DNA from: Flavobacteriaceae bacterium
GTDB taxonomy: Bacteria > Bacteroidota > Bacteroidia > Flavobacteriales > Flavobacteriaceae
DNA length: 64,000 nt
Assembly: GCA_947453195.1 (NCBI GenBank)
Contig: CANGFO010000002.1
Span: 62,001-126,000, forward strand
Reading direction: 5' to 3'
The notes under the pieces were generated by a model. The model was not told the DNA's origin and ran no database searches. It was given only the letters and a program-made list of their open reading frames with translations. How positions within the stretch are numbered: position 1 is the stretch's first letter; each line of letters starts with the position of its first letter. The position numbers were made by a program, and so were the translations under genes. Positions 1 through 64,000 of this stretch are shown here, one piece after another.

Positions 1-36
1 AGACTTTTGATTTATATAAATCTAAAAAACAGTATC

Positions 37-711
37 ATGAAAAAAATAATACTTTTCACCTTAATTTCTATTGTAAGCATTTCATTAGCTCAAGAAACGA
101 AATCAAATATAAAAGAGCCTCAAGAAAGTATCTATTTTGGAGGTGGGTTTATAAGTAACAGTAAATTTAATATTGATGATAAATTAGAGTCAAGCAACTT
201 GCCAATAATTCAATCTAATGTTCCGGAATTTGTTTTTGGTTTTAGTACACTCGCAAGTAAATATTTATTTGATATTGAGGCAGGCAGTAATTTTTTCAAA
301 CAATCTAATTCTGCAGCTGTAAGCAATGGTTCTAGAGGTAGTGTGCGATTAAGAGTTCAACGCTTATTTCTTAATGATAATGATTTTATTTTATCTGGGG
401 GATTGAATTTGGCTTATACAGGCAATGACTTTAATGTGTATTCACAGGCTAATCAAGTAGATATAAATGATCTTTCAAACAGCACTTCTAATTACATCAG
501 ATTAAGAAACAACATGTTTTATGTTGGACCTTCTATTGGAGTTGGAATCAAAAGTAAAGGCAAGCAAGTAGGGCGATTAAACATTGGATATGAATTTGCT
601 TTTCTAACAAGTAAGTGGAATTCAGATTATGCTTCCATTTCCAATTCGATGAATGAAAACGGACAAAGGCGATTGATGATTGGAGCTGTCTTTTTTATTA
701 ATAAAAAGTAA
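37..711 (+). CDS. Outer-membrane beta-barrel protein, secreted
   Basis: The protein begins with a clear Sec signal peptide (MKKIILFTLISIVSISLAQ), so I take the ATG at 37 and not the TTG 30 bases upstream. The mature part alternates short beta strands with Gly/Asn-rich turns and ends in strands such as RLMIGAVFFINKK, as in small porin-like barrels of Bacteroidota. About 224 residues, a usual length for an 8-stranded barrel. No catalytic motif is visible. It converges on the next gene over a hairpin terminator. The barrel assignment is inferred from strand pattern and is not a recognised family. Confidence 0.75.
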   Translation: MKKIILFTLISIVSISLAQETKSNIKEPQESIYFGGGFISNSKFNIDDKLESSNLPIIQSNVPEFVFGFSTLASKYLFDIEAGSNFFKQSNSAAVSNGSRGSVRLRVQRLFLNDNDFILSGGLNLAYTGNDFNVYSQANQVDINDLSNSTSNYIRLRNNMFYVGPSIGVGIKSKGKQVGRLNIGYEFAFLTSKWNSDYASISNSMNENGQRRLMIGAVFFINKK

Positions 712-718
712 AATTTAT

Positions 719-748
719 AAATCCGTTATTAATACTAACGGATTTTTT
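719..748. terminator. Bidirectional hairpin terminator
   Basis: Ten-base inverted repeat AAATCCGTTA / TAACGGATTT with a 7-base loop followed by T residues, between convergent genes. The hairpin slightly overlaps the 3' end of the minus-strand gene. Confidence 0.75.
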
Positions 749-1025
749 ATTTGGCGAAAGCCGATAAAATTACCACAATAGATAACCAAACTACGCCGTG
801 AATTAATAAGCATTTGGCATAACTTTGATTGCCATACAATTGCTTTATTAAATGCACCATAAAATAAATAATACTTATCGGAATAAATAAGTAGAGCAGT
901 AGCACCCCGCCATTTGGGGTGTTTCCGTGGCTTGGAAATAGTTCGTAGCCAATTCCGGCAATTAGTATATAGATGGTGTAAAAAGCGATAGCTATATTTT
1001 CTTTAGATAATTCAGGTAACTTCAT
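747..1025 (-). CDS. Small integral membrane protein, unknown function
   Basis: A 92-residue protein with about three hydrophobic segments (roughly residues 10-29, 40-60 and 72-90) separated by short polar loops, one of them the basic stretch HLIKQLYGNQSYAK. No family was recognised. It starts at an ATG close to a short AT-rich upstream region and is on the same strand as the L25 gene but separated from it by a terminator, so it is probably transcribed alone. Confidence 0.6.
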   Translation of the reverse strand: MKLPELSKENIAIAFYTIYILIAGIGYELFPSHGNTPNGGVLLLYLFIPISIIYFMVHLIKQLYGNQSYAKCLLIHGVVWLSIVVILSAFAK

Positions 1026-1103
1026 ACGTTTTTATTCAGATTAAAAATCAAAAATAACACTATTAATTAATTAAATAGCGGTTTGTTAAAAATTGTATTG
1101 CAT

Positions 1104-1136
1104 AAAAAAAAGCACCAGATAAACTGGTGCTTTTTG
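1104..1136 (-). terminator. Hairpin terminator after rplY
   Basis: Inverted repeat AGCACCAG / CTGGTGCT with a 5-base loop, flanked by an A run on one side and a T run on the other, so it can work on both strands. It lies 18 bases beyond the L25 stop codon. Confidence 0.8.
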
Positions 1137-1153
1137 ATTTGATAAAAAAGAAA

Positions 1154-1756
1154 TTATTTTTTCTTTTTTGCTCCTTTTTCTGCTTTGGCAGCTTCTTGAG
1201 CAGCTTTCATTGCAGCACGTGAGATCTTCACTTGACAAACCACAGTGTTATCTGGGTGCATCAATTTGAAATTGTTTGTAGCGATTTTAGTTACATACAA
1301 TTTGTTACCCATTTGTAACTCAGAAATGTTAGCCTCAACAAAATCAGGAAGATTTTTAGGTAAAGCTTTCACTTTTAATCTTCTTTGGTTAAGGTTTAAC
1401 ACCCCTCCTAAAAGTACACCTGGAGATGTTCCTGTAACTTTAACTGGAACTTCCATAACGATTTCTTTGTCGTCACTTAATTGGAAGAAGTCAATGTGTA
1501 GGATTGCATCACTAATTGGGTGAAATTGGATGTCTTGTAAAATAGCATTGTAAGTTTTTCCAGCCAAATCAATCGCAACAGTGTGCGCGTTTGGAGTGTA
1601 AACCAAGCTTTTGAAAGCTTTTGTTTCTGCTGTAAAATGCACTGGTTGACTTCCTCCGTAAATTACGCAAGGAACCATTCCAGCATCACGTACGGCTTTA
1701 GTTGCCTTTTTGCCTACGTTTTCTCTTTCTGATCCTTTAATCGAAATTGATTTCAT
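1154..1756 (-). CDS. rplY: 50S ribosomal protein L25 / general stress protein Ctc
   Basis: A 200-residue protein of the long L25 (TL5/Ctc) type, which binds 5S rRNA in the large ribosomal subunit. The N-terminal L25 beta-barrel starts at [18 protein letters not shown] and includes [10 protein letters not shown]; residues about 95-180 form the C-terminal TL5-type beta domain ([16 protein letters not shown]). The tail is Lys/Ala-rich and ends in KKKK, typical of Bacteroidota. The gene follows prs with a 30-base gap on the same strand; the prs-rplY pair is conserved in many Bacteroidota, so co-transcription is likely. Confidence 0.96.
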
Positions 1757-1786
1757 TGTAAAAATATATAGTTAATAAAAAATAAA

Positions 1787-2728
1787 TTACATTAAAAATT
1801 TTCCACTGATGGAATTGTTGTGTTGCACCATGTGCATAACTTCTGCAAAAAGAGGTGCACAACTCACTACTCTTATTTTTTTTGATTCTTTCTTTAACGG
1901 AATAGAATCGGTAACAATTAATTCTAATAATTTAGAATTCTCAATTTTTTCGTAAGCATCTCCTGATAAAATTGCGTGAGTACAAATAGCTCTTACGCTT
2001 AGTGCTCCTTTTTCTATCATTAGATCGGCAGCTTTTGCCAATGTACCTCCGGTGTCAATCATGTCATCTACCAGAATTACATTTCTACCTTTCACTTCTC
2101 CAATAAGTTCCATTGTATCAATTACATTGGCCACTTTTCTTTGTTTGTAACAAATTACCACATCCGATTCTAAAAATTTAGAATACGCATAAGCTCTTTT
2201 TGAGCCTCCCATGTCTGGAGATGCGATTGTTAAATTCTCTAGACCCAAGCTTTTTACATAAGGCAAGAATATAGTGGAAGCAAATAAGTGGTCTACTGGT
2301 TTTTCAAAAAACCCTTGAATTTGATCTGCATGTAAATCCATGGTCATAATTCGTGTAGCCCCAGCTGATTCTAATAGTTTTGCTACTAGTTTTGCTCCAA
2401 TTGGCACTCTTGGCTTGTCTTTTCGGTCTTGTCTAGCCCATCCAAAATAAGGAATTACGGGAGTAATGTGTCTTGCTGAAGCTCTTTTAGCAGCATCAAT
2501 CATTAACAATAGTTCCATTAAATTGTCTGCACTAGGAAAAGTAGAGCACACAATAAAAACGCGTAAACCTCTTATAGATTCTTCAAAGGAAGGTTGAAAT
2601 TCCCCGTCACTATAATGTGAGAACGTAACTTTACCTAACGGGATTCCATAGTTTTTAGCTATTTGTTCCGCTAAATGGACACTTTGGGAACAAGCAAATA
2701 TTTTTGCTTCTGGTTCTTGATGTGACAT
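1787..2728 (-). CDS. prs: Ribose-phosphate pyrophosphokinase (PRPP synthetase)
   Basis: Makes 5-phosphoribosyl 1-diphosphate from ribose 5-phosphate and ATP, feeding purine, pyrimidine, His, Trp and NAD synthesis in the cytosol. At 313 residues it has the usual length. Visible motifs: the N-terminal phosphoribosyltransferase-like half with FSDGE-type signature (SHYSDGEFQPSFEESIRG), the flexible-loop region YFGWARQDRKDKPR, and the PRPP-binding loop VILVDDMIDTGGTL. The ATG at 2728 gives a natural N-terminus. It is the first gene of a probable prs-rplY operon. Confidence 0.97.
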   Translation of the reverse strand: MSHQEPEAKIFACSQSVHLAEQIAKNYGIPLGKVTFSHYSDGEFQPSFEESIRGLRVFIVCSTFPSADNLMELLLMIDAAKRASARHITPVIPYFGWARQDRKDKPRVPIGAKLVAKLLESAGATRIMTMDLHADQIQGFFEKPVDHLFASTIFLPYVKSLGLENLTIASPDMGGSKRAYAYSKFLESDVVICYKQRKVANVIDTMELIGEVKGRNVILVDDMIDTGGTLAKAADLMIEKGALSVRAICTHAILSGDAYEKIENSKLLELIVTDSIPLKKESKKIRVVSCAPLFAEVMHMVQHNNSISGKFLM

Positions 2729-2909
2729 TAGTTTGTTGTTTTTATCCTTCGATATTTATAAAAACGTGCAAATTGCGTGTTAAATATAAATGCCTCGGGT
2801 GTAGTTAGTTAGTTGTGATTCGTTTTACCGAGCTGCAAATTTAGAAATAAAAACCGATTTGAGAAGGATATTTTTAACTATTTTTTTTAAAATGTGCAGA
2901 AATATTATT

Positions 2910-2917
2910 TACATTTG
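2910..2917 (+). promoter_or_regulatory. Bacteroidota -7 box for tRNA-Leu
   Basis: TACATTTG matches the Bacteroidota housekeeping -7 consensus TAnnTTTG and lies about 78 bases before the mature tRNA. I see no good -33 TTTG partner. The rest of the 266-base gap before the tRNA holds no gene. Confidence 0.5.
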
Positions 2918-2994
2918 CACCGTGTTAAAGGAAAAAACATTTTATAATGTTTCTTTATTGCGTTAAAATAACTGTTGTTATTTTTGTCTGCTAA

Positions 2995-3074
2995 GCCCGG
3001 ATGGCGGAATTGGTAGACGCGCTGGTCTCAAACACCTGTGGGAAACCGTGCCGGTTCGACTCCGGCTCCGGGTA
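2995..3074 (+). tRNA. tRNA-Leu, anticodon CAA
   Basis: An 80-nt class II tRNA. The acceptor stem GCCCGGA pairs with TCCGGGT (one G-T pair), followed by discriminator A. The T-arm GCCGG-TTCGACT-CCGGC is perfect. The anticodon loop is CTCAAAC, giving anticodon CAA at 3029-3031, which reads the TTG leucine codon. The variable arm is long, as expected for Leu. CCA is not encoded. The gene is overlapped antisense by the serine recombinase frame. Confidence 0.96.
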
Positions 3075-4671
3075 CTAAGACGGACTTATTAGCTTTTTGC
3101 TGGTTAGTCCGTTCTTTTTTTTGCTCATAATTCATTGAAAAAGAATTAGTTAATTCAAAAAATAAACTAGTTTTTGAGGTTAGATTTTGCTTTTTTTCTA
3201 ATGAAAATAGTAACCCTTCTGGAAACATTAATTTTTGAAACTTTCTTTTCTTACTGTAATCTAGTGAATGGTAGAATTTACTAGGGTTTTCAGTAATTTT
3301 CAAAAAATAATTCATTGCTTTATCCAAGTTAGATTTTTTTGATGGCATAAAATCTAATTCTCTGATTTTTTTTTCAATTTCTTCTTTTAACTTTTTACCT
3401 TGTCTTTCAAAAATATCTTTTGATATTTCATTAATAGCATAACGATATTCCATTTTATCATAACTATCTTTTAGGTCATTAATTTCTCTCGATAGTATTC
3501 TTTTTCTCTCTGAAATAGTTGACATATCGTCCTGAATAATTTTATTAAGCTGCACAGTAAAAAGTCCGTGCATTTCTGATGGAAAACAGAACTTATTTAG
3601 AAGCTCATTAAATAGTTCGTGTACTCCTTTATTTAGAGATCTGCTGAAAGTCTCTGCATTCACTGTTTTATTGCATTTGTTGCATTTATAATAATATAGA
3701 TTTTTCACTTTATTTTGATAGGAAGTCATGTTGTTATTACAATCAGCACAAATTAGAAATTGTGGAGTAAGTGGAGTTACTTCTTTTCCTAATAATCTTG
3801 GCGTTCCTACTAAATTTGATTTACTCAAAATTTGTTGTAATTGCTTGTACTCTTTAATTGATATCATAGGTTCCCATGTCCCTTTTATCAATTTTTCTTC
3901 TAAAAGTTTATTATTAATATATCCAGTATAAAATCTATTTCTCCATATATCAGAAATAGTTTGCTTTTTCATTTTAACCCCTTTACTGGCAAGCCAGTTA
4001 ATTATTTCTACATCAGAGTAAGATTTATAAATCTTCATTTTAAATGCTTCTTTTATGAACTGACCTTCGTTATTAATTTTAATTTCTTGTAAGGCTTGAA
4101 CTTTTGTTGGGTCAGTTACTCTAGGTCCATAATGGTCATACCCTTTTGGAGATCTACCAAATACTTTTCCATTTTCCAATGCATTTATTAACCCCGGAAT
4201 AACAGTATCTTGTCTGTTGAAATTTTCTTTTTGAGCATAAAGTAGCTGGGTTGAAAATTCATTTTCAGCTCTTTCATTAAAAGTATGATTATCGGTGCTG
4301 ACAGAATATAGATATACATTGTATTCTTTTCTTAGACGAACAAAAAGTTGGATATGTTCTGCTCCAGCTCTACCAAATCTACTTGGCGACCAGATTAATA
4401 TCATTTTTGGACGTTTAGAAACAGAAGTTTTCTTTATCCTGTCCATGAGTTCCTTAAGAGTACTTTGTGTATTAATTCTTTTCGAACTCTCGTATTCTGC
4501 ATCAAATTCCTGGGTTATGATTAACTGGTTTTCTTTTGCAAATGCTTTTATTTTGTTCACTTGGGTTTCAATGCTTCCATTATTCACAAATTGATCTTTA
4601 GTTGAAACCCTTGTATAAGACCATACAATAGAATTTTTGAAATCGCTAAGAGTTAAGTTATTCTTTTTCAT
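3028..4671 (-). CDS. Large serine recombinase (integrase), overlapping tRNA-Leu
   Basis: Site-specific integrase/resolvase of the large serine recombinase family, 547 residues. The N-terminal catalytic domain (about 14-160) has the SYTRVSTKDQ motif with nucleophile Ser23 and the conserved SPSRFGRAG stretch. A recombinase domain follows (about 180-300), then a zinc ribbon with cysteine pairs CADC and CNKC (about 308-335), a coiled coil (about 370-445) and a basic tail. The last 15 residues (VPGAGVEPARFPTGV) are simply the antisense of tRNA-Leu, and the TGA stop lies in the tRNA anticodon. This suggests integration at the tRNA 3' end, which supplied a new 3' end to the frame. The start overlaps a small upstream gene by 14 bases. 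Confidence 0.93.
   Translation of the reverse strand: MKKNNLTLSDFKNSIVWSYTRVSTKDQFVNNGSIETQVNKIKAFAKENQLIITQEFDAEYESSKRINTQSTLKELMDRIKKTSVSKRPKMILIWSPSRFGRAGAEHIQLFVRLRKEYNVYLYSVSTDNHTFNERAENEFSTQLLYAQKENFNRQDTVIPGLINALENGKVFGRSPKGYDHYGPRVTDPTKVQALQEIKINNEGQFIKEAFKMKIYKSYSDVEIINWLASKGVKMKKQTISDIWRNRFYTGYINNKLLEEKLIKGTWEPMISIKEYKQLQQILSKSNLVGTPRLLGKEVTPLTPQFLICADCNNNMTSYQNKVKNLYYYKCNKCNKTVNAETFSRSLNKGVHELFNELLNKFCFPSEMHGLFTVQLNKIIQDDMSTISERKRILSREINDLKDSYDKMEYRYAINEISKDIFERQGKKLKEEIEKKIRELDFMPSKKSNLDKAMNYFLKITENPSKFYHSLDYSKKRKFQKLMFPEGLLFSLEKKQNLTSKTSLFFELTNSFSMNYEQKKERTNQQKANKSVLVPGAGVEPARFPTGV
3080..3120 (+). terminator. Terminator of tRNA-Leu
   Basis: ACGGACT pairs with AGTCCGT and is followed by a T-rich run on the plus strand, directly downstream of the tRNA. 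The antisense recombinase frame runs through it. Confidence 0.7.
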
Positions 4672-4837
4672 TTTTATATTGCTCGTATATTATTCTTGTA
4701 AATTCGTATAATTGTTTTGAAAATTCAAAGGAATCTTCCTCTGATAGTTTTTCTTTTAATGCTGGAACTATTTTAATTAATTCATAATAGTTTAATAAGT
4801 AGTCCTCTTCATTTGGCAATAAATTGTTTTGGCCCAT
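4658..4837 (-). CDS. Small acidic protein coupled to the recombinase
   Basis: A 59-residue frame starting MGQNNLLPNEEDYLLNYYE and rich in Glu, Lys and Tyr; no signal peptide or membrane segment. Its stop overlaps the recombinase start by 14 bases, which suggests translational coupling and a shared mRNA. No family was recognised. A role as partner or modulator of the recombinase (for example a directionality factor) is only a guess from position. The 65 bases upstream of it hold no gene. Confidence 0.45.
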   Translation of the reverse strand: MGQNNLLPNEEDYLLNYYELIKIVPALKEKLSEEDSFEFSKQLYEFTRIIYEQYKNEKE

Positions 4838-4902
4838 ACCGTATTCGTATGTTTACGGGCTGGATTTTCAGGGACCGATTCGGTTTTACAATTCTCATTT
4901 TA

Positions 4903-5757
4903 TTAGGTTGTAATTGTTATTTTGTAGTTGCCTTGTGCTCTTGTCTCAATCATAATTTTAGAACCTAATGGGAGTTTATTAGTTAAAAAGAATTTCGCTA
5001 ATTCTTCTGCCTTTTTATGCTCCTCAGTAATTTTATAAATTTTTGGCTTACCCGATTCAGGTAAAACAATTTCTAATAACTTTGGCTTATCAAAAAATAA
5101 TACTCTACGGATTTGATTTTCTACAGATGATAAATACTCTAAATCCAAGTTGCTTTTCTCAATTTCAATACCAATCAATTTAGATAGTAGAGGAAGGAAC
5201 GGGATAACTATTAAAGTTTCACCAAAATATAAGTTGTTCAAATCAGCAGTTAAACCAACATTACTAAGATTGAAAGAATGTTCACCTGTTTTAGGACAAT
5301 AAATAAATGAAACTATACTTCTATTTGATATCAAACAACTTTTTAATGCATCGGTAAAGTAATTAATTTCTTTCCTAAATTTAGTTATCATGATTGGTTC
5401 AAAACCTAAAGAGTGTACTAGGAACTCAATATCTAATTTGTCCAACTTATTTTCAGCAATATTTTTTTCAAACACTGAATCTGCGTATTTTTCATAGAAT
5501 GGTTTTAACCAAACATCATAGGATAACTTTTGCAATCTAACAGTATCGACACCAACGTTTGATAATTCATTGATAATTAATACCCAAAGAGCTTGTGGTA
5601 TATCCATAAACCCCTTTTTTTCCTTTTCAAAAAAAGGTAAGATATCTCGCTCCTTCCAATAGTTAATTTGTCTTGAAGTTATATCAAGATGCTGTTTTGG
5701 TAATAAATACTTTTTGGAAATCAAATTACCAATTAATATCAATTCTTCTCTATTCAT
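4903..5757 (-). CDS. Hypothetical protein with N-terminal MerR-like HTH
   Basis: A 284-residue soluble protein. Residues about 17-65 (QHLDITSRQINYWKERDILPFF, then a Lys-rich wing and a helix PQALWVLIINELSNVG) resemble the winged helix-turn-helix of MerR-like regulators, with the typical order R-x-I-x-Y-W. The remaining 200 residues show mixed alpha/beta structure with no motif I recognise. It is divergently transcribed from the small mobile-element genes at 5.86 kb, over an AT-rich region with a palindromic site, so it may control them. Other reading: a replication- or transfer-associated protein of the element. Confidence 0.6.
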   Translation of the reverse strand: MNREELILIGNLISKKYLLPKQHLDITSRQINYWKERDILPFFEKEKKGFMDIPQALWVLIINELSNVGVDTVRLQKLSYDVWLKPFYEKYADSVFEKNIAENKLDKLDIEFLVHSLGFEPIMITKFRKEINYFTDALKSCLISNRSIVSFIYCPKTGEHSFNLSNVGLTADLNNLYFGETLIVIPFLPLLSKLIGIEIEKSNLDLEYLSSVENQIRRVLFFDKPKLLEIVLPESGKPKIYKITEEHKKAEELAKFFLTNKLPLGSKIMIETRAQGNYKITITT

Positions 5758-5791
5758 AATAGTTTATATGGAAATTTTCGTTAAATTAATG

Positions 5792-5807
5792 TTTACCATT
5801 TGGTAAA
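5792..5807. promoter_or_regulatory. Palindromic operator-like site
   Basis: TTTACC-ATTT-GGTAAA, a 6-base inverted repeat in the divergent intergenic region, 35 bases from the start of the HTH protein gene. The adjacent 50 bases are AT-rich and repeat the pattern AAATTxAAAATTAATTTT. A site for the neighbouring HTH protein is inferred. Confidence 0.4.
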
Positions 5808-5857
5808 TTTAAAATTAATTTTTTAAATTTGAAAATTAATTTTAAATTTTTTTGACT

Positions 5858-6283
5858 ATGTATGAGGAAAAAGTAATTAAAAGAAGGATTTCAAATAGAA
5901 CTTATCCACCACGTTATTGCGTGAAACCAGATTGTAATATTGAGTTTATTCCATATGATGCTCGTCAAAAATATTGTTGTGAGCAGCACCGGATAGATGC
6001 TAATAATGATAAAAGAAAAATTATTAATGAAATAGAAGAGGGCTTTAAAAAAAGAGCTAAAAACAACGAACGTATTCTAATTAAAATATGTAGCAGTCCT
6101 CTTTATTTAAAATACAAATATATTAATCGTTGGATTCTTCAGCACGAAGGTTATGATTTTGAAACTTTTCATTATTTAGAATATGATGAAGAAACTGGGA
6201 GAGAGATACAATTTTGTTATAAACATGGAATCTTATTGATTGATGCAGAAAAGAAACATTTTAAAGTAATAATAAAAGAATAA
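5858..6283 (+). CDS. Hypothetical zinc-ribbon-like protein
   Basis: A 141-residue protein; the ATG at 5858 is chosen over the TTG two codons upstream. Residues about 20-47 hold a Cys/His cluster (YCVKPDC, then YCCEQHR) of the form seen in small zinc-binding proteins of Bacteroidota mobile elements. The C-terminal half (about 70-141) has the pattern LKYKYINRWILQHEGYDFETFHYLE and may be a separate fold. It ends one base before the next gene starts, so the two form an operon. A nucleic-acid-binding role is inferred only from the zinc cluster. Confidence 0.6.
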   Translation: MYEEKVIKRRISNRTYPPRYCVKPDCNIEFIPYDARQKYCCEQHRIDANNDKRKIINEIEEGFKKRAKNNERILIKICSSPLYLKYKYINRWILQHEGYDFETFHYLEYDEETGREIQFCYKHGILLIDAEKKHFKVIIKE

Positions 6284-6284
6284 T

Positions 6285-6611
6285 ATGAAGACTAGAAAAC
6301 CAACTTTTGAAGAATTATTTCCTGTTGCTCATCAACAAGATTTGCTTAAAAAGCAATCAGAACATTTTACAAACCAAACTATCTCAAAAATGAGTATTTC
6401 TGGCGGCTATGAAAATATGCCAACTAATTTTATGGAAGTGCATGGAGAACCTCCAGTTGTGATGTATCCTAATTCACCAACAAAATTGGTTAGCAATTAT
6501 TTTAAAAATAATTGGAAACCACTTTTGACGATGTTAGTTGTAGGAGGAATACTGGCATATGCGCTATTTCAAACAAACAACAATAAAAAATCCAAGAAGA
6601 AAACAGAGTAA
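6285..6611 (+). CDS. Hypothetical single-pass membrane protein
   Basis: A 108-residue protein with a soluble N-terminal part and one transmembrane segment near the C-terminus (about residues 77-98, LLTMLVVGGILAYALF), ending in a Lys-rich tail. No known family. Part of it (the YENMPTNFMEVHGEP stretch) recurs as a decayed copy near 20.14 kb, so it belongs to a gene type that has entered this region at least twice. It forms a pair with the zinc-ribbon-like gene upstream. Confidence 0.6.
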   Translation: MKTRKPTFEELFPVAHQQDLLKKQSEHFTNQTISKMSISGGYENMPTNFMEVHGEPPVVMYPNSPTKLVSNYFKNNWKPLLTMLVVGGILAYALFQTNNNKKSKKKTE

Positions 6612-6769
6612 AAATCAATATAAATGAATACAATTCATTGAAAATTACTACAAATCAATACATGTCAAATCGTATTTATTTGTAAAAAATTAAATTGTTT
6701 TTATATTTGTTTACTACTTATTTAGACAACAGAAAAGGCCAATTAAATGATATTTTGTATGTAAAAATA

Positions 6770-7006
6770 TTAATGACTTTTATTAAATTCAAACATTAAT
6801 GTAATTTCAACTGACAATCCATTTGATAGAGATTTTATCGTACATATTGTTGGATTCACGACACCTCTTTCAATTCTTGTAATTTGTGGTAGGGAAACTT
6901 CGGCCGAATTAGCTAGTTCTTCTTGAGACATACCTCTTTCTTCTCGCATTTTTTTCAAATGCTTCCCAAATGATATTAAATAATCTTTATCCTTAGTATA
7001 AATCAA
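6770..7006 (-). CDS. XRE-family transcriptional regulator
   Basis: A 78-residue protein that is almost entirely one Cro/CI-type helix-turn-helix (about residues 10-70): LKKMREERGMSQEELANSAEVSLPQITRIERGVVNPTI split over the canonical five helices, with the Q-x-x-L-A and R-I-E-R-G signatures. Such short HTH proteins usually act as repressors of element genes. Two identical palindromes lie just upstream of its start, between it and the divergent PKD lipoprotein gene, so autoregulation and control of that gene are likely. Confidence 0.9.
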   Translation of the reverse strand: MIYTKDKDYLISFGKHLKKMREERGMSQEELANSAEVSLPQITRIERGVVNPTICTIKSLSNGLSVEITLMFEFNKSH

Positions 7007-7038
7007 TCCTAAATAGGTTTAGATTGTAAATTTGATAT

Positions 7039-7073
7039 AATCATATATGATTTTTCTAATCATGTATGATTAG
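7039..7073. promoter_or_regulatory. Paired palindromic operators for the XRE regulator
   Basis: Two near-identical palindromes, AATCATATATGATT at 7039-7052 and CTAATCATGTATGATTAG at 7056-7073, with centres 19 bp apart, i.e. on nearly the same face of the helix. They share AATCATnTATGATT. The first lies 33 bp from the XRE start codon. This is the arrangement expected for cooperative repressor dimers; binding by the adjacent XRE protein is inferred. Confidence 0.65.
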
Positions 7074-7088
7074 TGTTCAATATTTTTT

Positions 7089-7096
7089 TATATTTG
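7089..7096 (+). promoter_or_regulatory. -7 box of the PKD lipoprotein promoter
   Basis: TATATTTG matches TAnnTTTG exactly, about 62 bases before the ATG at 7159. The operators at 7039-7073 would cover its -33 region, so repressor binding should block it. Confidence 0.5.
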
Positions 7097-7158
7097 TCAA
7101 ATAAATTTTGCGAAACCCGAAAAGCAAATAGAGTAGGGAAAAATAAAAAAATAATAAA

Positions 7159-7899
7159 ATGAAAAACACATTACTTATTTCACTAATCTTTGTATTAATG
7201 ACTTCTTGTTCCAAAGATAGTCCTACAGCACCTTCAGTAACACCTACTCCAACAGTTGATTTTAGTTATTCAGGGGCTAATAATGCTTCCCCTGCCAACG
7301 TGACTTTCACAAGCATCACGACTAATACAACAAATTATCTATGGGATTTTGGAGATAATGGTACTTCTACAGCTGCAAATCCTCAACATCTTTATACAGC
7401 AGGTGGTGTTTATACAGTTAAACTTAAGGTTACAGGAGCTGGGGGTACAACATCAACAATAAAAACAGTAAATATTGGAGCTCCATTGACAAGTGTAAAG
7501 ATAACAAAAGTTACAGTAGTCAATATTCCATTTACTAAACCAGGGGGTACCTCTGGTTGGGATTTAGATGGAACTGGTCCAGATGTATATTTTCAAATAC
7601 AAAACCAAAGTAGTACGGTGTTATTTAATTCAACTTCTGCAGCTAGATTAAGTGATGTTACACCTTCAATGTTACCATTTTGGTGGACAATGACAAATCC
7701 TTTTGTAATTACAAATTATAGTTCACCAATATTTATTGAGCTTTTTGACTACGATCTAGGAACTACAGATGAAGATATGGGCTATGTAGGTTTTGCAATG
7801 TCAAATTACACAACTGGTTCTAGTGCCTATCCAACAACTGTTACTCAGACTAACACTACCTATGGGATAACTGTAAAGTTAGATTTACTCTGGTATTAA
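7159..7899 (+). CDS. PKD-domain lipoprotein with C2-like C-terminal domain
   Basis: A 246-residue lipoprotein: signal peptide ending in the lipobox MTSC with Cys17 as lipidation site, then a Ser/Asp/Pro-rich linker. Residues about 33-107 form a PKD domain (WDFGDNGTSTAANPQHLY, then VYTVKLKV). The C-terminal half (about 110-246) has the pattern GWDLDGTGPDVYFQIQ and ELFDYDLGTTDEDMGYV; the acidic residues look like a C2-type calcium-binding fold. Probably anchored to the outer membrane and possibly surface-exposed. It is divergent from the XRE regulator and probably controlled by it. The C2 reading is an inference from spacing of Asp residues. Confidence 0.8.
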   Translation: MKNTLLISLIFVLMTSCSKDSPTAPSVTPTPTVDFSYSGANNASPANVTFTSITTNTTNYLWDFGDNGTSTAANPQHLYTAGGVYTVKLKVTGAGGTTSTIKTVNIGAPLTSVKITKVTVVNIPFTKPGGTSGWDLDGTGPDVYFQIQNQSSTVLFNSTSAARLSDVTPSMLPFWWTMTNPFVITNYSSPIFIELFDYDLGTTDEDMGYVGFAMSNYTTGSSAYPTTVTQTNTTYGITVKLDLLWY

Positions 7900-7945
7900 A
7901 GCAAGGTAACATCAAATAAATAATTCAAAAAGGCATATAAGATAT

Positions 7946-7983
7946 CCCTTAAAAGTTTGTAAAAAAGTACTTTTAAGGGTTTA
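7946..7983 (+). terminator. Hairpin terminator after the PKD lipoprotein
   Basis: Eleven-base inverted repeat CCCTTAAAAGT / ACTTTTAAGGG with a 12-base loop, then a short T-rich tail. Confidence 0.65.
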
Positions 7984-8292
7984 ATTGTTTATTAAGGTTT
8001 TTTTAAGATAAAAAAGGTAATTGAAAGCCAAGTTGTCATTGAATCAAGTTAGCAGAGGTTCGAGCATAACAGGATATTATAAAGAGTAATTTTATTTACA
8101 AGTCTTAGAAATAAGGAAGGTTAATACTCTAATCAGAGTATTTGTTTCAGGTGTAGCAAATTAAATATTTTTTTCGTGCTGTTTTCTTTTTTTGGTATTG
8201 GTAATGGATTGATTTCTTTTTTGGCCCTATTTATTTTATTTAGGATAATTGAATTTGGATTTCAAATCCAAACAATAAGGGTTGATTAGTAA
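7984..8292. other. Gene-free gap with a palindrome
   Basis: No reading frame or RNA that I can support. Near the cyclase-like gene end, 8254-8272 is a perfect 9-base inverted repeat, TTTGGATTT-C-AAATCCAAA, that could act as a weak terminator or protein site. Confidence 0.4.
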
Positions 8293-9039
8293 TTAATTGC
8301 AAACATACGTAATGACTTTTAAAGTATTGTCAATATATTTTCTTGGTGGTCCAGATGTTCTTTCTCTCTGATTTTTTAATACTTCTATAGCGAGTTTCAT
8401 TTTCTCCTTTTTTGATGGAACACTATCCTTTAACCAATCTGCCCAATCAAGAATTAAATGACTAATTATTCCACTTTTTAATGGAACAGGACAGTCTATA
8501 TATCTTTCTATCACATAGGGTTTTAATTGAGTAGAATTAGAATTCATATATCTTTCGACAGAATCATGAATTACAATACCATAATAGGCGGTTTCTTCTT
8601 GTAATAGATGTGCATCAATTAAAGGTTGTCCAAAAAAGATTTGTCTAGAGATATTAATACTCATTTTACCACATGAAATAGCGCCTTTCATAGCAATTCC
8701 ATCTTGCATAGCTTTGGCAAATAACCAGCCCACACAATAAGTTAATAACTCAAAACATTTTGGGTCTAATGTTTTAGTGAAAATTGCAATTGTATCTGAG
8801 AAACTGACTGTTTTAATAGAATTAGGATCATAACCATCAGGGACATTTGGATTTTCTAAATCGGAGCGATATTTAGATAAATCATTTAGCATTTCATAGA
8901 TGGTTTCATGGGAATTTCTCATTACCATATCTTTAAATCCCATAATATCTAAAATACAAACAAATCTATTGTCAGTTAAATTCCAAGATTTATTATCTTT
9001 ATTGATATTAATCATTCTTTTAGCTAATATTTTTCCCAT
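8293..9039 (-). CDS. Class III nucleotide-cyclase-like protein
   Basis: A 248-residue soluble protein whose motif order matches class III adenylate/guanylate cyclases: CILDIMGFKD (Asp31) matches the first metal-binding FxDxxGF motif, VSFSDTIAIF (Asp82) the second metal Asp, and GAISCGKM followed by FFGQPLIDAHLLQEE (about 119-149) the G-x-x-x-G and helix region. The canonical Asn and Arg of the transition-state motif are not seen (I and L at those places), so activity or product is uncertain. It lies downstream of a RloC-like ATPase on the same strand. Single-domain cyclases of this size occur in Pycsar phage-defence systems, but no obvious nucleotide-gated effector is adjacent. Not assignable beyond cyclase-like fold. 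Confidence 0.5.
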   Translation of the reverse strand: MGKILAKRMININKDNKSWNLTDNRFVCILDIMGFKDMVMRNSHETIYEMLNDLSKYRSDLENPNVPDGYDPNSIKTVSFSDTIAIFTKTLDPKCFELLTYCVGWLFAKAMQDGIAMKGAISCGKMSINISRQIFFGQPLIDAHLLQEETAYYGIVIHDSVERYMNSNSTQLKPYVIERYIDCPVPLKSGIISHLILDWADWLKDSVPSKKEKMKLAIEVLKNQRERTSGPPRKYIDNTLKVITYVCN

Positions 9040-9075
9040 AAATTTTAGTTAAGTTTTAATTGTTATTATCGCTAA

Positions 9076-9261
9076 TTAGTATTTATCAAGAATAATATAT
9101 AACTTTTGGTGTCTAAAGCTTCTATTTTTCGGTGTTGATTTAGAAGGTTTTAATGATGGCGTATTGCCTGACTTTCCTTTGTTATCACGTTAACGTTGGT
9201 CTGGTTTTCCTGTTGATATTGCTATTCTTTTTGGTCCTGGTTTGATTGCTTTTGTAGTCAT
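9076..9261 (-). pseudogene. Decayed small basic ORF
   Basis: ATG at 9261 opens a Lys/Pro-rich frame (MTTKAIKPGPKRIAIS) that meets TAA at codon 24 and then continues in frame for 37 more codons with the same composition. This looks like a small gene broken by one stop, or chance. It fills most of the 323-base gap between the cyclase-like gene and the RloC-like gene. Confidence 0.3.
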
Positions 9262-9362
9262 AAGCTTTTATTTTTAATATTGGTTAAGCATGGATTACAA
9301 ATCCGCACCATCGGGTTGTGACTTCAAAGTTAGGAGACTTTGAATGGCTAGATTTTATAAAT

Positions 9363-11567
9363 TTAAACTTCCTCAATACCCATCATCATGTTGAAATGCC
9401 CAATATTTCCCGTTAATTTGAATATATTTTCAAAAACCTTTAAATACTTTATTATTGTTCCTTCAGGTAATTCAATAAATAAATCATCCGGCAATGTATG
9501 AGAACCTTCATTAACCCAACTTAATAAAGATCTACATATATCTCTTTCTTCTTGATAAATAAATTTTCCTATTAAATAATCATCTCTTTTTTTACCCAGA
9601 ATGTTGAAATAATTTTCAAGAATTCTTCGCATTGTATTTTGTATAGTTGTACCAGAATTATTTTCCCAATCTTTAATTTCTCGCCATAACAATTCATAAG
9701 ATGTTTGAATTGGATTATTTTGATGATAAGGATAAATAGATGATATCTTATTATTTTTTCTTAAAATCCAAAAAAATGGTCTATCACCAGGACCTCTATT
9801 GATACCTTCATAAGATACTTCTTTATGAAAATATACATTATGTGTAAGTATTATTATTTGTTTAATATTACCACTATCCCCTTTAATATTTTTGATTATT
9901 TCTTTTATCAAAGTACTAACAACAAATAACACGTTACTATCTAAACTTGAAATAGGATCATCAATAATTAAAATTCTTTCATCATTAACTGAATCTTCTG
10001 TATTACCACCTTTTGCTAACTGTAAATAATATAAAAAAGTAATAAAAGTTATTTCTCCCTCACTTAAAGTACTTTCTGCCAATTCCCCATTTTCCCTTTG
10101 AATTTGATAAAATCCTTCTTCTGTAGAAGGAACGATTTTAAAATTTAAAAATCCGTAAGAAATTAATAGCCTGTTTATCTCATCAATTGTTGGTTGAACA
10201 CTTGTTACTGTTTTACTCAATTCTGTAATTTCAGCTTTTATTTCCAAATAAGATACACGTTTTGTTTCTATCTGAGTTTCGAGTTTAGATATTCCTGTGT
10301 TTTTCCCAGTTATTGAAGTATTATAGACTGTTATGTGAGTTTTGTATTCTTCAATTAGAAATTTCCAAACTTCATTAATCAAATTAGACTTCTCTGTTTT
10401 AAAATTAAGTACAATACTATTATGTTTTATAATTTCTGTATTAGCATCATTTATTAATCCTTGAATCAATGCTAATTGATCCTTTAAAGATGTTAATTCA
10501 AAACTTCTACTTGGTTCTTTAATTTTACCTTTTAAAATTTCATTATTAGCCGTATTTTGACTTATTAATGTTTTTAAATAAGCTGAAAAAACTTCCAAAT
10601 TTAATTTAGAATTTGTTAATTCTTTTTGACTATCTTCAATTGAATTTAACCCATTGACAAGATTTTCAATTAGTTGATTATATTCTTGTTTGAGCTCCTT
10701 AATAGTTTTTAAATCTGAAATATAGGTTTCGTCAAAATAATCTTCTAATTGACTTTTAAAATCCTCCGTAATTGTTTTTTGTTGACAAAAAGGACAAGTA
10801 TCCTCTTGAATATAATCCCTACCTTGATTTACCCAATCGTTTATATTTAATTTTTGAATTAATTTAGCAATATCAACATCTGCTTTACCTACAATTATTT
10901 TTTTCCAAATAGGATTTTTTATTAACTCATCTATTCTATCAAAATTAAAATTGGGAATTTCGGTAATATCTATGGGAATTTCCCCAAAAATTGTTTTTGC
11001 ACTTTCCTTTAATTCTTCAACTGTTTTTAGTATTGCAGTATTACTGCCAAATTCCACTAGCAGTTTGTCTTTGAAACGTTCTTTGCTTTTTACTTTATCA
11101 AAGGCTTCGTTAAATATGACATCATATTTTTTATAGACATCCGACCAAGCATTATCTTTGAAATCACTTTCAAGTTGTTCTTTACTATCTACAATTGTTT
11201 TTAAAGAGTTGTATATTCCGTCACCATCTTTCTTTATCTGTTTTAATTGTTCGGATTTACTCTCTATTAATGCTACTTGTTCAGTAGAAGCTTGACCTAA
11301 AGTAAAAATACCTTCCAATTTTCCTCTTCCTAAATTAAATTCCCTAAATGCTTTATTATATACTAAAGTTTTTAAAGGAGTATTATTTTTCCACTTACTA
11401 GAACATTCAAGATATTTAGGGTTAATTTGATTCAATAAAAAATTAGATATTGTGGTTTTACCACAACCATTAGCTCCATAAATGAAGTTAACTCTTTTTA
11501 AATCATTAATTTGAATGCCAGTTTCGTCATAAGATGCTACTTTCTTAATTTCTATTTGTTCTAGCAT
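9363..11567 (-). CDS. rloC: RloC-like AAA_13 ATPase with zinc hook (candidate anticodon nuclease)
   Basis: A 734-residue ABC/SMC-type ATPase. Walker A GANGCGKT at 31-38; long coiled-coil arms about 85-225 and 270-440 meeting at a zinc-hook motif CPFC (Cys258, Cys261); ABC signature LSEGE near 500; Walker B LIIDDP near 531; H-loop ILTHN after it. The C-terminal region carries RRILE (Arg647/648, Glu651) and GSH (His690). An Arg-x-x-x-Glu plus distant His is the catalytic pattern described for the anticodon nucleases PrrC and RloC, and RloC also has a zinc hook. These enzymes cut tRNA anticodon loops during phage infection or DNA damage. The usual type I restriction partner is not visible here. 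A DNA-repair-like ATPase without nuclease activity is the alternative. Confidence 0.75.
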   Translation of the reverse strand: MLEQIEIKKVASYDETGIQINDLKRVNFIYGANGCGKTTISNFLLNQINPKYLECSSKWKNNTPLKTLVYNKAFREFNLGRGKLEGIFTLGQASTEQVALIESKSEQLKQIKKDGDGIYNSLKTIVDSKEQLESDFKDNAWSDVYKKYDVIFNEAFDKVKSKERFKDKLLVEFGSNTAILKTVEELKESAKTIFGEIPIDITEIPNFNFDRIDELIKNPIWKKIIVGKADVDIAKLIQKLNINDWVNQGRDYIQEDTCPFCQQKTITEDFKSQLEDYFDETYISDLKTIKELKQEYNQLIENLVNGLNSIEDSQKELTNSKLNLEVFSAYLKTLISQNTANNEILKGKIKEPSRSFELTSLKDQLALIQGLINDANTEIIKHNSIVLNFKTEKSNLINEVWKFLIEEYKTHITVYNTSITGKNTGISKLETQIETKRVSYLEIKAEITELSKTVTSVQPTIDEINRLLISYGFLNFKIVPSTEEGFYQIQRENGELAESTLSEGEITFITFLYYLQLAKGGNTEDSVNDERILIIDDPISSLDSNVLFVVSTLIKEIIKNIKGDSGNIKQIIILTHNVYFHKEVSYEGINRGPGDRPFFWILRKNNKISSIYPYHQNNPIQTSYELLWREIKDWENNSGTTIQNTMRRILENYFNILGKKRDDYLIGKFIYQEERDICRSLLSWVNEGSHTLPDDLFIELPEGTIIKYLKVFENIFKLTGNIGHFNMMMGIEEV

Positions 11568-11647
11568 ATTTTTAATTTTTTATAAATCATAATATCATTT
11601 TGTCATTGCTGTTCTAAAGTCAAGTGACTTTTGGGAGCGAGTTTGTT

Positions 11648-11881
11648 TTAGTTAACGTCTTTTAAGTTATAAATATCGTATAGTGTTGTTTGATTTATGT
11701 CATTGGTGAATATTTTCAATATACACGTAAATTCGTCTGGTGTCCAATTTGACATTTTGTGTAACAGGCGTACATTGATTTTGGTTTTGTCAAACATTGT
11801 AAAAGTGAGTTCGCCTATTTTCAGCTCATTAAGTTCATCGACTTTTGTACAAAGTTTAATTTCTTGTTCTTTTGTGTTCAT
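11648..11881 (-). CDS. Small hypothetical protein upstream of rloC
   Basis: A 77-residue soluble protein (MNTKEQEIKLCTKVDELNE at the start), no signal peptide or recognisable motif. It is on the same strand, 80 bases upstream of the RloC-like gene, and may share its transcript. Acidic and Thr-rich in the C-terminal half. No function is proposed. Confidence 0.5.
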   Translation of the reverse strand: MNTKEQEIKLCTKVDELNELKIGELTFTMFDKTKINVRLLHKMSNWTPDEFTCILKIFTNDINQTTLYDIYNLKDVN

Positions 11882-11892
11882 ATGTGTTGTTT

Positions 11893-12042
11893 TTAAATTA
11901 TCGTTAACTTATATATTATCAATGATTTATAACTTTTTAGCTGTGTATTTTCTCTATTTTTTCTATTTATCAAGCGATTGGAATTGCTTGGTAGCGGTTT
12001 ACCTTTTCCTGCTGAATGCCAAATGGCTGTAATTGTATTCAT
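11893..12042 (-). CDS. Possible 49-residue basic peptide
   Basis: ATG at 12042 opens a frame beginning MNTITAIWHSAGKGKPLPS and rich in Lys, Arg and Asn. It ends 11 bases before the next gene. Nothing beyond length, start codon and tight spacing supports it; chance is possible in this AT-rich DNA. Confidence 0.25.
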   Translation of the reverse strand: MNTITAIWHSAGKGKPLPSNSNRLINRKNRENTQLKSYKSLIIYKLTII

Positions 12043-12052
12043 TTTTTTTTCA

Positions 12053-12379
12053 TTAGTATACATATCCATAATCTATTAAATGCATTAGATTATCCTTTAC
12101 TGTGCCATCATGGTTTGTTCTAAGAAAAGGTGGATTAGCATTGACTACATGTATGTCACCACCTGCAGACCAACCTGCAGTTGTATAATTCCACAGATAA
12201 GTTTTTGCATTATTCTGCTGATTCTGTAGTAATGCGACAGCAGCAGCTTTTGTCATCTTTACCGCATGTTCAATAGTATAACCTATACCATTAGCATTTT
12301 TGGTTCTTAAATGAACTGCATAATGCGTTACTACATTATTTGGATCTTTCCAAATTCCTGATATTCTATATTCAGCCAT
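12053..12379 (-). CDS. DUF3892-type protein
   Basis: A 108-residue protein that matches the pattern of the DUF3892 family: YRISGIWKDPNNVVTHYAVH at the start, a middle Ala-Leu helix (KAAAVALLQ), TYLWNYTTAGWSAGGDIHVV, and the end FLRTNHDGTVKDNLMHLIDYG. The family is small, widespread and of unknown function, often found in mobile or accessory regions. It follows a small unknown gene by 13 bases on the same strand, so they probably share a transcript. Confidence 0.8.
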   Translation of the reverse strand: MAEYRISGIWKDPNNVVTHYAVHLRTKNANGIGYTIEHAVKMTKAAAVALLQNQQNNAKTYLWNYTTAGWSAGGDIHVVNANPPFLRTNHDGTVKDNLMHLIDYGYVY

Positions 12380-12392
12380 CTTTTTGTTTAAA

Positions 12393-12710
12393 TTATTTGA
12401 TTTCTAAATGAGAAAATTCATTTCTAAAATGAACCATTAAAACTTCAACAAATCTTCCTAAAATATATCCTTTAGTCGCTTCATCTGGTTCTTTATCGTC
12501 CCACCATTTTATATCAAATTCAAGTTTATTTGTGAAAACTTTAGGTTTAGGCATAGCCTTCTCATTCCATTGCTCAGGAGTATGGCTGTATAAAACTTCT
12601 TTTTTATCTGATTTTTCAATTTGCCAAGTTTTGAGTTCATTGTCATTTATCTTTTTATCAATTGCATTTTTTAGTACTGTTGGGCTATCTGTATATGCTA
12701 TTATTTTCAT
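12393..12710 (-). CDS. Hypothetical protein in a small-gene cluster
   Basis: I start this gene at the internal ATG 12710 (MKIIAYTDSPTVLKNAI), giving 105 residues. A longer in-frame start at 12839 exists, but its first 43 codons overlap a better small gene (12715-12888) that has a signal peptide, and their composition is not protein-like. The chosen start lies 4 bases after that gene's stop. The protein is mixed alpha/beta with a Trp-rich middle (DIKWWDDKEPDEATKG); no family was recognised. Confidence 0.6.
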   Translation of the reverse strand: MKIIAYTDSPTVLKNAIDKKINDNELKTWQIEKSDKKEVLYSHTPEQWNEKAMPKPKVFTNKLEFDIKWWDDKEPDEATKGYILGRFVEVLMVHFRNEFSHLEIK

Positions 12711-12714
12711 ATTA

Positions 12715-12888
12715 TTATCTACTTCTTTTAGTTGTGTAAGTTGTACATGGATTGGTTTTGGCTTCTTTGTTGGTGACGTATCTGCCGGTCTCTGCGCTAC
12801 GAGATTGGCTATAGGTTTTTGATTTTTTTTCTTGTGCATTTGCTGTTGTTAGTAATGCGATGGCAATGATTGTGATGATTTTGTTCAT
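12715..12888 (-). CDS. Small secreted peptide, 57 residues
   Basis: ATG at 12888 opens MNKIITIIAIALLTTANAQ, a textbook Sec signal peptide cleaved after Ala-Asn-Ala, followed by a short basic mature peptide with the stretch SRSAETGRYVTNKEAKTNP and an ending TYTTKRSR. Small proteins with a SAxTGRYVT...NPxTT pattern occur in other Bacteroidota as far as I recall, but I cannot confirm it here. It lies in the same transcript as the next two genes, 4 bases upstream of one of them. Confidence 0.65.
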   Translation of the reverse strand: MNKIITIIAIALLTTANAQEKKSKTYSQSRSAETGRYVTNKEAKTNPCTTYTTKRSR

Positions 12889-12949
12889 GATTTTTGTTTT
12901 TTTTCAATTTAATATGTTCTTTTATTGTTGGTTATATAAATTTTTTGAA

Positions 12950-13141
12950 TTAAAATTTACTTTCTTCCCAATTATTTTCAATCCATTTTTTTATGTTTTC
13001 TTGACTATGTAGAATAGTAGGAACTTCGTTTCTTATCATTTTCTCAATTTTTACTGCTGATGATTTTGCTTTTAATTTGTGAATCTCTGATAATTTATTT
13101 ATAAAGTATAATATTTCATATCCTTCTTTTCTGTTTAACAA
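12950..13141 (-). CDS. Hypothetical protein, start uncertain, possibly 5'-truncated
   Basis: The 63-residue frame from a TTG at 13141 ends WIENNWEESKF. The same frame is open upstream to 13279 without any ATG, through a hydrophobic stretch FLIITLITKSELFYNDYLW, directly after the stop of the next gene. Either a non-ATG start is used or the 5' end was lost. Lys/Glu-rich helices follow. No family was recognised. Confidence 0.4.
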   Translation of the reverse strand: MLNRKEGYEILYFINKLSEIHKLKAKSSAVKIEKMIRNEVPTILHSQENIKKWIENNWEESKF

Positions 13142-13279
13142 AGTGCTATCTGGTTCTCCAGTTATTTTTGGATTATCATTAGAGTATGTAGTCCATAAAT
13201 AATCATTATAAAAAAGTTCTGATTTTGTAATTAAAGTAATAATTAAAAAATTTAGTTTAAATGATCTGTTTTTTGTTGT

Positions 13280-13531
13280 CTAAATATTGAGAGCCCAAAA
13301 TTGTAATTCCTTCATTTTATTGAATATTAATCTTGTGCAGGATTGTCCGGATTTGGTGTCGTCCCTGTAGTATTGGTACATTTCGTTGTTATTGATTTTT
13401 TTGATTTTGGTGTAGTAGTTTATCACGGATGAACTATACTCTAATTCTTTACTATAGCGTGCTGCATATTTCTCTACCGACTCTTTGTTGGTTGATTGTC
13501 CTAGACCTGCTATGTAGATTACTGTTGGCAT
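13280..13531 (-). CDS. Hypothetical protein, paralogue of the fragment at 19.6 kb
   Basis: An 83-residue protein starting MPTVIYIAGLGQSTNKESVE. Its first 45 residues are almost identical to those of a pseudogene at 19604-19870; the second half diverges and is shorter. IYIAGLGQS looks like the first strand and turn of an alpha/beta-hydrolase, so this may be the N-terminal remnant of a larger enzyme, but no catalytic residues are present. Upstream lies a TTACGG motif with the same promoter geometry as at other sites in the window. Confidence 0.5.
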   Translation of the reverse strand: MPTVIYIAGLGQSTNKESVEKYAARYSKELEYSSSVINYYTKIKKINNNEMYQYYRDDTKSGQSCTRLIFNKMKELQFWALNI

Positions 13532-13551
13532 TTATTTGTTTTACACCTCTG

Positions 13552-13606
13552 CAATTTTGGAATAGTTTTTAAAAGTGTATTACGGTTTTTTTCATTTTAT
13601 TACGAG
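13552..13606 (-). promoter_or_regulatory. TTACGG-box promoter (site 1)
   Basis: TTACGGTTTT at 13580 is the promoter-proximal box (ACCGTAA in the direction of transcription); 20 bases after it comes CAAAATTG, whose TTG occupies the position of the -7 box at the other sites. A second, degenerate TTACGAG copy at 13600 is 20 and not 22 bp away. It faces the gene starting at 13531. The rest of the 401-base gap to 13932 holds only the terminator at 13.8 kb. Confidence 0.5.
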
Positions 13607-13786
13607 AGCATTAGCTACTACATCGAGTGCTTTTGTTATCGAGTATCGTTTGGATATTTGAGGATTGATGTTCTTAATAGCTGCTAAGTAGCAAAAAAAA
13701 TCAACCTAGAGTAATTTTTTATTCTGTGTTGTGTAATATATTGTACTTGATTGGTTATGTTTTTTTTAGTTATGTTTACAAAAAAA

Positions 13787-13824
13787 ATACCCCCAAATGT
13801 GTTTAACTTTATGGGGGTATTGCT
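13787..13824. terminator. Hairpin terminator
   Basis: Nine-base inverted repeat ATACCCCCA / TGGGGGTAT with a 16-base loop and an A run on the plus-strand 5' side, so the T tail follows it on the minus strand. It lies about 110 bases after the stop of the T9SS protein gene. Confidence 0.65.
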
Positions 13825-13932
13825 TTATATTATTTTTGTTTTTTCTTTTTGTTTAAATCTATTCAAGACAAGTCAAAGGTAAAATATTAAGTTTGACTTA
13901 CCTTTTTATGTTGTAATTTTAAAACTTTTTAA

Positions 13933-16900
13933 TTACTGAATCACAATTATTTCTTTGTCAATCTGACCATCGGGAAATTTAATGCTTAGTATGTAATTAC
14001 CACTTATTAAATTAATTCCTTTTATTGAAAAAGTTTCTTCATCATTATAACTTCCTGAGAATTTTTCAGTTCCATTCATATCATAAATTTTTACTTCTTT
14101 ACCCATACTTGCCATCTTGCCTGAGAATGTACTCGGTGGATCACAAGGTAATTGATTGTGGTTGAAATTTACTGTTATAGTTCCATCGGAGACTGGATTT
14201 GGATTTATTGCAAATCTTGATAATCCTGTTGATGAGGTACATGGATTGGATGCTGCAGTGCCAACTGTTACATATTTCATTAAGTAGGGTGTTTCCCCAC
14301 AATCATTAACAGCATAGCAACTTAATAAATAATTTCCTGTACAATTTCCCCAATTTATATTTGCTGTTGGCGATACTGATTGAAATACAGCAGGAGTTGT
14401 TGAGGTAACATGGTTATTGTTCCCAAAAGTGTCCGTAGTTGTAAATTTAGCTAAACTCGGATTAGTAGAATTAGTGCAATGAATAGGTAAACCTAAATCA
14501 TCATCATAGTCTATTTGCCATCTATAACTTGTGGCTGTTGGAACTGTAGTTACTGATGGAGATGCTGTGTTAGCAAAGCCAGCACAATACCAACCAAAAA
14601 TATTACCAATTGTTGTATCGACACTATTTAATGATGGACTACCAATATTTACAATTTTTTCAAAGGTTTCTCCATTTTGAAAAGTTGCAATGATTTTTCC
14701 TATTGAAGTACTATTTGAAGTGGCTTTAACTGCTACTGAATATGGGCTTATAGAACTTTGTACAATTTGTAAATAACCTTGTACAGACCAATTTTCAACG
14801 GGGCTAGGCACTTTACAAACATCAGAAATGCTATAAGTTTTAGTTTCACCATCACAAATTACATTATCTCCAATTAATACTCCAGCTTGAATTGGAAACC
14901 AAGGAGCTTGTTTATCTCCTGCTAATTCTTTTTTTAGCCAAGTAACACTTTCATTTGTAAAACTTACATGCTCTTTATTATTAGTAGCTCCATAATAGCT
15001 ATCGAATGGAGTAAGATTGTCGGATTGACATGTCAAATTATAGTTTAGCGGATTTGACCAGTTTTGCCAAGGTTGTTTGTGAGCTAATGAGGTAAAAGAC
15101 GGCATAAAAGAATGATCATGTACAAAAGCTGAAACATCTGTTGCTAAAAAGTATTGATTACTTCCTTGTACTATTCCATCTTTTATGTCTCCAATAGTAT
15201 GAGTTAAAACTCCTCCTGGAGCCACGTCAATACTACCACGAAGATCATTATTGTTTATGTTTAATGTATAATTTTCAAAATGCATACATGGATCACATCC
15301 TCCAAATAAGTGTAAAGAAAAATGCGAGTTTAAACCACTACCATCAAAAACGACACCAGAAGCACCATAATTTGGAGCAAAATAATCTTTTACATTTATC
15401 ATGTCAATTTCTACATTATTACTACTTCCAAAAAGATGATCAAAAAAGTCAGTAAAAAATGCTGCTCCTAGAAGACCTCCTGCTGCATAAGCAAATGGGT
15501 TAATATTCAAATAACCTCGCACACCCAAAAATTCTTGCCCTTCATATCCTTCTTTTAATCCAGTAAGTGAACCATTTGCAATAGCGATTTTTCTAAATTG
15601 TCCAGGCACAGATACTGGGTATCCGCCTGAACCAGGAACGCCACCATTATTAATAGTATTGTAATAGGTGTCAAAAAACGGTGCATTATTTAGTTGTCCT
15701 CCTCCTGCATATCCATAAGTGTGGGTATCTAAAGCGTTTTGAAACTGACTTATAGTCATTTGCTTTGCAGCTACTGCGTTTAGTTTTTGGTCGTATTTGT
15801 CTTTTGCTTCTTGTTTCCCTAACAAATAACCCATAAACCAAATATTTGCTTGTGCTCCAACAGGCACGTTTGCTCCAAGATGCGGGCTGTCTATACTTAC
15901 CCAAAGACGAGCATTGTGTTTCCAATGAATATCTCCTGTATCTGCATATTGTTTTTCCATATAAGCTAATGCATAACGAGTTATTTGTCCGCCCATGCTT
16001 GGCCCCATTAGAACTAGGTTTTCATTACTGCCTGCTGCATTTTGTTGTGGTTTTACAAAATCTTTGATAAAAGATACTAAGTTACTACCATTTCTTTCAA
16101 TATAATCGGCACCACCATCTATAGTTACTTGTTGCCCTGCTACATTGGTAGTGGTATAGGTAGGGTTATTGATAACGATGACATCGTAACCTAAATCACG
16201 GAGTTCGGTTAATAGATATTTTTTTTCAGGAGTTCCAATATTTGATGTCCCAATATACGCCATACTCTCTTCTATAGAATCATGCGAGTCAGGATTGAAA
16301 GTAAAGACAGTGTGAGGCACATTAATAGTTTGACCACTGGCAGTTGTTTCATTAGTCCACGTTGTTGTCACGATAGAATTATCATGAAAACACTTGGGGT
16401 CGTTTTGACAATCGCAATCTTGTACTTTTCGTTTATCGCCAGGGTCAAAACCATCTACAATGATTATGGGTTTGTTCATTTTTTTTGTTGTATTGCCTGT
16501 AGCATAAAACGTTTCATACTCGATTTGTCCAAATACTGCTGCCGACTCATCATAGCCTTGAAATGAAATGGATGACGGGAATGTTCCTTTGTTTTTTAAA
16601 GTATCTGTACATAAATCGGCTGCGTTGGCGGAAGCCATTACTGCAATAGTTGCATACGTTGATAGCACCACATCGTCATCAAAAACAACATTGTAGTGTA
16701 GGGTTTTTAAACCCTCTGTTTCATATTGAACGGTGTAAATTGGGCTTATTATTTTACCCTCTTTAATTAATGAAATGGGGTCTTTGCCATTATCAAAAGA
16801 AATCGTTAGTGATTTTATATTGCTAGTGGCGTTATTGATAATTAAATCGTCCATCAGTTTATAATTGACAGTTGTGCCCACAACAAAATCTACCAAAGGT

Positions 16901-17430
16901 GCTGCTACGAAAAGTTTGCGTGATAAAAAGGAAGGTGCTCCTTCAATTGGTTTAAAAAGGGTATCATTATAAATGAGACCTCCCTCTTTTTCTTTATTTT
17001 GGCTAATGTTTAGTTTTTCATAATTGGTATTAATGATCCCCATTACTACTTGATTTTTGACCGTATTGGCTTTTATATATTCTTTTAGTTTAGGAATTTC
17101 CATAAACCTACTTTTGTTTGAGGCTCTATACAATTCACTCATGGCTTGAATAAAATGGTTTTTGTCTGAAACATTGTGCTTGTCGGTATTGAAAAGCAAT
17201 AAATTGGCAAAAGAGGTTACTTTATCTAATAAAACCCCCGATTTAATTTGGGTGGTGTCAAGCTTGGACAATAGTTGTTTCCAGTTGGGGTTTTGCCACT
17301 TTTCTTGGGCGGTAGTTGCTTTTTCTTGGGCTAATAGTATTGTGCTTAAAAAGCAAAAAATACAGATAAATAATTTTTTACTCACAGAAATTTTATTGCA
17401 TTTTCTGTGTTCGTGAAACCTTGTTTTCAT
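13933..17430 (-). CDS. T9SS-secreted alpha/beta-hydrolase-like protein
   Basis: A 1165-residue exported protein. A basic N-terminus and hydrophobic core LFICIFCFLSTILLAQ form the signal peptide. Around 320-330 IIIVDGFDPGD begins a hydrolase-like fold; GPSMGGQITRYALAY has the nucleophile elbow G-x-S-x-G with Ser478, as in PGAP1-like lipases and esterases. A Cys-rich DCDCQNDPKC stretch lies nearby. Residues about 850-1070 are beta-rich adhesive domains. The end is a T9SS type A sorting domain (FAINPNPVSDG to KEIIVIQ), so it should cross the outer membrane and be released or attached to the surface. Substrate unknown. It is followed upstream by three paralogous lipoprotein genes with the same orientation. 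Confidence 0.82.
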   Translation of the reverse strand: MKTRFHEHRKCNKISVSKKLFICIFCFLSTILLAQEKATTAQEKWQNPNWKQLLSKLDTTQIKSGVLLDKVTSFANLLLFNTDKHNVSDKNHFIQAMSELYRASNKSRFMEIPKLKEYIKANTVKNQVVMGIINTNYEKLNISQNKEKEGGLIYNDTLFKPIEGAPSFLSRKLFVAAPLVDFVVGTTVNYKLMDDLIINNATSNIKSLTISFDNGKDPISLIKEGKIISPIYTVQYETEGLKTLHYNVVFDDDVVLSTYATIAVMASANAADLCTDTLKNKGTFPSSISFQGYDESAAVFGQIEYETFYATGNTTKKMNKPIIIVDGFDPGDKRKVQDCDCQNDPKCFHDNSIVTTTWTNETTASGQTINVPHTVFTFNPDSHDSIEESMAYIGTSNIGTPEKKYLLTELRDLGYDVIVINNPTYTTTNVAGQQVTIDGGADYIERNGSNLVSFIKDFVKPQQNAAGSNENLVLMGPSMGGQITRYALAYMEKQYADTGDIHWKHNARLWVSIDSPHLGANVPVGAQANIWFMGYLLGKQEAKDKYDQKLNAVAAKQMTISQFQNALDTHTYGYAGGGQLNNAPFFDTYYNTINNGGVPGSGGYPVSVPGQFRKIAIANGSLTGLKEGYEGQEFLGVRGYLNINPFAYAAGGLLGAAFFTDFFDHLFGSSNNVEIDMINVKDYFAPNYGASGVVFDGSGLNSHFSLHLFGGCDPCMHFENYTLNINNNDLRGSIDVAPGGVLTHTIGDIKDGIVQGSNQYFLATDVSAFVHDHSFMPSFTSLAHKQPWQNWSNPLNYNLTCQSDNLTPFDSYYGATNNKEHVSFTNESVTWLKKELAGDKQAPWFPIQAGVLIGDNVICDGETKTYSISDVCKVPSPVENWSVQGYLQIVQSSISPYSVAVKATSNSTSIGKIIATFQNGETFEKIVNIGSPSLNSVDTTIGNIFGWYCAGFANTASPSVTTVPTATSYRWQIDYDDDLGLPIHCTNSTNPSLAKFTTTDTFGNNNHVTSTTPAVFQSVSPTANINWGNCTGNYLLSCYAVNDCGETPYLMKYVTVGTAASNPCTSSTGLSRFAINPNPVSDGTITVNFNHNQLPCDPPSTFSGKMASMGKEVKIYDMNGTEKFSGSYNDEETFSIKGINLISGNYILSIKFPDGQIDKEIIVIQ

Positions 17431-17490
17431 ACTTTTGTAGAGATTAAATTAATAAAAATGTTTTGTGAACTTTTGTTATTTAATTATTGA

Positions 17491-17517
17491 GAGGCGACGG
17501 CAATCGCCTCTTTTTTT
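17491..17517 (+). terminator. Hairpin copy 1 (GAGGCGA stem)
   Basis: GAGGCGA-CGGCAA-TCGCCTC with a T run on the plus strand. It sits just beyond the stop of the minus-strand lipoprotein gene. The T run is therefore on the wrong side for that gene, though an A run precedes the stem. Identical hairpins follow the two paralogues. Confidence 0.6.
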
Positions 17518-17520
17518 AAT

Positions 17521-18120
17521 TTATGGAAATACTGCATTTGGAAGTGTTTGAGAATTTATATCAAATCTTCCATCATTAATAGTTATAAAATCATTAGGAT
17601 TATCATATCTAACGAATTTCCCTTTAAAATTACCTGAAAACAAACCGCTATCTAAACGCGTAACGTTAATTTCTCCTTGGTTTACAATAGAGCCATAATA
17701 GGCGTAATTGCTAATAGTAGCATCCCATATTTTAAAATAAATATGAGTAAATAAACCACTATCATATTCACTATGAAAATTACTTTGACTTAACATTAAT
17801 TTACCTACAGTTGCTAGATGGTCTATATGAATTATCATATTAAAACCGATAGCACTTGCTCCGTCTTTTACCTCAATTTCATACCAAGAATAATCAGTTG
17901 CTCCCCATAGTGACATCCCTTTTGAGTTTGGGTATATGCCGCTACCTATGGGATCTCTTGGTTTATAGACTTTACCGTTAATAGTAACTCCAAAAGTGTT
18001 TGCTCCAACTTGTGTTTCTGGTGGCAATTGTGCATTAAAACCGCTGGAGGTGTCTTTGGTACAGCTCTCTAATCCCCAGATTGTGATGAACAGCATTGTT
18101 GCTAAAATTTTTGTTTTCAT
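17521..18120 (-). CDS. Lipoprotein, tandem paralogue 1
   Basis: A 199-residue lipoprotein: signal peptide with lipobox LESC, then a conserved start LPPETQVGANTFGVTINGKVYKPRD. The body is beta-rich (YEIEVKDGASAIGFNMIIHIDHL, HIYFKIWDATISNYAYYGS) and ends GRFDINSQTLPNAVFP. It is closely similar to the next two genes upstream. The LPPxTQxGANTFG opening recalls DUF6252-type lipoproteins of Bacteroidota. Probably outer-membrane anchored; function unknown. It is the copy nearest the T9SS hydrolase gene. Confidence 0.75.
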   Translation of the reverse strand: MKTKILATMLFITIWGLESCTKDTSSGFNAQLPPETQVGANTFGVTINGKVYKPRDPIGSGIYPNSKGMSLWGATDYSWYEIEVKDGASAIGFNMIIHIDHLATVGKLMLSQSNFHSEYDSGLFTHIYFKIWDATISNYAYYGSIVNQGEINVTRLDSGLFSGNFKGKFVRYDNPNDFITINDGRFDINSQTLPNAVFP

Positions 18121-18195
18121 AGTATGTTGAAATTAGATGTTTTTATCGTAACGAATTAATAAAAATATTTTAGAGAACTTTTATTATTTATTTGA

Positions 18196-18221
18196 GAGGC
18201 GACGGCAATCGCCTCTTTTTT
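18196..18221 (+). terminator. Hairpin copy 2 (GAGGCGA stem)
   Basis: Same 20-base stem-loop as at 17491 with a T run on the plus strand, placed just after the stop of lipoprotein paralogue 2. The flanking bases are also conserved, so the hairpin was copied with the gene. Confidence 0.6.
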
Positions 18222-18224
18222 AAT

Positions 18225-18815
18225 TTATGGGAATACTGCATTTGGTAATGTGAATCCATTTATATCAAATCGTCCATCTGTTATTGTTATAAAATCATTT
18301 GGGTTATCATATCTAACGAATTTTCCTTTAAAATTACCTGAAAACAAACCGCTATCTAATCGAGTAACGTTAATTTCTCCTTGGTTTGCAATAGATCCAT
18401 AATAAGTATAATTACTAATAGTAGCATCCCATATTTTAAAATAAATATGTGTAAATAAACCACTATCATATTCACTATGAAAATTACTTTGACTTAATAG
18501 TAACTTCCCTAAACTCGCTAGATGGTCTATATGAATTATCATATTAAAACCGACTGCACTTGCTCCGTCTTTTACCTCAATTTCATACCAAGAATAATCA
18601 GTTGCTCTCCATAGTGACATCCCTTTAGAACTAGGGTAAATACCATTGCCAGTAGGGTCACGTGGCACATAAACTTTACCTTTTATGGTAACGCCAAAGG
18701 TGTTAGCACCCGTTTGTGTTTCTGGTGGCAAATGTGTTGTAAAACCACTTGCTGAATCTTTGCTACAACCTGTCATTAAGACAAGCATTGTAGCGATTAA
18801 AAAAAATGTTTTCAT
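18225..18815 (-). CDS. Lipoprotein, tandem paralogue 2
   Basis: A 196-residue lipoprotein with lipobox MTGC. It is about 85-90% identical to paralogue 1 over most of its length (same LPPETQ start, SQSNFHSEYDSGLFTHIYFKIWD block and NAVFP end), with changes mainly in the signal peptide and near residue 55. The high identity, including the hairpin after the stop, points to recent tandem duplication. Function unknown. Confidence 0.75.
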   Translation of the reverse strand: MKTFFLIATMLVLMTGCSKDSASGFTTHLPPETQTGANTFGVTIKGKVYVPRDPTGNGIYPSSKGMSLWRATDYSWYEIEVKDGASAVGFNMIIHIDHLASLGKLLLSQSNFHSEYDSGLFTHIYFKIWDATISNYTYYGSIANQGEINVTRLDSGLFSGNFKGKFVRYDNPNDFITITDGRFDINGFTLPNAVFP

Positions 18816-18888
18816 ATAGTTGCTGATTTATGTTTTATAATGATTAAATTAATAAAAATATTTTAGAGAATTTTTATTATTTATTTGA

Positions 18889-18915
18889 GAGGCGACGGCA
18901 ATCGCCTCTTTTTTT
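18889..18915 (+). terminator. Hairpin copy 3 (GAGGCGA stem)
   Basis: Third copy of the GAGGCGA-CGGCAA-TCGCCTC stem-loop with a plus-strand T run, just after the stop of lipoprotein paralogue 3. Confidence 0.6.
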
Positions 18916-18916
18916 A

Positions 18917-19528
18917 TTATGGAAAAACAGTGTTAGGTAGTGTATTAAGATTTAAATCAAATCTACCATCGTTTATTGTTATAAAATCATTAGGATTATC
19001 ATATCTAACGAATTTTCCATTAAATGTACCCGATAATATCCAGTTTATCGATGTACTTCCATTAAATCTAGTAATATCTATTGCTCCCAAATTTTCCATT
19101 GAACCATAATAGGCATAATTACTAATAGATGAATCCCATATTTTAAAATAAATATGGTCAATTGGTAAACTATCTGATTGATCTAGGAAATTACTGTTTG
19201 ATAGTGGATAAAGTCCATTATAATTATAAACTAATTGCTTAAAGTGTATTATCATTTTAAATCCAACTGCACTTGCACCATCTTTCACAACAATTTCGTT
19301 CCAGTTGTTTGAACTACTACCAACAAATGTCATCCCCTTTGAGCTAGGATAAATACCGTTGCCTAATGGATCACGCGGCACATAGACTTTACCTTTAATA
19401 GTAACCCCAAAGGTGTTTGCTCCAACTTGTGTTTCGGGAGGGAGTTGTGCATTATAGCTACTAGAGGTGTCCTTGGTACAACCTGTCATTAAGACAAGCA
19501 TTGTAGTGATTGAAAAAAATGTTTTCAT
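18917..19528 (-). CDS. Lipoprotein, tandem paralogue 3 (most diverged)
   Basis: A 203-residue lipoprotein, lipobox MTGC, same opening LPPETQVGANTFGVTIKGKVY and same end. The middle (about residues 65-165) differs from the other two, with KQLVYNYNGLYPLSNSNFLDQ and a Ser/Trp insertion before SGTFNGKFVRYDNPNDF. It is the first of the three in the direction of transcription and probably the older copy. A recombination boundary between conserved ends and variable middle is possible. Confidence 0.75.
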   Translation of the reverse strand: MKTFFSITTMLVLMTGCTKDTSSSYNAQLPPETQVGANTFGVTIKGKVYVPRDPLGNGIYPSSKGMTFVGSSSNNWNEIVVKDGASAVGFKMIIHFKQLVYNYNGLYPLSNSNFLDQSDSLPIDHIYFKIWDSSISNYAYYGSMENLGAIDITRFNGSTSINWILSGTFNGKFVRYDNPNDFITINDGRFDLNLNTLPNTVFP

Positions 19529-19603
19529 ATAGTTGCTGATTTATTTATGTTTTGTAAGGTTAAATTAATGATTTTTTGAATAAAAGGTTTTGTTTTGGAA
19601 TAT

Positions 19604-19870
19604 TTAGTTTAGGAGTTCGTTGTATTCGAAATCGGATAACGTGTAAACTACTGTATCTTTATCTGATTTGAGTAGCTCTTTTGAGTGTTGGTATATTCTA
19701 ACAGCTAAATCGCTTTGGTCGTCGTTCTAATAGATTTTTTCGATTTTGGTGTAGAAGTTTATTCCGGATGAACTATACTCTAATTCTTTACTATAGCGTG
19801 CCGCGTATTTCTCTACGGATTCTTTGTTGGTTGATTGTCCTAGACCTGATATGTAGATTGCTGTTGTCAT
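19604..19870 (-). pseudogene. Broken paralogue of the 13.3-kb gene
   Basis: ATG at 19870 opens MTTAIYISGLGQSTNKESVE, nearly identical to the gene at 13280-13531 for 45 codons, then meets TAG at codon 48. The frame resumes at once and runs 40 codons (NDDQSDLAVRIYQHSKELL to NELLN). A single stop therefore breaks an otherwise open 88-codon gene. Together with the 13.3-kb copy it brackets the T9SS hydrolase and lipoprotein genes. Confidence 0.7.
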
Positions 19871-19889
19871 TTATTTGAATTAAAATCGC

Positions 19890-19948
19890 CAAATTATGTA
19901 TATATTTTTAATTGTTTTACGGTGTTTTGAGGAAATAATTACGGTCTT
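19890..19948 (-). promoter_or_regulatory. TTACGG-box promoter (site 2)
   Basis: TTACGGTGTT at 19917 and TTACGGTCTT at 19939, exactly 22 bp apart. On the minus strand the proximal ACCGTAA is followed after 20 bases by TAATTTG at 19896-19890, the probable -7 box. It drives the broken gene at 19870, so the promoter outlived the gene. Confidence 0.6.
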
Positions 19949-20134
19949 TTGATTAACTTTTAATTTTTTCAACTCATTAGCAAATGAATTATACTTTTAA
20001 ATTGTTGGCATTCCTTTTTTTAAAGTTAATTGCAATGATTTTGAATTATTTTAAGGTTTATTTGGAGTTATGCTTTGAGTGTAATTAGTTTATCTCAGTT
20101 TAGTTGAATACCCAAGCCATCTAACTTTATTGTT

Positions 20135-20242
20135 CGAGAATATGAAAATATGCCAACTGATTTTATAGAAGAGCATAGAGAACCTCAAGCTGAAATACAA
20201 ACAAAATCATTTTCAAAAATTGATTGGCTAAATAAAAAATAA
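20135..20242 (+). pseudogene. Remnant of a copy of the 6.3-kb membrane-protein gene
   Basis: The frame reads REYENMPTDFIEEHREP, matching the YENMPTNFMEVHGEP stretch of the gene at 6285-6611, and then ends with no membrane segment. No start is present. This is debris of a second copy of that gene type. Confidence 0.6.
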
Positions 20243-20244
20243 TT

Positions 20245-20577
20245 GGAATTCATTTTTCTCAATTAAGAGACAAAAACGGATTTTGACAAGCAGAGATAGC
20301 ACGACAAGTTGAAGTGCATCACTCTATTGTTTGGAAGTACAAGAGTGACGAAGTAAATCCAACTATTGATGTAGTTAAGAAGTTAGCCCAATCTCTTGGA
20401 ACTACCGTCAGTTTTTTAATGGGAGAAGCAGAAAACCAAAATATATTTAAAGATCCTGTAATGTTTAAAAGAAAGGCAGATAATGTAAGTCTTCCCAAAA
20501 AAGATAAACAATGCTTACTTCTTACAGTAGATAATTTCATTAAAGCTATTAAACTAAATAGTTTATTTATTTTATAA
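20245..20577 (+). pseudogene. Decayed XRE-type regulator
   Basis: The frame begins IGIHFSQLRDKNGF, meets TGA where a Thr codon is expected, and continues QAEIARQVEVHHSIVWKYK, then VNPTIDVVKKLAQSLGTTVSFLMGEA. This is a Cro/CI-type HTH domain followed by a 40-residue tail. The in-frame stop removes helix 1. An internal ATG-less restart is unlikely to give a working repressor. It lies next to the remnant above, so both probably came with the same lost element. Confidence 0.65.
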
Positions 20578-20580
20578 TCA

Positions 20581-21195
20581 TTATTCGTAACATTTCTGAC
20601 CTTTACAATATATACCAAGGCTTTTAGTTTTTACATTTCCCTTCTTGTCTATCTTAATTTCTACAGATTCCTTTTGTGATGGATATTCGTGAAATTTCAT
20701 TAAATGAAGTTCATAAGTATCATCTTTTATTCTATATGCACTTCCTTTAATATCAGTGTCTAAAATATAATCATCTGTTCTCGCTAAAAGCATTGCTTCT
20801 TCTAAATTATCTATAGTTCCTATAAACTCTTTAAACTCTTCTTTAGTTTTTAGATATTTTATTTTATTATTTTCAATGATTATTATATAGTTACAACAAT
20901 AATTCGGATGACAACCTTCAAAAAAACCACGTAAGGTTGGTTCTTTTTTTATGTTTTGCTTCTGTAAAGTATTTCCGCCCTGTTTTAAAACTGTATATTT
21001 CGCTTTTCCAGAGTTTTGGTAGTAAGACATATAAGCCCAATATTGATAATTTTTATTAGGTATAATTTTAGTCCCCAAACTATCTTTATAATTGGAACTT
21101 AAATCATACTTTATTTTTTGAAATATAGGTTCTTCTTTTTTTGAACATGAACTCATTACAAATAAACTTATTAGAATTGAAAATATATGTTCCAT
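20581..21195 (-). CDS. Lipoprotein, probable orphan immunity protein
   Basis: I start at the ATG 21195 (MEHIFSILISLFVMSSC), which gives a proper lipobox at Cys17; the longer frame to 21234 overlaps the upstream frame. 204 residues, mostly beta/alpha with Lys- and Tyr-rich segments and a CHPNYCCNY cluster near residue 100; it ends KGQKCYE. No family was recognised. It lies 2 bases after an orphan Rhs toxin tip, the position in which polymorphic toxins carry their immunity gene, so immunity is inferred from context only. Confidence 0.6.
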   Translation of the reverse strand: MEHIFSILISLFVMSSCSKKEEPIFQKIKYDLSSNYKDSLGTKIIPNKNYQYWAYMSYYQNSGKAKYTVLKQGGNTLQKQNIKKEPTLRGFFEGCHPNYCCNYIIIIENNKIKYLKTKEEFKEFIGTIDNLEEAMLLARTDDYILDTDIKGSAYRIKDDTYELHLMKFHEYPSQKESVEIKIDKKGNVKTKSLGIYCKGQKCYE

Positions 21196-21196
21196 C

Positions 21197-21717
21197 TTAC
21201 TTTGTTCTAGATAAATTAACTTGATACCAACCATTGTTTAAATAAGGAACACTTCCATATTGATTAGCAAATTTAAATGCATAAACTTCTGAAAATGCAT
21301 TCGGTTTTCGGCTGTATTCACCATATTTATTATATAAAGCAGAAAATAGTCCTGTGTAATTAAAATAAGCGTGTCCTAATTCGTGAAGCAATTATGAGCT
21401 AATGTTCTATAAGAAGCAAAAGATGATTTAAAGAAAGTCATATGTGATGTTTTCATATTATCATCTATAAAAGTTAATGCTTCGGATATACCATCACTTG
21501 CATATGTCATTTTAGACTGTGCCCACATTTGAGGTTTTCCTGATTTATTGTACAAATTCTTTAGTGTTGGAACATTTTCTCTCATATTATTTAAGGCAGC
21601 ATCTGTAGCTGGTGCTTCTCTATCTGCTCTACTTACATAAGCATTATCAATTTCTCTATCAAATTGATGTTCTCTTACCATATGCGCTACGTGATTCAGT
21701 CCACTAACTATAATGCC
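21197..21717 (-). pseudogene. Orphan Rhs toxin tip, zinc metalloprotease-like, frameshifted
   Basis: Begins without a start codon at GIIVSGLNHVAHMVREHQ, which matches GLMVSGFNHVMHGG at the toxin junction of the large Rhs protein. It continues through SRADREAPATDAALNNMREN to YRTLAHN, where the frame shifts; the other frame carries on LLHELGHAYFNYTGLF to VNLSRTK. Restoring one G after the CAT codon gives an unbroken AHELLHELGH stretch, an HExxH zinc-protease motif. So this is a displaced C-terminal tip of an Rhs toxin, silent for lack of a start, and inactivated by a one-base deletion around 21390. Confidence 0.75.
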
Positions 21718-21736
21718 TACTCATTATAATAACTAT

Positions 21737-22231
21737 TTAATTTTTCTTTTTGAAAGTTACCATATCTTCTTTAATTCCACTTTTAAAACCAACTTTTATA
21801 AAATCTGGTGAACTTGGTGTTTTTTTAGAGTCAAATTGTATTATGAGTTTATCTGTTTCTATTCCACCACAATATACACAATCAGTAACATAAAATTTTA
21901 CATATTTACTATAATTAGGAGTTGTCCTTGCTGACAACCCCTCTTCTTTAGTTTTACTATTCTTAACAATAATAAGAAAATCATAAACAAATTTATTTAA
22001 TTCTTTTGACCTATTAGTATTAAACCTATTTGAAGTCCAAGCTTCAATAATTTCATACTCTTCAGAATTAATAAAAACCTTACTTTTTGATGGAGTGTAT
22101 ATATTTTTTAACAATTTAGATTTTTTAGCATCTACAATGTTTGTAGCTGAACCTGCATAATCACTTACACCAAAAATTCCATCACAAGAGCATAACTCAA
22201 AAAACAATATAATTAATAATAACTTTTTCAT
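21737..22231 (-). CDS. Lipoprotein, probable immunity protein of the Rhs toxin
   Basis: A 164-residue lipoprotein with signal peptide MKKLLLIILFFELCSC (lipobox LCSC). The mature part is basic and mixed alpha/beta, with YVTDCVYCGGIETDKLIIQF near residue 120. No family was recognised. Its start overlaps the stop of the Rhs gene by 4 bases (ATGA type), the usual tight coupling of toxin and immunity gene. A periplasm- or membrane-anchored immunity protein would fit a toxin acting in the cell envelope. Function inferred from position. Confidence 0.65.
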   Translation of the reverse strand: MKKLLLIILFFELCSCDGIFGVSDYAGSATNIVDAKKSKLLKNIYTPSKSKVFINSEEYEIIEAWTSNRFNTNRSKELNKFVYDFLIIVKNSKTKEEGLSARTTPNYSKYVKFYVTDCVYCGGIETDKLIIQFDSKKTPSSPDFIKVGFKSGIKEDMVTFKKKN

Positions 22232-25200
22232 TTGATTAATAAATTATATGTTGTAAAATGAGAATTGTAAAGTACTGGTTGCACAAAGAAATTAACATTT
22301 GGAATAGGATTTTTCAATCCAAATCTTAAAAAGGTAGAAGTGAAAGAGTTATTATACATTGCACTTAATCCAGCTGAGAGAACATCAGTACAGCTGTTAC
22401 CAACTAAGCAATAGTAGCTTTTTGCAATAGTCTCCGCTGCAGTAATCCCTCGGCTTATTTGAGCTCTTGTAGCCCTATAAACGCCTGTAATATCGTATCT
22501 TTTTCCTTCGTGATTTGCAGAATAATTATCATTAATTGCATCAATACTTTTAAAATCTCCAATAGTGTACGTACTTTTCCCAAAAACACCACCGTTTTGT
22601 CCTCCTTCTGTTCCATCTTTTGATACATAATGTTGTGTTCCATCTTCATTCTCAAAAGCTAGCGAATCATGACCTGCACCATTAGCAGCTTCATAATCAT
22701 GAAGTGATGTAACATCATACTTTTTGGCAAACCCTCCGTGCATAACATGATTAAACCCACTAACCATCAGCCCTGTTAATGCACCCTGCCAAAAATTGCC
22801 GTCTGCTAAAGAACTCGCTGCACCACCCATAATTGTACCAAATGCAATGGTACCTACTGCACCAGTACTAGCACCAATGCCTTTCATGCCACTACCTGCA
22901 AATTCATTTCCATCAGAATTATAACTACTACCGCCCTGCCAAAAACTAGCTGCAATACTACTTACTGCTCCTGCTGCAAATCCTGCCCAAAATTTGCCGC
23001 CATTTGCTGCCGTCATACCGCCTTGAAACACGCCATGGGCTAGTGCCGAGACAGCCATTCTCGTATAAAAATTGGCTATGGTTGCGCATGCAGTACCAAT
23101 GCCAAAAGTTACAGATGCGCTTATTCCTGTAATTACAATATCTTCGACAACACGATCTACATCTATATTTTGATGCATTAATAAACTCGAAAATATAGAA
23201 CCCACAATTGGTATACAACCAGCCAATGTAGCTATATTAAATAGATTACCCGTTACATCGGTATACTTTAATGGATTGTTTACACAATACCCATAACGGT
23301 TGTAGTTTTGTGTATTGTAAGGGTCTTGCAAGTAGGTGTCGGCTTCCAGAAAACGGTGCAAAGTTGGGTTGTACAGTCTAGCATTCATGTTAATTAAGTT
23401 AACACTTTGCAAATGTTCGTGTCCTGTATATCCTCTATCAAAGAACGTTAGTTGTGGCAAGAGATTACCTATTCCATCTTGTATTTTAGCAATAGCTCCC
23501 CATGGGTCAAAGAGTCGTTTTTCTACTACTACTCCCAATGAATTTGTTATTGCTAAGATACTACTTTGATAATCTCTATGCAAATAAAAATAATTGTAAG
23601 AATTTCCATCACTTTTCAATACAACAGGAGCAGTATAGGCAGAACCACCTATATAGGTAATGAACTCTACCGTTATAGGGGTAGTGGTATTTCCTGCTGT
23701 AAATATGGCATTTACTTCCATACTTCCATCGGCACTGTAATATCTACGGTTTGGTCGGGCTAGTTTGTCAGTAGCAATACTACCATAATACATTGCACTT
23801 CGTTGTTCATTAATATTATACCCAAAACTAATAGATTTAAACCCCGTATTACTTATTTGTATAGGTGACTTGAAAGCATTATAGGTTATACTTTGAGATA
23901 GTGCCATAGACGTTTTTGGCACTCCAACAGTTCCTATCGAAGTATTTTGATACGGTTTATTGGTATTATTATAGTTATAATTTCCTATTCTATTATCTGT
24001 AATTCTCCCTCTATCGTCGTAATTTTGGCTTAGAGTACTTACATTATCTATTCTTAAATTATCAACATTAAATGTTGAATATGGTGTTACTAGCCCTCCA
24101 CCATTACTTCCGTAAGGGCTATTACTATTTACAATAAATTTTAATGTTAATTTTGGATTAGTTACAAAATCGGTTGCGGTATATTCTGCGTCAAAAATAC
24201 CATTTTCTATTTGTCCAAAGTTAACCTCATTTGAATTGGTGGGATTATTTGGGTCAGTTTCTACCATTATAGCATCAACTAAAACACCCCCTGTTCCAGT
24301 TTTATTGGAAATATCTGCTTTAATACGCAGTTTATTTCCTGTTGCAGTCATTATATTCTGTAGAGGGTTGCTTGCATATCCATTTTTTAGAATAACTTTT
24401 AATGACCCCGTTGCATTGCTTACAGATCCGGTGTTGTTTGATGTAGTACTTGTAAATGTAAACCCATCGGTAGTGGAGTTAAAAGTTAATAAGAGTAGGG
24501 TTTCAGCACTTGCATCCCAAGAAGTAAGTCGGTCTAAAGAATCATAGAAAAATTTTTCGGTAATATCAAACATACTATTGTAACGAGAACTTAAATTACC
24601 TAAAATTGGTTCAAAAGTAGTTTTTAGAATCATCAAATCAGTAGTTCCAAATTTATGCTGAAATTGATTTGCATAGCCATATTGGTCAAAAGTATTCGTT
24701 ATGCTAATACCATTTCCTAAAGAAGCCGTTAAAATATTATTTCTTGCATCTACTGTATAGGCTTGCCATAAGTTGGCTGCTGTAGTATTGTCTTTAAGTT
24801 GAATTTCAGCACCATTGTTAGGAGAATAAACATGTTGAATAGTTTTGGTACTAGTTTTACTAAAAGCAGCTGCTGTACAAGTTTCGGTAGTAATACGACT
24901 AAAATTATCAAAAGTAATTTGCTTGCTAAATACTGCTGTTCCTGAAGGTAACAAATTTTGGGTTTCTACAGAATTAGTTAACCTTCGTTGTGTATCATAG
25001 GTATATGCAAAAAGACTATTTCCATCGTTGGGATTCAAAACAGATGTTGTGTCTAATAATTTGGTAGTAGAATTATAATTATAAGTACTGGTAATGTTTG
25101 TACCGTCTGCTGCTGTTTTCCCAACTACTGACTTACTTAACATTCTGCCGCTTAATGTATCATATGAGTAAGTGGTAATACCTTTTGGGGCATCCTCTGT

Positions 25201-28200
25201 TTTAAGTTCTCCATAAGCATCATACGTATAGGTAAAAGTTCCTTCGGAAGTTTCATTATAGTAGTTTTTTCTACCCCAATTATCGTAGGTAGTAATAGTT
25301 TTAATACCATCATAATTTAATTCTAATGGATTATAATTAGCATCATATTTATAATTTATGGTTCCTCCTGGAGAATCTGTTGTGGAAACAACTTGTCCAT
25401 TGGCATCTATAGTTTTGGATTTACTCATCACAGAATCGACAGTAGTAATTGTCAATCCGTTGTAGGTGTTTGTAACTACTTTGCCAGTAAAAGAAGTAAT
25501 AGTAATAGGTCTGCTATAATCATCATAACTATAAACAGTCCATTGAGTTGGTAATGCTCCAGCAAAATAAGGTTCACTAGTGCGGTATTTTCTTCCATTT
25601 ACATCATATTCAGTATTGACATAAGTCATTATACCATTAAGGTTTTTGCTTCCTTTTCTTATTTCACGTCCTAAAATGTCTTGTTCTAATATGGAGATAC
25701 TTCCATCTGAAAACCCTGATGAATTTGTATTGGTTATTGTAGTTGAAAAAACAGTGCCAACCCGGACATAGGCATAATTGGTAGTTAGGCCCAAGCTGTT
25801 ATCTGTGACACTTGTTCTTTTCCCCCAATTATCATAAACATTGGTAGTGGTTTGATTAAAGGGATTTTTAGATATTAATACCATTCCATAAAGAGGATGA
25901 AAACTCAAATTGGCACTTACTAATCCTTCAGGATCAGTAATGGTACTTACAAATCTATTCGTTGTGTCATAAGTATAGGATGTTTTTCTTGGGGAAACAT
26001 CATTTATTCCAGGAGTTGTTCCTGTAGCACTAACTTCTTTCTCTTTTAACAAACCATTTGAGTAATAAGTCATTTTTTCAACCATTGTTACTGGGTCTAA
26101 TGTAACGCCATCAGGTTGGTAAACATTTTTATCTATTTCAGAAATATTCCCATCGAGGTATGAAATAGTTTGGGATGATTTTTTAGTATTGCCATAAGCC
26201 GTTGTTGTAGTTGTAATACTATGAGGTCTACCAATATAATAATTACTTCCAACACCAAAACTTGGAGGGTCATAAACTTTTACTTCGATTGTGGCACTTT
26301 GTAAAGTAGTTCCTAAGTAATTATTTGAAGTAATATTTGTAGGTAGGTTATTAGAATCGTAAAGATTATAAATTTTTTCTTTAATTATGCCTGAAATATA
26401 ATCTGTTGATTTTTGATTATTTAGTAGAATATTATATGGAAAAATATTGGGTGCTGATACAGTAAAACTGTTTTCGGATTTACTCATTAATCCAAAAGAT
26501 AAATCGTTTGGAAAAGAGAAATCAATAGTACTAGGTTGAGTAGTATAAGTGTACTTAGTTGCACCACGAAGTAATGGATCTGTTTCATTAACTGTCCATA
26601 TTTTTTTGTCTGTTTGATTAGTGTACCATGCACAACGGGCAGTTTTCAAGAAACCTAAACTACCAATTCCATTAAGTTGAATGGAATAGCCATTGTATTT
26701 ATAATCTTGATATTTAATACCAATAGCTGAAGTGTTTTTTACTTGAGACACTAATTTATTACTTGGAATTTGTTTTAATTCTACAAAAGGATAATTTAGT
26801 GAATTATTAGAAGAATACACATCAGATGGTAACCCGTAACCATTATTAAATGTGCTACTTTGCATAGGGTTATATAAAATTTCATCAACAATAGCGCCAT
26901 TTGATTGAATTACTTTATTTAATAAAACCTCATTACTGATATCTTTTGTGAAATCTATATAAGTTATTGTCCTAGCAAAACTACCTTGGCCATGATCGCG
27001 AAGCACAAGCATCTCATTTGATAAACCTCTATATTTTACATCTGCTACAAAAGGAATTGGCATACTGTTATCATCACTATCATGGTTATTTGGTGAATGA
27101 TAACTATATAAAAAACTGGTTGTGCCGGTCGCAGTATTTCCAATATTATTAATATATGTAGAAATTGACCATCTTGAGTTTCTATTGTTAGAGTCAAAAA
27201 AACCTCCAACATCATAAACGCCTGCTAATACTTCTACTAAATCAGTTTTACCATCTTTATTAACATCAAGTGCATAGTAAGCATGAGAATCATCGCCTGT
27301 ACGTAGAACATAGTCAGTTATTCCATAGGAGTTTTTATCGAAAAACATACCCCCATTAGGATTCGGATTACTATTATATACATGCCATGTCGAATCTCCA
27401 GTTGTTTGACCATTGCCATTTGGAATCATTATATCTGGTTTCCCATCTCCATTATAATCTCCCAGTAATAATAGTTTATTGATAGAATAATTATTAAAGA
27501 CCCCATTTCCAAGTAATCTTGTATAGCCAAAGTTTTGAGTTTGAAAAATGTCACAAACAACATAATTACCATTTGGTAATATAGAAAGTAAATCTGTTTT
27601 ACCATCCCCATTAAAATCAGCAACTAATTTTACATTATTTAAGCAATTATAATTATCAGTAATTTCAATGTAACCTAAAGACCCTAGTGTAACCCCAGTA
27701 TTAGGATTCATGTCTAAAAGAAAAAAAGTGTTTTGTCCTCTTGTTACAGTAAAATTACAATAATTAGGATCAAATGGTTGATTTGTTATTATGTTATTAT
27801 TTCCATTAGTTATAGTTAAATTATTAGATGGTTTTGATATTAATACTTCTGTGATACCATCTCCATTATAATCTCCATCAAAATAACTAGGGAATTGCTT
27901 ATTATTATTAGCATAAGTATTAACATTAGCATTAAGCCAATTTAAACATTGAATACCATAAACACTTCCAGTTTGATTAATAATATTTTGTGTAACTGAG
28001 GTATTTAAATTAATAGTTTTAGTAAATAAGTTTTGAACTCCATTATTATTATAATCATAAACTTTAAATTCTGTTAATGCAGTATTTAGAGTATTAATAC
28101 TTAGAATTGATTGTTGTTGATTTAGTTTGTTATTTTTTAATGTAGAAATACTTAATAATTTATTATTTGTATAATTTAAAGTGGTTGAATAATTAAGATT

Positions 28201-29265
28201 AGGTAAACTAAAATGTAAATTTCCATTAGTTCCATCAAAAACTTTAGTATATAAATTATTATTTGCAACAACATCTATTTTCCCATCACCATCAAAATCT
28301 CCAGATAATTGATTGTTGTTATTTATACTATAGCTATCTGTATATAATGTTGTAATTTCATTAACGGTATCAGCGGTATAATTATAATTAAAATCAATAG
28401 GGTTAGCGCTTTCTCCATTTCCATTTTTTTCGGTTATCCTTACAACTCTCTGATACCCAAGTTGAGAATCCGGTTGGTGTTGTAGAGCATATTCTTTAAA
28501 TAAAGAATTATTAGTGTATACTTTAATATTATTTAGTAATTCAACTTTTTCAATTATTAGTCCTTTTAAATATCCTTTTTCTGTTCGAGCAGCAGTTGTA
28601 TAATTAAATTTTATAAAGTTTAATGGTGTTGTATTACTGTTTAGATTAGCGCTAAATTGAATTGTATCAATACATAAACTTTTATTAAATGGTTTAGTAT
28701 AGTTATACAATATAAAGTTTCCTTCAGCATCTTCAAATCTTGTAATATAATAAGCTGATAAATCAGTTGCATTCATGCCGCCATAATTTCCGTACCAAGA
28801 ACGTGATCCATCAGGAGTAGTTACAATAAAATAAATAGCACTTCCTGCACCCTTTAATTCTATTTTAGTATTGCTCTGAACTTCAGTTTCGTAAATAGAG
28901 CCATCCGCCCAGTATGTTCCTGACTTAATTAATAGCCTTTGCCCATCTAAAGCTAGCTTATCGTTATCATCAAAATCGACCCCATCTTTAAATCCGTCAA
29001 TATCTTGACGAGTAGCTATACGACTTATATAGGAAATATTATTAATGTTCCAGCCTTGCCCCGCAATCCCTCCGTTTTGCCCACTAGCATATACTAAGTT
29101 TATAGTTGGACCAACACTACTAATACTTGGAGGTAAAGCAATTGGTAGAGTAAAGGTAGCTTGTCCTGAATTAGAAATTTCTAATTTTCCTTGAGTATCA
29201 TGATAACTTTGAGAGCAAACTAAATTAGTAATTAATACTAGTAATATAGAAATTTGTATTTTCAC
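22228..29265 (-). CDS. Rhs/YD-repeat polymorphic toxin with papain-like tip
   Basis: A 2345-residue secreted protein. Signal peptide MKIQISILLVLITNLVCSQ; SpvB/TcdB-like N-terminal region (GQATFTLPIALPPSISSVGP); five FG-GAP/VCBS-like motifs between about 325 and 690 (GDFDGDGKIDV, GDYNGDGKPDI and others); many YD repeats about 1090-2000; the Rhs core end RLYNPTLHRFLEADTYLQDP and YNRYGYCVNNPLKYTDVTG near 2000. A Gly/Ala-rich hydrophobic region (about 2015-2177) follows, as used for toxin release. The variable tip (2178-2345) has GHDSLAF (His2199), YVSKDGT and NSCTDVLSAGL (Cys2292), a His/Cys pattern suggesting a papain-like (NlpC/P60-like) amidase or peptidase. No T9SS sorting domain is present. 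Probably used against competing bacteria. Confidence 0.88.
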   Translation of the reverse strand: MKIQISILLVLITNLVCSQSYHDTQGKLEISNSGQATFTLPIALPPSISSVGPTINLVYASGQNGGIAGQGWNINNISYISRIATRQDIDGFKDGVDFDDNDKLALDGQRLLIKSGTYWADGSIYETEVQSNTKIELKGAGSAIYFIVTTPDGSRSWYGNYGGMNATDLSAYYITRFEDAEGNFILYNYTKPFNKSLCIDTIQFSANLNSNTTPLNFIKFNYTTAARTEKGYLKGLIIEKVELLNNIKVYTNNSLFKEYALQHQPDSQLGYQRVVRITEKNGNGESANPIDFNYNYTADTVNEITTLYTDSYSINNNNQLSGDFDGDGKIDVVANNNLYTKVFDGTNGNLHFSLPNLNYSTTLNYTNNKLLSISTLKNNKLNQQQSILSINTLNTALTEFKVYDYNNNGVQNLFTKTINLNTSVTQNIINQTGSVYGIQCLNWLNANVNTYANNNKQFPSYFDGDYNGDGITEVLISKPSNNLTITNGNNNIITNQPFDPNYCNFTVTRGQNTFFLLDMNPNTGVTLGSLGYIEITDNYNCLNNVKLVADFNGDGKTDLLSILPNGNYVVCDIFQTQNFGYTRLLGNGVFNNYSINKLLLLGDYNGDGKPDIMIPNGNGQTTGDSTWHVYNSNPNPNGGMFFDKNSYGITDYVLRTGDDSHAYYALDVNKDGKTDLVEVLAGVYDVGGFFDSNNRNSRWSISTYINNIGNTATGTTSFLYSYHSPNNHDSDDNSMPIPFVADVKYRGLSNEMLVLRDHGQGSFARTITYIDFTKDISNEVLLNKVIQSNGAIVDEILYNPMQSSTFNNGYGLPSDVYSSNNSLNYPFVELKQIPSNKLVSQVKNTSAIGIKYQDYKYNGYSIQLNGIGSLGFLKTARCAWYTNQTDKKIWTVNETDPLLRGATKYTYTTQPSTIDFSFPNDLSFGLMSKSENSFTVSAPNIFPYNILLNNQKSTDYISGIIKEKIYNLYDSNNLPTNITSNNYLGTTLQSATIEVKVYDPPSFGVGSNYYIGRPHSITTTTTAYGNTKKSSQTISYLDGNISEIDKNVYQPDGVTLDPVTMVEKMTYYSNGLLKEKEVSATGTTPGINDVSPRKTSYTYDTTNRFVSTITDPEGLVSANLSFHPLYGMVLISKNPFNQTTTNVYDNWGKRTSVTDNSLGLTTNYAYVRVGTVFSTTITNTNSSGFSDGSISILEQDILGREIRKGSKNLNGIMTYVNTEYDVNGRKYRTSEPYFAGALPTQWTVYSYDDYSRPITITSFTGKVVTNTYNGLTITTVDSVMSKSKTIDANGQVVSTTDSPGGTINYKYDANYNPLELNYDGIKTITTYDNWGRKNYYNETSEGTFTYTYDAYGELKTEDAPKGITTYSYDTLSGRMLSKSVVGKTAADGTNITSTYNYNSTTKLLDTTSVLNPNDGNSLFAYTYDTQRRLTNSVETQNLLPSGTAVFSKQITFDNFSRITTETCTAAAFSKTSTKTIQHVYSPNNGAEIQLKDNTTAANLWQAYTVDARNNILTASLGNGISITNTFDQYGYANQFQHKFGTTDLMILKTTFEPILGNLSSRYNSMFDITEKFFYDSLDRLTSWDASAETLLLLTFNSTTDGFTFTSTTSNNTGSVSNATGSLKVILKNGYASNPLQNIMTATGNKLRIKADISNKTGTGGVLVDAIMVETDPNNPTNSNEVNFGQIENGIFDAEYTATDFVTNPKLTLKFIVNSNSPYGSNGGGLVTPYSTFNVDNLRIDNVSTLSQNYDDRGRITDNRIGNYNYNNTNKPYQNTSIGTVGVPKTSMALSQSITYNAFKSPIQISNTGFKSISFGYNINEQRSAMYYGSIATDKLARPNRRYYSADGSMEVNAIFTAGNTTTPITVEFITYIGGSAYTAPVVLKSDGNSYNYFYLHRDYQSSILAITNSLGVVVEKRLFDPWGAIAKIQDGIGNLLPQLTFFDRGYTGHEHLQSVNLINMNARLYNPTLHRFLEADTYLQDPYNTQNYNRYGYCVNNPLKYTDVTGNLFNIATLAGCIPIVGSIFSSLLMHQNIDVDRVVEDIVITGISASVTFGIGTACATIANFYTRMAVSALAHGVFQGGMTAANGGKFWAGFAAGAVSSIAASFWQGGSSYNSDGNEFAGSGMKGIGASTGAVGTIAFGTIMGGAASSLADGNFWQGALTGLMVSGFNHVMHGGFAKKYDVTSLHDYEAANGAGHDSLAFENEDGTQHYVSKDGTEGGQNGGVFGKSTYTIGDFKSIDAINDNYSANHEGKRYDITGVYRATRAQISRGITAAETIAKSYYCLVGNSCTDVLSAGLSAMYNNSFTSTFLRFGLKNPIPNVNFFVQPVLYNSHFTTYNLLIK

Positions 29266-29267
29266 AA

Positions 29268-29699
29268 CTATTCTTGTTTAATTATTTTGAATGATTTTTG
29301 ATCGCCATTGGTATATAAAAACTCAACAAAATAAATTCCTTGAGGATAGTCTTGAAAAGGTAATGTGTAATTATTTGTATTGCTAAGTTCTTTGTACTCT
29401 TCTAGCAATTCACCTACTGTATTAAATACAAAAATGCTTTTAAGACTATTATTGTCAATTGTTTGCCATTCCATATATAATTCACTTTTTACAGGATTTG
29501 GAAAGTATTTAACATCTTCATAAATAGGGTTATTTACCAAAGTGGTAGTGGTAGAGGCTGTCTTGCCAGTAGATTCTAAAATAATTTGGACATATATCGC
29601 AGTTTGGTTTCCTGCAATATCATAGCTAAAGGTTGTAAGTTGTCCAAAGGAAAATTGTCCAAGAACAAAAAAGAGAATTATTATAATGTTTTTTTTCAT
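29268..29699 (-). CDS. Mini T9SS protein upstream of the Rhs gene
   Basis: The ATG at 29699 gives MKKNIIIILFFVLGQFSFGQ, a signal peptide; the TTG 15 bases upstream is rejected. The mature 123 residues have one YD-like stretch FSYDIAGNQTAIYV directly after cleavage, then a Thr-rich linker and a T9SS type A sorting domain (YFPNPVKSELYMEW to SFKIIKQE). It ends 2 bases before the Rhs start. A sorting domain alone with hardly any passenger is odd. It could be a remnant whose passenger was lost, or a partner that brings the Rhs protein to the T9SS. Context only. Confidence 0.75.
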   Translation of the reverse strand: MKKNIIIILFFVLGQFSFGQLTTFSYDIAGNQTAIYVQIILESTGKTASTTTTLVNNPIYEDVKYFPNPVKSELYMEWQTIDNNSLKSIFVFNTVGELLEEYKELSNTNNYTLPFQDYPQGIYFVEFLYTNGDQKSFKIIKQE

Positions 29700-29832
29700 A
29701 GTAAATGTTTTCAATTAAAATTTGGGAAAAAGTTATATAGTAAACTTTAGTTATTTTTTTAGCAATTTGTCTGATTTTAATTAATACCGCTTTATAGAAT
29801 TAAATAAAGCAAACTCATAAGCTTTGATTTCG

Positions 29833-29893
29833 CAATAATAAAAATTATTATATATTCTTTATTACGGTTTTTAGGTGTTTTTATTACGGTTTT
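29833..29893 (-). promoter_or_regulatory. TTACGG-box promoter of the Rhs operon (site 3)
   Basis: TTACGGTTTT at 29862 and 29884, 22 bp apart. On the minus strand, 21 bases after the proximal ACCGTAA comes TATTATTG (29840-29833), a -7-like box. The leader to the ATG at 29699 would be about 125 bases. The remainder of the 485-base gap up to 30183 (29894-30183) holds no gene I can support. Confidence 0.65.
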
Positions 29894-30183
29894 TGGGAGT
29901 GTGCTTTAAAATCCCATAATTGTAATCGAGTAACTTAGCAATCATATAGTGCTTTGTCTATTGAAGCTTTTAGTGTTATTATCATGCCTTCGTTTAGTGT
30001 TGAAGGATGTTTAATTTACATAACTTCTAAATTTATTGTTCTTAAATAATAACTATAATGATAATATTTGTAGTTTAATTTTATATGGGTATGAGCTTGA
30101 AGCTTGAAATAACAATGTGGTGCGTTAACTCAGCCATTTTATTAAGACAACTCAAATGGATTTGGTGCGGAGTAGAAATATTG

Positions 30184-31356
30184 TTAACTCGAATGTATTT
30201 TTAGTTTTACAAAAGCTCTCATCATTGGATTTTTAAAACAATATCTTGTACTCATTCCTTTTCCAAGTTTTGTCAAAATATCTCCTCTATCTTCTGTTGT
30301 AAGTTTGTTTAAATTATAATTTAAATCTTTGTTTTTTATTGCTTTACTAGTTATTGCATTGTATTGACTAACAACATCAGTAATTGTAAAAGCATTAAAT
30401 TCATCTAAGCTACAATTTGCACATGCATAAATTAAATCTTTCCATTTATTACTGCTGTTTGATGTCAGGATTGCTTTTCTAAATGAAATTCTGAGCTGTT
30501 CTGAGGTGTTTTCAATTCCTTCTCTTATGGCAATTGTTAAATAAGCCTCTGAAAAATTATCCTTTTTGTTTTTAATCAACTCTTTTGCTCCGTATTTACA
30601 AAGCAGATGAATATAATGAGGAAATCCTGAAGAAAATTCTAATATTTTATCAATAATTTTTTTATCAATTTTAATTTCAAGTTTTTCAAGACCATTTATT
30701 ATTATTTGTTCTCCTTCCTCTGGTCTCATTCGAGGCATTTTAACTTGCTTAAGACATCTTTCTAATGATTGATGATTGCCAATTAAATTTTCAATACTAT
30801 CAGCTATACCAATTAAAACTACTGTTGTATTAACATTATTGTCAGATAGAGATTTTATTAAATCAGCAAATGATGATCTAGTCTTTTCATTTTTTATATT
30901 ATCAAATTCATCAAAAATAAATAATGACTTAAAGTTCCCAAATGAATTAATTATATTGACTAATTGATTCGCTCTTAAATTTGAAATTCCTGCAATTTGC
31001 CCTTTTAGATTTACAATTTCAGATACTTGATCTGCATTGAATCCAAGTCCGTTTGTAGTTTTAGCAAATTGTATACTTTCAAATGCACGTTCCCATAAAG
31101 ACTTAAATGTATCTTGTCTGTCGCAAGTAATTTTTACAGGATATAAATTAGTGTATGATTTAGACATAATATTAGCTAATGATGTCTTTCCAACCCCTCT
31201 TTCACCATACAATATTGCATGCTGACCATTTTCATTAATAGCATCTGCAATTTTTTCTAGTTGATTAAGTCTTCCAAAAAAGAAATCTATTTCTTGGATA
31301 GGAGATATTGGTGAAAAAACTTGACTTAATATTATTTGTTTTTGTTCTTGTGTCAT
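30184..31356 (-). CDS. AAA ATPase (Orc1/STAND-like)
   Basis: Starting at ATG 31356 (MTQEQKQIILSQVFSP) gives 390 residues; an ATG at 31383 would add nine basic residues. Walker A GERGVGKT near 50-57, Walker B LFIFDEFDN near 145, sensor-1-like VVLIGIAD near 180, then a possible arginine finger (LERCLKQVKMPRMRPEE). The last 100 residues look like a winged helix. This is the AAA_16/Orc1-like architecture used by stand-alone regulatory or defence ATPases. No partner nuclease or protease is adjacent except a small upstream gene. Function unresolved. Confidence 0.75.
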   Translation of the reverse strand: MTQEQKQIILSQVFSPISPIQEIDFFFGRLNQLEKIADAINENGQHAILYGERGVGKTSLANIMSKSYTNLYPVKITCDRQDTFKSLWERAFESIQFAKTTNGLGFNADQVSEIVNLKGQIAGISNLRANQLVNIINSFGNFKSLFIFDEFDNIKNEKTRSSFADLIKSLSDNNVNTTVVLIGIADSIENLIGNHQSLERCLKQVKMPRMRPEEGEQIIINGLEKLEIKIDKKIIDKILEFSSGFPHYIHLLCKYGAKELIKNKKDNFSEAYLTIAIREGIENTSEQLRISFRKAILTSNSSNKWKDLIYACANCSLDEFNAFTITDVVSQYNAITSKAIKNKDLNYNLNKLTTEDRGDILTKLGKGMSTRYCFKNPMMRAFVKLKIHSS

Positions 31357-31475
31357 AAATATATTCTTAATTTTGCTTCTCATTATTTCTCATAGTATTT
31401 TGCTGCTTTTTTGCATGATAAATGGATAGTAAATTAATTATCAAATTTCATGAGGCTTTGCAGAGCTATACTCTT

Positions 31476-31727
31476 TTATAGTTTTGAAACAACACATTCA
31501 ACAAATTCTTTTCTAGGTCTTGGTGATGGAACTGTTTTGCAACAACTTGTTATAGCATTTAAAATTTGTGTTTCGTTATGATAAGGATAGTGTTTCTTAA
31601 TGTATCTTATTAAATAATCTATTTCCCATTTTTCATCACAAGCAAAATATCTTCTATCTCTATGATCTATAATTTTTTTGTTATCGTATTCACTCCAGTT
31701 TTCATTTAAGATTCTTAGTGCTGACAT
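31476..31727 (-). CDS. Small hypothetical protein
   Basis: An 83-residue soluble protein (MSALRILNENWSEYDNKK at the start) with charged N-terminal half and the motif YFACDEKWEIDYLIRYIKKHY, then a CCKTVPSPRPRKEF stretch. No signal peptide. It resembles small helical proteins found next to ATPases in accessory regions but no family was recognised. It lies 90-120 bases upstream of the AAA ATPase gene on the same strand. Confidence 0.5.
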   Translation of the reverse strand: MSALRILNENWSEYDNKKIIDHRDRRYFACDEKWEIDYLIRYIKKHYPYHNETQILNAITSCCKTVPSPRPRKEFVECVVSKL

Positions 31728-31782
31728 GTTTTTATAATTTATTTAGATTACTCTTTATTACAGTTTTGAATTTCCTGTTTTA

Positions 31783-31956
31783 TTATTTACATACTCCACA
31801 AGTTCCGCCATTTTTAGCGCAATACTTGCAGTATTTGCAATTTTTGCAAGCGTTGCAGTCTTTTGAACCGTTGCATTTTCTGCCAGCTGTGTAGTAGGTT
31901 GTAGCTCCTATTGTTGTAAGAATTAAAATTGCTGTGATTAGGATTGATTTTTTCAT
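31783..31956 (-). CDS. Small secreted cysteine-rich peptide
   Basis: ATG at 31956 opens a 57-residue protein: signal peptide or anchor MKKSILITAILILTTIGATT, then a Cys-rich mature part with cysteines spaced as CNGSKDCNACKNCKYCKYC and ending GGTCGVCK (eight Cys in about 30 residues). The spacing suggests disulphides or a metal site, and gives an extracellular peptide. It has its own TTACGG-type promoter about 30 bases upstream (site 4), so it is likely to be expressed in its own right. No family assignment is possible from sequence alone. Confidence 0.7.
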   Translation of the reverse strand: MKKSILITAILILTTIGATTYYTAGRKCNGSKDCNACKNCKYCKYCAKNGGTCGVCK

Positions 31957-31985
31957 TTATATTGTAAATTTAATTTTTGATTTTA

Positions 31986-32046
31986 CAATTTCAAACAATA
32001 TGTAAAGAACTATTTTACGGTATTTTATTGTTTTTACTACGGTTTA
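31986..32046 (-). promoter_or_regulatory. TTACGG-box promoter of the Cys-rich peptide (site 4)
   Basis: TTACGGTATT at 32015 and CTACGGTTTA at 32037, 22 bp apart. On the minus strand TGAAATTG (31993-31986) starts 21 bases after the proximal ACCGTAA, the same position as at sites 3 and 6. The leader to the ATG at 31956 is about 25 bases. Confidence 0.6.
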
Positions 32047-32772
32047 ATATAGAATAATTTAATTCAGTTTCATCTTTCATTTTGAGAGTAATTGGAGGCT
32101 GTCTATGCAGCAACTCTGATCTATGAAAGTAAAAAAAACACTGCGCAAAGTCGGTAAACGTATATTTCGTCTGTTTACTTTGCTTGAGTATACAGTTTTT
32201 ATAGTAACTCTTTGAAGAGAGGGTTTTTCTTTAGGCTTATTCTAGAAGGTGATGTACTGCATCTAGAAGCCCATACAAGGGGGTTAATCAAGCATCTTTA
32301 CAATAAATACTAACGAATTTCTATAAGTTTATTTTTTTGGAACTTTTTTTTGAAATATTTTAAAAATGAGTGTAAATATTAATGTCTCAAAGTGACACAA
32401 TTAGGTATTGAGTTGAGAAACATGATGGCTATTTGTTTAAACCATCGTAGGGATGATGGGCAAATAGGGCTATTTACATGGGTAAGGTAGGTAACGTCTA
32501 ATTACCGTTATCGTGGATTTTGATACTAAAAAAGCCCAAACAAGTAAGGCGGGGGGTATCGCTGTTCCTGTCGGGGCTATTTGAGACATAATAGCATTTA
32601 CGTGTGAATGGATGTAAAAACAGCAACTAAAATGTGTCTTCTAGCTAGTGCTTTTCCATAATTTATGTCTATCACTCTGGTACTGAGTGCTTATATTTTT
32701 TTGTTTTTACTACTTCGATTTTTAATATAAAAGTTGTATTTTTATAAAATGAGGTACTAAGAATTCCATCAC
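32047..32772. other. Gene-poor region with short frames only
   Basis: I see no recognisable gene in these 726 bases. A 30-codon plus-strand frame starts at 32123 (MKVKKTLRKVGKRIFRLFT, basic and amphipathic), and a 39-codon minus-strand frame begins at 32590 (MSQIAPTGTAIPPALL). The stretch 32440-32600 is clearly more GC-rich than its surroundings and has lost any long frame, so it may be remains of a transferred gene. At 32671-32690 a short CACTC/GAGTG inverted repeat is present. A site-5 motif lies at its right-hand edge. Confidence 0.4.
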
Positions 32773-32804
32773 TTTCGGTTTTTTGATGTTTTTATTACGG
32801 TTTT
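32773..32804 (-). promoter_or_regulatory. Degenerate TTACGG-box pair (site 5)
   Basis: TTTCGGTTTT at 32773 and TTACGGTTTT at 32795, 22 bp apart. The promoter-proximal copy is mutated and no -7 box is found at the expected distance on the minus strand. It faces the gene-poor region, so it looks like a fossil or the promoter of an unannotated RNA. Confidence 0.45.
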
Positions 32805-32830
32805 TTAAATAATTTGTTTTAAATCTATTT

Positions 32831-33493
32831 TTATTTGTTCAAAATTATTTTTTTAACACTACTTTCAAATTCATTACTAATTTTTAAATAATAAAGACCA
32901 TTTTCTAAATAACTAATATTAATATTATTTTCGTTAACTGAATCAATTACTTTAATAATTCTACCCGAATTATCATATATCGAAATAGATTTACCTTCTA
33001 AATTATTATTGAAAATCAGCAAGCCATTACTTGGATTTGAATTAATTAAAAGAATATTATTGTCAAAATACTTTTCTTCATTAAATAAATAGGAAACAGG
33101 AGTTGTTAGTGGCATTGAAAAAATTACAGTTGCCGTATCTTGTAACATTGAATAATCACAAGATACTGGATCATAGGTTTCATAAACTTTAACATTTAAT
33201 GAATAATTATTAAGATTAGGAATGCTATTTATTGTGAAATTATTTTGCAATTGGAGCGCTACAGTTGCAGCTTCAACTATGTAACATACTTTTAAAGTTA
33301 TTATATTATTATTTATAGTATAGGTACTCGATAAAAAAGATGCTCCTATAGTAGTATCTACTTTTAATTGAACTGAAATATCATTTGAATTTATTTCAGT
33401 TACTGTAAAATTATTAATATGTAAGTCTAGTAATTTAGCATTACTAACAAAAGAACAACAAAAAAGCAATGCAATTAATATTATTTTTTTCAT
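32831..33493 (-). CDS. Small T9SS-secreted protein
   Basis: A 220-residue exported protein: signal peptide MKKIILIALLFCCSFVSNA, a beta-rich passenger of about 120 residues (SVQLKVDTTIGASFLSSTY), and a T9SS type A sorting domain from about 145 (INSNPSNGLLIFNNNLEGK to VKKIILNK). The passenger belongs to no family I recognise. It starts 8 bases after the subtilase stop, so the two are an operon under site 6. It may be a partner or a substrate-binding protein of the protease. Confidence 0.75.
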   Translation of the reverse strand: MKKIILIALLFCCSFVSNAKLLDLHINNFTVTEINSNDISVQLKVDTTIGASFLSSTYTINNNIITLKVCYIVEAATVALQLQNNFTINSIPNLNNYSLNVKVYETYDPVSCDYSMLQDTATVIFSMPLTTPVSYLFNEEKYFDNNILLINSNPSNGLLIFNNNLEGKSISIYDNSGRIIKVIDSVNENNINISYLENGLYYLKISNEFESSVKKIILNK

Positions 33494-33501
33494 GATATAT
33501 T

Positions 33502-36500
33502 TTATTGTTTGATAAAAGTTTTTGCATCAACAATTTGACCGTCGCAAACAAGAGCTACAGTATAAAAACCGTTTATATAATTTTCTAAATTAATATTTAT
33601 TTCTGAGGTATTAAGATCTAAAATATAATTGTTTGAAGTATCAAATATTCCACAATCACTTAAAATCATTAAATATGCTGAATTTACTTCATTTAAATTA
33701 TACTTTATATTAATTAAGTTTGAAGCCGGATTTGGAGAAATTACGGATAGCGAACTCGGTTTTAATTTTATTTCTACTTCGGTATAATCTTTAAAACCAT
33801 CTGCAGTTGCAATAACTTCAAGTTTATATTTTTGTGAAACACATGAAGATATACTTAAATCTTTACCAGAAAAAATTAAATTACCATAATTATCATACCA
33901 ATTATAAATTGCGGGTTCACTAATTTGTAAAGCACTTATTGTGATTGGTTCATTTTTATTAATTTCTTTATCTCCACCTGCGTAAGCATTAAAAAGTGGA
34001 CGGTCTTGTTTTTTTATAATAAATGTTTCTCCACCAATAATTTCATCAGTTTCAGAATCTTTTTGAATTACATGATAAACATAATTTGATTTATCAGTAA
34101 TTTCTTTTATTAAGAAATTAAAAGTCAAGCTTAAAGTCCCTATTTCATTTGGATAAAATGAAAGATTATCCAAAATTACATTATTACCTTTTATAATTTT
34201 TTTCTTTTCATCCAAGGTAGCTTCCATTATTTGTGCAGCTTTTCCACCCCGATCCCAAGCGTTAAATAAAACTTGATCCATCTTTAAGCTTACTTCAGCT
34301 TCATCAAATATAGGCTTTCCTGTTTCTAACTCTTCTTTTATTAATTCTAAGTAAAATGTATGAGGTTGATTAAATGGATTACCAACAGCAATGACTCCAC
34401 TATTATTATTCCCTGATGAATCTACTGATAAAGGTAACATTGTATTTACGACTGTTACATTTTTCCAAGCTATATTATTATTATTTTTGACATTAAAATA
34501 TAAATTGGGAGTTTCTGCTATATACATTGGGTCTAATGGAGCTTCTATTCTTGCTAATAAACAAAAATGCCATGGTTCAGGGTTAATTGTAGTATATTGA
34601 TTTGGGTCGGGCACAATCCAAGGAAATTTTAATATTATTTCTTCTCCAGGCGCTATAATTGGTATTGGAACTTCACCTATAAAATCTCCTCTTTTTTGCC
34701 CTGTAATAAATGTACTTCCATTCCAACTATTATCCCAATCTAATGAAGTAGATGCTTTAGCCCAATATAATTTAAGTTTTTCATCACCAATAGATGATAC
34801 ACAACTTTTATTTGCAACTTTTACATAAATATAGTTAATACTTCCTTCCGTATTAATGTTAGGGTTTTGGTGTTCGTATAAATTGTCGTCATAATTTCTT
34901 ATCCATATATCAGAACTATTCCAAATGTGTGATGTAATAGTATTAGGTTGTAATCCAATGTCATCATTTCCATCTTTAACAATTAAGTCTAAAGAATTAG
35001 AATACATTTGTTGAGCCATTTGAACAGCAGCATGGGCATCAATTAATCCATAGCCTAACTCATAAGACCAAGTACCATTTGGTCTGCCTGCGACATTTTC
35101 ATATACATAACTGCCTATTTTTTGAGCAGTTTGTTCAATAATATTTTTTACTTGAGTATAACTTAGACATGGATTAACAGACAAAATTAAAGCTGCAACA
35201 CCTGCTACATGAGGACATGCTGCTGAAGTGCCAGAAAAGTTAAGTGTATAGTTGTCAATAGAATATCCATCTATTCCAGTTAAATCTGTTGTATTTATTG
35301 AAACACCTGGAGCAACTACATCAAGTCTTTCTCCATAATTACTTCCCCAATAGTCGGAATCACAAGTAAAAGGACTTTTTCGTTCCCCGCACTGTGTTAT
35401 TGCCCCTACTGCAATAACATTTCTATTGTTTCTTGCTGGGAAACATACAATAGGATGGTCATCATTACCAGATGAAAATACTATTATTGTACCTTTGCCA
35501 TTTCTTCCATAGACTTGAGCATTTTGTATTGCATCATCAATAAATTGATATTGTATAGAATTTTTCCAAGAGTTGCTTATTACATCAGCTCCATTTTGCC
35601 ATGCCCAATTTATACCATTTGCCCTTTTAATTGTACTGTCAGGAGATAAATTCATAGAATTGCTTATATCTATTATTTTTGATTTTGGACTTACTCCAAC
35701 AATTCCGATATTATTATCTTTTGTAGAACCAATTATTCCTGCACAAGCCGTTCCATGTTTTCCATATAGTTGACTTGGACTAGTATTTGTTACAGTATCA
35801 AAACTTAAGGGCGAAATACTATTTGATAAATCTTCATGATTCTTATCAATTCCTGAATCAATAACTGCTATGTTAATTCCAAAACCTTGGGTTAAATTCC
35901 ACGCATTATTTATTTTAATATCTATTCCATTTGTGCCATTGTACTGTCCAGTATTATTTAAGCCCCATTGATTTGAGTATAACGGGTCGTTAGTCTGTGT
36001 GTCCTCTGAAAGAAAATCAGGTACTGAAGATTCGAAATTACCTGTTTCAAAAAAAAGATTTGCTATTTCTAATGTGTTTCCTGTGCTATTTTTTGTTAAT
36101 CTTAAAGTATACCACAAAGGCATAAAATTATTTTGTTCGATAATTTGTACATTATTTAAAACTGCTAAATTTTGCAGGATATCTATATTTGAAGCATTTT
36201 TAAGTTTAACATAAAAAAAGTCAGACATTCCAACTTTTACACCTTCATTAGTAATAAAATTAGGTAAGACATTTTTTACATCTGGATTTCGATTTAATTC
36301 ACTAATTTTTTGAAAATAATCATATTCGGAGAATGTTGTTTGGAATTCTAATTTAGAAAAACTCTGTGATTGGCTAATGTAATTATCTGTTTCTGTGTTA
36401 AATCCAGATATAGTTGATTTTTGAAATCCATCATAAATTGAAATATTTAGATTGTTTTTATCTAATGTCAGATAATTTTTATTACCATTATAATAGTAAT

Positions 36501-36573
36501 AATAATTAGTTTGTGCATAAGTGTTTAGTAAATAAAAATATAAAAGTAAACTTAACAGATGTTTTTTTTTCAT
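33502..36573 (-). CDS. Subtilisin-like (S8) serine protease, T9SS-secreted
   Basis: A 1023-residue exported protease. Signal peptide MKKKHLLSLLLYFYLLNTYAQ; a propeptide-like region to about 200; a peptidase S8 domain with the catalytic triad Asp239 (AVIDSGID), His273 (GKHGTACAG) and Ser450 (SGTSAACPH), and oxyanion Asn in IVFSSGNDD. The middle (about 540-800) is a beta-sandwich region, and the end is a T9SS type A sorting domain (SVISPNPASNLINIKYN to AKTFIKQ). Secreted to the surface or medium. First gene of the operon with the small T9SS protein, with a site-6 TTACGG promoter. Could process proteins or degrade substrate; the latter is not shown. Confidence 0.92.
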   Translation of the reverse strand: MKKKHLLSLLLYFYLLNTYAQTNYYYYYNGNKNYLTLDKNNLNISIYDGFQKSTISGFNTETDNYISQSQSFSKLEFQTTFSEYDYFQKISELNRNPDVKNVLPNFITNEGVKVGMSDFFYVKLKNASNIDILQNLAVLNNVQIIEQNNFMPLWYTLRLTKNSTGNTLEIANLFFETGNFESSVPDFLSEDTQTNDPLYSNQWGLNNTGQYNGTNGIDIKINNAWNLTQGFGINIAVIDSGIDKNHEDLSNSISPLSFDTVTNTSPSQLYGKHGTACAGIIGSTKDNNIGIVGVSPKSKIIDISNSMNLSPDSTIKRANGINWAWQNGADVISNSWKNSIQYQFIDDAIQNAQVYGRNGKGTIIVFSSGNDDHPIVCFPARNNRNVIAVGAITQCGERKSPFTCDSDYWGSNYGERLDVVAPGVSINTTDLTGIDGYSIDNYTLNFSGTSAACPHVAGVAALILSVNPCLSYTQVKNIIEQTAQKIGSYVYENVAGRPNGTWSYELGYGLIDAHAAVQMAQQMYSNSLDLIVKDGNDDIGLQPNTITSHIWNSSDIWIRNYDDNLYEHQNPNINTEGSINYIYVKVANKSCVSSIGDEKLKLYWAKASTSLDWDNSWNGSTFITGQKRGDFIGEVPIPIIAPGEEIILKFPWIVPDPNQYTTINPEPWHFCLLARIEAPLDPMYIAETPNLYFNVKNNNNIAWKNVTVVNTMLPLSVDSSGNNNSGVIAVGNPFNQPHTFYLELIKEELETGKPIFDEAEVSLKMDQVLFNAWDRGGKAAQIMEATLDEKKKIIKGNNVILDNLSFYPNEIGTLSLTFNFLIKEITDKSNYVYHVIQKDSETDEIIGGETFIIKKQDRPLFNAYAGGDKEINKNEPITISALQISEPAIYNWYDNYGNLIFSGKDLSISSCVSQKYKLEVIATADGFKDYTEVEIKLKPSSLSVISPNPASNLINIKYNLNEVNSAYLMILSDCGIFDTSNNYILDLNTSEININLENYINGFYTVALVCDGQIVDAKTFIKQ

Positions 36574-36617
36574 GACTTTTTCTATTATTTAATAATTTCT
36601 CTAATTTAATTTAGTTG

Positions 36618-36678
36618 CAATTTTAGAGTTTTTTTAACTGTGATTATTACGGTTTTTTCAGTTATTTTTTACGGTTTT
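36618..36678 (-). promoter_or_regulatory. TTACGG-box promoter of the subtilase operon (site 6)
   Basis: TTACGGTTTT at 36647 and TTACGGTTTT at 36669, 22 bp apart and both perfect. On the minus strand TAAAATTG (36625-36618) starts 21 bases after the proximal ACCGTAA. The leader to the ATG at 36573 is about 40 bases. This is the cleanest example in the window. Confidence 0.7.
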
Positions 36679-36725
36679 CACCATTTACTACTTTTTGAGA
36701 ATTATTTTTAAAAAGCTATTTAAAC

Positions 36726-36758
36726 AAAAAAGCCCCTAATACAATTAGGAGCTTTTTT
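36726..36758. terminator. Bidirectional hairpin terminator
   Basis: AAAAAAGC(C)CCTAA pairs with TTAGG(A)GCTTTTTT, one mismatch, T run on both strands. It lies about 25 bases beyond the stop of the NarL-type regulator, insulating the subtilase promoter. Confidence 0.75.
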
Positions 36759-36782
36759 GTCTGAGATTTATATTTATTTTGT

Positions 36783-37466
36783 TTATAAAAAACCTAATTT
36801 TTTTGCTACATCAATTAATTCTTTGTCTGATCCAGTATTTAAGATTAATTGTTTTTTAATATTTGCTTTTCTTTTTTCTATAGCACTTAGGCACAACGGA
36901 ATATAATCAGGAATTTTTTTTGTTTTTACCCCTTGTGCAATCAATTGAAGAATTTTACTGTCGTTGTCATCCCAACTGATATTTTTTTGAAATAGTATTT
37001 TTTGGGATTCTTTTATTGATTGACTTAAATATTTTTCATTTTTCTCTATGCTTAGAAATATTTCAGGAAAACATTTGTAGTTAATATCACTCTTGGCAAT
37101 AAAGCCTTCCGGGTTTATACTTTTAAAAATTTGGTTTACCCATAGTGGTTCTTTGTGCATGGAAATAATTATTATTTTACATTGTGGAAAAGTTTTTCTA
37201 ATTAAAATTCCAATATCATCACCAGAGAATAACTTTTTTGCATCATAAGCAGGAAGACTAATGTCAATAAATGCAAAATCTATCGTTGAATTTAATAATT
37301 GACTTTTATTTATTGAATTGTAAGCTTGTTCGCAGTCAAAAGCAAAGAGGTATTCGGCATCTTTATTTGACTCTATATTAGATAAAAGTGTATGATACCC
37401 ATCTACATTAATTGGATGGTCGTCTACAATCAAAATAGTTCTTTTTGAATCATTTGATTTGTTCAT
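36783..37466 (-). CDS. NarL/LuxR-type response regulator
   Basis: A 227-residue regulator. Receiver domain about 9-130: acidic pair in ILIVDDHPIN, phosphoacceptor Asp68 in FAFIDISLP, conserved Ser/Lys in IIIISMHKEP and GFIAKSDI. The C-terminal part (about 165-215) has a LuxR-like helix-turn-helix (DSKILQLIAQGVKTKKIPDY, then LSAIEKRKANIKKQL). NarL-type regulators pair with HisKA_3 kinases such as the one at 38.8 kb. It is divergent from the LytTR gene and shares with it an inverted TTACGG site. Confidence 0.88.
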   Translation of the reverse strand: MNKSNDSKRTILIVDDHPINVDGYHTLLSNIESNKDAEYLFAFDCEQAYNSINKSQLLNSTIDFAFIDISLPAYDAKKLFSGDDIGILIRKTFPQCKIIIISMHKEPLWVNQIFKSINPEGFIAKSDINYKCFPEIFLSIEKNEKYLSQSIKESQKILFQKNISWDDNDSKILQLIAQGVKTKKIPDYIPLCLSAIEKRKANIKKQLILNTGSDKELIDVAKKLGFL

Positions 37467-37493
37467 AATAGTCTATTTCTTGTTAAATTTAAT

Positions 37494-37566
37494 CAAACTT
37501 AATTATAAAATATCAATAAAATTACGGTTTTACCGTAAAAAGTATAATTGAACCCCTTTTAAATTG
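37494..37566. promoter_or_regulatory. Inverted TTACGG site between divergent regulators (site 7)
   Basis: TTACGGTTTTACCGTAA at 37522-37538. Reading left, TAAGTTTG (37501-37494), a perfect TAnnTTTG, lies 20 bases from the box; reading right, TAAATTG (37560-37566) lies 21 bases from its own ACCGTAA. Both distances agree with sites 1-4 and 6, so one inverted pair may serve both regulators. The right-hand promoter leaves a leader of fewer than 10 bases before the ATG at 37575. Confidence 0.6.
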
Positions 37567-37574
37567 CAATAAAA

Positions 37575-38288
37575 ATGCAATTTTCGTATATACTTATAGA
37601 TAACTCCTATTATTTAGAATCAACACTAGAACACATTAAAGAATATGATGATTTTTTGTGTTTAGCTATTTGCAAAACAAGAAAAGAAGCCATTAATAAG
37701 ATTCTTGAATTGAAACCTAATGTTGTATTCTTAACAATTAATAGTACACAGAATGCAACTGATTCTATTTCCTTTTCCATTTTGAGTGAATTGCATGAAT
37801 TTTTGGATGGGCTTCCTACAATAATAGTATTAAGTGATGTTAAAGAGGCCGCTTTTGAAGCTTATCAGAGAGGGGTTTCTGGCTATTTATTAACACCAAT
37901 AGATCCAAATGAATTACGAAAATGCTTGATGCGCTACCAAAAGACGCATAAAGCTTTACATGCTGAAACTATTTCCATAAAATCCAATGGCGATTATAAT
38001 TTTATACGTTCTAGTGAGATTGTTTATTTGAAGGCAAATAATAATACGACTGATTTTTATTTGAAATCCGGTAAAGTAATTTCTGCCTATAAAACCCTTA
38101 AGTATTTTGAGAAATTGCTACCGTTTTACTTTTTTAGAATACATCATAGTTATGTAATTAATATTCAGCATGTGAGTAGAATTAATTTAGGTAAGTGCAG
38201 TTGTTATTTACAAAACAATGAAATTATACTTCCTTTTTCAAGAACCTATAAGGCCAATATTGATACAATTATTCTTCGTATCTCATAA
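37575..38288 (+). CDS. LytTR-family response regulator with degenerate receiver
   Basis: A 237-residue regulator. The N-terminal receiver-like domain (about 1-120) keeps the fold (MQFSYILIDN, PTIIVLSD, GVSGYLLTPID), but the phosphoacceptor Asp is replaced by Thr54 (VVFLTINS) and the conserved Lys by Thr107. The LytTR DNA-binding domain spans about 130-235 (YNFIRSSEIVYLKANNNTT, YFFRIHHSYVINIQHV). So it is unlikely to be switched by phosphorylation. LytTR proteins bind direct repeats about 22 bp apart, like the TTACGG pairs seen in this window. It sits 17 bases after one arm of the inverted site and is divergent from a NarL-type regulator. Confidence 0.88.
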   Translation: MQFSYILIDNSYYLESTLEHIKEYDDFLCLAICKTRKEAINKILELKPNVVFLTINSTQNATDSISFSILSELHEFLDGLPTIIVLSDVKEAAFEAYQRGVSGYLLTPIDPNELRKCLMRYQKTHKALHAETISIKSNGDYNFIRSSEIVYLKANNNTTDFYLKSGKVISAYKTLKYFEKLLPFYFFRIHHSYVINIQHVSRINLGKCSCYLQNNEIILPFSRTYKANIDTIILRIS

Positions 38289-38350
38289 AATTATTAACTT
38301 ATTCTCAAAATACTACGTGTTACTCTCAGAGGTATGTGAGTTACTAAACA

Positions 38351-38394
38351 CGGTTAAAATCATGGTTATTAATCGGTTAGTCTCTATAAATTTG
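38351..38394 (+). promoter_or_regulatory. Promoter-like site with CGGTTA repeats
   Basis: CGGTTA at 38351 and 38373, 22 bp apart with a TGGTTA half-way, followed by TAAATTTG at 38387-38394, a perfect TAnnTTTG box. It points to the small lipoprotein gene. The repeats resemble an inverted, weaker form of the TTACGG motif; treat as tentative. Confidence 0.4.
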
Positions 38395-38430
38395 ACTATT
38401 CCAAAAACGGAATATTAAAGCTTTAATGGA

Positions 38431-38461
38431 TGTTTTAATGCAGGGAAAAGGCATTAAAACA
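38431..38461 (+). other. Stem-loop in the leader of the small lipoprotein gene
   Basis: An 11-base perfect inverted repeat TGTTTTAATGC / GCATTAAAACA with a 9-base loop AGGGAAAAG, followed by no T run, so it is not a simple terminator. It lies about 40 bases after the promoter-like site and 100 bases before the ATG at 38563. Confidence 0.45.
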
Positions 38462-38562
38462 CTACTGTAAAAGACCTCCCTTCTTTTCAGAAAAATCAAA
38501 TGAATTGTCGTGTCCAGAAGACATGACTAAGATAATATTTCTAATTTTTAAACTGATTTTTT

Positions 38563-38724
38563 ATGAAAACTAATTTTTTAACTAAATTAATTTTATTGAG
38601 TGTTTTAAGTATGTTGATTTATTCGTGTACGGCTGAGGATCCTATAAATAGTCCCAGCAAGAATAATACAGTTCAGAAATCTTCGGACACAATTGGAACG
38701 CCCATTATACCAAATCCACACTAA
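38563..38724 (+). CDS. Small lipoprotein, 53 residues
   Basis: ATG at 38563 opens MKTNFLTKLILLSVLSMLIYSC with a clear lipobox (LIYSC), then about 30 polar residues rich in Ser, Asn and Pro ending TIGTPIIPNPH. A hairpin terminator follows the stop within 10 bases, which supports a separate short transcript. It lies between a LytTR regulator and the TPR histidine kinase, suggesting a link to this signalling cluster, but no function can be assigned. Confidence 0.6.
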   Translation: MKTNFLTKLILLSVLSMLIYSCTAEDPINSPSKNNTVQKSSDTIGTPIIPNPH

Positions 38725-38729
38725 TTAGT

Positions 38730-38761
38730 AAAAAAAGGTTTCTATAATGAAGCCTTTTTTT
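38730..38761 (+). terminator. Terminator of the small lipoprotein gene
   Basis: AAAAAAAGGTTTC pairs with GAAGCCTTTTTTT (one G-T pair), loop of six, T run downstream. Confidence 0.75.
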
Positions 38762-38784
38762 ATATTTTTGATAAAAACAAGCAA

Positions 38785-40782
38785 TTGAAAAAAATTATTT
38801 TTTTACTATTTCTTTTCATTTCAATTTTGAATCTATCTTGTAAGCATGGTTTCGACAACAAATTGAATTCCTCTATTTTTTATTCTAATGAATATAAAAA
38901 ACTCCCGTCAAATAATAAATTAATATTTTTAAATTCTTTGAATTATAGAAAGGACACTAAAGATACAGTAGAAATTAATTTTATTTTGAATTTATCTTCT
39001 GAATATTATTATTTAAATGAATTTGAAAAATCAATCAAGTTAGCTAAAGAAGCTTTAGATTTATATAAAGGGATTGATGACATCATAAATGTCCCTAAAT
39101 CAAATTTATATCTAGGTGATTACTATTCTAAAGTTAACAAACTAGATAGTTCTTTCTTTTATTATAAAAATGCCGAAAAAAAATATCAAGAAATAAATGA
39201 CAATGAAATGCTTGCTAAAGTTCACTTTAAAAAAGCTTATATTTTATTTTATGAAGGGGATTTTATAGAGTGTGAAATTCAAGTTTCAAAATCTTTGAAA
39301 TTGTTAAAAAAATCTAAAGATTTTAAATTAATATTTTCTGCATATTCTTTAATGGGTGCAAATTTTGAAAAACTTGAAGAGTATAAAAAATCATTGTATT
39401 ATTTTCAAAAAGCTAAAGTTATATTAAAGAACAACAAATTATATTTCGATAGGAAATATAATTATTTAACTTCTATATCGGATAACTTATCAATTGTTTA
39501 TGTTAAATTAGGAATGTTTCAAGAAGCACTCGATGAGTTAAAGTCAATAAACTTGAATAAAATTATTAATGAATGTCCAAATGATTATGCAGCAGTGGCA
39601 GGTAACTTGGGAATGGTATATTTGAAAATTGGAAGAAAGCATAAAGCCAAAAAATATTTTTTAGAAGCTTTAAATACTGCTAAAAGAGAAAAAAACCTAA
39701 ATACTGAAATGTATCAATACATCAATCTTGGCGAATATTATTTAAAATATAAAGTGTATAATTCTTCAATTTGTTATTTTGATAAAGCATTAATAATTTC
39801 CAGGTTACTTAAATCAACTGATGAATACAAATTAATTTTACGCTATTTAACTCAAGTAGATTCTAAAAACAAAAACTATTATAATGAACATTATATAGTT
39901 GTAAGTGATAGTCTTTTTAAAGCTCAACGTAAAAGTCGAGATAAATATGCCCGAATCGAATATGAAACTTCAGTGGTTGAAGATGAAAATAAGTTATTGA
40001 GTACAAAAAATACTTATATCCTTATTGGGTCAATACAATTGATTTTTTTATTAGTATTAGTAATTGTTTACCGGTATATTAAAAGCCAAAAAAGAGAAAT
40101 TGCATTTACAAAAGCACAACAAAAAGCAGAAGAAGAGATTTTTGATTTGCTAAAAGAATATCAGCTAAAGCTACGAATAGCAAAAGAACTAGAACAAAAC
40201 CGCATTTCTAAAGAATTGCACGATAGTGTTATGAATAAGCTTTATGGTGCTCGAATTCAGTTAGGGATTTTGAATGATAGTGATGATAAAGAAATAAAGG
40301 AAAAACGTTTAATTTACGTTGATTTACTTCAAGAAATTGAACAGGAAATTAGAACTATTTCGCATGATTTACAGTCTGAAGTAATTGATAATAAATTTGA
40401 TTATGTTAGCATATTGTTCAATTTAATTCAGTTGCAAAATGAAATAGGAGCTACACTTTTTTCTATTGAGGTTGATTCCAAAATCGACTGGAATACAATT
40501 GATAGTTTAGTTAAAATTACCATTTTTAGAATTGTACAAGAAAGTCTTTTGAATGTAACAAAACATGCTAAAGCAAAAGAGTGTAAAGTATCTCTTTCGT
40601 TAGAATCAAACCATTTGATTTTGCACATAAAGGATGATGGCGTTGGCTTTGATGTTACTTCTAATTCATCTGGAATTGGTTTGAAAAACATGAAAGAAAG
40701 AATTTCTGCTTTGAATTCAAAATTTGAAATCTTTAGTGATGAAAAAAAAGGAACATTGATTAAAGTTGTAATATTTTTTTAA
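38785..40782 (+). CDS. TPR sensor histidine kinase (NarX/LuxR-type, HisKA_3)
   Basis: A 665-residue kinase, read from a TTG start at 38785 because it gives MKKIIFLLFLFISILNLSC, a lipoprotein signal peptide, and no ATG is near. Periplasmic tetratricopeptide repeats span about 60-390; one membrane segment at about 410-432 (YILIGSIQLIFLLVLVIVY); coiled coil to 470; the HisKA_3 box KELHDSVMNKL with His479; and a HATPase domain with N box ESLLNVTKHAK and G boxes DDGVGFD and GIGLKNMKERI. Kinases of this type phosphorylate NarL-type regulators; the nearest is at 36.8 kb. An unusual combination of lipid anchor and TM segment. Confidence 0.88.
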   Translation: MKKIIFLLFLFISILNLSCKHGFDNKLNSSIFYSNEYKKLPSNNKLIFLNSLNYRKDTKDTVEINFILNLSSEYYYLNEFEKSIKLAKEALDLYKGIDDIINVPKSNLYLGDYYSKVNKLDSSFFYYKNAEKKYQEINDNEMLAKVHFKKAYILFYEGDFIECEIQVSKSLKLLKKSKDFKLIFSAYSLMGANFEKLEEYKKSLYYFQKAKVILKNNKLYFDRKYNYLTSISDNLSIVYVKLGMFQEALDELKSINLNKIINECPNDYAAVAGNLGMVYLKIGRKHKAKKYFLEALNTAKREKNLNTEMYQYINLGEYYLKYKVYNSSICYFDKALIISRLLKSTDEYKLILRYLTQVDSKNKNYYNEHYIVVSDSLFKAQRKSRDKYARIEYETSVVEDENKLLSTKNTYILIGSIQLIFLLVLVIVYRYIKSQKREIAFTKAQQKAEEEIFDLLKEYQLKLRIAKELEQNRISKELHDSVMNKLYGARIQLGILNDSDDKEIKEKRLIYVDLLQEIEQEIRTISHDLQSEVIDNKFDYVSILFNLIQLQNEIGATLFSIEVDSKIDWNTIDSLVKITIFRIVQESLLNVTKHAKAKECKVSLSLESNHLILHIKDDGVGFDVTSNSSGIGLKNMKERISALNSKFEIFSDEKKGTLIKVVIFF

Positions 40783-40909
40783 TAAATAATTGAGTCAATT
40801 GCTTTAACATTGAATATAATAAATTTAGCGGCTATTTTTTTATTCAAAAAATGAAATAATTTTATCAAGTTCCAAAAATAGGTTAGACTTTTTATCTAAA
40901 TAGTGTACA

Positions 40910-40945
40910 AATAACCTCTAAAGCAATTTAGAGGTTATTTTTTTT
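40910..40945 (+). terminator. Strong hairpin terminator
   Basis: A 13-base perfect stem AATAACCTCTAAA / TTTAGAGGTTATT with loop GCAA and a T run, downstream of the kinase and before the GH30 gene. Confidence 0.85.
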
Positions 40946-40998
40946 GCTAATAATTTTTCCTAACTTTCAACCTTATTAAAAGCAATTATTCTCTGCTC

Positions 40999-42426
40999 AT
41001 GAATAAATTTTTGTTATTTTCATTTTCAATTTTATCTGCGGTATCTTTTTCACAGATAAAAATTAAATCAATTGAAGTGTATACTTCTGCTGATAGCACT
41101 TCTTATCGATTGTCTAAAACAAATTCCGATTTGAAGTTTGTAGCGATGAAGCAACCTCTTGAAACCCAAGTTTGCATTTTTGTAAATCCCGATAAAAAAT
41201 TCCAAACTTTTATGGGAATTGGAGGCGCCATAACTGATGCAAGTGCTGAGGTATTTGCAAAATTAACTCCCGAAAAACAAACCGAATTTATTAACGCTTA
41301 TTACAGCAAAGACAAAGGAATTGGCTATTCTCTTATTAGAACCAACATGTCCAGCTGCGATTTTAGCTCGGATATGTATGATTATGTAAAGGAAGGAGAT
41401 AAAAGTTTGAATTCCTTTTCAATAGATCACGATAAAAAATTCAAAATTCCATTAATTCAAAAAGCCATGCAATCCATTGGGAAAGACGCAAGTTTTTATA
41501 TTAGTCCGTGGTCGCCACCTGCTTTTATGAAAGACAACAACAGCAAACTTCAAGGTGGAAAACTGCTGCCTGAATTTCAACAATCGTGGGCAAATTATTA
41601 TGTGAAATATATAAATGCGTTACAAAAAGAAGGAATTCCGGTATGGGGATTAACCATTCAAAATGAGCCCATGGCAAAACAACGCTGGGAATCTTGTATT
41701 TTTTCTGCAGAGGAAGAAAGAGATTTTCTAAAAAAATATTTAGGCCCAACTTTGGCTAAAGCCGGACTTGGAGCTAAAAAAATTGTTATTTGGGATCACA
41801 ACCGCGATTTAATATCACAACGCGTGAGCACTATTTTATCTGATGAAGCCGCCAATAAATATGTTTGGGGTATAGGATTTCACTGGTATGAAAACTGGAG
41901 TGGCGGCGAAATGATGTTTGACAATATTGGTAAAGTAAATGAAATGTATCCCAACAAAAACCTATTATTTACCGAAGGTTGTGTGGAACGATTTAATTCC
42001 AATAACTACCAATTATGGAAAAATGGGGAACGTTATGGAAAATCGATAATAAACGATTTTAATAATGGAACAGTGGGTTGGACCGATTGGAATGTGCTTT
42101 TAGATCAAAATGGCGGGCCTAATCATGTAGGGAATTTTTGTTTTGCACCAATTCATGGCAATGTGGAAACAGGCGAATTAATTTACACGCCTTCCTATTA
42201 TTTCATTGGCCATTTCTCAAAGTTTATTACAAAAGGAGCTAAAAGAATAAGCAGCATTGCTAGCAGAAGTCAGTTGTTAACTACTTCTTTTCAAAATCCA
42301 AATGGAAAAATTGTTACGGTGGTAATGAATCAGAGTAATGCTAAAATCACTTATAATTTGTGCATTGGAACTTCGGCTTCAGAAGTTACTATTTTGCCAC
42401 ATGCCATTCAAACTTTAGTTTATTAA
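40999..42426 (+). CDS. GH30-family glycosidase (beta-glucanase/glucosylceramidase type)
   Basis: A 475-residue exported enzyme, signal peptide MNKFLLFSFSILSAVSFSQ. The TIM-barrel has GH30 hallmarks: FMGIGGAITDASAEVF, IRTNMSSCDFS, YISPWSPPAFMKDN, the acid/base Glu223 in TIQNEPM and the nucleophile Glu326 in LFTEGCVE. The C-terminal 90 residues are the typical side beta-domain (KIVTVVMNQSN). GH30 members split beta-1,6- or beta-linked glucans. It is 28 bases upstream of a GH3 gene, so the pair likely degrades a beta-glucan down to glucose. Subfamily not settled; substrate inferred. Confidence 0.93.
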   Translation: MNKFLLFSFSILSAVSFSQIKIKSIEVYTSADSTSYRLSKTNSDLKFVAMKQPLETQVCIFVNPDKKFQTFMGIGGAITDASAEVFAKLTPEKQTEFINAYYSKDKGIGYSLIRTNMSSCDFSSDMYDYVKEGDKSLNSFSIDHDKKFKIPLIQKAMQSIGKDASFYISPWSPPAFMKDNNSKLQGGKLLPEFQQSWANYYVKYINALQKEGIPVWGLTIQNEPMAKQRWESCIFSAEEERDFLKKYLGPTLAKAGLGAKKIVIWDHNRDLISQRVSTILSDEAANKYVWGIGFHWYENWSGGEMMFDNIGKVNEMYPNKNLLFTEGCVERFNSNNYQLWKNGERYGKSIINDFNNGTVGWTDWNVLLDQNGGPNHVGNFCFAPIHGNVETGELIYTPSYYFIGHFSKFITKGAKRISSIASRSQLLTTSFQNPNGKIVTVVMNQSNAKITYNLCIGTSASEVTILPHAIQTLVY

Positions 42427-42454
42427 ATCGAATCGATTTATTTATTTTTACAAA

Positions 42455-44674
42455 ATGAAATACATCCTCAAAACTATTTTATTACTTACTTTTTCTATTG
42501 CCTTTTCGCAAAATAAATCTATTGATCTACGAGTAGAGGAGTTATTGAAAAAAATGACCTTGGAAGAAAAAATAGGGCAATTAAATCAATACACCGACGA
42601 TTGGAATATTACAGGACCATTAATTGTAAATCCAAATAAAGAAACCGATGTAAAATCGGGAATGCTTGGCTCTATGCTTAATGTAAATGGGGTAGAACGA
42701 ACTCGGAAATACCAAGAATTAGCGATGCAATCGCGGTTAAAAATTCCGTTGTTATTTGGTTTTGATGTCATACACGGATACAAAACTACCTTTCCGATTC
42801 CATTGGCAGAAGCCGCTTCTTGGGATTTATCGGCAATGGAACTTTCGGCACGAATTGCGGCTACTGAGGCTGCTGCAAGTGGAATTCATTGGACCTTTGC
42901 ACCGATGGTTGATATAGCGCGCGATCCACGTTGGGGACGCGTTATGGAAGGAGCAGGGGAAGACACTTATTTAGGAACTAAAATTGCCTATGCTCGAGTT
43001 AAAGGATTCCAAGGAAAATTAGGCGATTTGAATTCGGTTATGGCTTGCGCCAAACATTTCGCTGCCTATGGCGCAGCGGTTGGAGGAAGGGAATATAATT
43101 CGGTTGACTTGAGCGATCGAATGTTGTGGGAAGTATATTTGCCCCCTTTTAAAGCCGCTGTAGATGCTGGTGCAGCTACTTTTATGAACGCTTTTAATGA
43201 CATTAACGGAATTCCATCTACAGGGAATAAACACATTCAAAGAGATATTTTAAAAGGTAAATGGAATTTTAAAGGATTTGTAGTTTCCGATTGGGGATCT
43301 ATTGGTGAAATGTATACACATGGCTATTCTAAAGACGGAATCGAAGCTGCTTTTTCTGCCATCACCGCCGGTTCTGATATGGATATGGAAAGTAATACCT
43401 ATCGCAATACTTTGACACAATTAGTAAACAAAAAAAGAATTTCAGTTGCATTAATTGACGATGCGGTAAAGCGTATTCTTAGAAAGAAATTTGAATTAGG
43501 TTTGTTTGAAGATCCGTATCGCTTTTGCAATTCAGAGCGACAAAAAGCGGCAATTAACAATCCAGAACATACAAAAGCAGCAAGAGAAGTTGCTTCAAAA
43601 TGTGTGGTTTTATTAAAAAACGAAAAGAATATTTTACCCCTTTCTAAAGAAACTAAAACGATTGCCGTAATTGGACCAATGGTTAAGCCAAAAAGAATCA
43701 ACCATGGTTTTTGGGCAGTTAATTTAAAGGATGTTGATTCTACTTACATCGTCTCGCAATGGGAAGGCTTAGAAAATAAAGTTGGAAAAAACACCAAGTT
43801 GCTTTACGCAAAAGGATGCGATATTGAAGGTGATAGTAAAGCCGGTTTTCAGGAAGCAATTGACGTAGCCAACCAATCGGATGTAGTGCTATTGAGTATT
43901 GGTGAACGGTACAATATGAGTGGCGAAGCCAAGAGCAGAAGCAACATTCATTTACCTGGAATTCAAGAAGAATTAATTAAAGAATTACAAAAAACAGGGA
44001 AACCAATAGTGATTCTTATTAATGCGGGCCGTCCTTTAATTTTTAATTGGACTGCAGACAATATGCCCACAATAGTGTATACATGGTGGTTGGGATCGGA
44101 GGCAGGAAATGCCATTGCCGATGTGCTATTTGGTGATTATAATCCAAGCGCAAAATTACCCATGACTTTCCCAAGAGCAGAAGGTCAAATTCCTATTTAT
44201 TACAATCATTTCAATACGGGAAGGCCTTCTATTAATGAAGAAAAGTTGTATAAATCAAGTTATATTGATTTGCCAAATACGCCTAAATTTCCGTTTGGAT
44301 ATGGGTTGAGTTACACGACATTCAATTACTCTAATTTGAAATTATCGAAAACCAAAATGAAATCTAACGAAAAAATTGAGGTTTCATTGGATGTCACAAA
44401 TACCGGAAAATATGAGGGTGAAGAAATCGTTCAGTTGTATCTTCACGATAAATTTGCTTCTTTGATTCGACCAATTAAAGAACTAAAAGATTTTCAGAAA
44501 ATAAAATTAGCGGTTGGTGAAACCAAAACAATTACGTTTGTAATTGACAATGAAAAGCTATCATTTTACAATAACAAGTTGGAATTTACTTCAGAACCTG
44601 GAGATTTTGATTTAATGATTGGAGCGTCTTCGGAAGATATTCGATTAAAAAGTAGTTTTGAATTGGTGAAGTAA
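42455..44674 (+). CDS. bglX: GH3-family beta-glucosidase (BglX type)
   Basis: A 739-residue exported enzyme (signal peptide MKYILKTILLLTFSIAFSQ). It has the GH3 N-terminal barrel with KHFAAYGAAVGGREY and nucleophile Asp279 in VVSDWGS, then the GH3 C-terminal alpha/beta domain with probable acid/base Glu491 in MSGEAKSRS, and a fibronectin III-like C-terminus (EKIEVSLDVTNTGKYEGEEIVQLY). Hydrolyses the non-reducing ends of beta-glucosides in the periplasm. It is operonic with the GH30 gene. The length and motif order fit periplasmic BglX. Confidence 0.95.
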   Translation: MKYILKTILLLTFSIAFSQNKSIDLRVEELLKKMTLEEKIGQLNQYTDDWNITGPLIVNPNKETDVKSGMLGSMLNVNGVERTRKYQELAMQSRLKIPLLFGFDVIHGYKTTFPIPLAEAASWDLSAMELSARIAATEAAASGIHWTFAPMVDIARDPRWGRVMEGAGEDTYLGTKIAYARVKGFQGKLGDLNSVMACAKHFAAYGAAVGGREYNSVDLSDRMLWEVYLPPFKAAVDAGAATFMNAFNDINGIPSTGNKHIQRDILKGKWNFKGFVVSDWGSIGEMYTHGYSKDGIEAAFSAITAGSDMDMESNTYRNTLTQLVNKKRISVALIDDAVKRILRKKFELGLFEDPYRFCNSERQKAAINNPEHTKAAREVASKCVVLLKNEKNILPLSKETKTIAVIGPMVKPKRINHGFWAVNLKDVDSTYIVSQWEGLENKVGKNTKLLYAKGCDIEGDSKAGFQEAIDVANQSDVVLLSIGERYNMSGEAKSRSNIHLPGIQEELIKELQKTGKPIVILINAGRPLIFNWTADNMPTIVYTWWLGSEAGNAIADVLFGDYNPSAKLPMTFPRAEGQIPIYYNHFNTGRPSINEEKLYKSSYIDLPNTPKFPFGYGLSYTTFNYSNLKLSKTKMKSNEKIEVSLDVTNTGKYEGEEIVQLYLHDKFASLIRPIKELKDFQKIKLAVGETKTITFVIDNEKLSFYNNKLEFTSEPGDFDLMIGASSEDIRLKSSFELVK

Positions 44675-44692
44675 TACATAAAAAATAAGTAA

Positions 44693-44723
44693 TAAAAAAG
44701 GCTGTCATAAGACAGCCTTTTTT
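44693..44723. terminator. Bidirectional terminator between convergent operons
   Basis: AAAAAAGGCTGTC / GACAGCCTTTTTT, loop ATAA, perfect stem with A and T runs on both sides. Confidence 0.88.
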
Positions 44724-44738
44724 ATTTTGAATGAATAA

Positions 44739-45776
44739 TTATTGCATATCAAAAAATTTACTATTATCACCTCTTCGGTTCTTCTTGAATGGGTTAAAAT
44801 CAAATATGATATACATTTCAAAGGTATTGTATGGAGAACCTCCTACTTTCCTTCCCATTTCAAACGAATAATTTGCTCCGATTTGTATTTCTTCAATATA
44901 AATATTTAATGAAGTACCAAATTGATTAACGGAGAACCCATCATAATTATTAAAATGCTGATTTATTCCGAAGCCTACATTACCCATTATGGCTTCTTGG
45001 TACAAATCGACTCTTGATTTAGATCCTTGTTTTGAAAAGGTGTTGTATAAAAATAAATAAGAATAATAAGGCAAAAATCCTTGGTCGTATTTATTAATAT
45101 CAAACTGACCACCTACTTGCAAGGATACAAATAAATCTTTTAAGTTAGATTTATTGGTGTTAAATGAAGTTTCGGGTCTGTTGATGTGCTTTAAATTTGC
45201 ACCAATAATAATATGAGAATCTTCACCAAATATATCGTCTAATACATCGCCGGTATTGTAAAAACTTACACCGGCACCCACATCAAGAAAATTAACTTTG
45301 TTGTTGATTTTAATAGGGTCGTTAGACACTCCAGCTATAGAACCAGTTAATGCATTTAATTGATCTTCAAAAACTAAGGAGTTATAATCAAGCGCCGTAT
45401 TTCCATAACCTACAGAAACAGAAGGATTAAATACCCACTCCTCATTTAATTTAGTTTTATAGATGTAGTGTAAATTAGTAGAAGTGATCGAATACCCCAA
45501 AGAGTTAATTTGAAGTGTATTGACATCTAGCGCTAAGGAAAAATCATAGTTTTCAAAAAAATGATTTACATAAGCAAATTTATTATCTAACTTACTTCCT
45601 TGGTTAAAACCTTCGGTGCCATAAATTATACCTGCCTTTGAGGAATCTCCAAATCCATAAAAACTTGGATTCATTGATCCCATTACCTCGTTTTGATTTT
45701 TATAAATATAATCTTGACTAAAAACGGCAGTCGAAATTAATAATATCAATAGTAAAAAGCTGTTATTATTTTTCAT
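44739..45776 (-). CDS. sprF: PorP/SprF-family outer-membrane protein
   Basis: A 345-residue exported protein of the PorP/SprF type: signal peptide MKNNNSFLLLILLISTAVFSQ, the early NQNEVMGSMNPSFYGFGDSS stretch, alternating barrel strands (LNEEWVFNPSVSVGYGN, GGQFDINKYDQGFLPYYSYLF), and an end FNPFKKNRRG. In flavobacteria SprF is needed to secrete or attach SprB, a giant adhesin carrying a type B sorting domain. Here the gene ends the operon 6 bases after a giant type B protein, so it is probably that protein's dedicated secretion and attachment partner. Confidence 0.9.
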   Translation of the reverse strand: MKNNNSFLLLILLISTAVFSQDYIYKNQNEVMGSMNPSFYGFGDSSKAGIIYGTEGFNQGSKLDNKFAYVNHFFENYDFSLALDVNTLQINSLGYSITSTNLHYIYKTKLNEEWVFNPSVSVGYGNTALDYNSLVFEDQLNALTGSIAGVSNDPIKINNKVNFLDVGAGVSFYNTGDVLDDIFGEDSHIIIGANLKHINRPETSFNTNKSNLKDLFVSLQVGGQFDINKYDQGFLPYYSYLFLYNTFSKQGSKSRVDLYQEAIMGNVGFGINQHFNNYDGFSVNQFGTSLNIYIEEIQIGANYSFEMGRKVGGSPYNTFEMYIIFDFNPFKKNRRGDNSKFFDMQ

Positions 45777-45782
45777 ATTCTA

Positions 45783-48700
45783 TTATTTTACAAGTAAGAA
45801 TCTACCTTCTTTCTCAATTTTAATATCATTAATTGTGGTGGCCATAATATAATATCTGTAATCATTATTCATTGGCTCACTTTTCCCTTTTTCAATTCCA
45901 TTCCAACCCCAATCTGAAGTTAGTGCAGAAACCTCTGAAGCGAATTCATAAACTAAATTACCCCAATCATCATAGATATACATAGCAACATCTTTAAGTC
46001 CTAATAAAGATGGTCGGAATAAATCATTTATTCCATCATTGTTAGGAGTAAAAATAGTTGGCAACATCATGGTAGCTCCACTTCCAATTATTATTGTTTT
46101 AGTTACTTTTCTTGAACAACCAGATTGGTTATAAACCGTTAAAGTAATTTGATAAATTCCATCTGTGGTATAGGTATGGAATACCGTTTGGAAGTTTTCT
46201 CCATTAGCATTTGGCAATAAATCTGCTGGGTTATAGAATACTTTAAACGGAGTACTATCTCCAAAATCCCATACAATATGATCGTATTCTGCAGGGATGC
46301 TACTCATATTTACCAGGTTGGTAAATTGTACGCTTCCGTTAACAGAGAAGTAACCATAATTTTGGAAATTACTAGAAGTAAATGTAAAGTTAGGAGTAAT
46401 AATTGCCGTTGAAACCATTCTGCTTATCCAACAATTTTGTCCGTTTTTAACTTTAATAACGCCATTTGGTACCGTAGGATTATTTATTGATAATTCATAA
46501 ATACCATTTCCTAAATCTATAAATGGAACTAAAATGTTATTATAGTAGAAAGTTAAGTTTGTATCTAAACTATTTACTTTAATTCTAACTTTCCCTGGTA
46601 AATCTTGACATAAAGTACTATCCATAGTTATGTAATCAATAGACAACGAACTGTAGTCGTATATTGTAAATAAGTAAGGAGTAGAAGTACAGTTGTGACT
46701 GTCCTTAACCGTTAGATAATATAATCCTGCATGTAAATTACAAATATTGTAATAGTTGTTATTTGCAGGTAGTATCGTCTGTAAAGTTTGATTTGCAGGA
46801 TCTAAATACTGTAGAGTAAATGTGGTAAATATTCCACTTCCACCTGTAATATTAAAGTTAGCACATCCTAATACGTTATTACAGCTCACGTTTGTTGATG
46901 AGATTAACGAGATATTAATTGGAAGTGCTGGCAACACGGTATAAGTTACAGATGGAATAGGACATCCTATAGCATCAGTTCCTGTAAGGGTATATTGCCC
47001 AGCTTCAAGACCAGTAATTGTAGTTTGGTTTTGTTGGTATCCGTTAGGTCCAGACCAATGTATTGCGTATAATCCATTAAATGAAACTCCACCAACAATA
47101 GTTACTGATATGGCTCCATCGGTATTACTACTACAAGAAACATTGGTAACTACTTCATTTGTAATAAATATTGGAGTAGAAATTTTAATTACACCTGCTT
47201 TTACAATTGCACATGGCTGAGAAGTAATGGTATAGTTAAACACACCCGATTGTGTTGGTGTACCCGAAATAGTTACTTGACCATTTAAAAATACTGCGGT
47301 TACTCCCGATGGCAATCCGGTTGCGACAATATTTGTTGCACCAATTACATTATAAACAATTGGTTGGATAGGCGAGTTTAAGCCCGTTTGACACAATGTT
47401 TGATTATCGGTTCCTGCTGGAGAAATTAATACAATTCCAACAGAAGTATTAACATTAGAAATACTAATTGGCAATATACTATAACATCCTGTTGTAGTAA
47501 TTGAGAAATTATAAATTCCATTTACTTGAGGGCTTCCTTGAATAGAGTAAACTCCACCACCAAGAGAAGTAATAGTTAATCCTGCTGGTAAATTAGGGGG
47601 ATTTATTCCTGTTGCACCACCACCAATTGTAAATACAATTGGAACGATTGCCGAACTTTGACAAACCGATTGGGTTGCAACACCCGATCCCGAGTTTAGT
47701 GTAATTGTTGCAGCTGGATGGATATCAAATGTTACACTAAATGTTGCAGGCGCTCCACAACCACCTTGAGTTGTTATGATATAGTTTTGAGCTATACTTG
47801 TTGCAACAGTTGGTGTTCCCGAAATGGTAATTACACCACTTGTTAATACCATATTTATTCCTGCCGGTAATGCCGGAGACACGGTTATCGATGACACTCC
47901 TAATGAAGCTAATAAATTAATGGTATCGATAGGGGAGTTTTGACATCCAACTTGATTTGTGTTTCCTGATACGTAGGTTATAGATTGTAACGGATTCACA
48001 ATGATAGTTCCAGAAAGTGAATTTCCACATCCCGTAGCAGAAGAAATGGTGTAAGGGAACGTGCCACTTTGTGTTGGTGTACCAGAGATGATTCCGGTTG
48101 TTGCATTAAAAGTCACTCCATTTGGTAAAGAACCAGAAAGTACCATTGTTGCTGTTGCCGGATTAATACTGTATTGAATTGGAGTTGCAAATGAACTATT
48201 CATACAAACTGTAGGAGATGCATTTCCAGAAACTAAAGCTACAGTAGCTAAACCGTTTATAGTAATGCTTCCAGTTATTGTAGATTGACCACAAATACCA
48301 AATGATTGAACAGTATAGTTATACACTCCAGCATTTGCAGAAGCTCCTTGAATTATTAAAATATTAGAAGGGCTTATAGACCAGGTAATACCAGCTGGTT
48401 GTTGAGGTGTGAATGTTACTACACCACCAGTTGCACCTCCACCAAGATTAAACATAATTGGAACTATAGAAGCATTAGCACACACCGATTGATTAACCGG
48501 GGTAATAGCCGCTATGTTTCCATTTGCATTAACAGTAATTGTACCCGAAGTGTAAGTAGTATTACAACCATTGGTAGATCCAGTAGTATGAACTACATAA
48601 TTATACACTCCTGGAGAAGTTGGTATTCCAGATATAGTTAAAATATTAGCAGCAAAACTTTGAGTCAAACCTGCAGGTAAATTAGTAACAAATGCATTTG

Positions 48701-51700
48701 TTGATGATCCTCCAATTGTAAATAATATTGGGGCAATTGCATTATTTTCACATACCGTTTGTGAAACTACAGCTGCATTTAGAGGAACTACTGTACCAGT
48801 TTCTTGAATTTGAACAAAAGCAGTATTTAATGCTGGATTCACAGAAGAACTACACGAGTTTGAACTTGAATCTTGAACACTTAACAAGGTAATTGTAAAG
48901 TTGCCAAATACTGAAGTTGGAATTGAAACTGTTGCATTATTTCCACTAGATTGTGCACTTAAAACGAAAGTTCCATTTGGTCCAACAATTTGATAATTGA
49001 AAGTATAAGGAGCAATTCCATTCGCACCTGTAAATGTAATTATCGGTTGAGTTCCATTTTGACAAGCTACAAAATTAATTGGTCCAGTAATTGAAGCATT
49101 CGGACTTGGATTAACCGTCACTGTAAATGTTATTGGAGATCCAGAACAAGTAACACCTGAATTAGTATATATAGGAGTAACCGTAATTGTCGCCACGACT
49201 GGAGCAGATCCAATATTAATTGCTGTAAATGTTGGAATGTTATTTCCAGATCCATTAGCTATTAATCCGATACTTGGATTTGTGTTCGTCCAGGTATAAG
49301 TAGTTCCGGCTGGAGCAGTTGTTGAAGTAAGATTCAAGTTCACTACATCGCCGTTACAGAATACTTGTTGCGTAGGTTGATATACTTGTGGAGTTGGATT
49401 TACAGTAATAGTAAATACCATTGGCGTTCCAGTACAAGTAATGCCCGCATTAGTGAACTTTGGTGTAATCGTTATTGTCGCTACTAATGGAACGGTACCT
49501 GAGTTTACAGCATTAAATGCAGGAATTGATCCAGTTCCAGTAGCTGGTAATCCAATACTTGGAACAGAATTAGTCCAATCATAAGTAGTAACTCCTCCCG
49601 AGTTAATTGTAGTAAAGTTTACAGATGCCGTTGCGCTTCCATTACACAATACTTGTGACAACACTGTATTAACTTGTGCTTTTGGATTTACTGTAATCGT
49701 AAAAGTTTTAGGAGTACCGCTACAAGTAATTCCATTATTGGTATATGTTGGAGTTACTGTAATTGTAGAAACAATTGGAGCCGTTCCTGAGTTTGTTGCA
49801 ATAAATGAAGGAATAGTATTACCAGTTCCATTTATTGGTAAATTAATACTTGGATTACTATTAGTCCAAGTATAATTGGTAGTTCCTCCAACATTTAATG
49901 TATTAAAAATAATTGCTGTAGTTGCATCTCCATCACATAATACTTGCGGATTAGGCTGTACTACTTGTGCAGAAGGATTTACAGTAATTGTAAATGTTTT
50001 AGAAGGGCCTGTACAACTTACTCCAGAATACGTATAGGAAGGAGTAACCACAATTGTTGCAACAATTGGAAGAGGACCATTGTTGACTGTAGTAAACGGA
50101 GGAATACTAGTTCCTGAACCATTTGTTAATCCAATACTAGGATCAGAGTTAGTCCAAGAGTATGTAGTTATACCTCCACTATTAATGGTAGAAAGGTTTA
50201 TAGCTACCGAATCTCCACTACAATTAATAGATGAACTTATTGCATTTACTTGAGCAGTAGGATTTATTGAAATTGGGAAAGACATTGGGTTTCCAATACA
50301 ACTTAAACCTGCGTAGGTAAAAGTTGGAATCACATTAATAGAACCTATTGCAGGATTTGTTCCAGAATTTGTTGCTAAAAATGCAGGTATATAATCAATT
50401 CCCGATAAGCCTAATCCAATATTTGAATTAGAATTGGTCCAAGTATAATTTGTAACTCCACCAACATTATTAGTAGATAAAGTAATTGAATTTGTATTTA
50501 AACCATTACAAAATGCTTGAGGAGCAATTTGATTGGCTTGACCTGTAGGGTTAACAGTTATTGTAAATACAACCGGATTTCCTGTACAACTTACTCCAGC
50601 ATTAGTGTAGGTTGGAGTCACCGTAATTGTTGCCACTAATGGAACAGTTCCTGTATTTGTAGCTGTAAAGGTTGGAATATAATTTGTTAAACCGTGATCT
50701 GGTAATCCAATACTTGGAATGGTATTCGTCCATTCATAAGTTGTAATACCACTTGTATTAGTTGTACTAAATGGAATTGTAGCAATAGTATCTTGATTAC
50801 ATTTAACTAATGAAGCAATTGCATTTATTTGTGCTTTAGGATTCACAGTTATAGTAAATACTATAGGAGTTCCTAAACAGCTAATTCCAGCATTGGTAAA
50901 AGTTGGAGTAACCGTAATTGTTGCTACTACAGGAACTGGTCCCGAATTAGTTGCAACAAATGTTGGAATATTGCTTCCAGATCCACTTGGTAATCCAATA
51001 CTAGGAGCAGAGTTCGTCCATTGGTAGGTTGTAGATCCACCTGTATTTATTGAGCTAAGATTTACTACAGCCGCACTTCCATCACAGAATACGTAAGGAG
51101 TAGGTTGAATTACTTGCGCTTTTGGATTTACAGTGATAGTAAATGTAATTGGGTTTCCAGTACAGCTTACTCCCGCATTAGTATAAGTAGGAGTAACGGT
51201 AATTGTAGCCACTTGCACATTTGTTCCTGTATTTAAAGCAATAAACGGAAGAATATCTCCATTACCTTCTAACAATAAACCAATATTTGGATTATTATTT
51301 ACCCAATGATAAGTTGTTGTTCCTCCAGTATTATTTGTAGTGAAATTGACTAACGTAGTTGGGTTTAAATTACAAACTACTTGTGAACTCACTGTATTTA
51401 CTTGCGGGGATGGATTTACCGTAACTGTAAATGTTTTAGAATTACCGTTACAACTTAATCCTGCATAAGTGTAAGTTGGAGTTACCACTATAGTTCCAAC
51501 CACCGGGAAATTTCCTGGGTTTGATGCCATAAAGGTTGGAATGTTACTTCCGGTTCCACTTGGTAATCCAATACTTGGAGCCGAGTTTGTCCAAGAGTAA
51601 CTAGTAGTTCCAACTGTAGTTGGTGTTGTTAAGTTAATTGTAGCCATTGTTCCATTACAAAATACTTGGGCAGCTGGTTGATCCAATTCTGCGGCTGGAT

Positions 51701-54700
51701 TTATTGTTATGGTAAATGTTTTAGGAGCTCCTGTACAAGTGATACCAGCATAACTATAGCTTGGTGTTACTGTTATAGTTGCCACTAATGGAATTGTTCC
51801 CACATTTATAGCTTGGAAGGTAGGAATTGATCCTGTACCATTACCAAGCAATCCAATACTTGGATTATTATTAGTCCAAGTATACGTTGTAGTTCCCAAA
51901 GTATTAACTGTAGAGAAGTTAATTAATGAAGTGTTAATTCCATTACAGAAAACTTGATTTGCTGGTTGATCTACTTGTGCTGTTGGATTAACAGTAATCG
52001 TAAAGGTCATAGGTGCACCAGTACATGTAACACCTTCATTGGTATAAGTAGGGGTTACAATAATATTAGCAACTACAGGAATAGTTCCGTTATTTATTGC
52101 AATAAAAGATGGTATACTAGTTCCTGAATTACTTGCTAATCCAATACTTGGAGCAGAGTTAGTCCATGTATACGATGTAGAACCAACACTATTAAGTGTA
52201 GACAGATTAATTGTTATCGATTCACCATTACATTTTACAATTGATGCAATTGGATTTATTTGTGCCGATGGATTTACAGTAATTGTAAACGTCATTGGGT
52301 TTCCTGTACAACTTACACCAGAATTAGTATAAGTAGGGGTTACTGTAATCGTGGCACTAATAGGAATGGTTCCATTATTTATTGGAGTAAACGAGGGTAT
52401 AAATCCAAGTCCTGATCCAGCCAATCCAATATTTGGATTGCTGTTTTGCCAAGAATACGTTGTTGTTCCTCCTGTATTTGATGAAGTAAAGGAGATCATA
52501 TTAGTAGCGCTTCCATTACAAACCACTAGAGGATTCATTTGATCTACTTGAGGTGATGGATTTACAGTAATTGTAAATGTTTTAGACGGCCCTGAACAAC
52601 TTACCCCATTATACGTATAAACAGGAACTATATTTATATTAGCTACCTGTACAGTATTTCCTAAATTAGTAGCAATAAATGACGGAATGTTGTTACTAGT
52701 TCCACTAGCTAACAATCCAATACTTGGATTGTCATTTGTCCAAGAATAGGTAGTTGTTCCATTGGTATTATTTGAAGTAAATAATACAACAGCTGAAGCA
52801 CTTCCATTGCACAATACCTGTGAAGTAGGCTGATCAACTTGTGCCGATGGATTAACAGTAACCGTAAATGATTTTGGCGTACCTAAACAACTTACACCTA
52901 AATTAGTATAAATTGGAGTTATTACCATGTTCGCTACAACAGGCATAGTACCTGTATTATTAGCAACAAACGAAGGAATTATGCCATTTCCAGAAGCAGC
53001 CAATCCAATGGATGGATCAGAATTTGTCCAAGCATAAGTTGTAACACCTCCGGTATTAATTGTGGTAAGGTTAATGTTTGCATTACTTCCATTACAAAAT
53101 ACTTGAGGAGTTGGTTGATCCACTTCAGCCGATGGATTTATAGTAATGGTAAATGTTTTTGGTGAGCCCGAACAAGTTACACCATCATTTGTAATATTAG
53201 GAGTAACTGTTACTGTTGCAACAACAGGCGTAGTTCCTATATTAGTTGCATTGAAAGAAGGAATTGCTCCCGTTCCACTAGTTGGCGTCAAGCCAATATT
53301 TGAATTATTTATAGTCCAGTCATAAGTAGTTACTCCTCCACTATTTTGAGTAGTAAAGTTAATTAACGAGGTAGTACTTCCATTACAGAATACTTGCGGA
53401 GTTGGCTGATCTACTTGAGCAGATGGATTTACTGTAACCGTAAATGCCATAGGAGCACCAGTACAAGTTACCCCTGCATTAGAATAAGTAGGCGTAATAA
53501 TGATGTTAGCTACTACAGGAAGAGTTCCAGTATTAGTTGCTGTAAAAGTTGGAAGGTTGTTACTAGAACCGTTAGCAGGTAATCCAATACTTGGTTCAGA
53601 ATTGGTCCAGGCATAAGTTGTAATACCTCCAGTATTTAATGATGTAAGATTTATTACTGCCGAAGTACCATTACAAAATATTTGAGGAACCAGTTGGTTT
53701 ACCTGAGCCGATGGATTTACAGTAATTGTAAATGTCATTGGGTCACCATCACAACTTAATCCGGCATTAGTAAAAGTAGGGGTAACAATTATTGTTGCTA
53801 CCTGCGGAACTGTTCCGGTATTAATTGCTGTAAATGGAAGAATATTTCCTGTTCCATTTGGAGCTAATCCAATAGTTGTATTACTGTTTGTCCAAGAATA
53901 TGAAGTTGCACCTGCCGTATTTAAAGTAGTGAAGTTAACAAAAGCGTTAGATCCATTACAGAAAACTTGTGGGTTAGGTTGATTCACTTGTGGCACCGGA
54001 TTTACAGTAATTGTAAATGTAATTGGAGTACCAGTACAACTTAATCCTGCATTAGTATAGGTTGGAGTTACCGTTATTGTTGATACTAAAGGCGTAGTTC
54101 CAATATTAGTAGCAGTAAATGGTAATATATAATCCCCAGTTCCTGATGTAGGGAATAATCCAATATTTGGATTTGAATTAGTCCACGCATAAGTTGTAGT
54201 TCCACCAAAATTAGTTGAACTAAAGTTGATAATAGAACTTGTAGCACCTTTACATAAAACTTGAGAAGCAATAGAGTTTATTTGTGCCGATGGGTTTACA
54301 GTAATTGTAAATGTAGTTGCAGCACTTGTGCAAGTCACACTAGAATTAGTGAATGTTGGAGTTACCGTTATCAAAGCCGTTACGGGTGAAGACCCTAAAT
54401 TTGTTGCAACAAATGGAGGAATAACTCCAGCTGAAGAAGCCGCAATTCCTATACTAGGATCTGTATTTGTCCAATTATAACTATTAATTCCACCTGTATT
54501 AATGGAAGATAGATTTATTATTGCTTGATTTCCATTACAGAATACTTGTGCATTTGGCTGATTAACCTGAGCCGATGGATTTACTGAAATTGTAAATGTC
54601 ATTGGTGTGCCTAAACAATTTACACCTGCATTTGTATAAGTTGGCGTTACAGTTATTGTAGCCACTTTAGGTGTATTACCTGAATTAGTAGCAATAAATG

Positions 54701-57700
54701 TAGGTATAGTATTTCCAGTTCCTGAAGCATTTAATCCAATTGTAGGATCAGAATTGGTCCATGCATAAGATGTTAAACCACCAGTGTTAGAAGTTGTAAA
54801 GTTTATTACTGAACTTGCAACACCATTACATAGTGCTTGTGATGCAATAGGATTAACTTCGGCAGCTGGGTTTACAGTAACAGTAAATGTTATTGGCGCA
54901 CTAGTACACGATCCTCCTGCATTAGTAAATGTTGGAGTTACAACTACAGTGGCTACAACAGGAGAAGTTCCTGTATTGCTTGCTGTAAATGTTGGAAGGT
55001 TATTACTTGATCCGCTTGCAGCTAATCCGATACTTGAATCGGTATTTGTCCATGCATACGTAGTAGATCCTCCTGCAATAGTTGTAGTAAGATTTATTGT
55101 AGCTTGGTTTCCGTTACAGAATACTTGATCATTTGGTTGATTTACTTGCGCATTCGGATTTATTACAACTGTAAATGTCATAGCAGTTCCAGTACAACTT
55201 ACTCCTGCATTGGTAAATGTTGGAGTTACCGTAACTGTTGCAACTTTAGGAATAGAAGTAGTATTGATTGCATTAAACGAAGGAATTGAAGTTCCAGTTC
55301 CGTTTATTAATCCGATACTTTGATCTGAATTTGTCCAAGTATAAGTAGTAGTTCCACCAATATTTTGAGAGGTTAAGTTTATGTTTGCATTACTTCCATT
55401 ACAAAATACTTGTGAAGCAAGTTGATTAACTTGAGCCGATGGATTTACAGTAATTGTAAATGTCATTTGATTTTGAGTACAACTTGTTCCCGCATTAGTA
55501 TAAGTAGGGGTAACAGTTATAGTAGCAACTTGAGGTGTAGTTCCTAAATTAATTGCATTAAATGAAGGAATTGCATTACTTCCACCAACAGCAGCTAAAC
55601 CAATATTTGGATTATTATTTGTCCATGAGTACGTTGTAGTACCTAAGTTATTATTTGTAGTAAATGCAATTGCAGTGGTAGCAGTTCCATTACATACTAC
55701 TTGAGAAGCCACCGGATTTACTTGTGCCGAAGGATTTACTGTAATACTAAATGTTTCTGAAGTACCAGCGCAACTAATTCCTCCATAAGTAAAGGTTGGA
55801 GTTACCACAATTGTCGCTGTTTCTGGAACTATTCCTGTATTGTTAGCAATGAAAGAAGGAAGATTAGTTCCAGTTCCACTAGCTAATCCTATACCTGAAT
55901 TAGTTGACGTCCAAGTATAATTAGTAATACCACCAGAATTTAAAGTCGTAAGATTAATGGTAGTTTGATTACCATTACAAAATACTTGAGGTGTTGTTTG
56001 ATTTACTTGTCCATTTGGATTTACCGTTATTGTAAATGTTTTTGGAGAACCAGAACAAGTTACACCATTATAGGTATAAGTTGGCGTCACTATTATAGTT
56101 GCAACTGCAGGTGTCGTTCCTGCATTAATGGCAGTAAATGACGGAATATTATCTGCATTCCCACTTGCTATTAATCCTATACTTGGATTATTATTAGTCC
56201 AAGAATAGGTAGTTGTTCCTAAAGTTGTATTCGAAGTAAATGCTATTGCAGCTGTAGTACTTCCACTACACAATACTTGTGAAGCTGGTTGATTGACATC
56301 TGCAGAAGGATTTACAGTTATAGTGTAAGATTTGGTTGGACCTGAACAAGCCACTCCTGCATTAGTAAATGAAGGTGTAACTACAATTGAAGCTACAACT
56401 GGAGTAGAACCAGTATTTACAGCAATAAATGATTGGCTAACGCCCGAACCAGTTGCCGCTAATCCGATACTAGTATCGGTATTGGTCCATGAATAATTAG
56501 CAGTACCTCCAGTAGTTAAAGAAGTAAAGTTAATTGTTGCCGAATTTCCATTACAAAACACAACAGGTGCTGGTTGATTAACCTGTGCTGATGGGTTCAC
56601 CGTAATAGTAAATGTTTTAGTAGGTCCAGTACAAGTTACTCCACCATTTGTATAAGAAGGCGTAACCACTATAGTAGCATTAACTGGAGCAGTTCCCGTG
56701 TTTATTGCAGTGAATGTTGGGATAATAGTACCCGAACCATTATTTAATCCGATAGATTGATCGGAGTTAGTCCAAGTATATGTTGTACTTCCACCTGTAT
56801 TTGAAGTGGTTAGATTAATATTGGCTGCATTACCATTACAAACTACTTGAGTTCCCGGTTGATCTACTTGAGCTGCTGGATTTACAGTAACAGTAAAGGT
56901 CATTGGATTTCCTGCACAACTTAATCCTGCATTGGTAAATGTTGGTGTTACCAATATAGTTCCAGTTATAGGAGCAGTACTATTATTTGAAGCAACAAAT
57001 GAAGGTAAGTTAACACCCGAACCATTTGATAATCCAATACTTTGCGCTGTATTTGTCCAAGTGTAAGTAGTAGTGCCACCAGTACTTAGAGTAGTAAGTA
57101 CAATATTTTCGGTTGTTCCATTACATACTACTGGAGATGTTGGAGTATTTACTTGACCAGCAGGATTAACAATAATATTTAATGAAATTGGAGTAGCATT
57201 TGTACATCCATTTGCTGTTGCTGGAATAGTTAATAAATAAGTAACAGTAATCGGAGCATTAGTTGAATTTGTTAATACTTCAGTAATAGATCCCGATCCG
57301 TTAGTTCCGGCTTCTACTATTCCAGGGGTAGTATTTCTAATCCATGTTATTGCTCCAATTGAAGCACTTGTTGGAGTATAATTAAATGCAGTTCCAGAAC
57401 AAATTGGACCCGGAGTAGGGTTGGATGTTAAACTTGGAGCTGGATTTACATCCACACTTACCGACTCAGTATTAGTACATCCTAGTGGAGAAGTAATTGT
57501 AATTTGATAAACTACTGTAATTACATTAGGAGTTGTGTTAGTCAATATTTGATTTATTAATCCATTTCCAGAAGTTGGACCCGATACTGTAATTCCAATT
57601 GATGGAGCTATTGTCCATGCAAAAGTTGACCCTGCAATTGTTGAAGTTGGAGTGTAAGTAAATGCTGTTGCACTACAAATTGCTGGAGGCGTTAAGGTAC

Positions 57701-60700
57701 TTGATAACGAAGGTTGCGGATTAATAGTAATTGGGTATGCTGCAGATACAGTTCCGTCACCACATGAATTACTTCCCATTACAGTTAAGCTTCCAGAAAC
57801 ATCAGTGGCTCCAAATGAAATAGTAATTGAGTTGGTAGTAGTCGTTACTGTACTTCCATTTGGTAAAGTCCAAATATAACTTGTTGCACCTGGTATTGTA
57901 GTTGCAGTGTATACATTTCCTGTTGAGCCAGCACAAACGGTTTGTGGCCCTGAAATGGTAGCTACAGCTGTAGGTAAACTAGTAACAGTTATTGGAAGTG
58001 TTACTGTTGATACCCCACATGCGTTGTTAGCCGTTACAGAAACAGCACCCGAATTAGAACCAAACAATACTTGAATTGTATTAGTGCCTTGTCCAGAAAC
58101 AATTGTTGCTCCAGTTGGAACTAACCATGTATAATTCTGAACTCCATTATTAGTTAAAGTACTGAATGTGTTTTGAACATTATAAGTAATGGTTTGTCCT
58201 TGGCAAATTTGTGTATTTGCAGGGAATATTGGTCCTAAGTTAGGACTAGCACAACTTAAATTTAATGTTACCGAATCCGTTACAGGATGATTAGCACAAG
58301 CACCCGTTCCATTAACAGTTAAAGTTAAGGTTTCGGTATTACAACTGTTGCTGTTTGATTGATAAGTATATGGATTTCCAGGAGTAAAGATTCCAAATGC
58401 CGATGAGGAAGTCCAGTTTTGAACTCCAAGAGTATTGGTAATATTAACTCCGTTGTTGGTTACCGAAGTTCCATTAATTGTAAAAAGTCCAATTGGAGTT
58501 CCTTGAGTATAACACAACCATCCATCTTGTCCAGCATTAACTACTGGTAATGGCTGAATGGTAATTGTTAAATCACTATAAACAGAAGTGCTTTGAGGAC
58601 AACCCGCTAACGGAGTCACAAACAACCTTACAACAGTTGTTGTTCCTGTTGGAGATCCTGAAACTCCTGAAACAAAGGTAGGTTGTAAAGGATTAGAACT
58701 ATTATTAATAATACTTCCAGGACCACTAAAAATGCTCCAGTTTAGATTTTGATAATTAAATGCACTACCAATCAATGTTACTTGAGGCGTGTCCATACAC
58801 ATTTGAACATCGGTAGTAGAAACCGATGGTTTTTTTACAATGGTTAAAAGTATGGTGCTCTTATCGGCAGGGCAAGTTCCACTTGCATTTCCTGTTAAAG
58901 TTAAATAAACATGTCCGGTATTAATATCATCTACACTTGGCGTAAATACTGGATTTAGTATGTTGTTATTACTAAATGTTCCATAAACATGACCTGGAGT
59001 AGGGTTACCACTAATATTATCCGAAGCAGTCCAAACTATTGAAGGAGTTGTGTTCGCTTGACTTGTTCCCGAAAGTGTAAAAGTGCTTCCTTCACAAATA
59101 GTAGCATTTGATCCTGCAGAAACCGATGGACCTGAATTAATCGTGATTTTTATGATATCAGTAACTAAAGAACTACAAGAAGAACTTGAGTTTAAAGCTT
59201 TTATAGTTAAATATACATAACCTAAATTGATATCATCTTGGCTAGGGGTATAGATTGGATTTGTAATTGTTGCACTATTAAATGTTCCAGGAGTATATCC
59301 TGATACAATAATACCAGTTGGATCTGGTGAACTTGACCAAATAACAGAAGTATTATTTGTTGCTGTTGCCGCACTTAATGTATACGTTGAATTTTGACAA
59401 ATAGTTGCATCAGGTCCTGCACTTACTGTTGGTTGTGCCGATATTGTCAAAGTCATTGTTTGCGATACCGTACCTGTACATGGAGCTAAGTTAGTAGCTT
59501 GAAGCGTAAAGGTAACTACACCAACTTCATTTGTCCCAGGGTGATAAATTGGATTTAATGAATTAATAGTTGCTGGTTCAATAGAACCTGTTCCGTTTTC
59601 AGTCCAAGCAAAAGTTGAATAATTTTGAACGGATGCATTATTATTGATCGTAACAACCTCTCCTTGACATGCAGTAATATTAGATCCTGCATTTACAGTT
59701 GCTTTAGGTTGTAAATTAACCGTAATTGTTGTCGTAGCAGGATCTGTACAGCCAGATGGAGGTAATGCTGTTAATGTTAATAGTGCAACTCCATTTGCAA
59801 TTTCATTTGCAGAAGGAGTGAAAATTGGAGTTTCTGTAGTTGCATTTGTTAAAGTACCAAGTATTCCTCCTGTGGTATCGGTCCAAATAATACTAGAACT
59901 ATTACTTACAGTAACTAAATCAGGCAGGGTGAAGGTTTCACCACACATGGTTATTGCATTTGTAGAAGTAATAATACTTGGATTTTGATGAATCGTAATG
60001 GTCATAGAATCGGTTACTGCAACTTGAGGACAATTTGCATTTGGTAAAACCGACATCGTTAAGGTCACACTTGAAGTGTCATTTGAACCAAAAATATAAA
60101 CCGGATTGATACCTCCATTAGAATTAGTGTAATCCCAAGTACCATTTCCAGTAGAACTCCATGATACCGTATAACCAGAATTATAATTACTTATAATCGC
60201 ATTATTTAATAATGCCGAAGTATTGTCCTCACAGGCTACTATGTCTAATCCTGCATTGATTTTAGGTAGTGCATATAAGGTAAGTTGGATGCTATCTGTA
60301 GCAGAACTACATCCATTTGTACTTGTTCCATTTAAATTAATTGTAATCACATTTACTCCATTTGTAGTATTGTAATCACTTGCGCTTGGAATATATAAAG
60401 GGGCTAATGGATTACCAGTTTGTTGGATAATTCCACCACCTGTTGTAGTCCAAGAATAGGTGGTTGCATTAGATCCCGTTCCGTTTAATTGGAATGATCC
60501 GGTTCCTTCACATATATATCCGCTAGTACCAGCACTTACAACTGGTGCCGGATTTATCTGAATTGTTAATGAATCTGAAATAGATATTGGACAAATTCCA
60601 TTTCCTACAGCTGTTAATGTTACGGTAATGGTTCCAGATGCTCCTGAATTAGGAATAATAACTGGACTTAAGGTAGTTTCTGATCCCGCTTGAATTGTTG

Positions 60701-63700
60701 CAGGGCCAGACACATTCCATGAATATAAGGTCGAATTTTGAACACTTGCACCAGTAACGGTATACGTTCCTGTTTGACAAATGGTACCATTTGTTCCGGC
60801 CTCTACAATAGGTTTTGCTATAATGTCTAATTGAATAGTTCCAACGCTACTAGGGCACACTCCGTTTGAAGATGTAGCAGTTAACGATAGGGTTACTAAT
60901 CCTGTTTGACCTGTTGCAGGGGTGTAAATTGTAGCAGCAGCATTATTTGGAGTAAAAGTTCCTAATCCGTTTGAAGAACTCCATTGTAAACTAGCATAAT
61001 TTATTGCAGATGCGTCCGTTGCACTTATTGTTAAAGTAGTTCCTTCACAAATTGTTTTAGTAGGGATAACCGTTACAATTGGACTTGGTACTATTGTTAT
61101 CGTTTTATCAGATACGGCATTTATTCCACATGCAGGATATCCAGTTGCAGTTAGTGTTAAAGTAACTGTACCTGTTTGTCCAGCTGCAGGAATATAAGTT
61201 GGCGTAAGTGTGTTTATAGTAGTTGAATCTAAAGCACCTGGCCCAGTTGCTGTCCAAGTAATTGCTGTATAGTTAGCAGCGGTTGCTTCTCCAGCAGCAA
61301 ATGTATAACTTGAACCTTCACAAATTGAAACAGCAGCTCCTGCATTTGCAGTTGGATTTTTCAAAATAGTAATAACTGTAGTATCGGTTACTTCTGGGCA
61401 ATTAGAATTACTAATTGCATGTAAAGTAAGTGTTACCGTGCCAGAAATGATATCCGCAGCACTTGGGATATAATTAGTGGTTAATGAATTAACTGCACTA
61501 AAAGTTCCAGTGCCTGTTGAGGTCCAATTAACACTTGATGCATTGGTTGCAGATCCAACTAAACTTACAATAGCTCCTTCGCAAATAGCTGGGTAAGTAC
61601 CTGCATCAACTACTTGGTTTGGAGTTAAATTCAGAATAATAAAATCAGTAACCAATCCCGTACAAGGCGCAATTGCTTGTGCAGTAACAGTTAATATTAT
61701 TGGCGTTCCAGCATTAAGCTCTGCTGCACTTGGAGTATAAATTGGATTTAATGATGTAGGGTCACTAAAAGTTCCCGGAATTACACTATTTGAAGTCCAA
61801 AGAACCGCACCCAAATTTTGTCCGGTAACACCTGTAATTTGATATGGAAGTGAAGAACAATTGAATCTGTTTTCTAACCCTGCATCTAAAATTGGTTTTT
61901 GCTGAACTTGAACCACTTTGGTTGCAGTCACTGCCACACAAGGCGCAGTACCATTGGCTGTAATTTGAATTGTAAATGAAGAAGTGTCGTTAGATCCTTG
62001 AGTGTATTGGGTTACTAATTGATTGGCATTAGTAAAAGTTCCGTTTGATGTTCCAACAGTGGTCCATAAAACAGTTGTGGCATCTGTTGCTGTTGCCGTT
62101 GCAGTATATACAGCATCTTGACATACACTATCTGTTGGTGCGGTGGTAACTGTTGGTGCTTTAGTAATGTTAATGGTAATTTCTTTGTAATCCGATAAAT
62201 TACAATTTGCTGTGCTTGATGCAGTTAATCTTAGGGTTACAAATCCGTTAGCAATATCTGCAGCATTAAAGGTATATACTGGATTTAATATAGTAGGATC
62301 ACTAAAAGTTCCAGTTCCAACCGGATTCACTCTAGTCCACATTAAGCTATTGGCATATTGAGCAGCGTTTCCAGAAAGGTTGTAAGTTAATTGAGAACTA
62401 CAAACAGTATCTGTAGTTGTTGTCATGGTTACAATTGGTTTTTTAACCACTGTAATTGTGAAATCTTGAGTAACGGTATTTGTACAAGGTGCCAAACTAG
62501 CAACACTTATTCTAATGTCAACAGTTCCACTATCTGCAGCCGGAACATAAGTAGGTGATGCAGTATTTGCTCCTGTTAATGTACCCGTTCCATTAATGAT
62601 TGTCCATGAAATTGATGCGGGATCGTAATCTGTAAAAGTTGCAGATAGTTGTTTATTTATGTTTTCACAGAAAAATCCATCATTAGCAAAAGTAATAGTT
62701 GCTTGCTTAGCAATATTAATTTTAAAAGTTCTTATAATCGGGGTCGAACAAGGTACAATTGGAAGCACCGTAAGTGTAAGGTTTACAAAACCAGCAGCAA
62801 TATCGGCAGCGGTTGGCGTGTAAGTAGGGGTCCATGAGGAAGCACCAGTTAAACTAGCCATTGTAGTGGTAGTCCATTGGTGTGATAAAATAGATGTTGG
62901 ATTTACAATAGTGATATAGTTTGCCGGAATGGTATACGTCTCCGTTTCACAAATTGTAACTTCATTAGGACTTAAGGTTACAATTGGATTTTTTACAATA
63001 GTATAAACCGTTGTACTAGAAACACTTCCAGCACAAGGCGCAATAGCATCTCCATTTAAAGTTAATAATACTTGTCCATTGGCAATTTCATTAGGTCCAG
63101 GAGTATATTCGGTAACAGTATTTAAATTAGATGTTGTGAAAGTACCATCTCCGCCATTATTTGTCCAATGTAAATTAGTTACATTAGTTGATATTGCATC
63201 CGAAGAGGTAATTACACTTCCTTCGCAAAGTGTTTGAGAAGCTCCAGCCATTACATATGGTTTTTTCTGAACTGGAATTCGTACAATTTTAGTTGCCGAA
63301 ACACTACAAGGCGCATTTGGAATTGCAGTAATAGTTAAATCAATATAACCATTATTGATATCGGTTAAACTCGGAGTTACTATTGGAGTTAATGTTGCTG
63401 AATTGGATATAGTTGTTCCTGTAGTTGAGGTCCAATTGTAGGATACAGCATTTTGAACTACTGTTCCATTTACTAATACATTGGTTTCATCTGCACAAAT
63501 AGTAGGTTGAGGTGTTACCACTGTAATTAATGGCTCTTTGATTAAAGTGACATCAAAATAAGTTACTAATGGAACTGCACAAGGTGCAATTGGGTTTGCC
63601 GTTAATGTTAATCTAACAGAACCACTTAATATATCTGCGGCACTTGGAGTATAATTAGGGTCAATGATATTAGTAAAATCAAAGGTTCCTGTTCCAGAAG

Positions 63701-64000
63701 TCGACCAAACTAAATTTGAAACAGTTGTTAAATCAGCCGTTGCAGTTTGAATTTGGAATGGTAAGGCGCATCGTGTTAAATCAGCACCTGCATTAGCAAC
63801 CGGTAATTTTTGGAAGGACAATACTAATGTGCTTGAAACCGGAATTGCACAAGGCGCAATTGAATTTACGGTAAGTGTTAATGTTACAGATCCTGCTGCC
63901 AAATCAGCATTTGAAGGATTGTAAATCGGATTTAATGGATCTCCTGATGGGGAGAATGTACCTGTTCCAGATGTTGTCCAAACATAAGAGTTAGGGGCAT
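45783..64000 (-). CDS. Giant PKD-like repeat adhesin with gliding-motility-associated C-terminal domain, 5' end off the window
   Basis: The frame is open to the edge (64000), so at least 6071 residues are seen and the start is missing; the TTG at 63902 is internal. Order from the N-terminal side: about 20 PKD-like modules of 90-95 residues (ICEG, WTSxGTGTF, YTPSAADI), then 28 tandem repeats of about 96 residues, then a more varied region with Ig-like domains, SprB-like repeats (about 46.8-47.3 kb), a PKD domain (WDFGDSTPFKVF) and the type B T9SS sorting domain (FTPNNDGINDLF to GRFLLVK). Surface adhesin, like SprB, probably moved or anchored with the SprF-like partner. Each repeat carries two Cys. 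Confidence 0.92.
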   Translation of the reverse strand, partial: APNSYVWTTSGTGTFSPSGDPLNPIYNPSNADLAAGSVTLTLTVNSIAPCAIPVSSTLVLSFQKLPVANAGADLTRCALPFQIQTATADLTTVSNLVWSTSGTGTFDFTNIIDPNYTPSAADILSGSVRLTLTANPIAPCAVPLVTYFDVTLIKEPLITVVTPQPTICADETNVLVNGTVVQNAVSYNWTSTTGTTISNSATLTPIVTPSLTDINNGYIDLTITAIPNAPCSVSATKIVRIPVQKKPYVMAGASQTLCEGSVITSSDAISTNVTNLHWTNNGGDGTFTTSNLNTVTEYTPGPNEIANGQVLLTLNGDAIAPCAGSVSSTTVYTIVKNPIVTLSPNEVTICETETYTIPANYITIVNPTSILSHQWTTTTMASLTGASSWTPTYTPTAADIAAGFVNLTLTVLPIVPCSTPIIRTFKINIAKQATITFANDGFFCENINKQLSATFTDYDPASISWTIINGTGTLTGANTASPTYVPAADSGTVDIRISVASLAPCTNTVTQDFTITVVKKPIVTMTTTTDTVCSSQLTYNLSGNAAQYANSLMWTRVNPVGTGTFSDPTILNPVYTFNAADIANGFVTLRLTASSTANCNLSDYKEITINITKAPTVTTAPTDSVCQDAVYTATATATDATTVLWTTVGTSNGTFTNANQLVTQYTQGSNDTSSFTIQITANGTAPCVAVTATKVVQVQQKPILDAGLENRFNCSSLPYQITGVTGQNLGAVLWTSNSVIPGTFSDPTSLNPIYTPSAAELNAGTPIILTVTAQAIAPCTGLVTDFIILNLTPNQVVDAGTYPAICEGAIVSLVGSATNASSVNWTSTGTGTFSAVNSLTTNYIPSAADIISGTVTLTLHAISNSNCPEVTDTTVITILKNPTANAGAAVSICEGSSYTFAAGEATAANYTAITWTATGPGALDSTTINTLTPTYIPAAGQTGTVTLTLTATGYPACGINAVSDKTITIVPSPIVTVIPTKTICEGTTLTISATDASAINYASLQWSSSNGLGTFTPNNAAATIYTPATGQTGLVTLSLTATSSNGVCPSSVGTIQLDIIAKPIVEAGTNGTICQTGTYTVTGASVQNSTLYSWNVSGPATIQAGSETTLSPVIIPNSGASGTITVTLTAVGNGICPISISDSLTIQINPAPVVSAGTSGYICEGTGSFQLNGTGSNATTYSWTTTGGGIIQQTGNPLAPLYIPSASDYNTTNGVNVITINLNGTSTNGCSSATDSIQLTLYALPKINAGLDIVACEDNTSALLNNAIISNYNSGYTVSWSSTGNGTWDYTNSNGGINPVYIFGSNDTSSVTLTMSVLPNANCPQVAVTDSMTITIHQNPSIITSTNAITMCGETFTLPDLVTVSNSSSIIWTDTTGGILGTLTNATTETPIFTPSANEIANGVALLTLTALPPSGCTDPATTTITVNLQPKATVNAGSNITACQGEVVTINNNASVQNYSTFAWTENGTGSIEPATINSLNPIYHPGTNEVGVVTFTLQATNLAPCTGTVSQTMTLTISAQPTVSAGPDATICQNSTYTLSAATATNNTSVIWSSSPDPTGIIVSGYTPGTFNSATITNPIYTPSQDDINLGYVYLTIKALNSSSSCSSLVTDIIKITINSGPSVSAGSNATICEGSTFTLSGTSQANTTPSIVWTASDNISGNPTPGHVYGTFSNNNILNPVFTPSVDDINTGHVYLTLTGNASGTCPADKSTILLTIVKKPSVSTTDVQMCMDTPQVTLIGSAFNYQNLNWSIFSGPGSIINNSSNPLQPTFVSGVSGSPTGTTTVVRLFVTPLAGCPQSTSVYSDLTITIQPLPVVNAGQDGWLCYTQGTPIGLFTINGTSVTNNGVNITNTLGVQNWTSSSAFGIFTPGNPYTYQSNSNSCNTETLTLTVNGTGACANHPVTDSVTLNLSCASPNLGPIFPANTQICQGQTITYNVQNTFSTLTNNGVQNYTWLVPTGATIVSGQGTNTIQVLFGSNSGAVSVTANNACGVSTVTLPITVTSLPTAVATISGPQTVCAGSTGNVYTATTIPGATSYIWTLPNGSTVTTTTNSITISFGATDVSGSLTVMGSNSCGDGTVSAAYPITINPQPSLSSTLTPPAICSATAFTYTPTSTIAGSTFAWTIAPSIGITVSGPTSGNGLINQILTNTTPNVITVVYQITITSPLGCTNTESVSVDVNPAPSLTSNPTPGPICSGTAFNYTPTSASIGAITWIRNTTPGIVEAGTNGSGSITEVLTNSTNAPITVTYLLTIPATANGCTNATPISLNIIVNPAGQVNTPTSPVVCNGTTENIVLTTLSTGGTTTYTWTNTAQSIGLSNGSGVNLPSFVASNNSTAPITGTILVTPTFTNAGLSCAGNPMTFTVTVNPAAQVDQPGTQVVCNGNAANINLTTSNTGGSTTYTWTNSDQSIGLNNGSGTIIPTFTAINTGTAPVNATIVVTPSYTNGGVTCTGPTKTFTITVNPSAQVNQPAPVVFCNGNSATINFTSLTTGGTANYSWTNTDTSIGLAATGSGVSQSFIAVNTGSTPVVASIVVTPSFTNAGVACSGPTKSYTITVNPSADVNQPASQVLCSGSTTAAIAFTSNTTLGTTTYSWTNNNPSIGLIASGNADNIPSFTAINAGTTPAVATIIVTPTYTYNGVTCSGSPKTFTITVNPNGQVNQTTPQVFCNGNQTTINLTTLNSGGITNYTWTSTNSGIGLASGTGTNLPSFIANNTGIVPETATIVVTPTFTYGGISCAGTSETFSITVNPSAQVNPVASQVVCNGTATTAIAFTTNNNLGTTTYSWTNNNPNIGLAAVGGSNAIPSFNAINLGTTPQVATITVTPTYTNAGTSCTQNQMTFTITVNPSAQVNQLASQVFCNGSNANINLTSQNIGGTTTYTWTNSDQSIGLINGTGTSIPSFNAINTTSIPKVATVTVTPTFTNAGVSCTGTAMTFTVVINPNAQVNQPNDQVFCNGNQATINLTTTIAGGSTTYAWTNTDSSIGLAASGSSNNLPTFTASNTGTSPVVATVVVTPTFTNAGGSCTSAPITFTVTVNPAAEVNPIASQALCNGVASSVINFTTSNTGGLTSYAWTNSDPTIGLNASGTGNTIPTFIATNSGNTPKVATITVTPTYTNAGVNCLGTPMTFTISVNPSAQVNQPNAQVFCNGNQAIINLSSINTGGINSYNWTNTDPSIGIAASSAGVIPPFVATNLGSSPVTALITVTPTFTNSSVTCTSAATTFTITVNPSAQINSIASQVLCKGATSSIINFSSTNFGGTTTYAWTNSNPNIGLFPTSGTGDYILPFTATNIGTTPLVSTITVTPTYTNAGLSCTGTPITFTITVNPVPQVNQPNPQVFCNGSNAFVNFTTLNTAGATSYSWTNSNTTIGLAPNGTGNILPFTAINTGTVPQVATIIVTPTFTNAGLSCDGDPMTFTITVNPSAQVNQLVPQIFCNGTSAVINLTSLNTGGITTYAWTNSEPSIGLPANGSSNNLPTFTATNTGTLPVVANIIITPTYSNAGVTCTGAPMAFTVTVNPSAQVDQPTPQVFCNGSTTSLINFTTQNSGGVTTYDWTINNSNIGLTPTSGTGAIPSFNATNIGTTPVVATVTVTPNITNDGVTCSGSPKTFTITINPSAEVDQPTPQVFCNGSNANINLTTINTGGVTTYAWTNSDPSIGLAASGNGIIPSFVANNTGTMPVVANMVITPIYTNLGVSCLGTPKSFTVTVNPSAQVDQPTSQVLCNGSASAVVLFTSNNTNGTTTYSWTNDNPSIGLLASGTSNNIPSFIATNLGNTVQVANINIVPVYTYNGVSCSGPSKTFTITVNPSPQVDQMNPLVVCNGSATNMISFTSSNTGGTTTYSWQNSNPNIGLAGSGLGFIPSFTPINNGTIPISATITVTPTYTNSGVSCTGNPMTFTITVNPSAQINPIASIVKCNGESITINLSTLNSVGSTSYTWTNSAPSIGLASNSGTSIPSFIAINNGTIPVVANIIVTPTYTNEGVTCTGAPMTFTITVNPTAQVDQPANQVFCNGINTSLINFSTVNTLGTTTYTWTNNNPSIGLLGNGTGSIPTFQAINVGTIPLVATITVTPSYSYAGITCTGAPKTFTITINPAAELDQPAAQVFCNGTMATINLTTPTTVGTTSYSWTNSAPSIGLPSGTGSNIPTFMASNPGNFPVVGTIVVTPTYTYAGLSCNGNSKTFTVTVNPSPQVNTVSSQVVCNLNPTTLVNFTTNNTGGTTTYHWVNNNPNIGLLLEGNGDILPFIALNTGTNVQVATITVTPTYTNAGVSCTGNPITFTITVNPKAQVIQPTPYVFCDGSAAVVNLSSINTGGSTTYQWTNSAPSIGLPSGSGSNIPTFVATNSGPVPVVATITVTPTFTNAGISCLGTPIVFTITVNPKAQINAIASLVKCNQDTIATIPFSTTNTSGITTYEWTNTIPSIGLPDHGLTNYIPTFTATNTGTVPLVATITVTPTYTNAGVSCTGNPVVFTITVNPTGQANQIAPQAFCNGLNTNSITLSTNNVGGVTNYTWTNSNSNIGLGLSGIDYIPAFLATNSGTNPAIGSINVIPTFTYAGLSCIGNPMSFPISINPTAQVNAISSSINCSGDSVAINLSTINSGGITTYSWTNSDPSIGLTNGSGTSIPPFTTVNNGPLPIVATIVVTPSYTYSGVSCTGPSKTFTITVNPSAQVVQPNPQVLCDGDATTAIIFNTLNVGGTTNYTWTNSNPSINLPINGTGNTIPSFIATNSGTAPIVSTITVTPTYTNNGITCSGTPKTFTITVNPKAQVNTVLSQVLCNGSATASVNFTTINSGGVTTYDWTNSVPSIGLPATGTGSIPAFNAVNSGTVPLVATITITPKFTNAGITCTGTPMVFTITVNPTPQVYQPTQQVFCNGDVVNLNLTSTTAPAGTTYTWTNTNPSIGLIANGSGNNIPTFTAINIGSAPVVATITVTPIYTNSGVTCSGSPITFTVTVNPSPNASITGPINFVACQNGTQPIITFTGANGIAPYTFNYQIVGPNGTFVLSAQSSGNNATVSIPTSVFGNFTITLLSVQDSSSNSCSSSVNPALNTAFVQIQETGTVVPLNAAVVSQTVCENNAIAPILFTIGGSSTNAFVTNLPAGLTQSFAANILTISGIPTSPGVYNYVVHTTGSTNGCNTTYTSGTITVNANGNIAAITPVNQSVCANASIVPIMFNLGGGATGGVVTFTPQQPAGITWSISPSNILIIQGASANAGVYNYTVQSFGICGQSTITGSITINGLATVALVSGNASPTVCMNSSFATPIQYSINPATATMVLSGSLPNGVTFNATTGIISGTPTQSGTFPYTISSATGCGNSLSGTIIVNPLQSITYVSGNTNQVGCQNSPIDTINLLASLGVSSITVSPALPAGINMVLTSGVITISGTPTVATSIAQNYIITTQGGCGAPATFSVTFDIHPAATITLNSGSGVATQSVCQSSAIVPIVFTIGGGATGINPPNLPAGLTITSLGGGVYSIQGSPQVNGIYNFSITTTGCYSILPISISNVNTSVGIVLISPAGTDNQTLCQTGLNSPIQPIVYNVIGATNIVATGLPSGVTAVFLNGQVTISGTPTQSGVFNYTITSQPCAIVKAGVIKISTPIFITNEVVTNVSCSSNTDGAISVTIVGGVSFNGLYAIHWSGPNGYQQNQTTITGLEAGQYTLTGTDAIGCPIPSVTYTVLPALPINISLISSTNVSCNNVLGCANFNITGGSGIFTTFTLQYLDPANQTLQTILPANNNYYNICNLHAGLYYLTVKDSHNCTSTPYLFTIYDYSSLSIDYITMDSTLCQDLPGKVRIKVNSLDTNLTFYYNNILVPFIDLGNGIYELSINNPTVPNGVIKVKNGQNCWISRMVSTAIITPNFTFTSSNFQNYGYFSVNGSVQFTNLVNMSSIPAEYDHIVWDFGDSTPFKVFYNPADLLPNANGENFQTVFHTYTTDGIYQITLTVYNQSGCSRKVTKTIIIGSGATMMLPTIFTPNNDGINDLFRPSLLGLKDVAMYIYDDWGNLVYEFASEVSALTSDWGWNGIEKGKSEPMNNDYRYYIMATTINDIKIEKEGRFLLVK
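49117..57170 (-). repeat. 28 tandem repeats of about 96 residues in the adhesin
   Basis: Each unit begins VNPSAQVNQP.. FCNG and contains the core YxWTNxxPSIGL, IPSFxAxNxGTxPVVA, VTPTYTNAGV and SCxGxPxTFTITVNP. I counted 28 starts. Average length is 288 bp. Units differ at one place: some read NINLTT after the Cys, others have one more residue (TTAIAFTT), and the two forms partly alternate. Nucleotide sequence is much more divergent than protein, so these are old copies under selection. Confidence 0.85.
58250..64000 (-). repeat. About 20 PKD-like modules at the N-terminal side of the adhesin
   Basis: Modules of 85-95 residues with the pattern VxAGxxxTICEGxxxxL, NxxSVxWTSxGTGTF, NPxYTPSxxDIxxGxVxLTLxA and a Cys pair at the end (APC/ CP). 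They differ more from each other than the 28 later repeats and run into the window edge. Confidence 0.8.

Follow-up and report, generated by a model that had tools for sequence, protein, structure and literature searches.

What reads the ACCGTAA heptamers (TTACGG on the opposite strand) that recur in this region, and is the LytTR protein encoded among them the reader, as the original prediction had it? We have studied 13–38 kb of the window, the 64,000-nt stretch of contig CANGFO010000002.1 (assembly GCA_947453195.1, forward positions 62,001–126,000) to which all coordinates refer. The proposed paired motif with a 22-bp period is borne out: allowing at most one mismatch, this region contains five ACCGTAA pairs, all with period 22 although periods from 10 to 40 were scanned, as compared to a chance mean for period-22 pairs of 0.007 over 150 permuted motifs and none in 60 dinucleotide shuffles. 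Across the whole 2.42-Mb genome, five of the seven places with at most one mismatch to the paired motif are the window cluster. Three pairs are exact copies of ACCGTAA-N15-ACCGTAA (site 2, 19917–19945; site 3, 29862–29890; site 6, 36647–36675; all minus strand), and two have one mismatch (site 4, 32015–32043; site 5, 32773–32801; both minus strand). Site 5 looks decayed because its proximal half is damaged (ACCGAAA) and, as had been noticed, its −7 box is absent. At 13.6 kb, site 1 is a single exact half-site (13580–13586, minus strand) instead of the claimed weaker pair with 20-bp spacing, and no second ACCGTAA copy was found 22 bp away. Site 7 is a palindromic operator, TTACGGT-TTT-ACCGTAA (37522–37538), kept in relatives and lying between two divergent regulator genes, which supports a local regulon that includes both regulators' own promoters. 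The ACCGTAA motif is real and looks regulatory.

The −7 box has its TA 20–21 bp past the proximal half at site 2 (TAATTTG, 19890–19896, minus strand, offset 20), site 3 (TATTATTG, 29833–29840, minus strand, offset 21), and site 6 (TAAAATTG, 36618–36625, minus strand, offset 21). The palindrome has such a box on both sides, TAAGTTTG for the REC-LuxR gene (37494–37501, minus strand, offset 20) and TAAATTG for the LytTR gene (37560–37566, plus strand, offset 21). The near-constant distance originally described thus holds at sites 2, 3, 6, and 7, but at sites 1 and 4 only the TTG is in the expected place and the TA is degenerate. To the window we added relatives, the best 80 of 499, and a catalogue of 93 pairs (91 exact and two one-mismatch window sites, left from 103 sites in retrieved loci, out of 143 pairs, once 10 of GCGG type were removed); the −7 box starts 20–21 bp past the proximal repeat in 64 of the 93. 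On the LytTR side of the palindrome, a box within one position of consensus lies at 20–21 bp in 31/31 operator-bearing divergent LytTR loci, a count that includes the window, while in some relatives the regulator's own −7 box is only 7–9 bp from the palindrome. This fixed distance supports the view that the operator is placed as for an activator, over the −33 region and in place of the −33 element. Over 82 sites (those kept from the 91 exact ones, leaving out sites before a glutaminyl-tRNA-synthetase-like gene in L129, L140, and L145, and six others), conservation is limited to the operator and −7 box, with background level beyond. The pair spacer has a conserved GYCC centre, with two C positions at 0.80–0.97 bit; left half-sites, which a dimer would need, are not conserved as such in the pairs.

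The best candidate reader is the REC-LuxR (NarL/FixJ-class) response regulator at 36783–37466 (minus strand). Pfam places its Response_reg domain (PF00072, E = 7.4e-8) above the cut-off and GerE (PF00196, E = 0.17) below it; the AlphaFold2 model (mean pLDDT 90.4) has a REC domain and a LuxR-type HTH with the four helices of the LuxR/GerE fold (167–177, 182–187, 193–208, and 214–224), and the best Foldseek matches are RcsB, LiaR, DesR, VraR, EvgA, and FixJ. Residues D15, D16, D68, and K125 are invariant in 31 sequences, so that the receiver has its phospho-acceptor Asp. The divergent LytTR gene (37575–38288, plus strand; PF04397, 6.4e-16) brings a LytTR DNA-binding domain to the locus, with a receiver-like domain (Response_reg 0.0016, below cut-off) that does not look phosphorylatable: a phospho-acceptor Asp in its strand 3 (VVFLTIN/VVFLSI) was found in 0/24 aligned sequences. 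Then come a predicted lipoprotein of 53 aa, read from sequence (38563–38724, plus strand), and a TPR histidine kinase of HisKA_3 type (38785–40782, plus strand; TPR_12 7.3e-15, HisKA_3 PF07730 6.3e-8, HATPase_c 3.7e-9). A lipoprotein-like small ORF stands just upstream of the kinase in 66/97 loci, as judged by regular expression. HisKA_3 is the kinase type usual for NarL-class partners, and gene order suggests that this kinase is the partner of the REC-LuxR regulator.

We consider it probable, with fairly good confidence, that the ACCGTAA repeats are operators of this two-component system, with the REC-LuxR regulator as predicted reader and activator of a local island whose genes, by prediction, mostly encode secreted proteins and the LytTR protein as likely regulon member or partner. 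The kinase would phosphorylate the regulator, perhaps on a signal received via the neighbouring small lipoprotein, and dimers of the phosphorylated regulator would occupy half-sites that are separated by one or two helical turns; the proximal dimer, at about −40 to −34, would replace the −33 element and recruit polymerase. Against this reading, LuxR-type dimers use a direct repeat less usually than a palindrome, the pairs do not conserve left half-sites, and GerE falls below its Pfam cut-off. At the palindrome, the regulator would activate the LytTR–lipoprotein–kinase side, a positive feedback, and in relatives with its own −7 box 7–9 bp away it may repress itself. The strain-specific arsenal would then likely be switched on together.

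That the LuxR-type regulator binds ACCGTAA is a likely prediction drawn from co-occurrence and from an association with its recognition helix. The alternative closest to the original prediction assigns the direct repeats to the LytTR protein and leaves the LuxR-type regulator only the palindrome or something else. LytTR proteins suit 22-bp direct repeats, the repeats here keep the spacing of about 21–22 bp expected of a LytTR regulon (at period 22 only), the operator stands at the LytTR promoter in relatives, and LytTR shows a strong enrichment in genomes with at least two pairs (19/75 vs 6/323, p = 1.5e-10). AgrA binds two direct repeats (PMC4227749). Yet the operator is found in 20 of the 22 LytTR-less loci examined (L207 and L209 among these were picked for having pairs), at the LuxR-type regulator. 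Among the LytTR-less loci L221–L240, chosen on regulator similarity alone, the palindrome occurs in 17–18 of 20: 18 under a loose rule, with L229 off the usual place, and 13 within two mismatches of the full palindrome by hand count; L224 and L227 have the canonical helix but no clear operator. This palindrome is built from the same heptamer, and two unrelated domains on one heptamer would be less simple. Exact pairs also adjoin the LuxR-type regulator in LytTR-less genomes, where 10/48 pairs in seven genomes lie within 4 kb of a regulator among the matches listed (weaker homologues left out), as compared to an expectation roughly estimated at about 0.13. LytTR-less status was assigned from seven scored candidates per genome, these genome tallies include genomes <90% complete (G376, one of the seven, is 65% complete), and loci L201 and L204–L209 were picked because their pairs lie near the regulator. 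L209, where LytTR was not found, has the order regulator, lipoprotein, kinase, canonical pair, and a secreted-looking protein of 1654 aa.

Absence of the operator goes instead with an altered LuxR recognition helix, LytTR being retained. With the helix S[ASTV][IV]EKRK, the operator is present in 33/35 loci (the two without a site are L066, whose LytTR promoter has an exact pair, and L100, with a half-site); with another helix it is present in 0/18, all with LytTR. The 18 include two unclassified loci entered as other helix, L061 and L088; L061 (SALEKRK) has the operator under a looser rule, and excluding it leaves 0/17. In a tree of 81 rows (18 redundant Aquimarina loci left out, no operator state set for L100 and L229), a single change in LytTR presence is seen, and the operator is retained; the helix–operator link there comprises three independent pairs on supported branches, one or two in the same direction and none opposite, which is not significant. 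For five operator-less LytTR loci with altered LuxR helix, the LytTR DNA-binding domain is nearer to operator-bearing sisters (0.74) than the sisters are to other operator-bearing loci (0.58), which does not hold for the other twelve (0.59). The LuxR HTH ranks the same way (0.78, 0.49, and 0.35). With the receiver lacking a phospho-acceptor as well, we regard the LytTR protein as an unlikely reader of the repeats. Because multi-pair genomes mostly carry LytTR, it may be a partner or co-regulator of the REC-LuxR regulator; it may matter for the direct-repeat form, since to this enrichment is added that no exact pair was found in the stretch around any of the 20 loci L221–L240 (L236 and L237 have a one-mismatch pair).

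A joint action of both regulators on the pairs, for example with ACCGTAA bound by a LuxR-type dimer and the GYCC spacer centre by LytTR, would account for the conservation of that centre and for a pair regulon that is larger where LytTR is present; however, GTCC-centre pairs occur in L213 (genome G251, 98% complete) and L208, where a LytTR orthologue was not found, and the LytTR-less pairs of L201 and L206 are without the GTCC centre, and we judge it improbable. A mobile repeat or a copied promoter cassette with no dedicated reader, as near-identical promoters before different genes within one genome and a separate REP-like family might suggest, is a very improbable account of the pairs, and the cassette is rejected because conservation stops at the operator and −7 box, which also keep their fixed distance. 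The REP-like family itself, GCGG-like pairs flagged by hand (13 of the 143 exact pairs), was set aside; in the two loci inspected, L202 and L203, its pairs lie not far from thiL, by the ends of converging genes. The pairs before the glutaminyl-tRNA-synthetase-like gene are probably chance or another signal.

The REC-LuxR system resembles that of BvgA, a NarL/FixJ-class activator. BvgA binding centres are 22 bp apart on one helix face, the proximal site abuts the −35 region, and an inverted optimal site is joined by further sites (PMC7250471); dimers in head-to-head orientation read these further sites, which are degenerate, whereas our second site repeats the heptamer directly, either exactly or nearly so. 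A TPR-HisKA_3 kinase, encoded next to a LytTR gene and a small lipoprotein, also sets this locus apart from BvgAS. Since BvgA shares it, 22-bp spacing is not diagnostic of LytTR, and the presence of a LytTR gene next to a 22-bp direct repeat does not by itself make the repeat a LytTR site. AgrA-like LytTR regulators have in common with this locus direct repeats upstream of activated promoters and a LytTR gene at the locus (PMC4227749), but here the operator is kept without LytTR and the LytTR receiver is without a phospho-acceptor. In Bacteroidota, two-component control tied to T9SS is seen in PorXY-SigP; PorX-SigP are reported to control the secretion machinery (PMC4800418 and PMC7712824), whereas the targets here are cargo and accessory genes. 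Gac/Rsm of Pseudomonas likewise sets a two-component system over a large strain-variable antagonism and defence set (PMC11888443). For our targets a defence role is conjectural, the enrichment not having stood against the control. Gac/Rsm works via small RNAs and RsmA, whereas in our Bacteroidota each target operon would have its own operator. We offer only tentatively the broader idea of a lipoprotein-sensing Flavobacteriia system in which kinase, REC-LuxR activator, and non-phosphorylatable LytTR co-regulator command a strain-specific, ACCGTAA-tagged island as a direct-promoter counterpart of the Gac/Rsm danger response. Members of such an island would be T9SS cargo, Rhs proteins, and peptides, together with some defence operons.

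In open-licence literature we found no report linking ACCGTAA to a regulator in Flavobacterium, and a LytTR mutation in F. johnsoniae (PMC10197871) is not informative for this operator. Sequence data allow the operator, the geometry of its promoters, and a specific reader to be predicted for a regulon that occurs in many Flavobacterium genomes and that in Aquimarina is found at what appears to be the operon of the regulators themselves. Few transcription-factor operators have, to our knowledge, been mapped in Bacteroidota. How T9SS cargo, Rhs proteins, and peptide exporters are controlled becomes directly testable, and the operator provides a search pattern for such arsenals.

The candidate targets are, as first proposed, mostly secreted-looking by prediction and are rich in T9SS-tailed proteins. 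An apparent enrichment in defence genes was rejected as unproven, since a flank control of 100 genes (>4 kb from pairs at such loci, many of them orthologous Aquimarina neighbours) also matched defence models: PADLOC lists, which count families and not genes, gave 69 for 100 targets (several genes per operon included) and 98 for 100 control genes (including AbiP2, KwaA, and ThsB). In the window, all on the minus strand, the first gene under site 6 encodes a subtilase (S8; 33502–36573, 1.9e-48) and the second gene of its operon a T9SS-tailed protein (32831–33493, Por_Secre_tail 7.4e-10). Site 4 precedes a Cys-rich peptide of 57 aa as first gene (31786–31956), with an nSTAND/AAA ATPase downstream (30184–31383, nSTAND1 4.3e-11). 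The first gene under site 3 encodes a small protein with, by eye, a signal peptide and T9SS-like tail (29268–29714), and a large Rhs/SpvB-like protein is encoded at 22228–29265 (FG-GAP, SpvB, RHS_repeat). A target family of ∼397 aa, intact in L192 (3646–4836), is represented by a truncated copy at 19727–19870 (phmmer 1.5e-15) and a second shortened copy at 13280–13531 (phmmer 5.7e-20).

The ACCGTAA copies in the window are paired at 22 bp, as originally predicted: exact ACCGTAA-N15-ACCGTAA pairs lie on the minus strand at 19917, 29862, and 36647; the minus-strand pairs at 32015 and 32773 each contain one mismatch, and the second of them (site 5) looks decayed. The weaker pair proposed at 13.6 kb proved to be a lone half-site (site 1, 13.58 kb). 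A palindrome, TTACGGT-TTT-ACCGTAA (37522-37538), separates the gene for a NarL/FixJ-class response regulator (REC-LuxR; 36783-37466, minus strand) from a LytTR gene (37575-38288, plus strand). Scanning 13-38 kb gave no ACCGTAA pair at any other period from 10 to 40; there, 150 permuted motifs produced a mean of 0.007 pairs and 60 shuffles produced none. Five of the seven places in the 2.42-Mb genome with at most one mismatch to the pair are the window pairs. The window is assigned to Flavobacterium, since its nearest named relatives, among the matches listed, are Flavobacterium or Flavobacteriaceae records. Sequence comparison indicates a two-component regulon whose operator is defined and whose likely reader is the REC-LuxR protein, which would thereby command mainly secreted and accessory genes.

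Searching 398 Flavobacterium genomes retrieved 143 exact pairs in 66 genomes; the motif read backward, as a control, gave 35 matches in 32 genomes. Thirteen pairs with a GCGG-like spacer, flagged by hand, were set apart. The catalogue comprises 103 sites, 93 of them standard (91 exact plus the two one-mismatch window sites). The proposed search for pairs followed by a −7 box, here run across relatives, bore the arrangement out: the box begins 20 or 21 bp past the proximal half in 64 of the 93, a box being a match to TAnnTTTG at ≥5/6 positions. TAnnTTTG and the shorter TAnnTTGY are among the Flavobacterium psychrophilum boxes published in PMC9723704. Over 82 sites the conserved block comprises AAANACCGTAA, a spacer that is A-rich around a GYCC centre, AAAAMACCGTAA, and then the −7 box, with no comparable conservation upstream of the block. 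Placing the −7 box at −12 to −5 would set the distal half near −62 to −56 and the proximal half near −40 to −34, a predicted activator geometry that agrees with the placement first proposed.

Three tests favour the REC-LuxR protein as putative ACCGTAA reader. First, among 20 LytTR-less loci selected by regulator similarity alone, the loose palindrome TACGG-N5-CCGTA occurs in 18 (off its usual place in L229; absent from L224 and L227), and 13 have ≤2 mismatches to TTACGGT-N3-ACCGTAA. A kinase-side box stands at 21 bp in 13/20 LytTR-less operator loci, including L207 and L209; 12 of these 13 boxes are one position below consensus. Second, of the 48 standard pairs in LytTR-less genomes, 10 (from 7 genomes) lie within 4 kb of a regulator homologue, compared with a roughly estimated ∼0.13 expected; L201, L206, and L209 are examples. 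Third, in divergent loci, all with LytTR, the operator accompanies the LuxR recognition helix S[ASTV][IV]EKRK in 33/35 and other helices in 0/18; under a looser rule L061 (SALEKRK), counted among the 18, does have an operator, and without it the count is 0/17. On a receiver-domain tree of 81 rows, LytTR presence changes once, helix class three times, and the operator five times; supported branches provide only three independent pairs, the helix changing with the operator in one or two and against it in none, and this test therefore rests on few events. Loci with altered helices (e.g. SAIQKRII) that keep LytTR and the regulator and have no ACCGTAA operator (L078, L081, L082, L084-L094, L096, L103, and L119) probably read a different site.

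The original prediction instead made the LytTR protein the reader of the repeats, which we consider unlikely given the palindromes of LytTR-less loci, the pairs near the regulator where LytTR is missing, and the helix association. Its 22-bp period argument does not decide between readers, because dimers of BvgA, itself of the NarL/FixJ class, are likewise spaced 22 bp from centre to centre, their proximal site lying directly against −35, as described in PMC7250471. For a LytTR role, genomes with at least two standard pairs are enriched in LytTR, 19/75 versus 6/323 (LytTR absence called from seven candidates scored per genome, among the rows listed). Within the stretches retrieved for the LytTR-less loci L221-L240 no pair is exact, and L236 and L237 each contain one with a mismatch. 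LytTR may therefore help at direct repeats, or simply mark the clade where the regulon grew. Joint action of both regulators on the repeats, for which the same enrichment would speak, seems very improbable.

The preferred reader, REC-LuxR, has an AlphaFold2 model (pLDDT 90.4) with Foldseek matches to RcsB, LiaR, DesR, VraR, and FixJ. In the LytTR protein, the receiver-like domain has no phospho-acceptor, the Asp being absent from 24/24 aligned sequences, and is a predicted pseudo-receiver. The kinase at the locus, of TPR-HisKA_3 type, adjoins a predicted 53-aa lipoprotein (38563-38724); by regular expression, a short lipoprotein-like ORF directly precedes the kinase in 66/97 loci, and it is possibly part of signal sensing. 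Many of these ORFs in Flavobacterium have GDP/NPKPP-like tails. The window palindrome is flanked by two −7 boxes, the one towards the regulator at a distance of 20 bp and the one towards LytTR at 21 bp; the LytTR-side box is at 20-21 bp in 31/31 divergent operator loci (window included), and Aquimarina-type operons have a box at 21-22 bp in 20/23. The regulator-side distance is 7-9 bp in 18/20 LytTR-less operator loci (at an odd place in L229), which would put the operator over the core promoter and suggests self-repression of the regulator there.

Predicted window targets are a subtilase together with a T9SS-tailed protein, an operon that encodes a Cys-rich peptide and an AAA ATPase, and an Rhs-like operon; truncated copies of a family whose intact form (397 aa) occurs in L192 are also among them. 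Annotation of 100 target proteins, pooled from the window and relatives, gave 14 with Por_Secre_tail, 4 RteC, and 3 with RHS repeats; Por_Secre_tail is outside the 25 most frequent families of 100 control genes from locus flanks (the last shown having two members). Individual targets also comprise KwaA-KwaB, a ThsB-like TIR protein, a type I methyltransferase, AbiH, a MazG gene with a Schlafen-type helicase, a PIN protein, a peptide synthetase, and, by eye, GG-leader-like peptides with C39-like exporters. The secreted-protein regulon first proposed is supported in its predicted targets, mainly secreted or accessory, and not in its LytTR reader. We claim no defence enrichment, because control genes also matched defence models.

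Decayed target copies include 12950-13141 and 12393-12839, matching genes that L196/L197 carry under pairs, and two fragments, within 12393-13531 and at 19727-19870, matching the 397-aa protein. The L207 pair precedes a non-ribosomal peptide synthetase (AMP-binding and Condensation domains), which L151 resembles by N-terminus. In three genomes (L211 5346, L216 5290, and L217 4769), pairs precede genes that by eye encode XRE-type helix-turn-helix proteins; no REC-LuxR homologue at E 1e-20 is among the matches listed for these genomes, and another ACCGTAA reader may exist there. REP-like 22-bp-period repeats with ACCGTAA and a GCGG-like spacer (L202 2305-2554, L203 4438-4466) are found close to thiL and to the ends of convergent genes, with another TPR kinase/LuxR pair nearby. 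The AAA protein at 9363-11567 (PADLOC PDC-S06, 3.8e-263; PrrC weak) has no pair directly upstream. A 6039-aa ORF (45783-63902; neighbour 44739-45776) has repeated adhesin-like modules and, judged by eye, resembles a giant gliding or T9SS adhesin.
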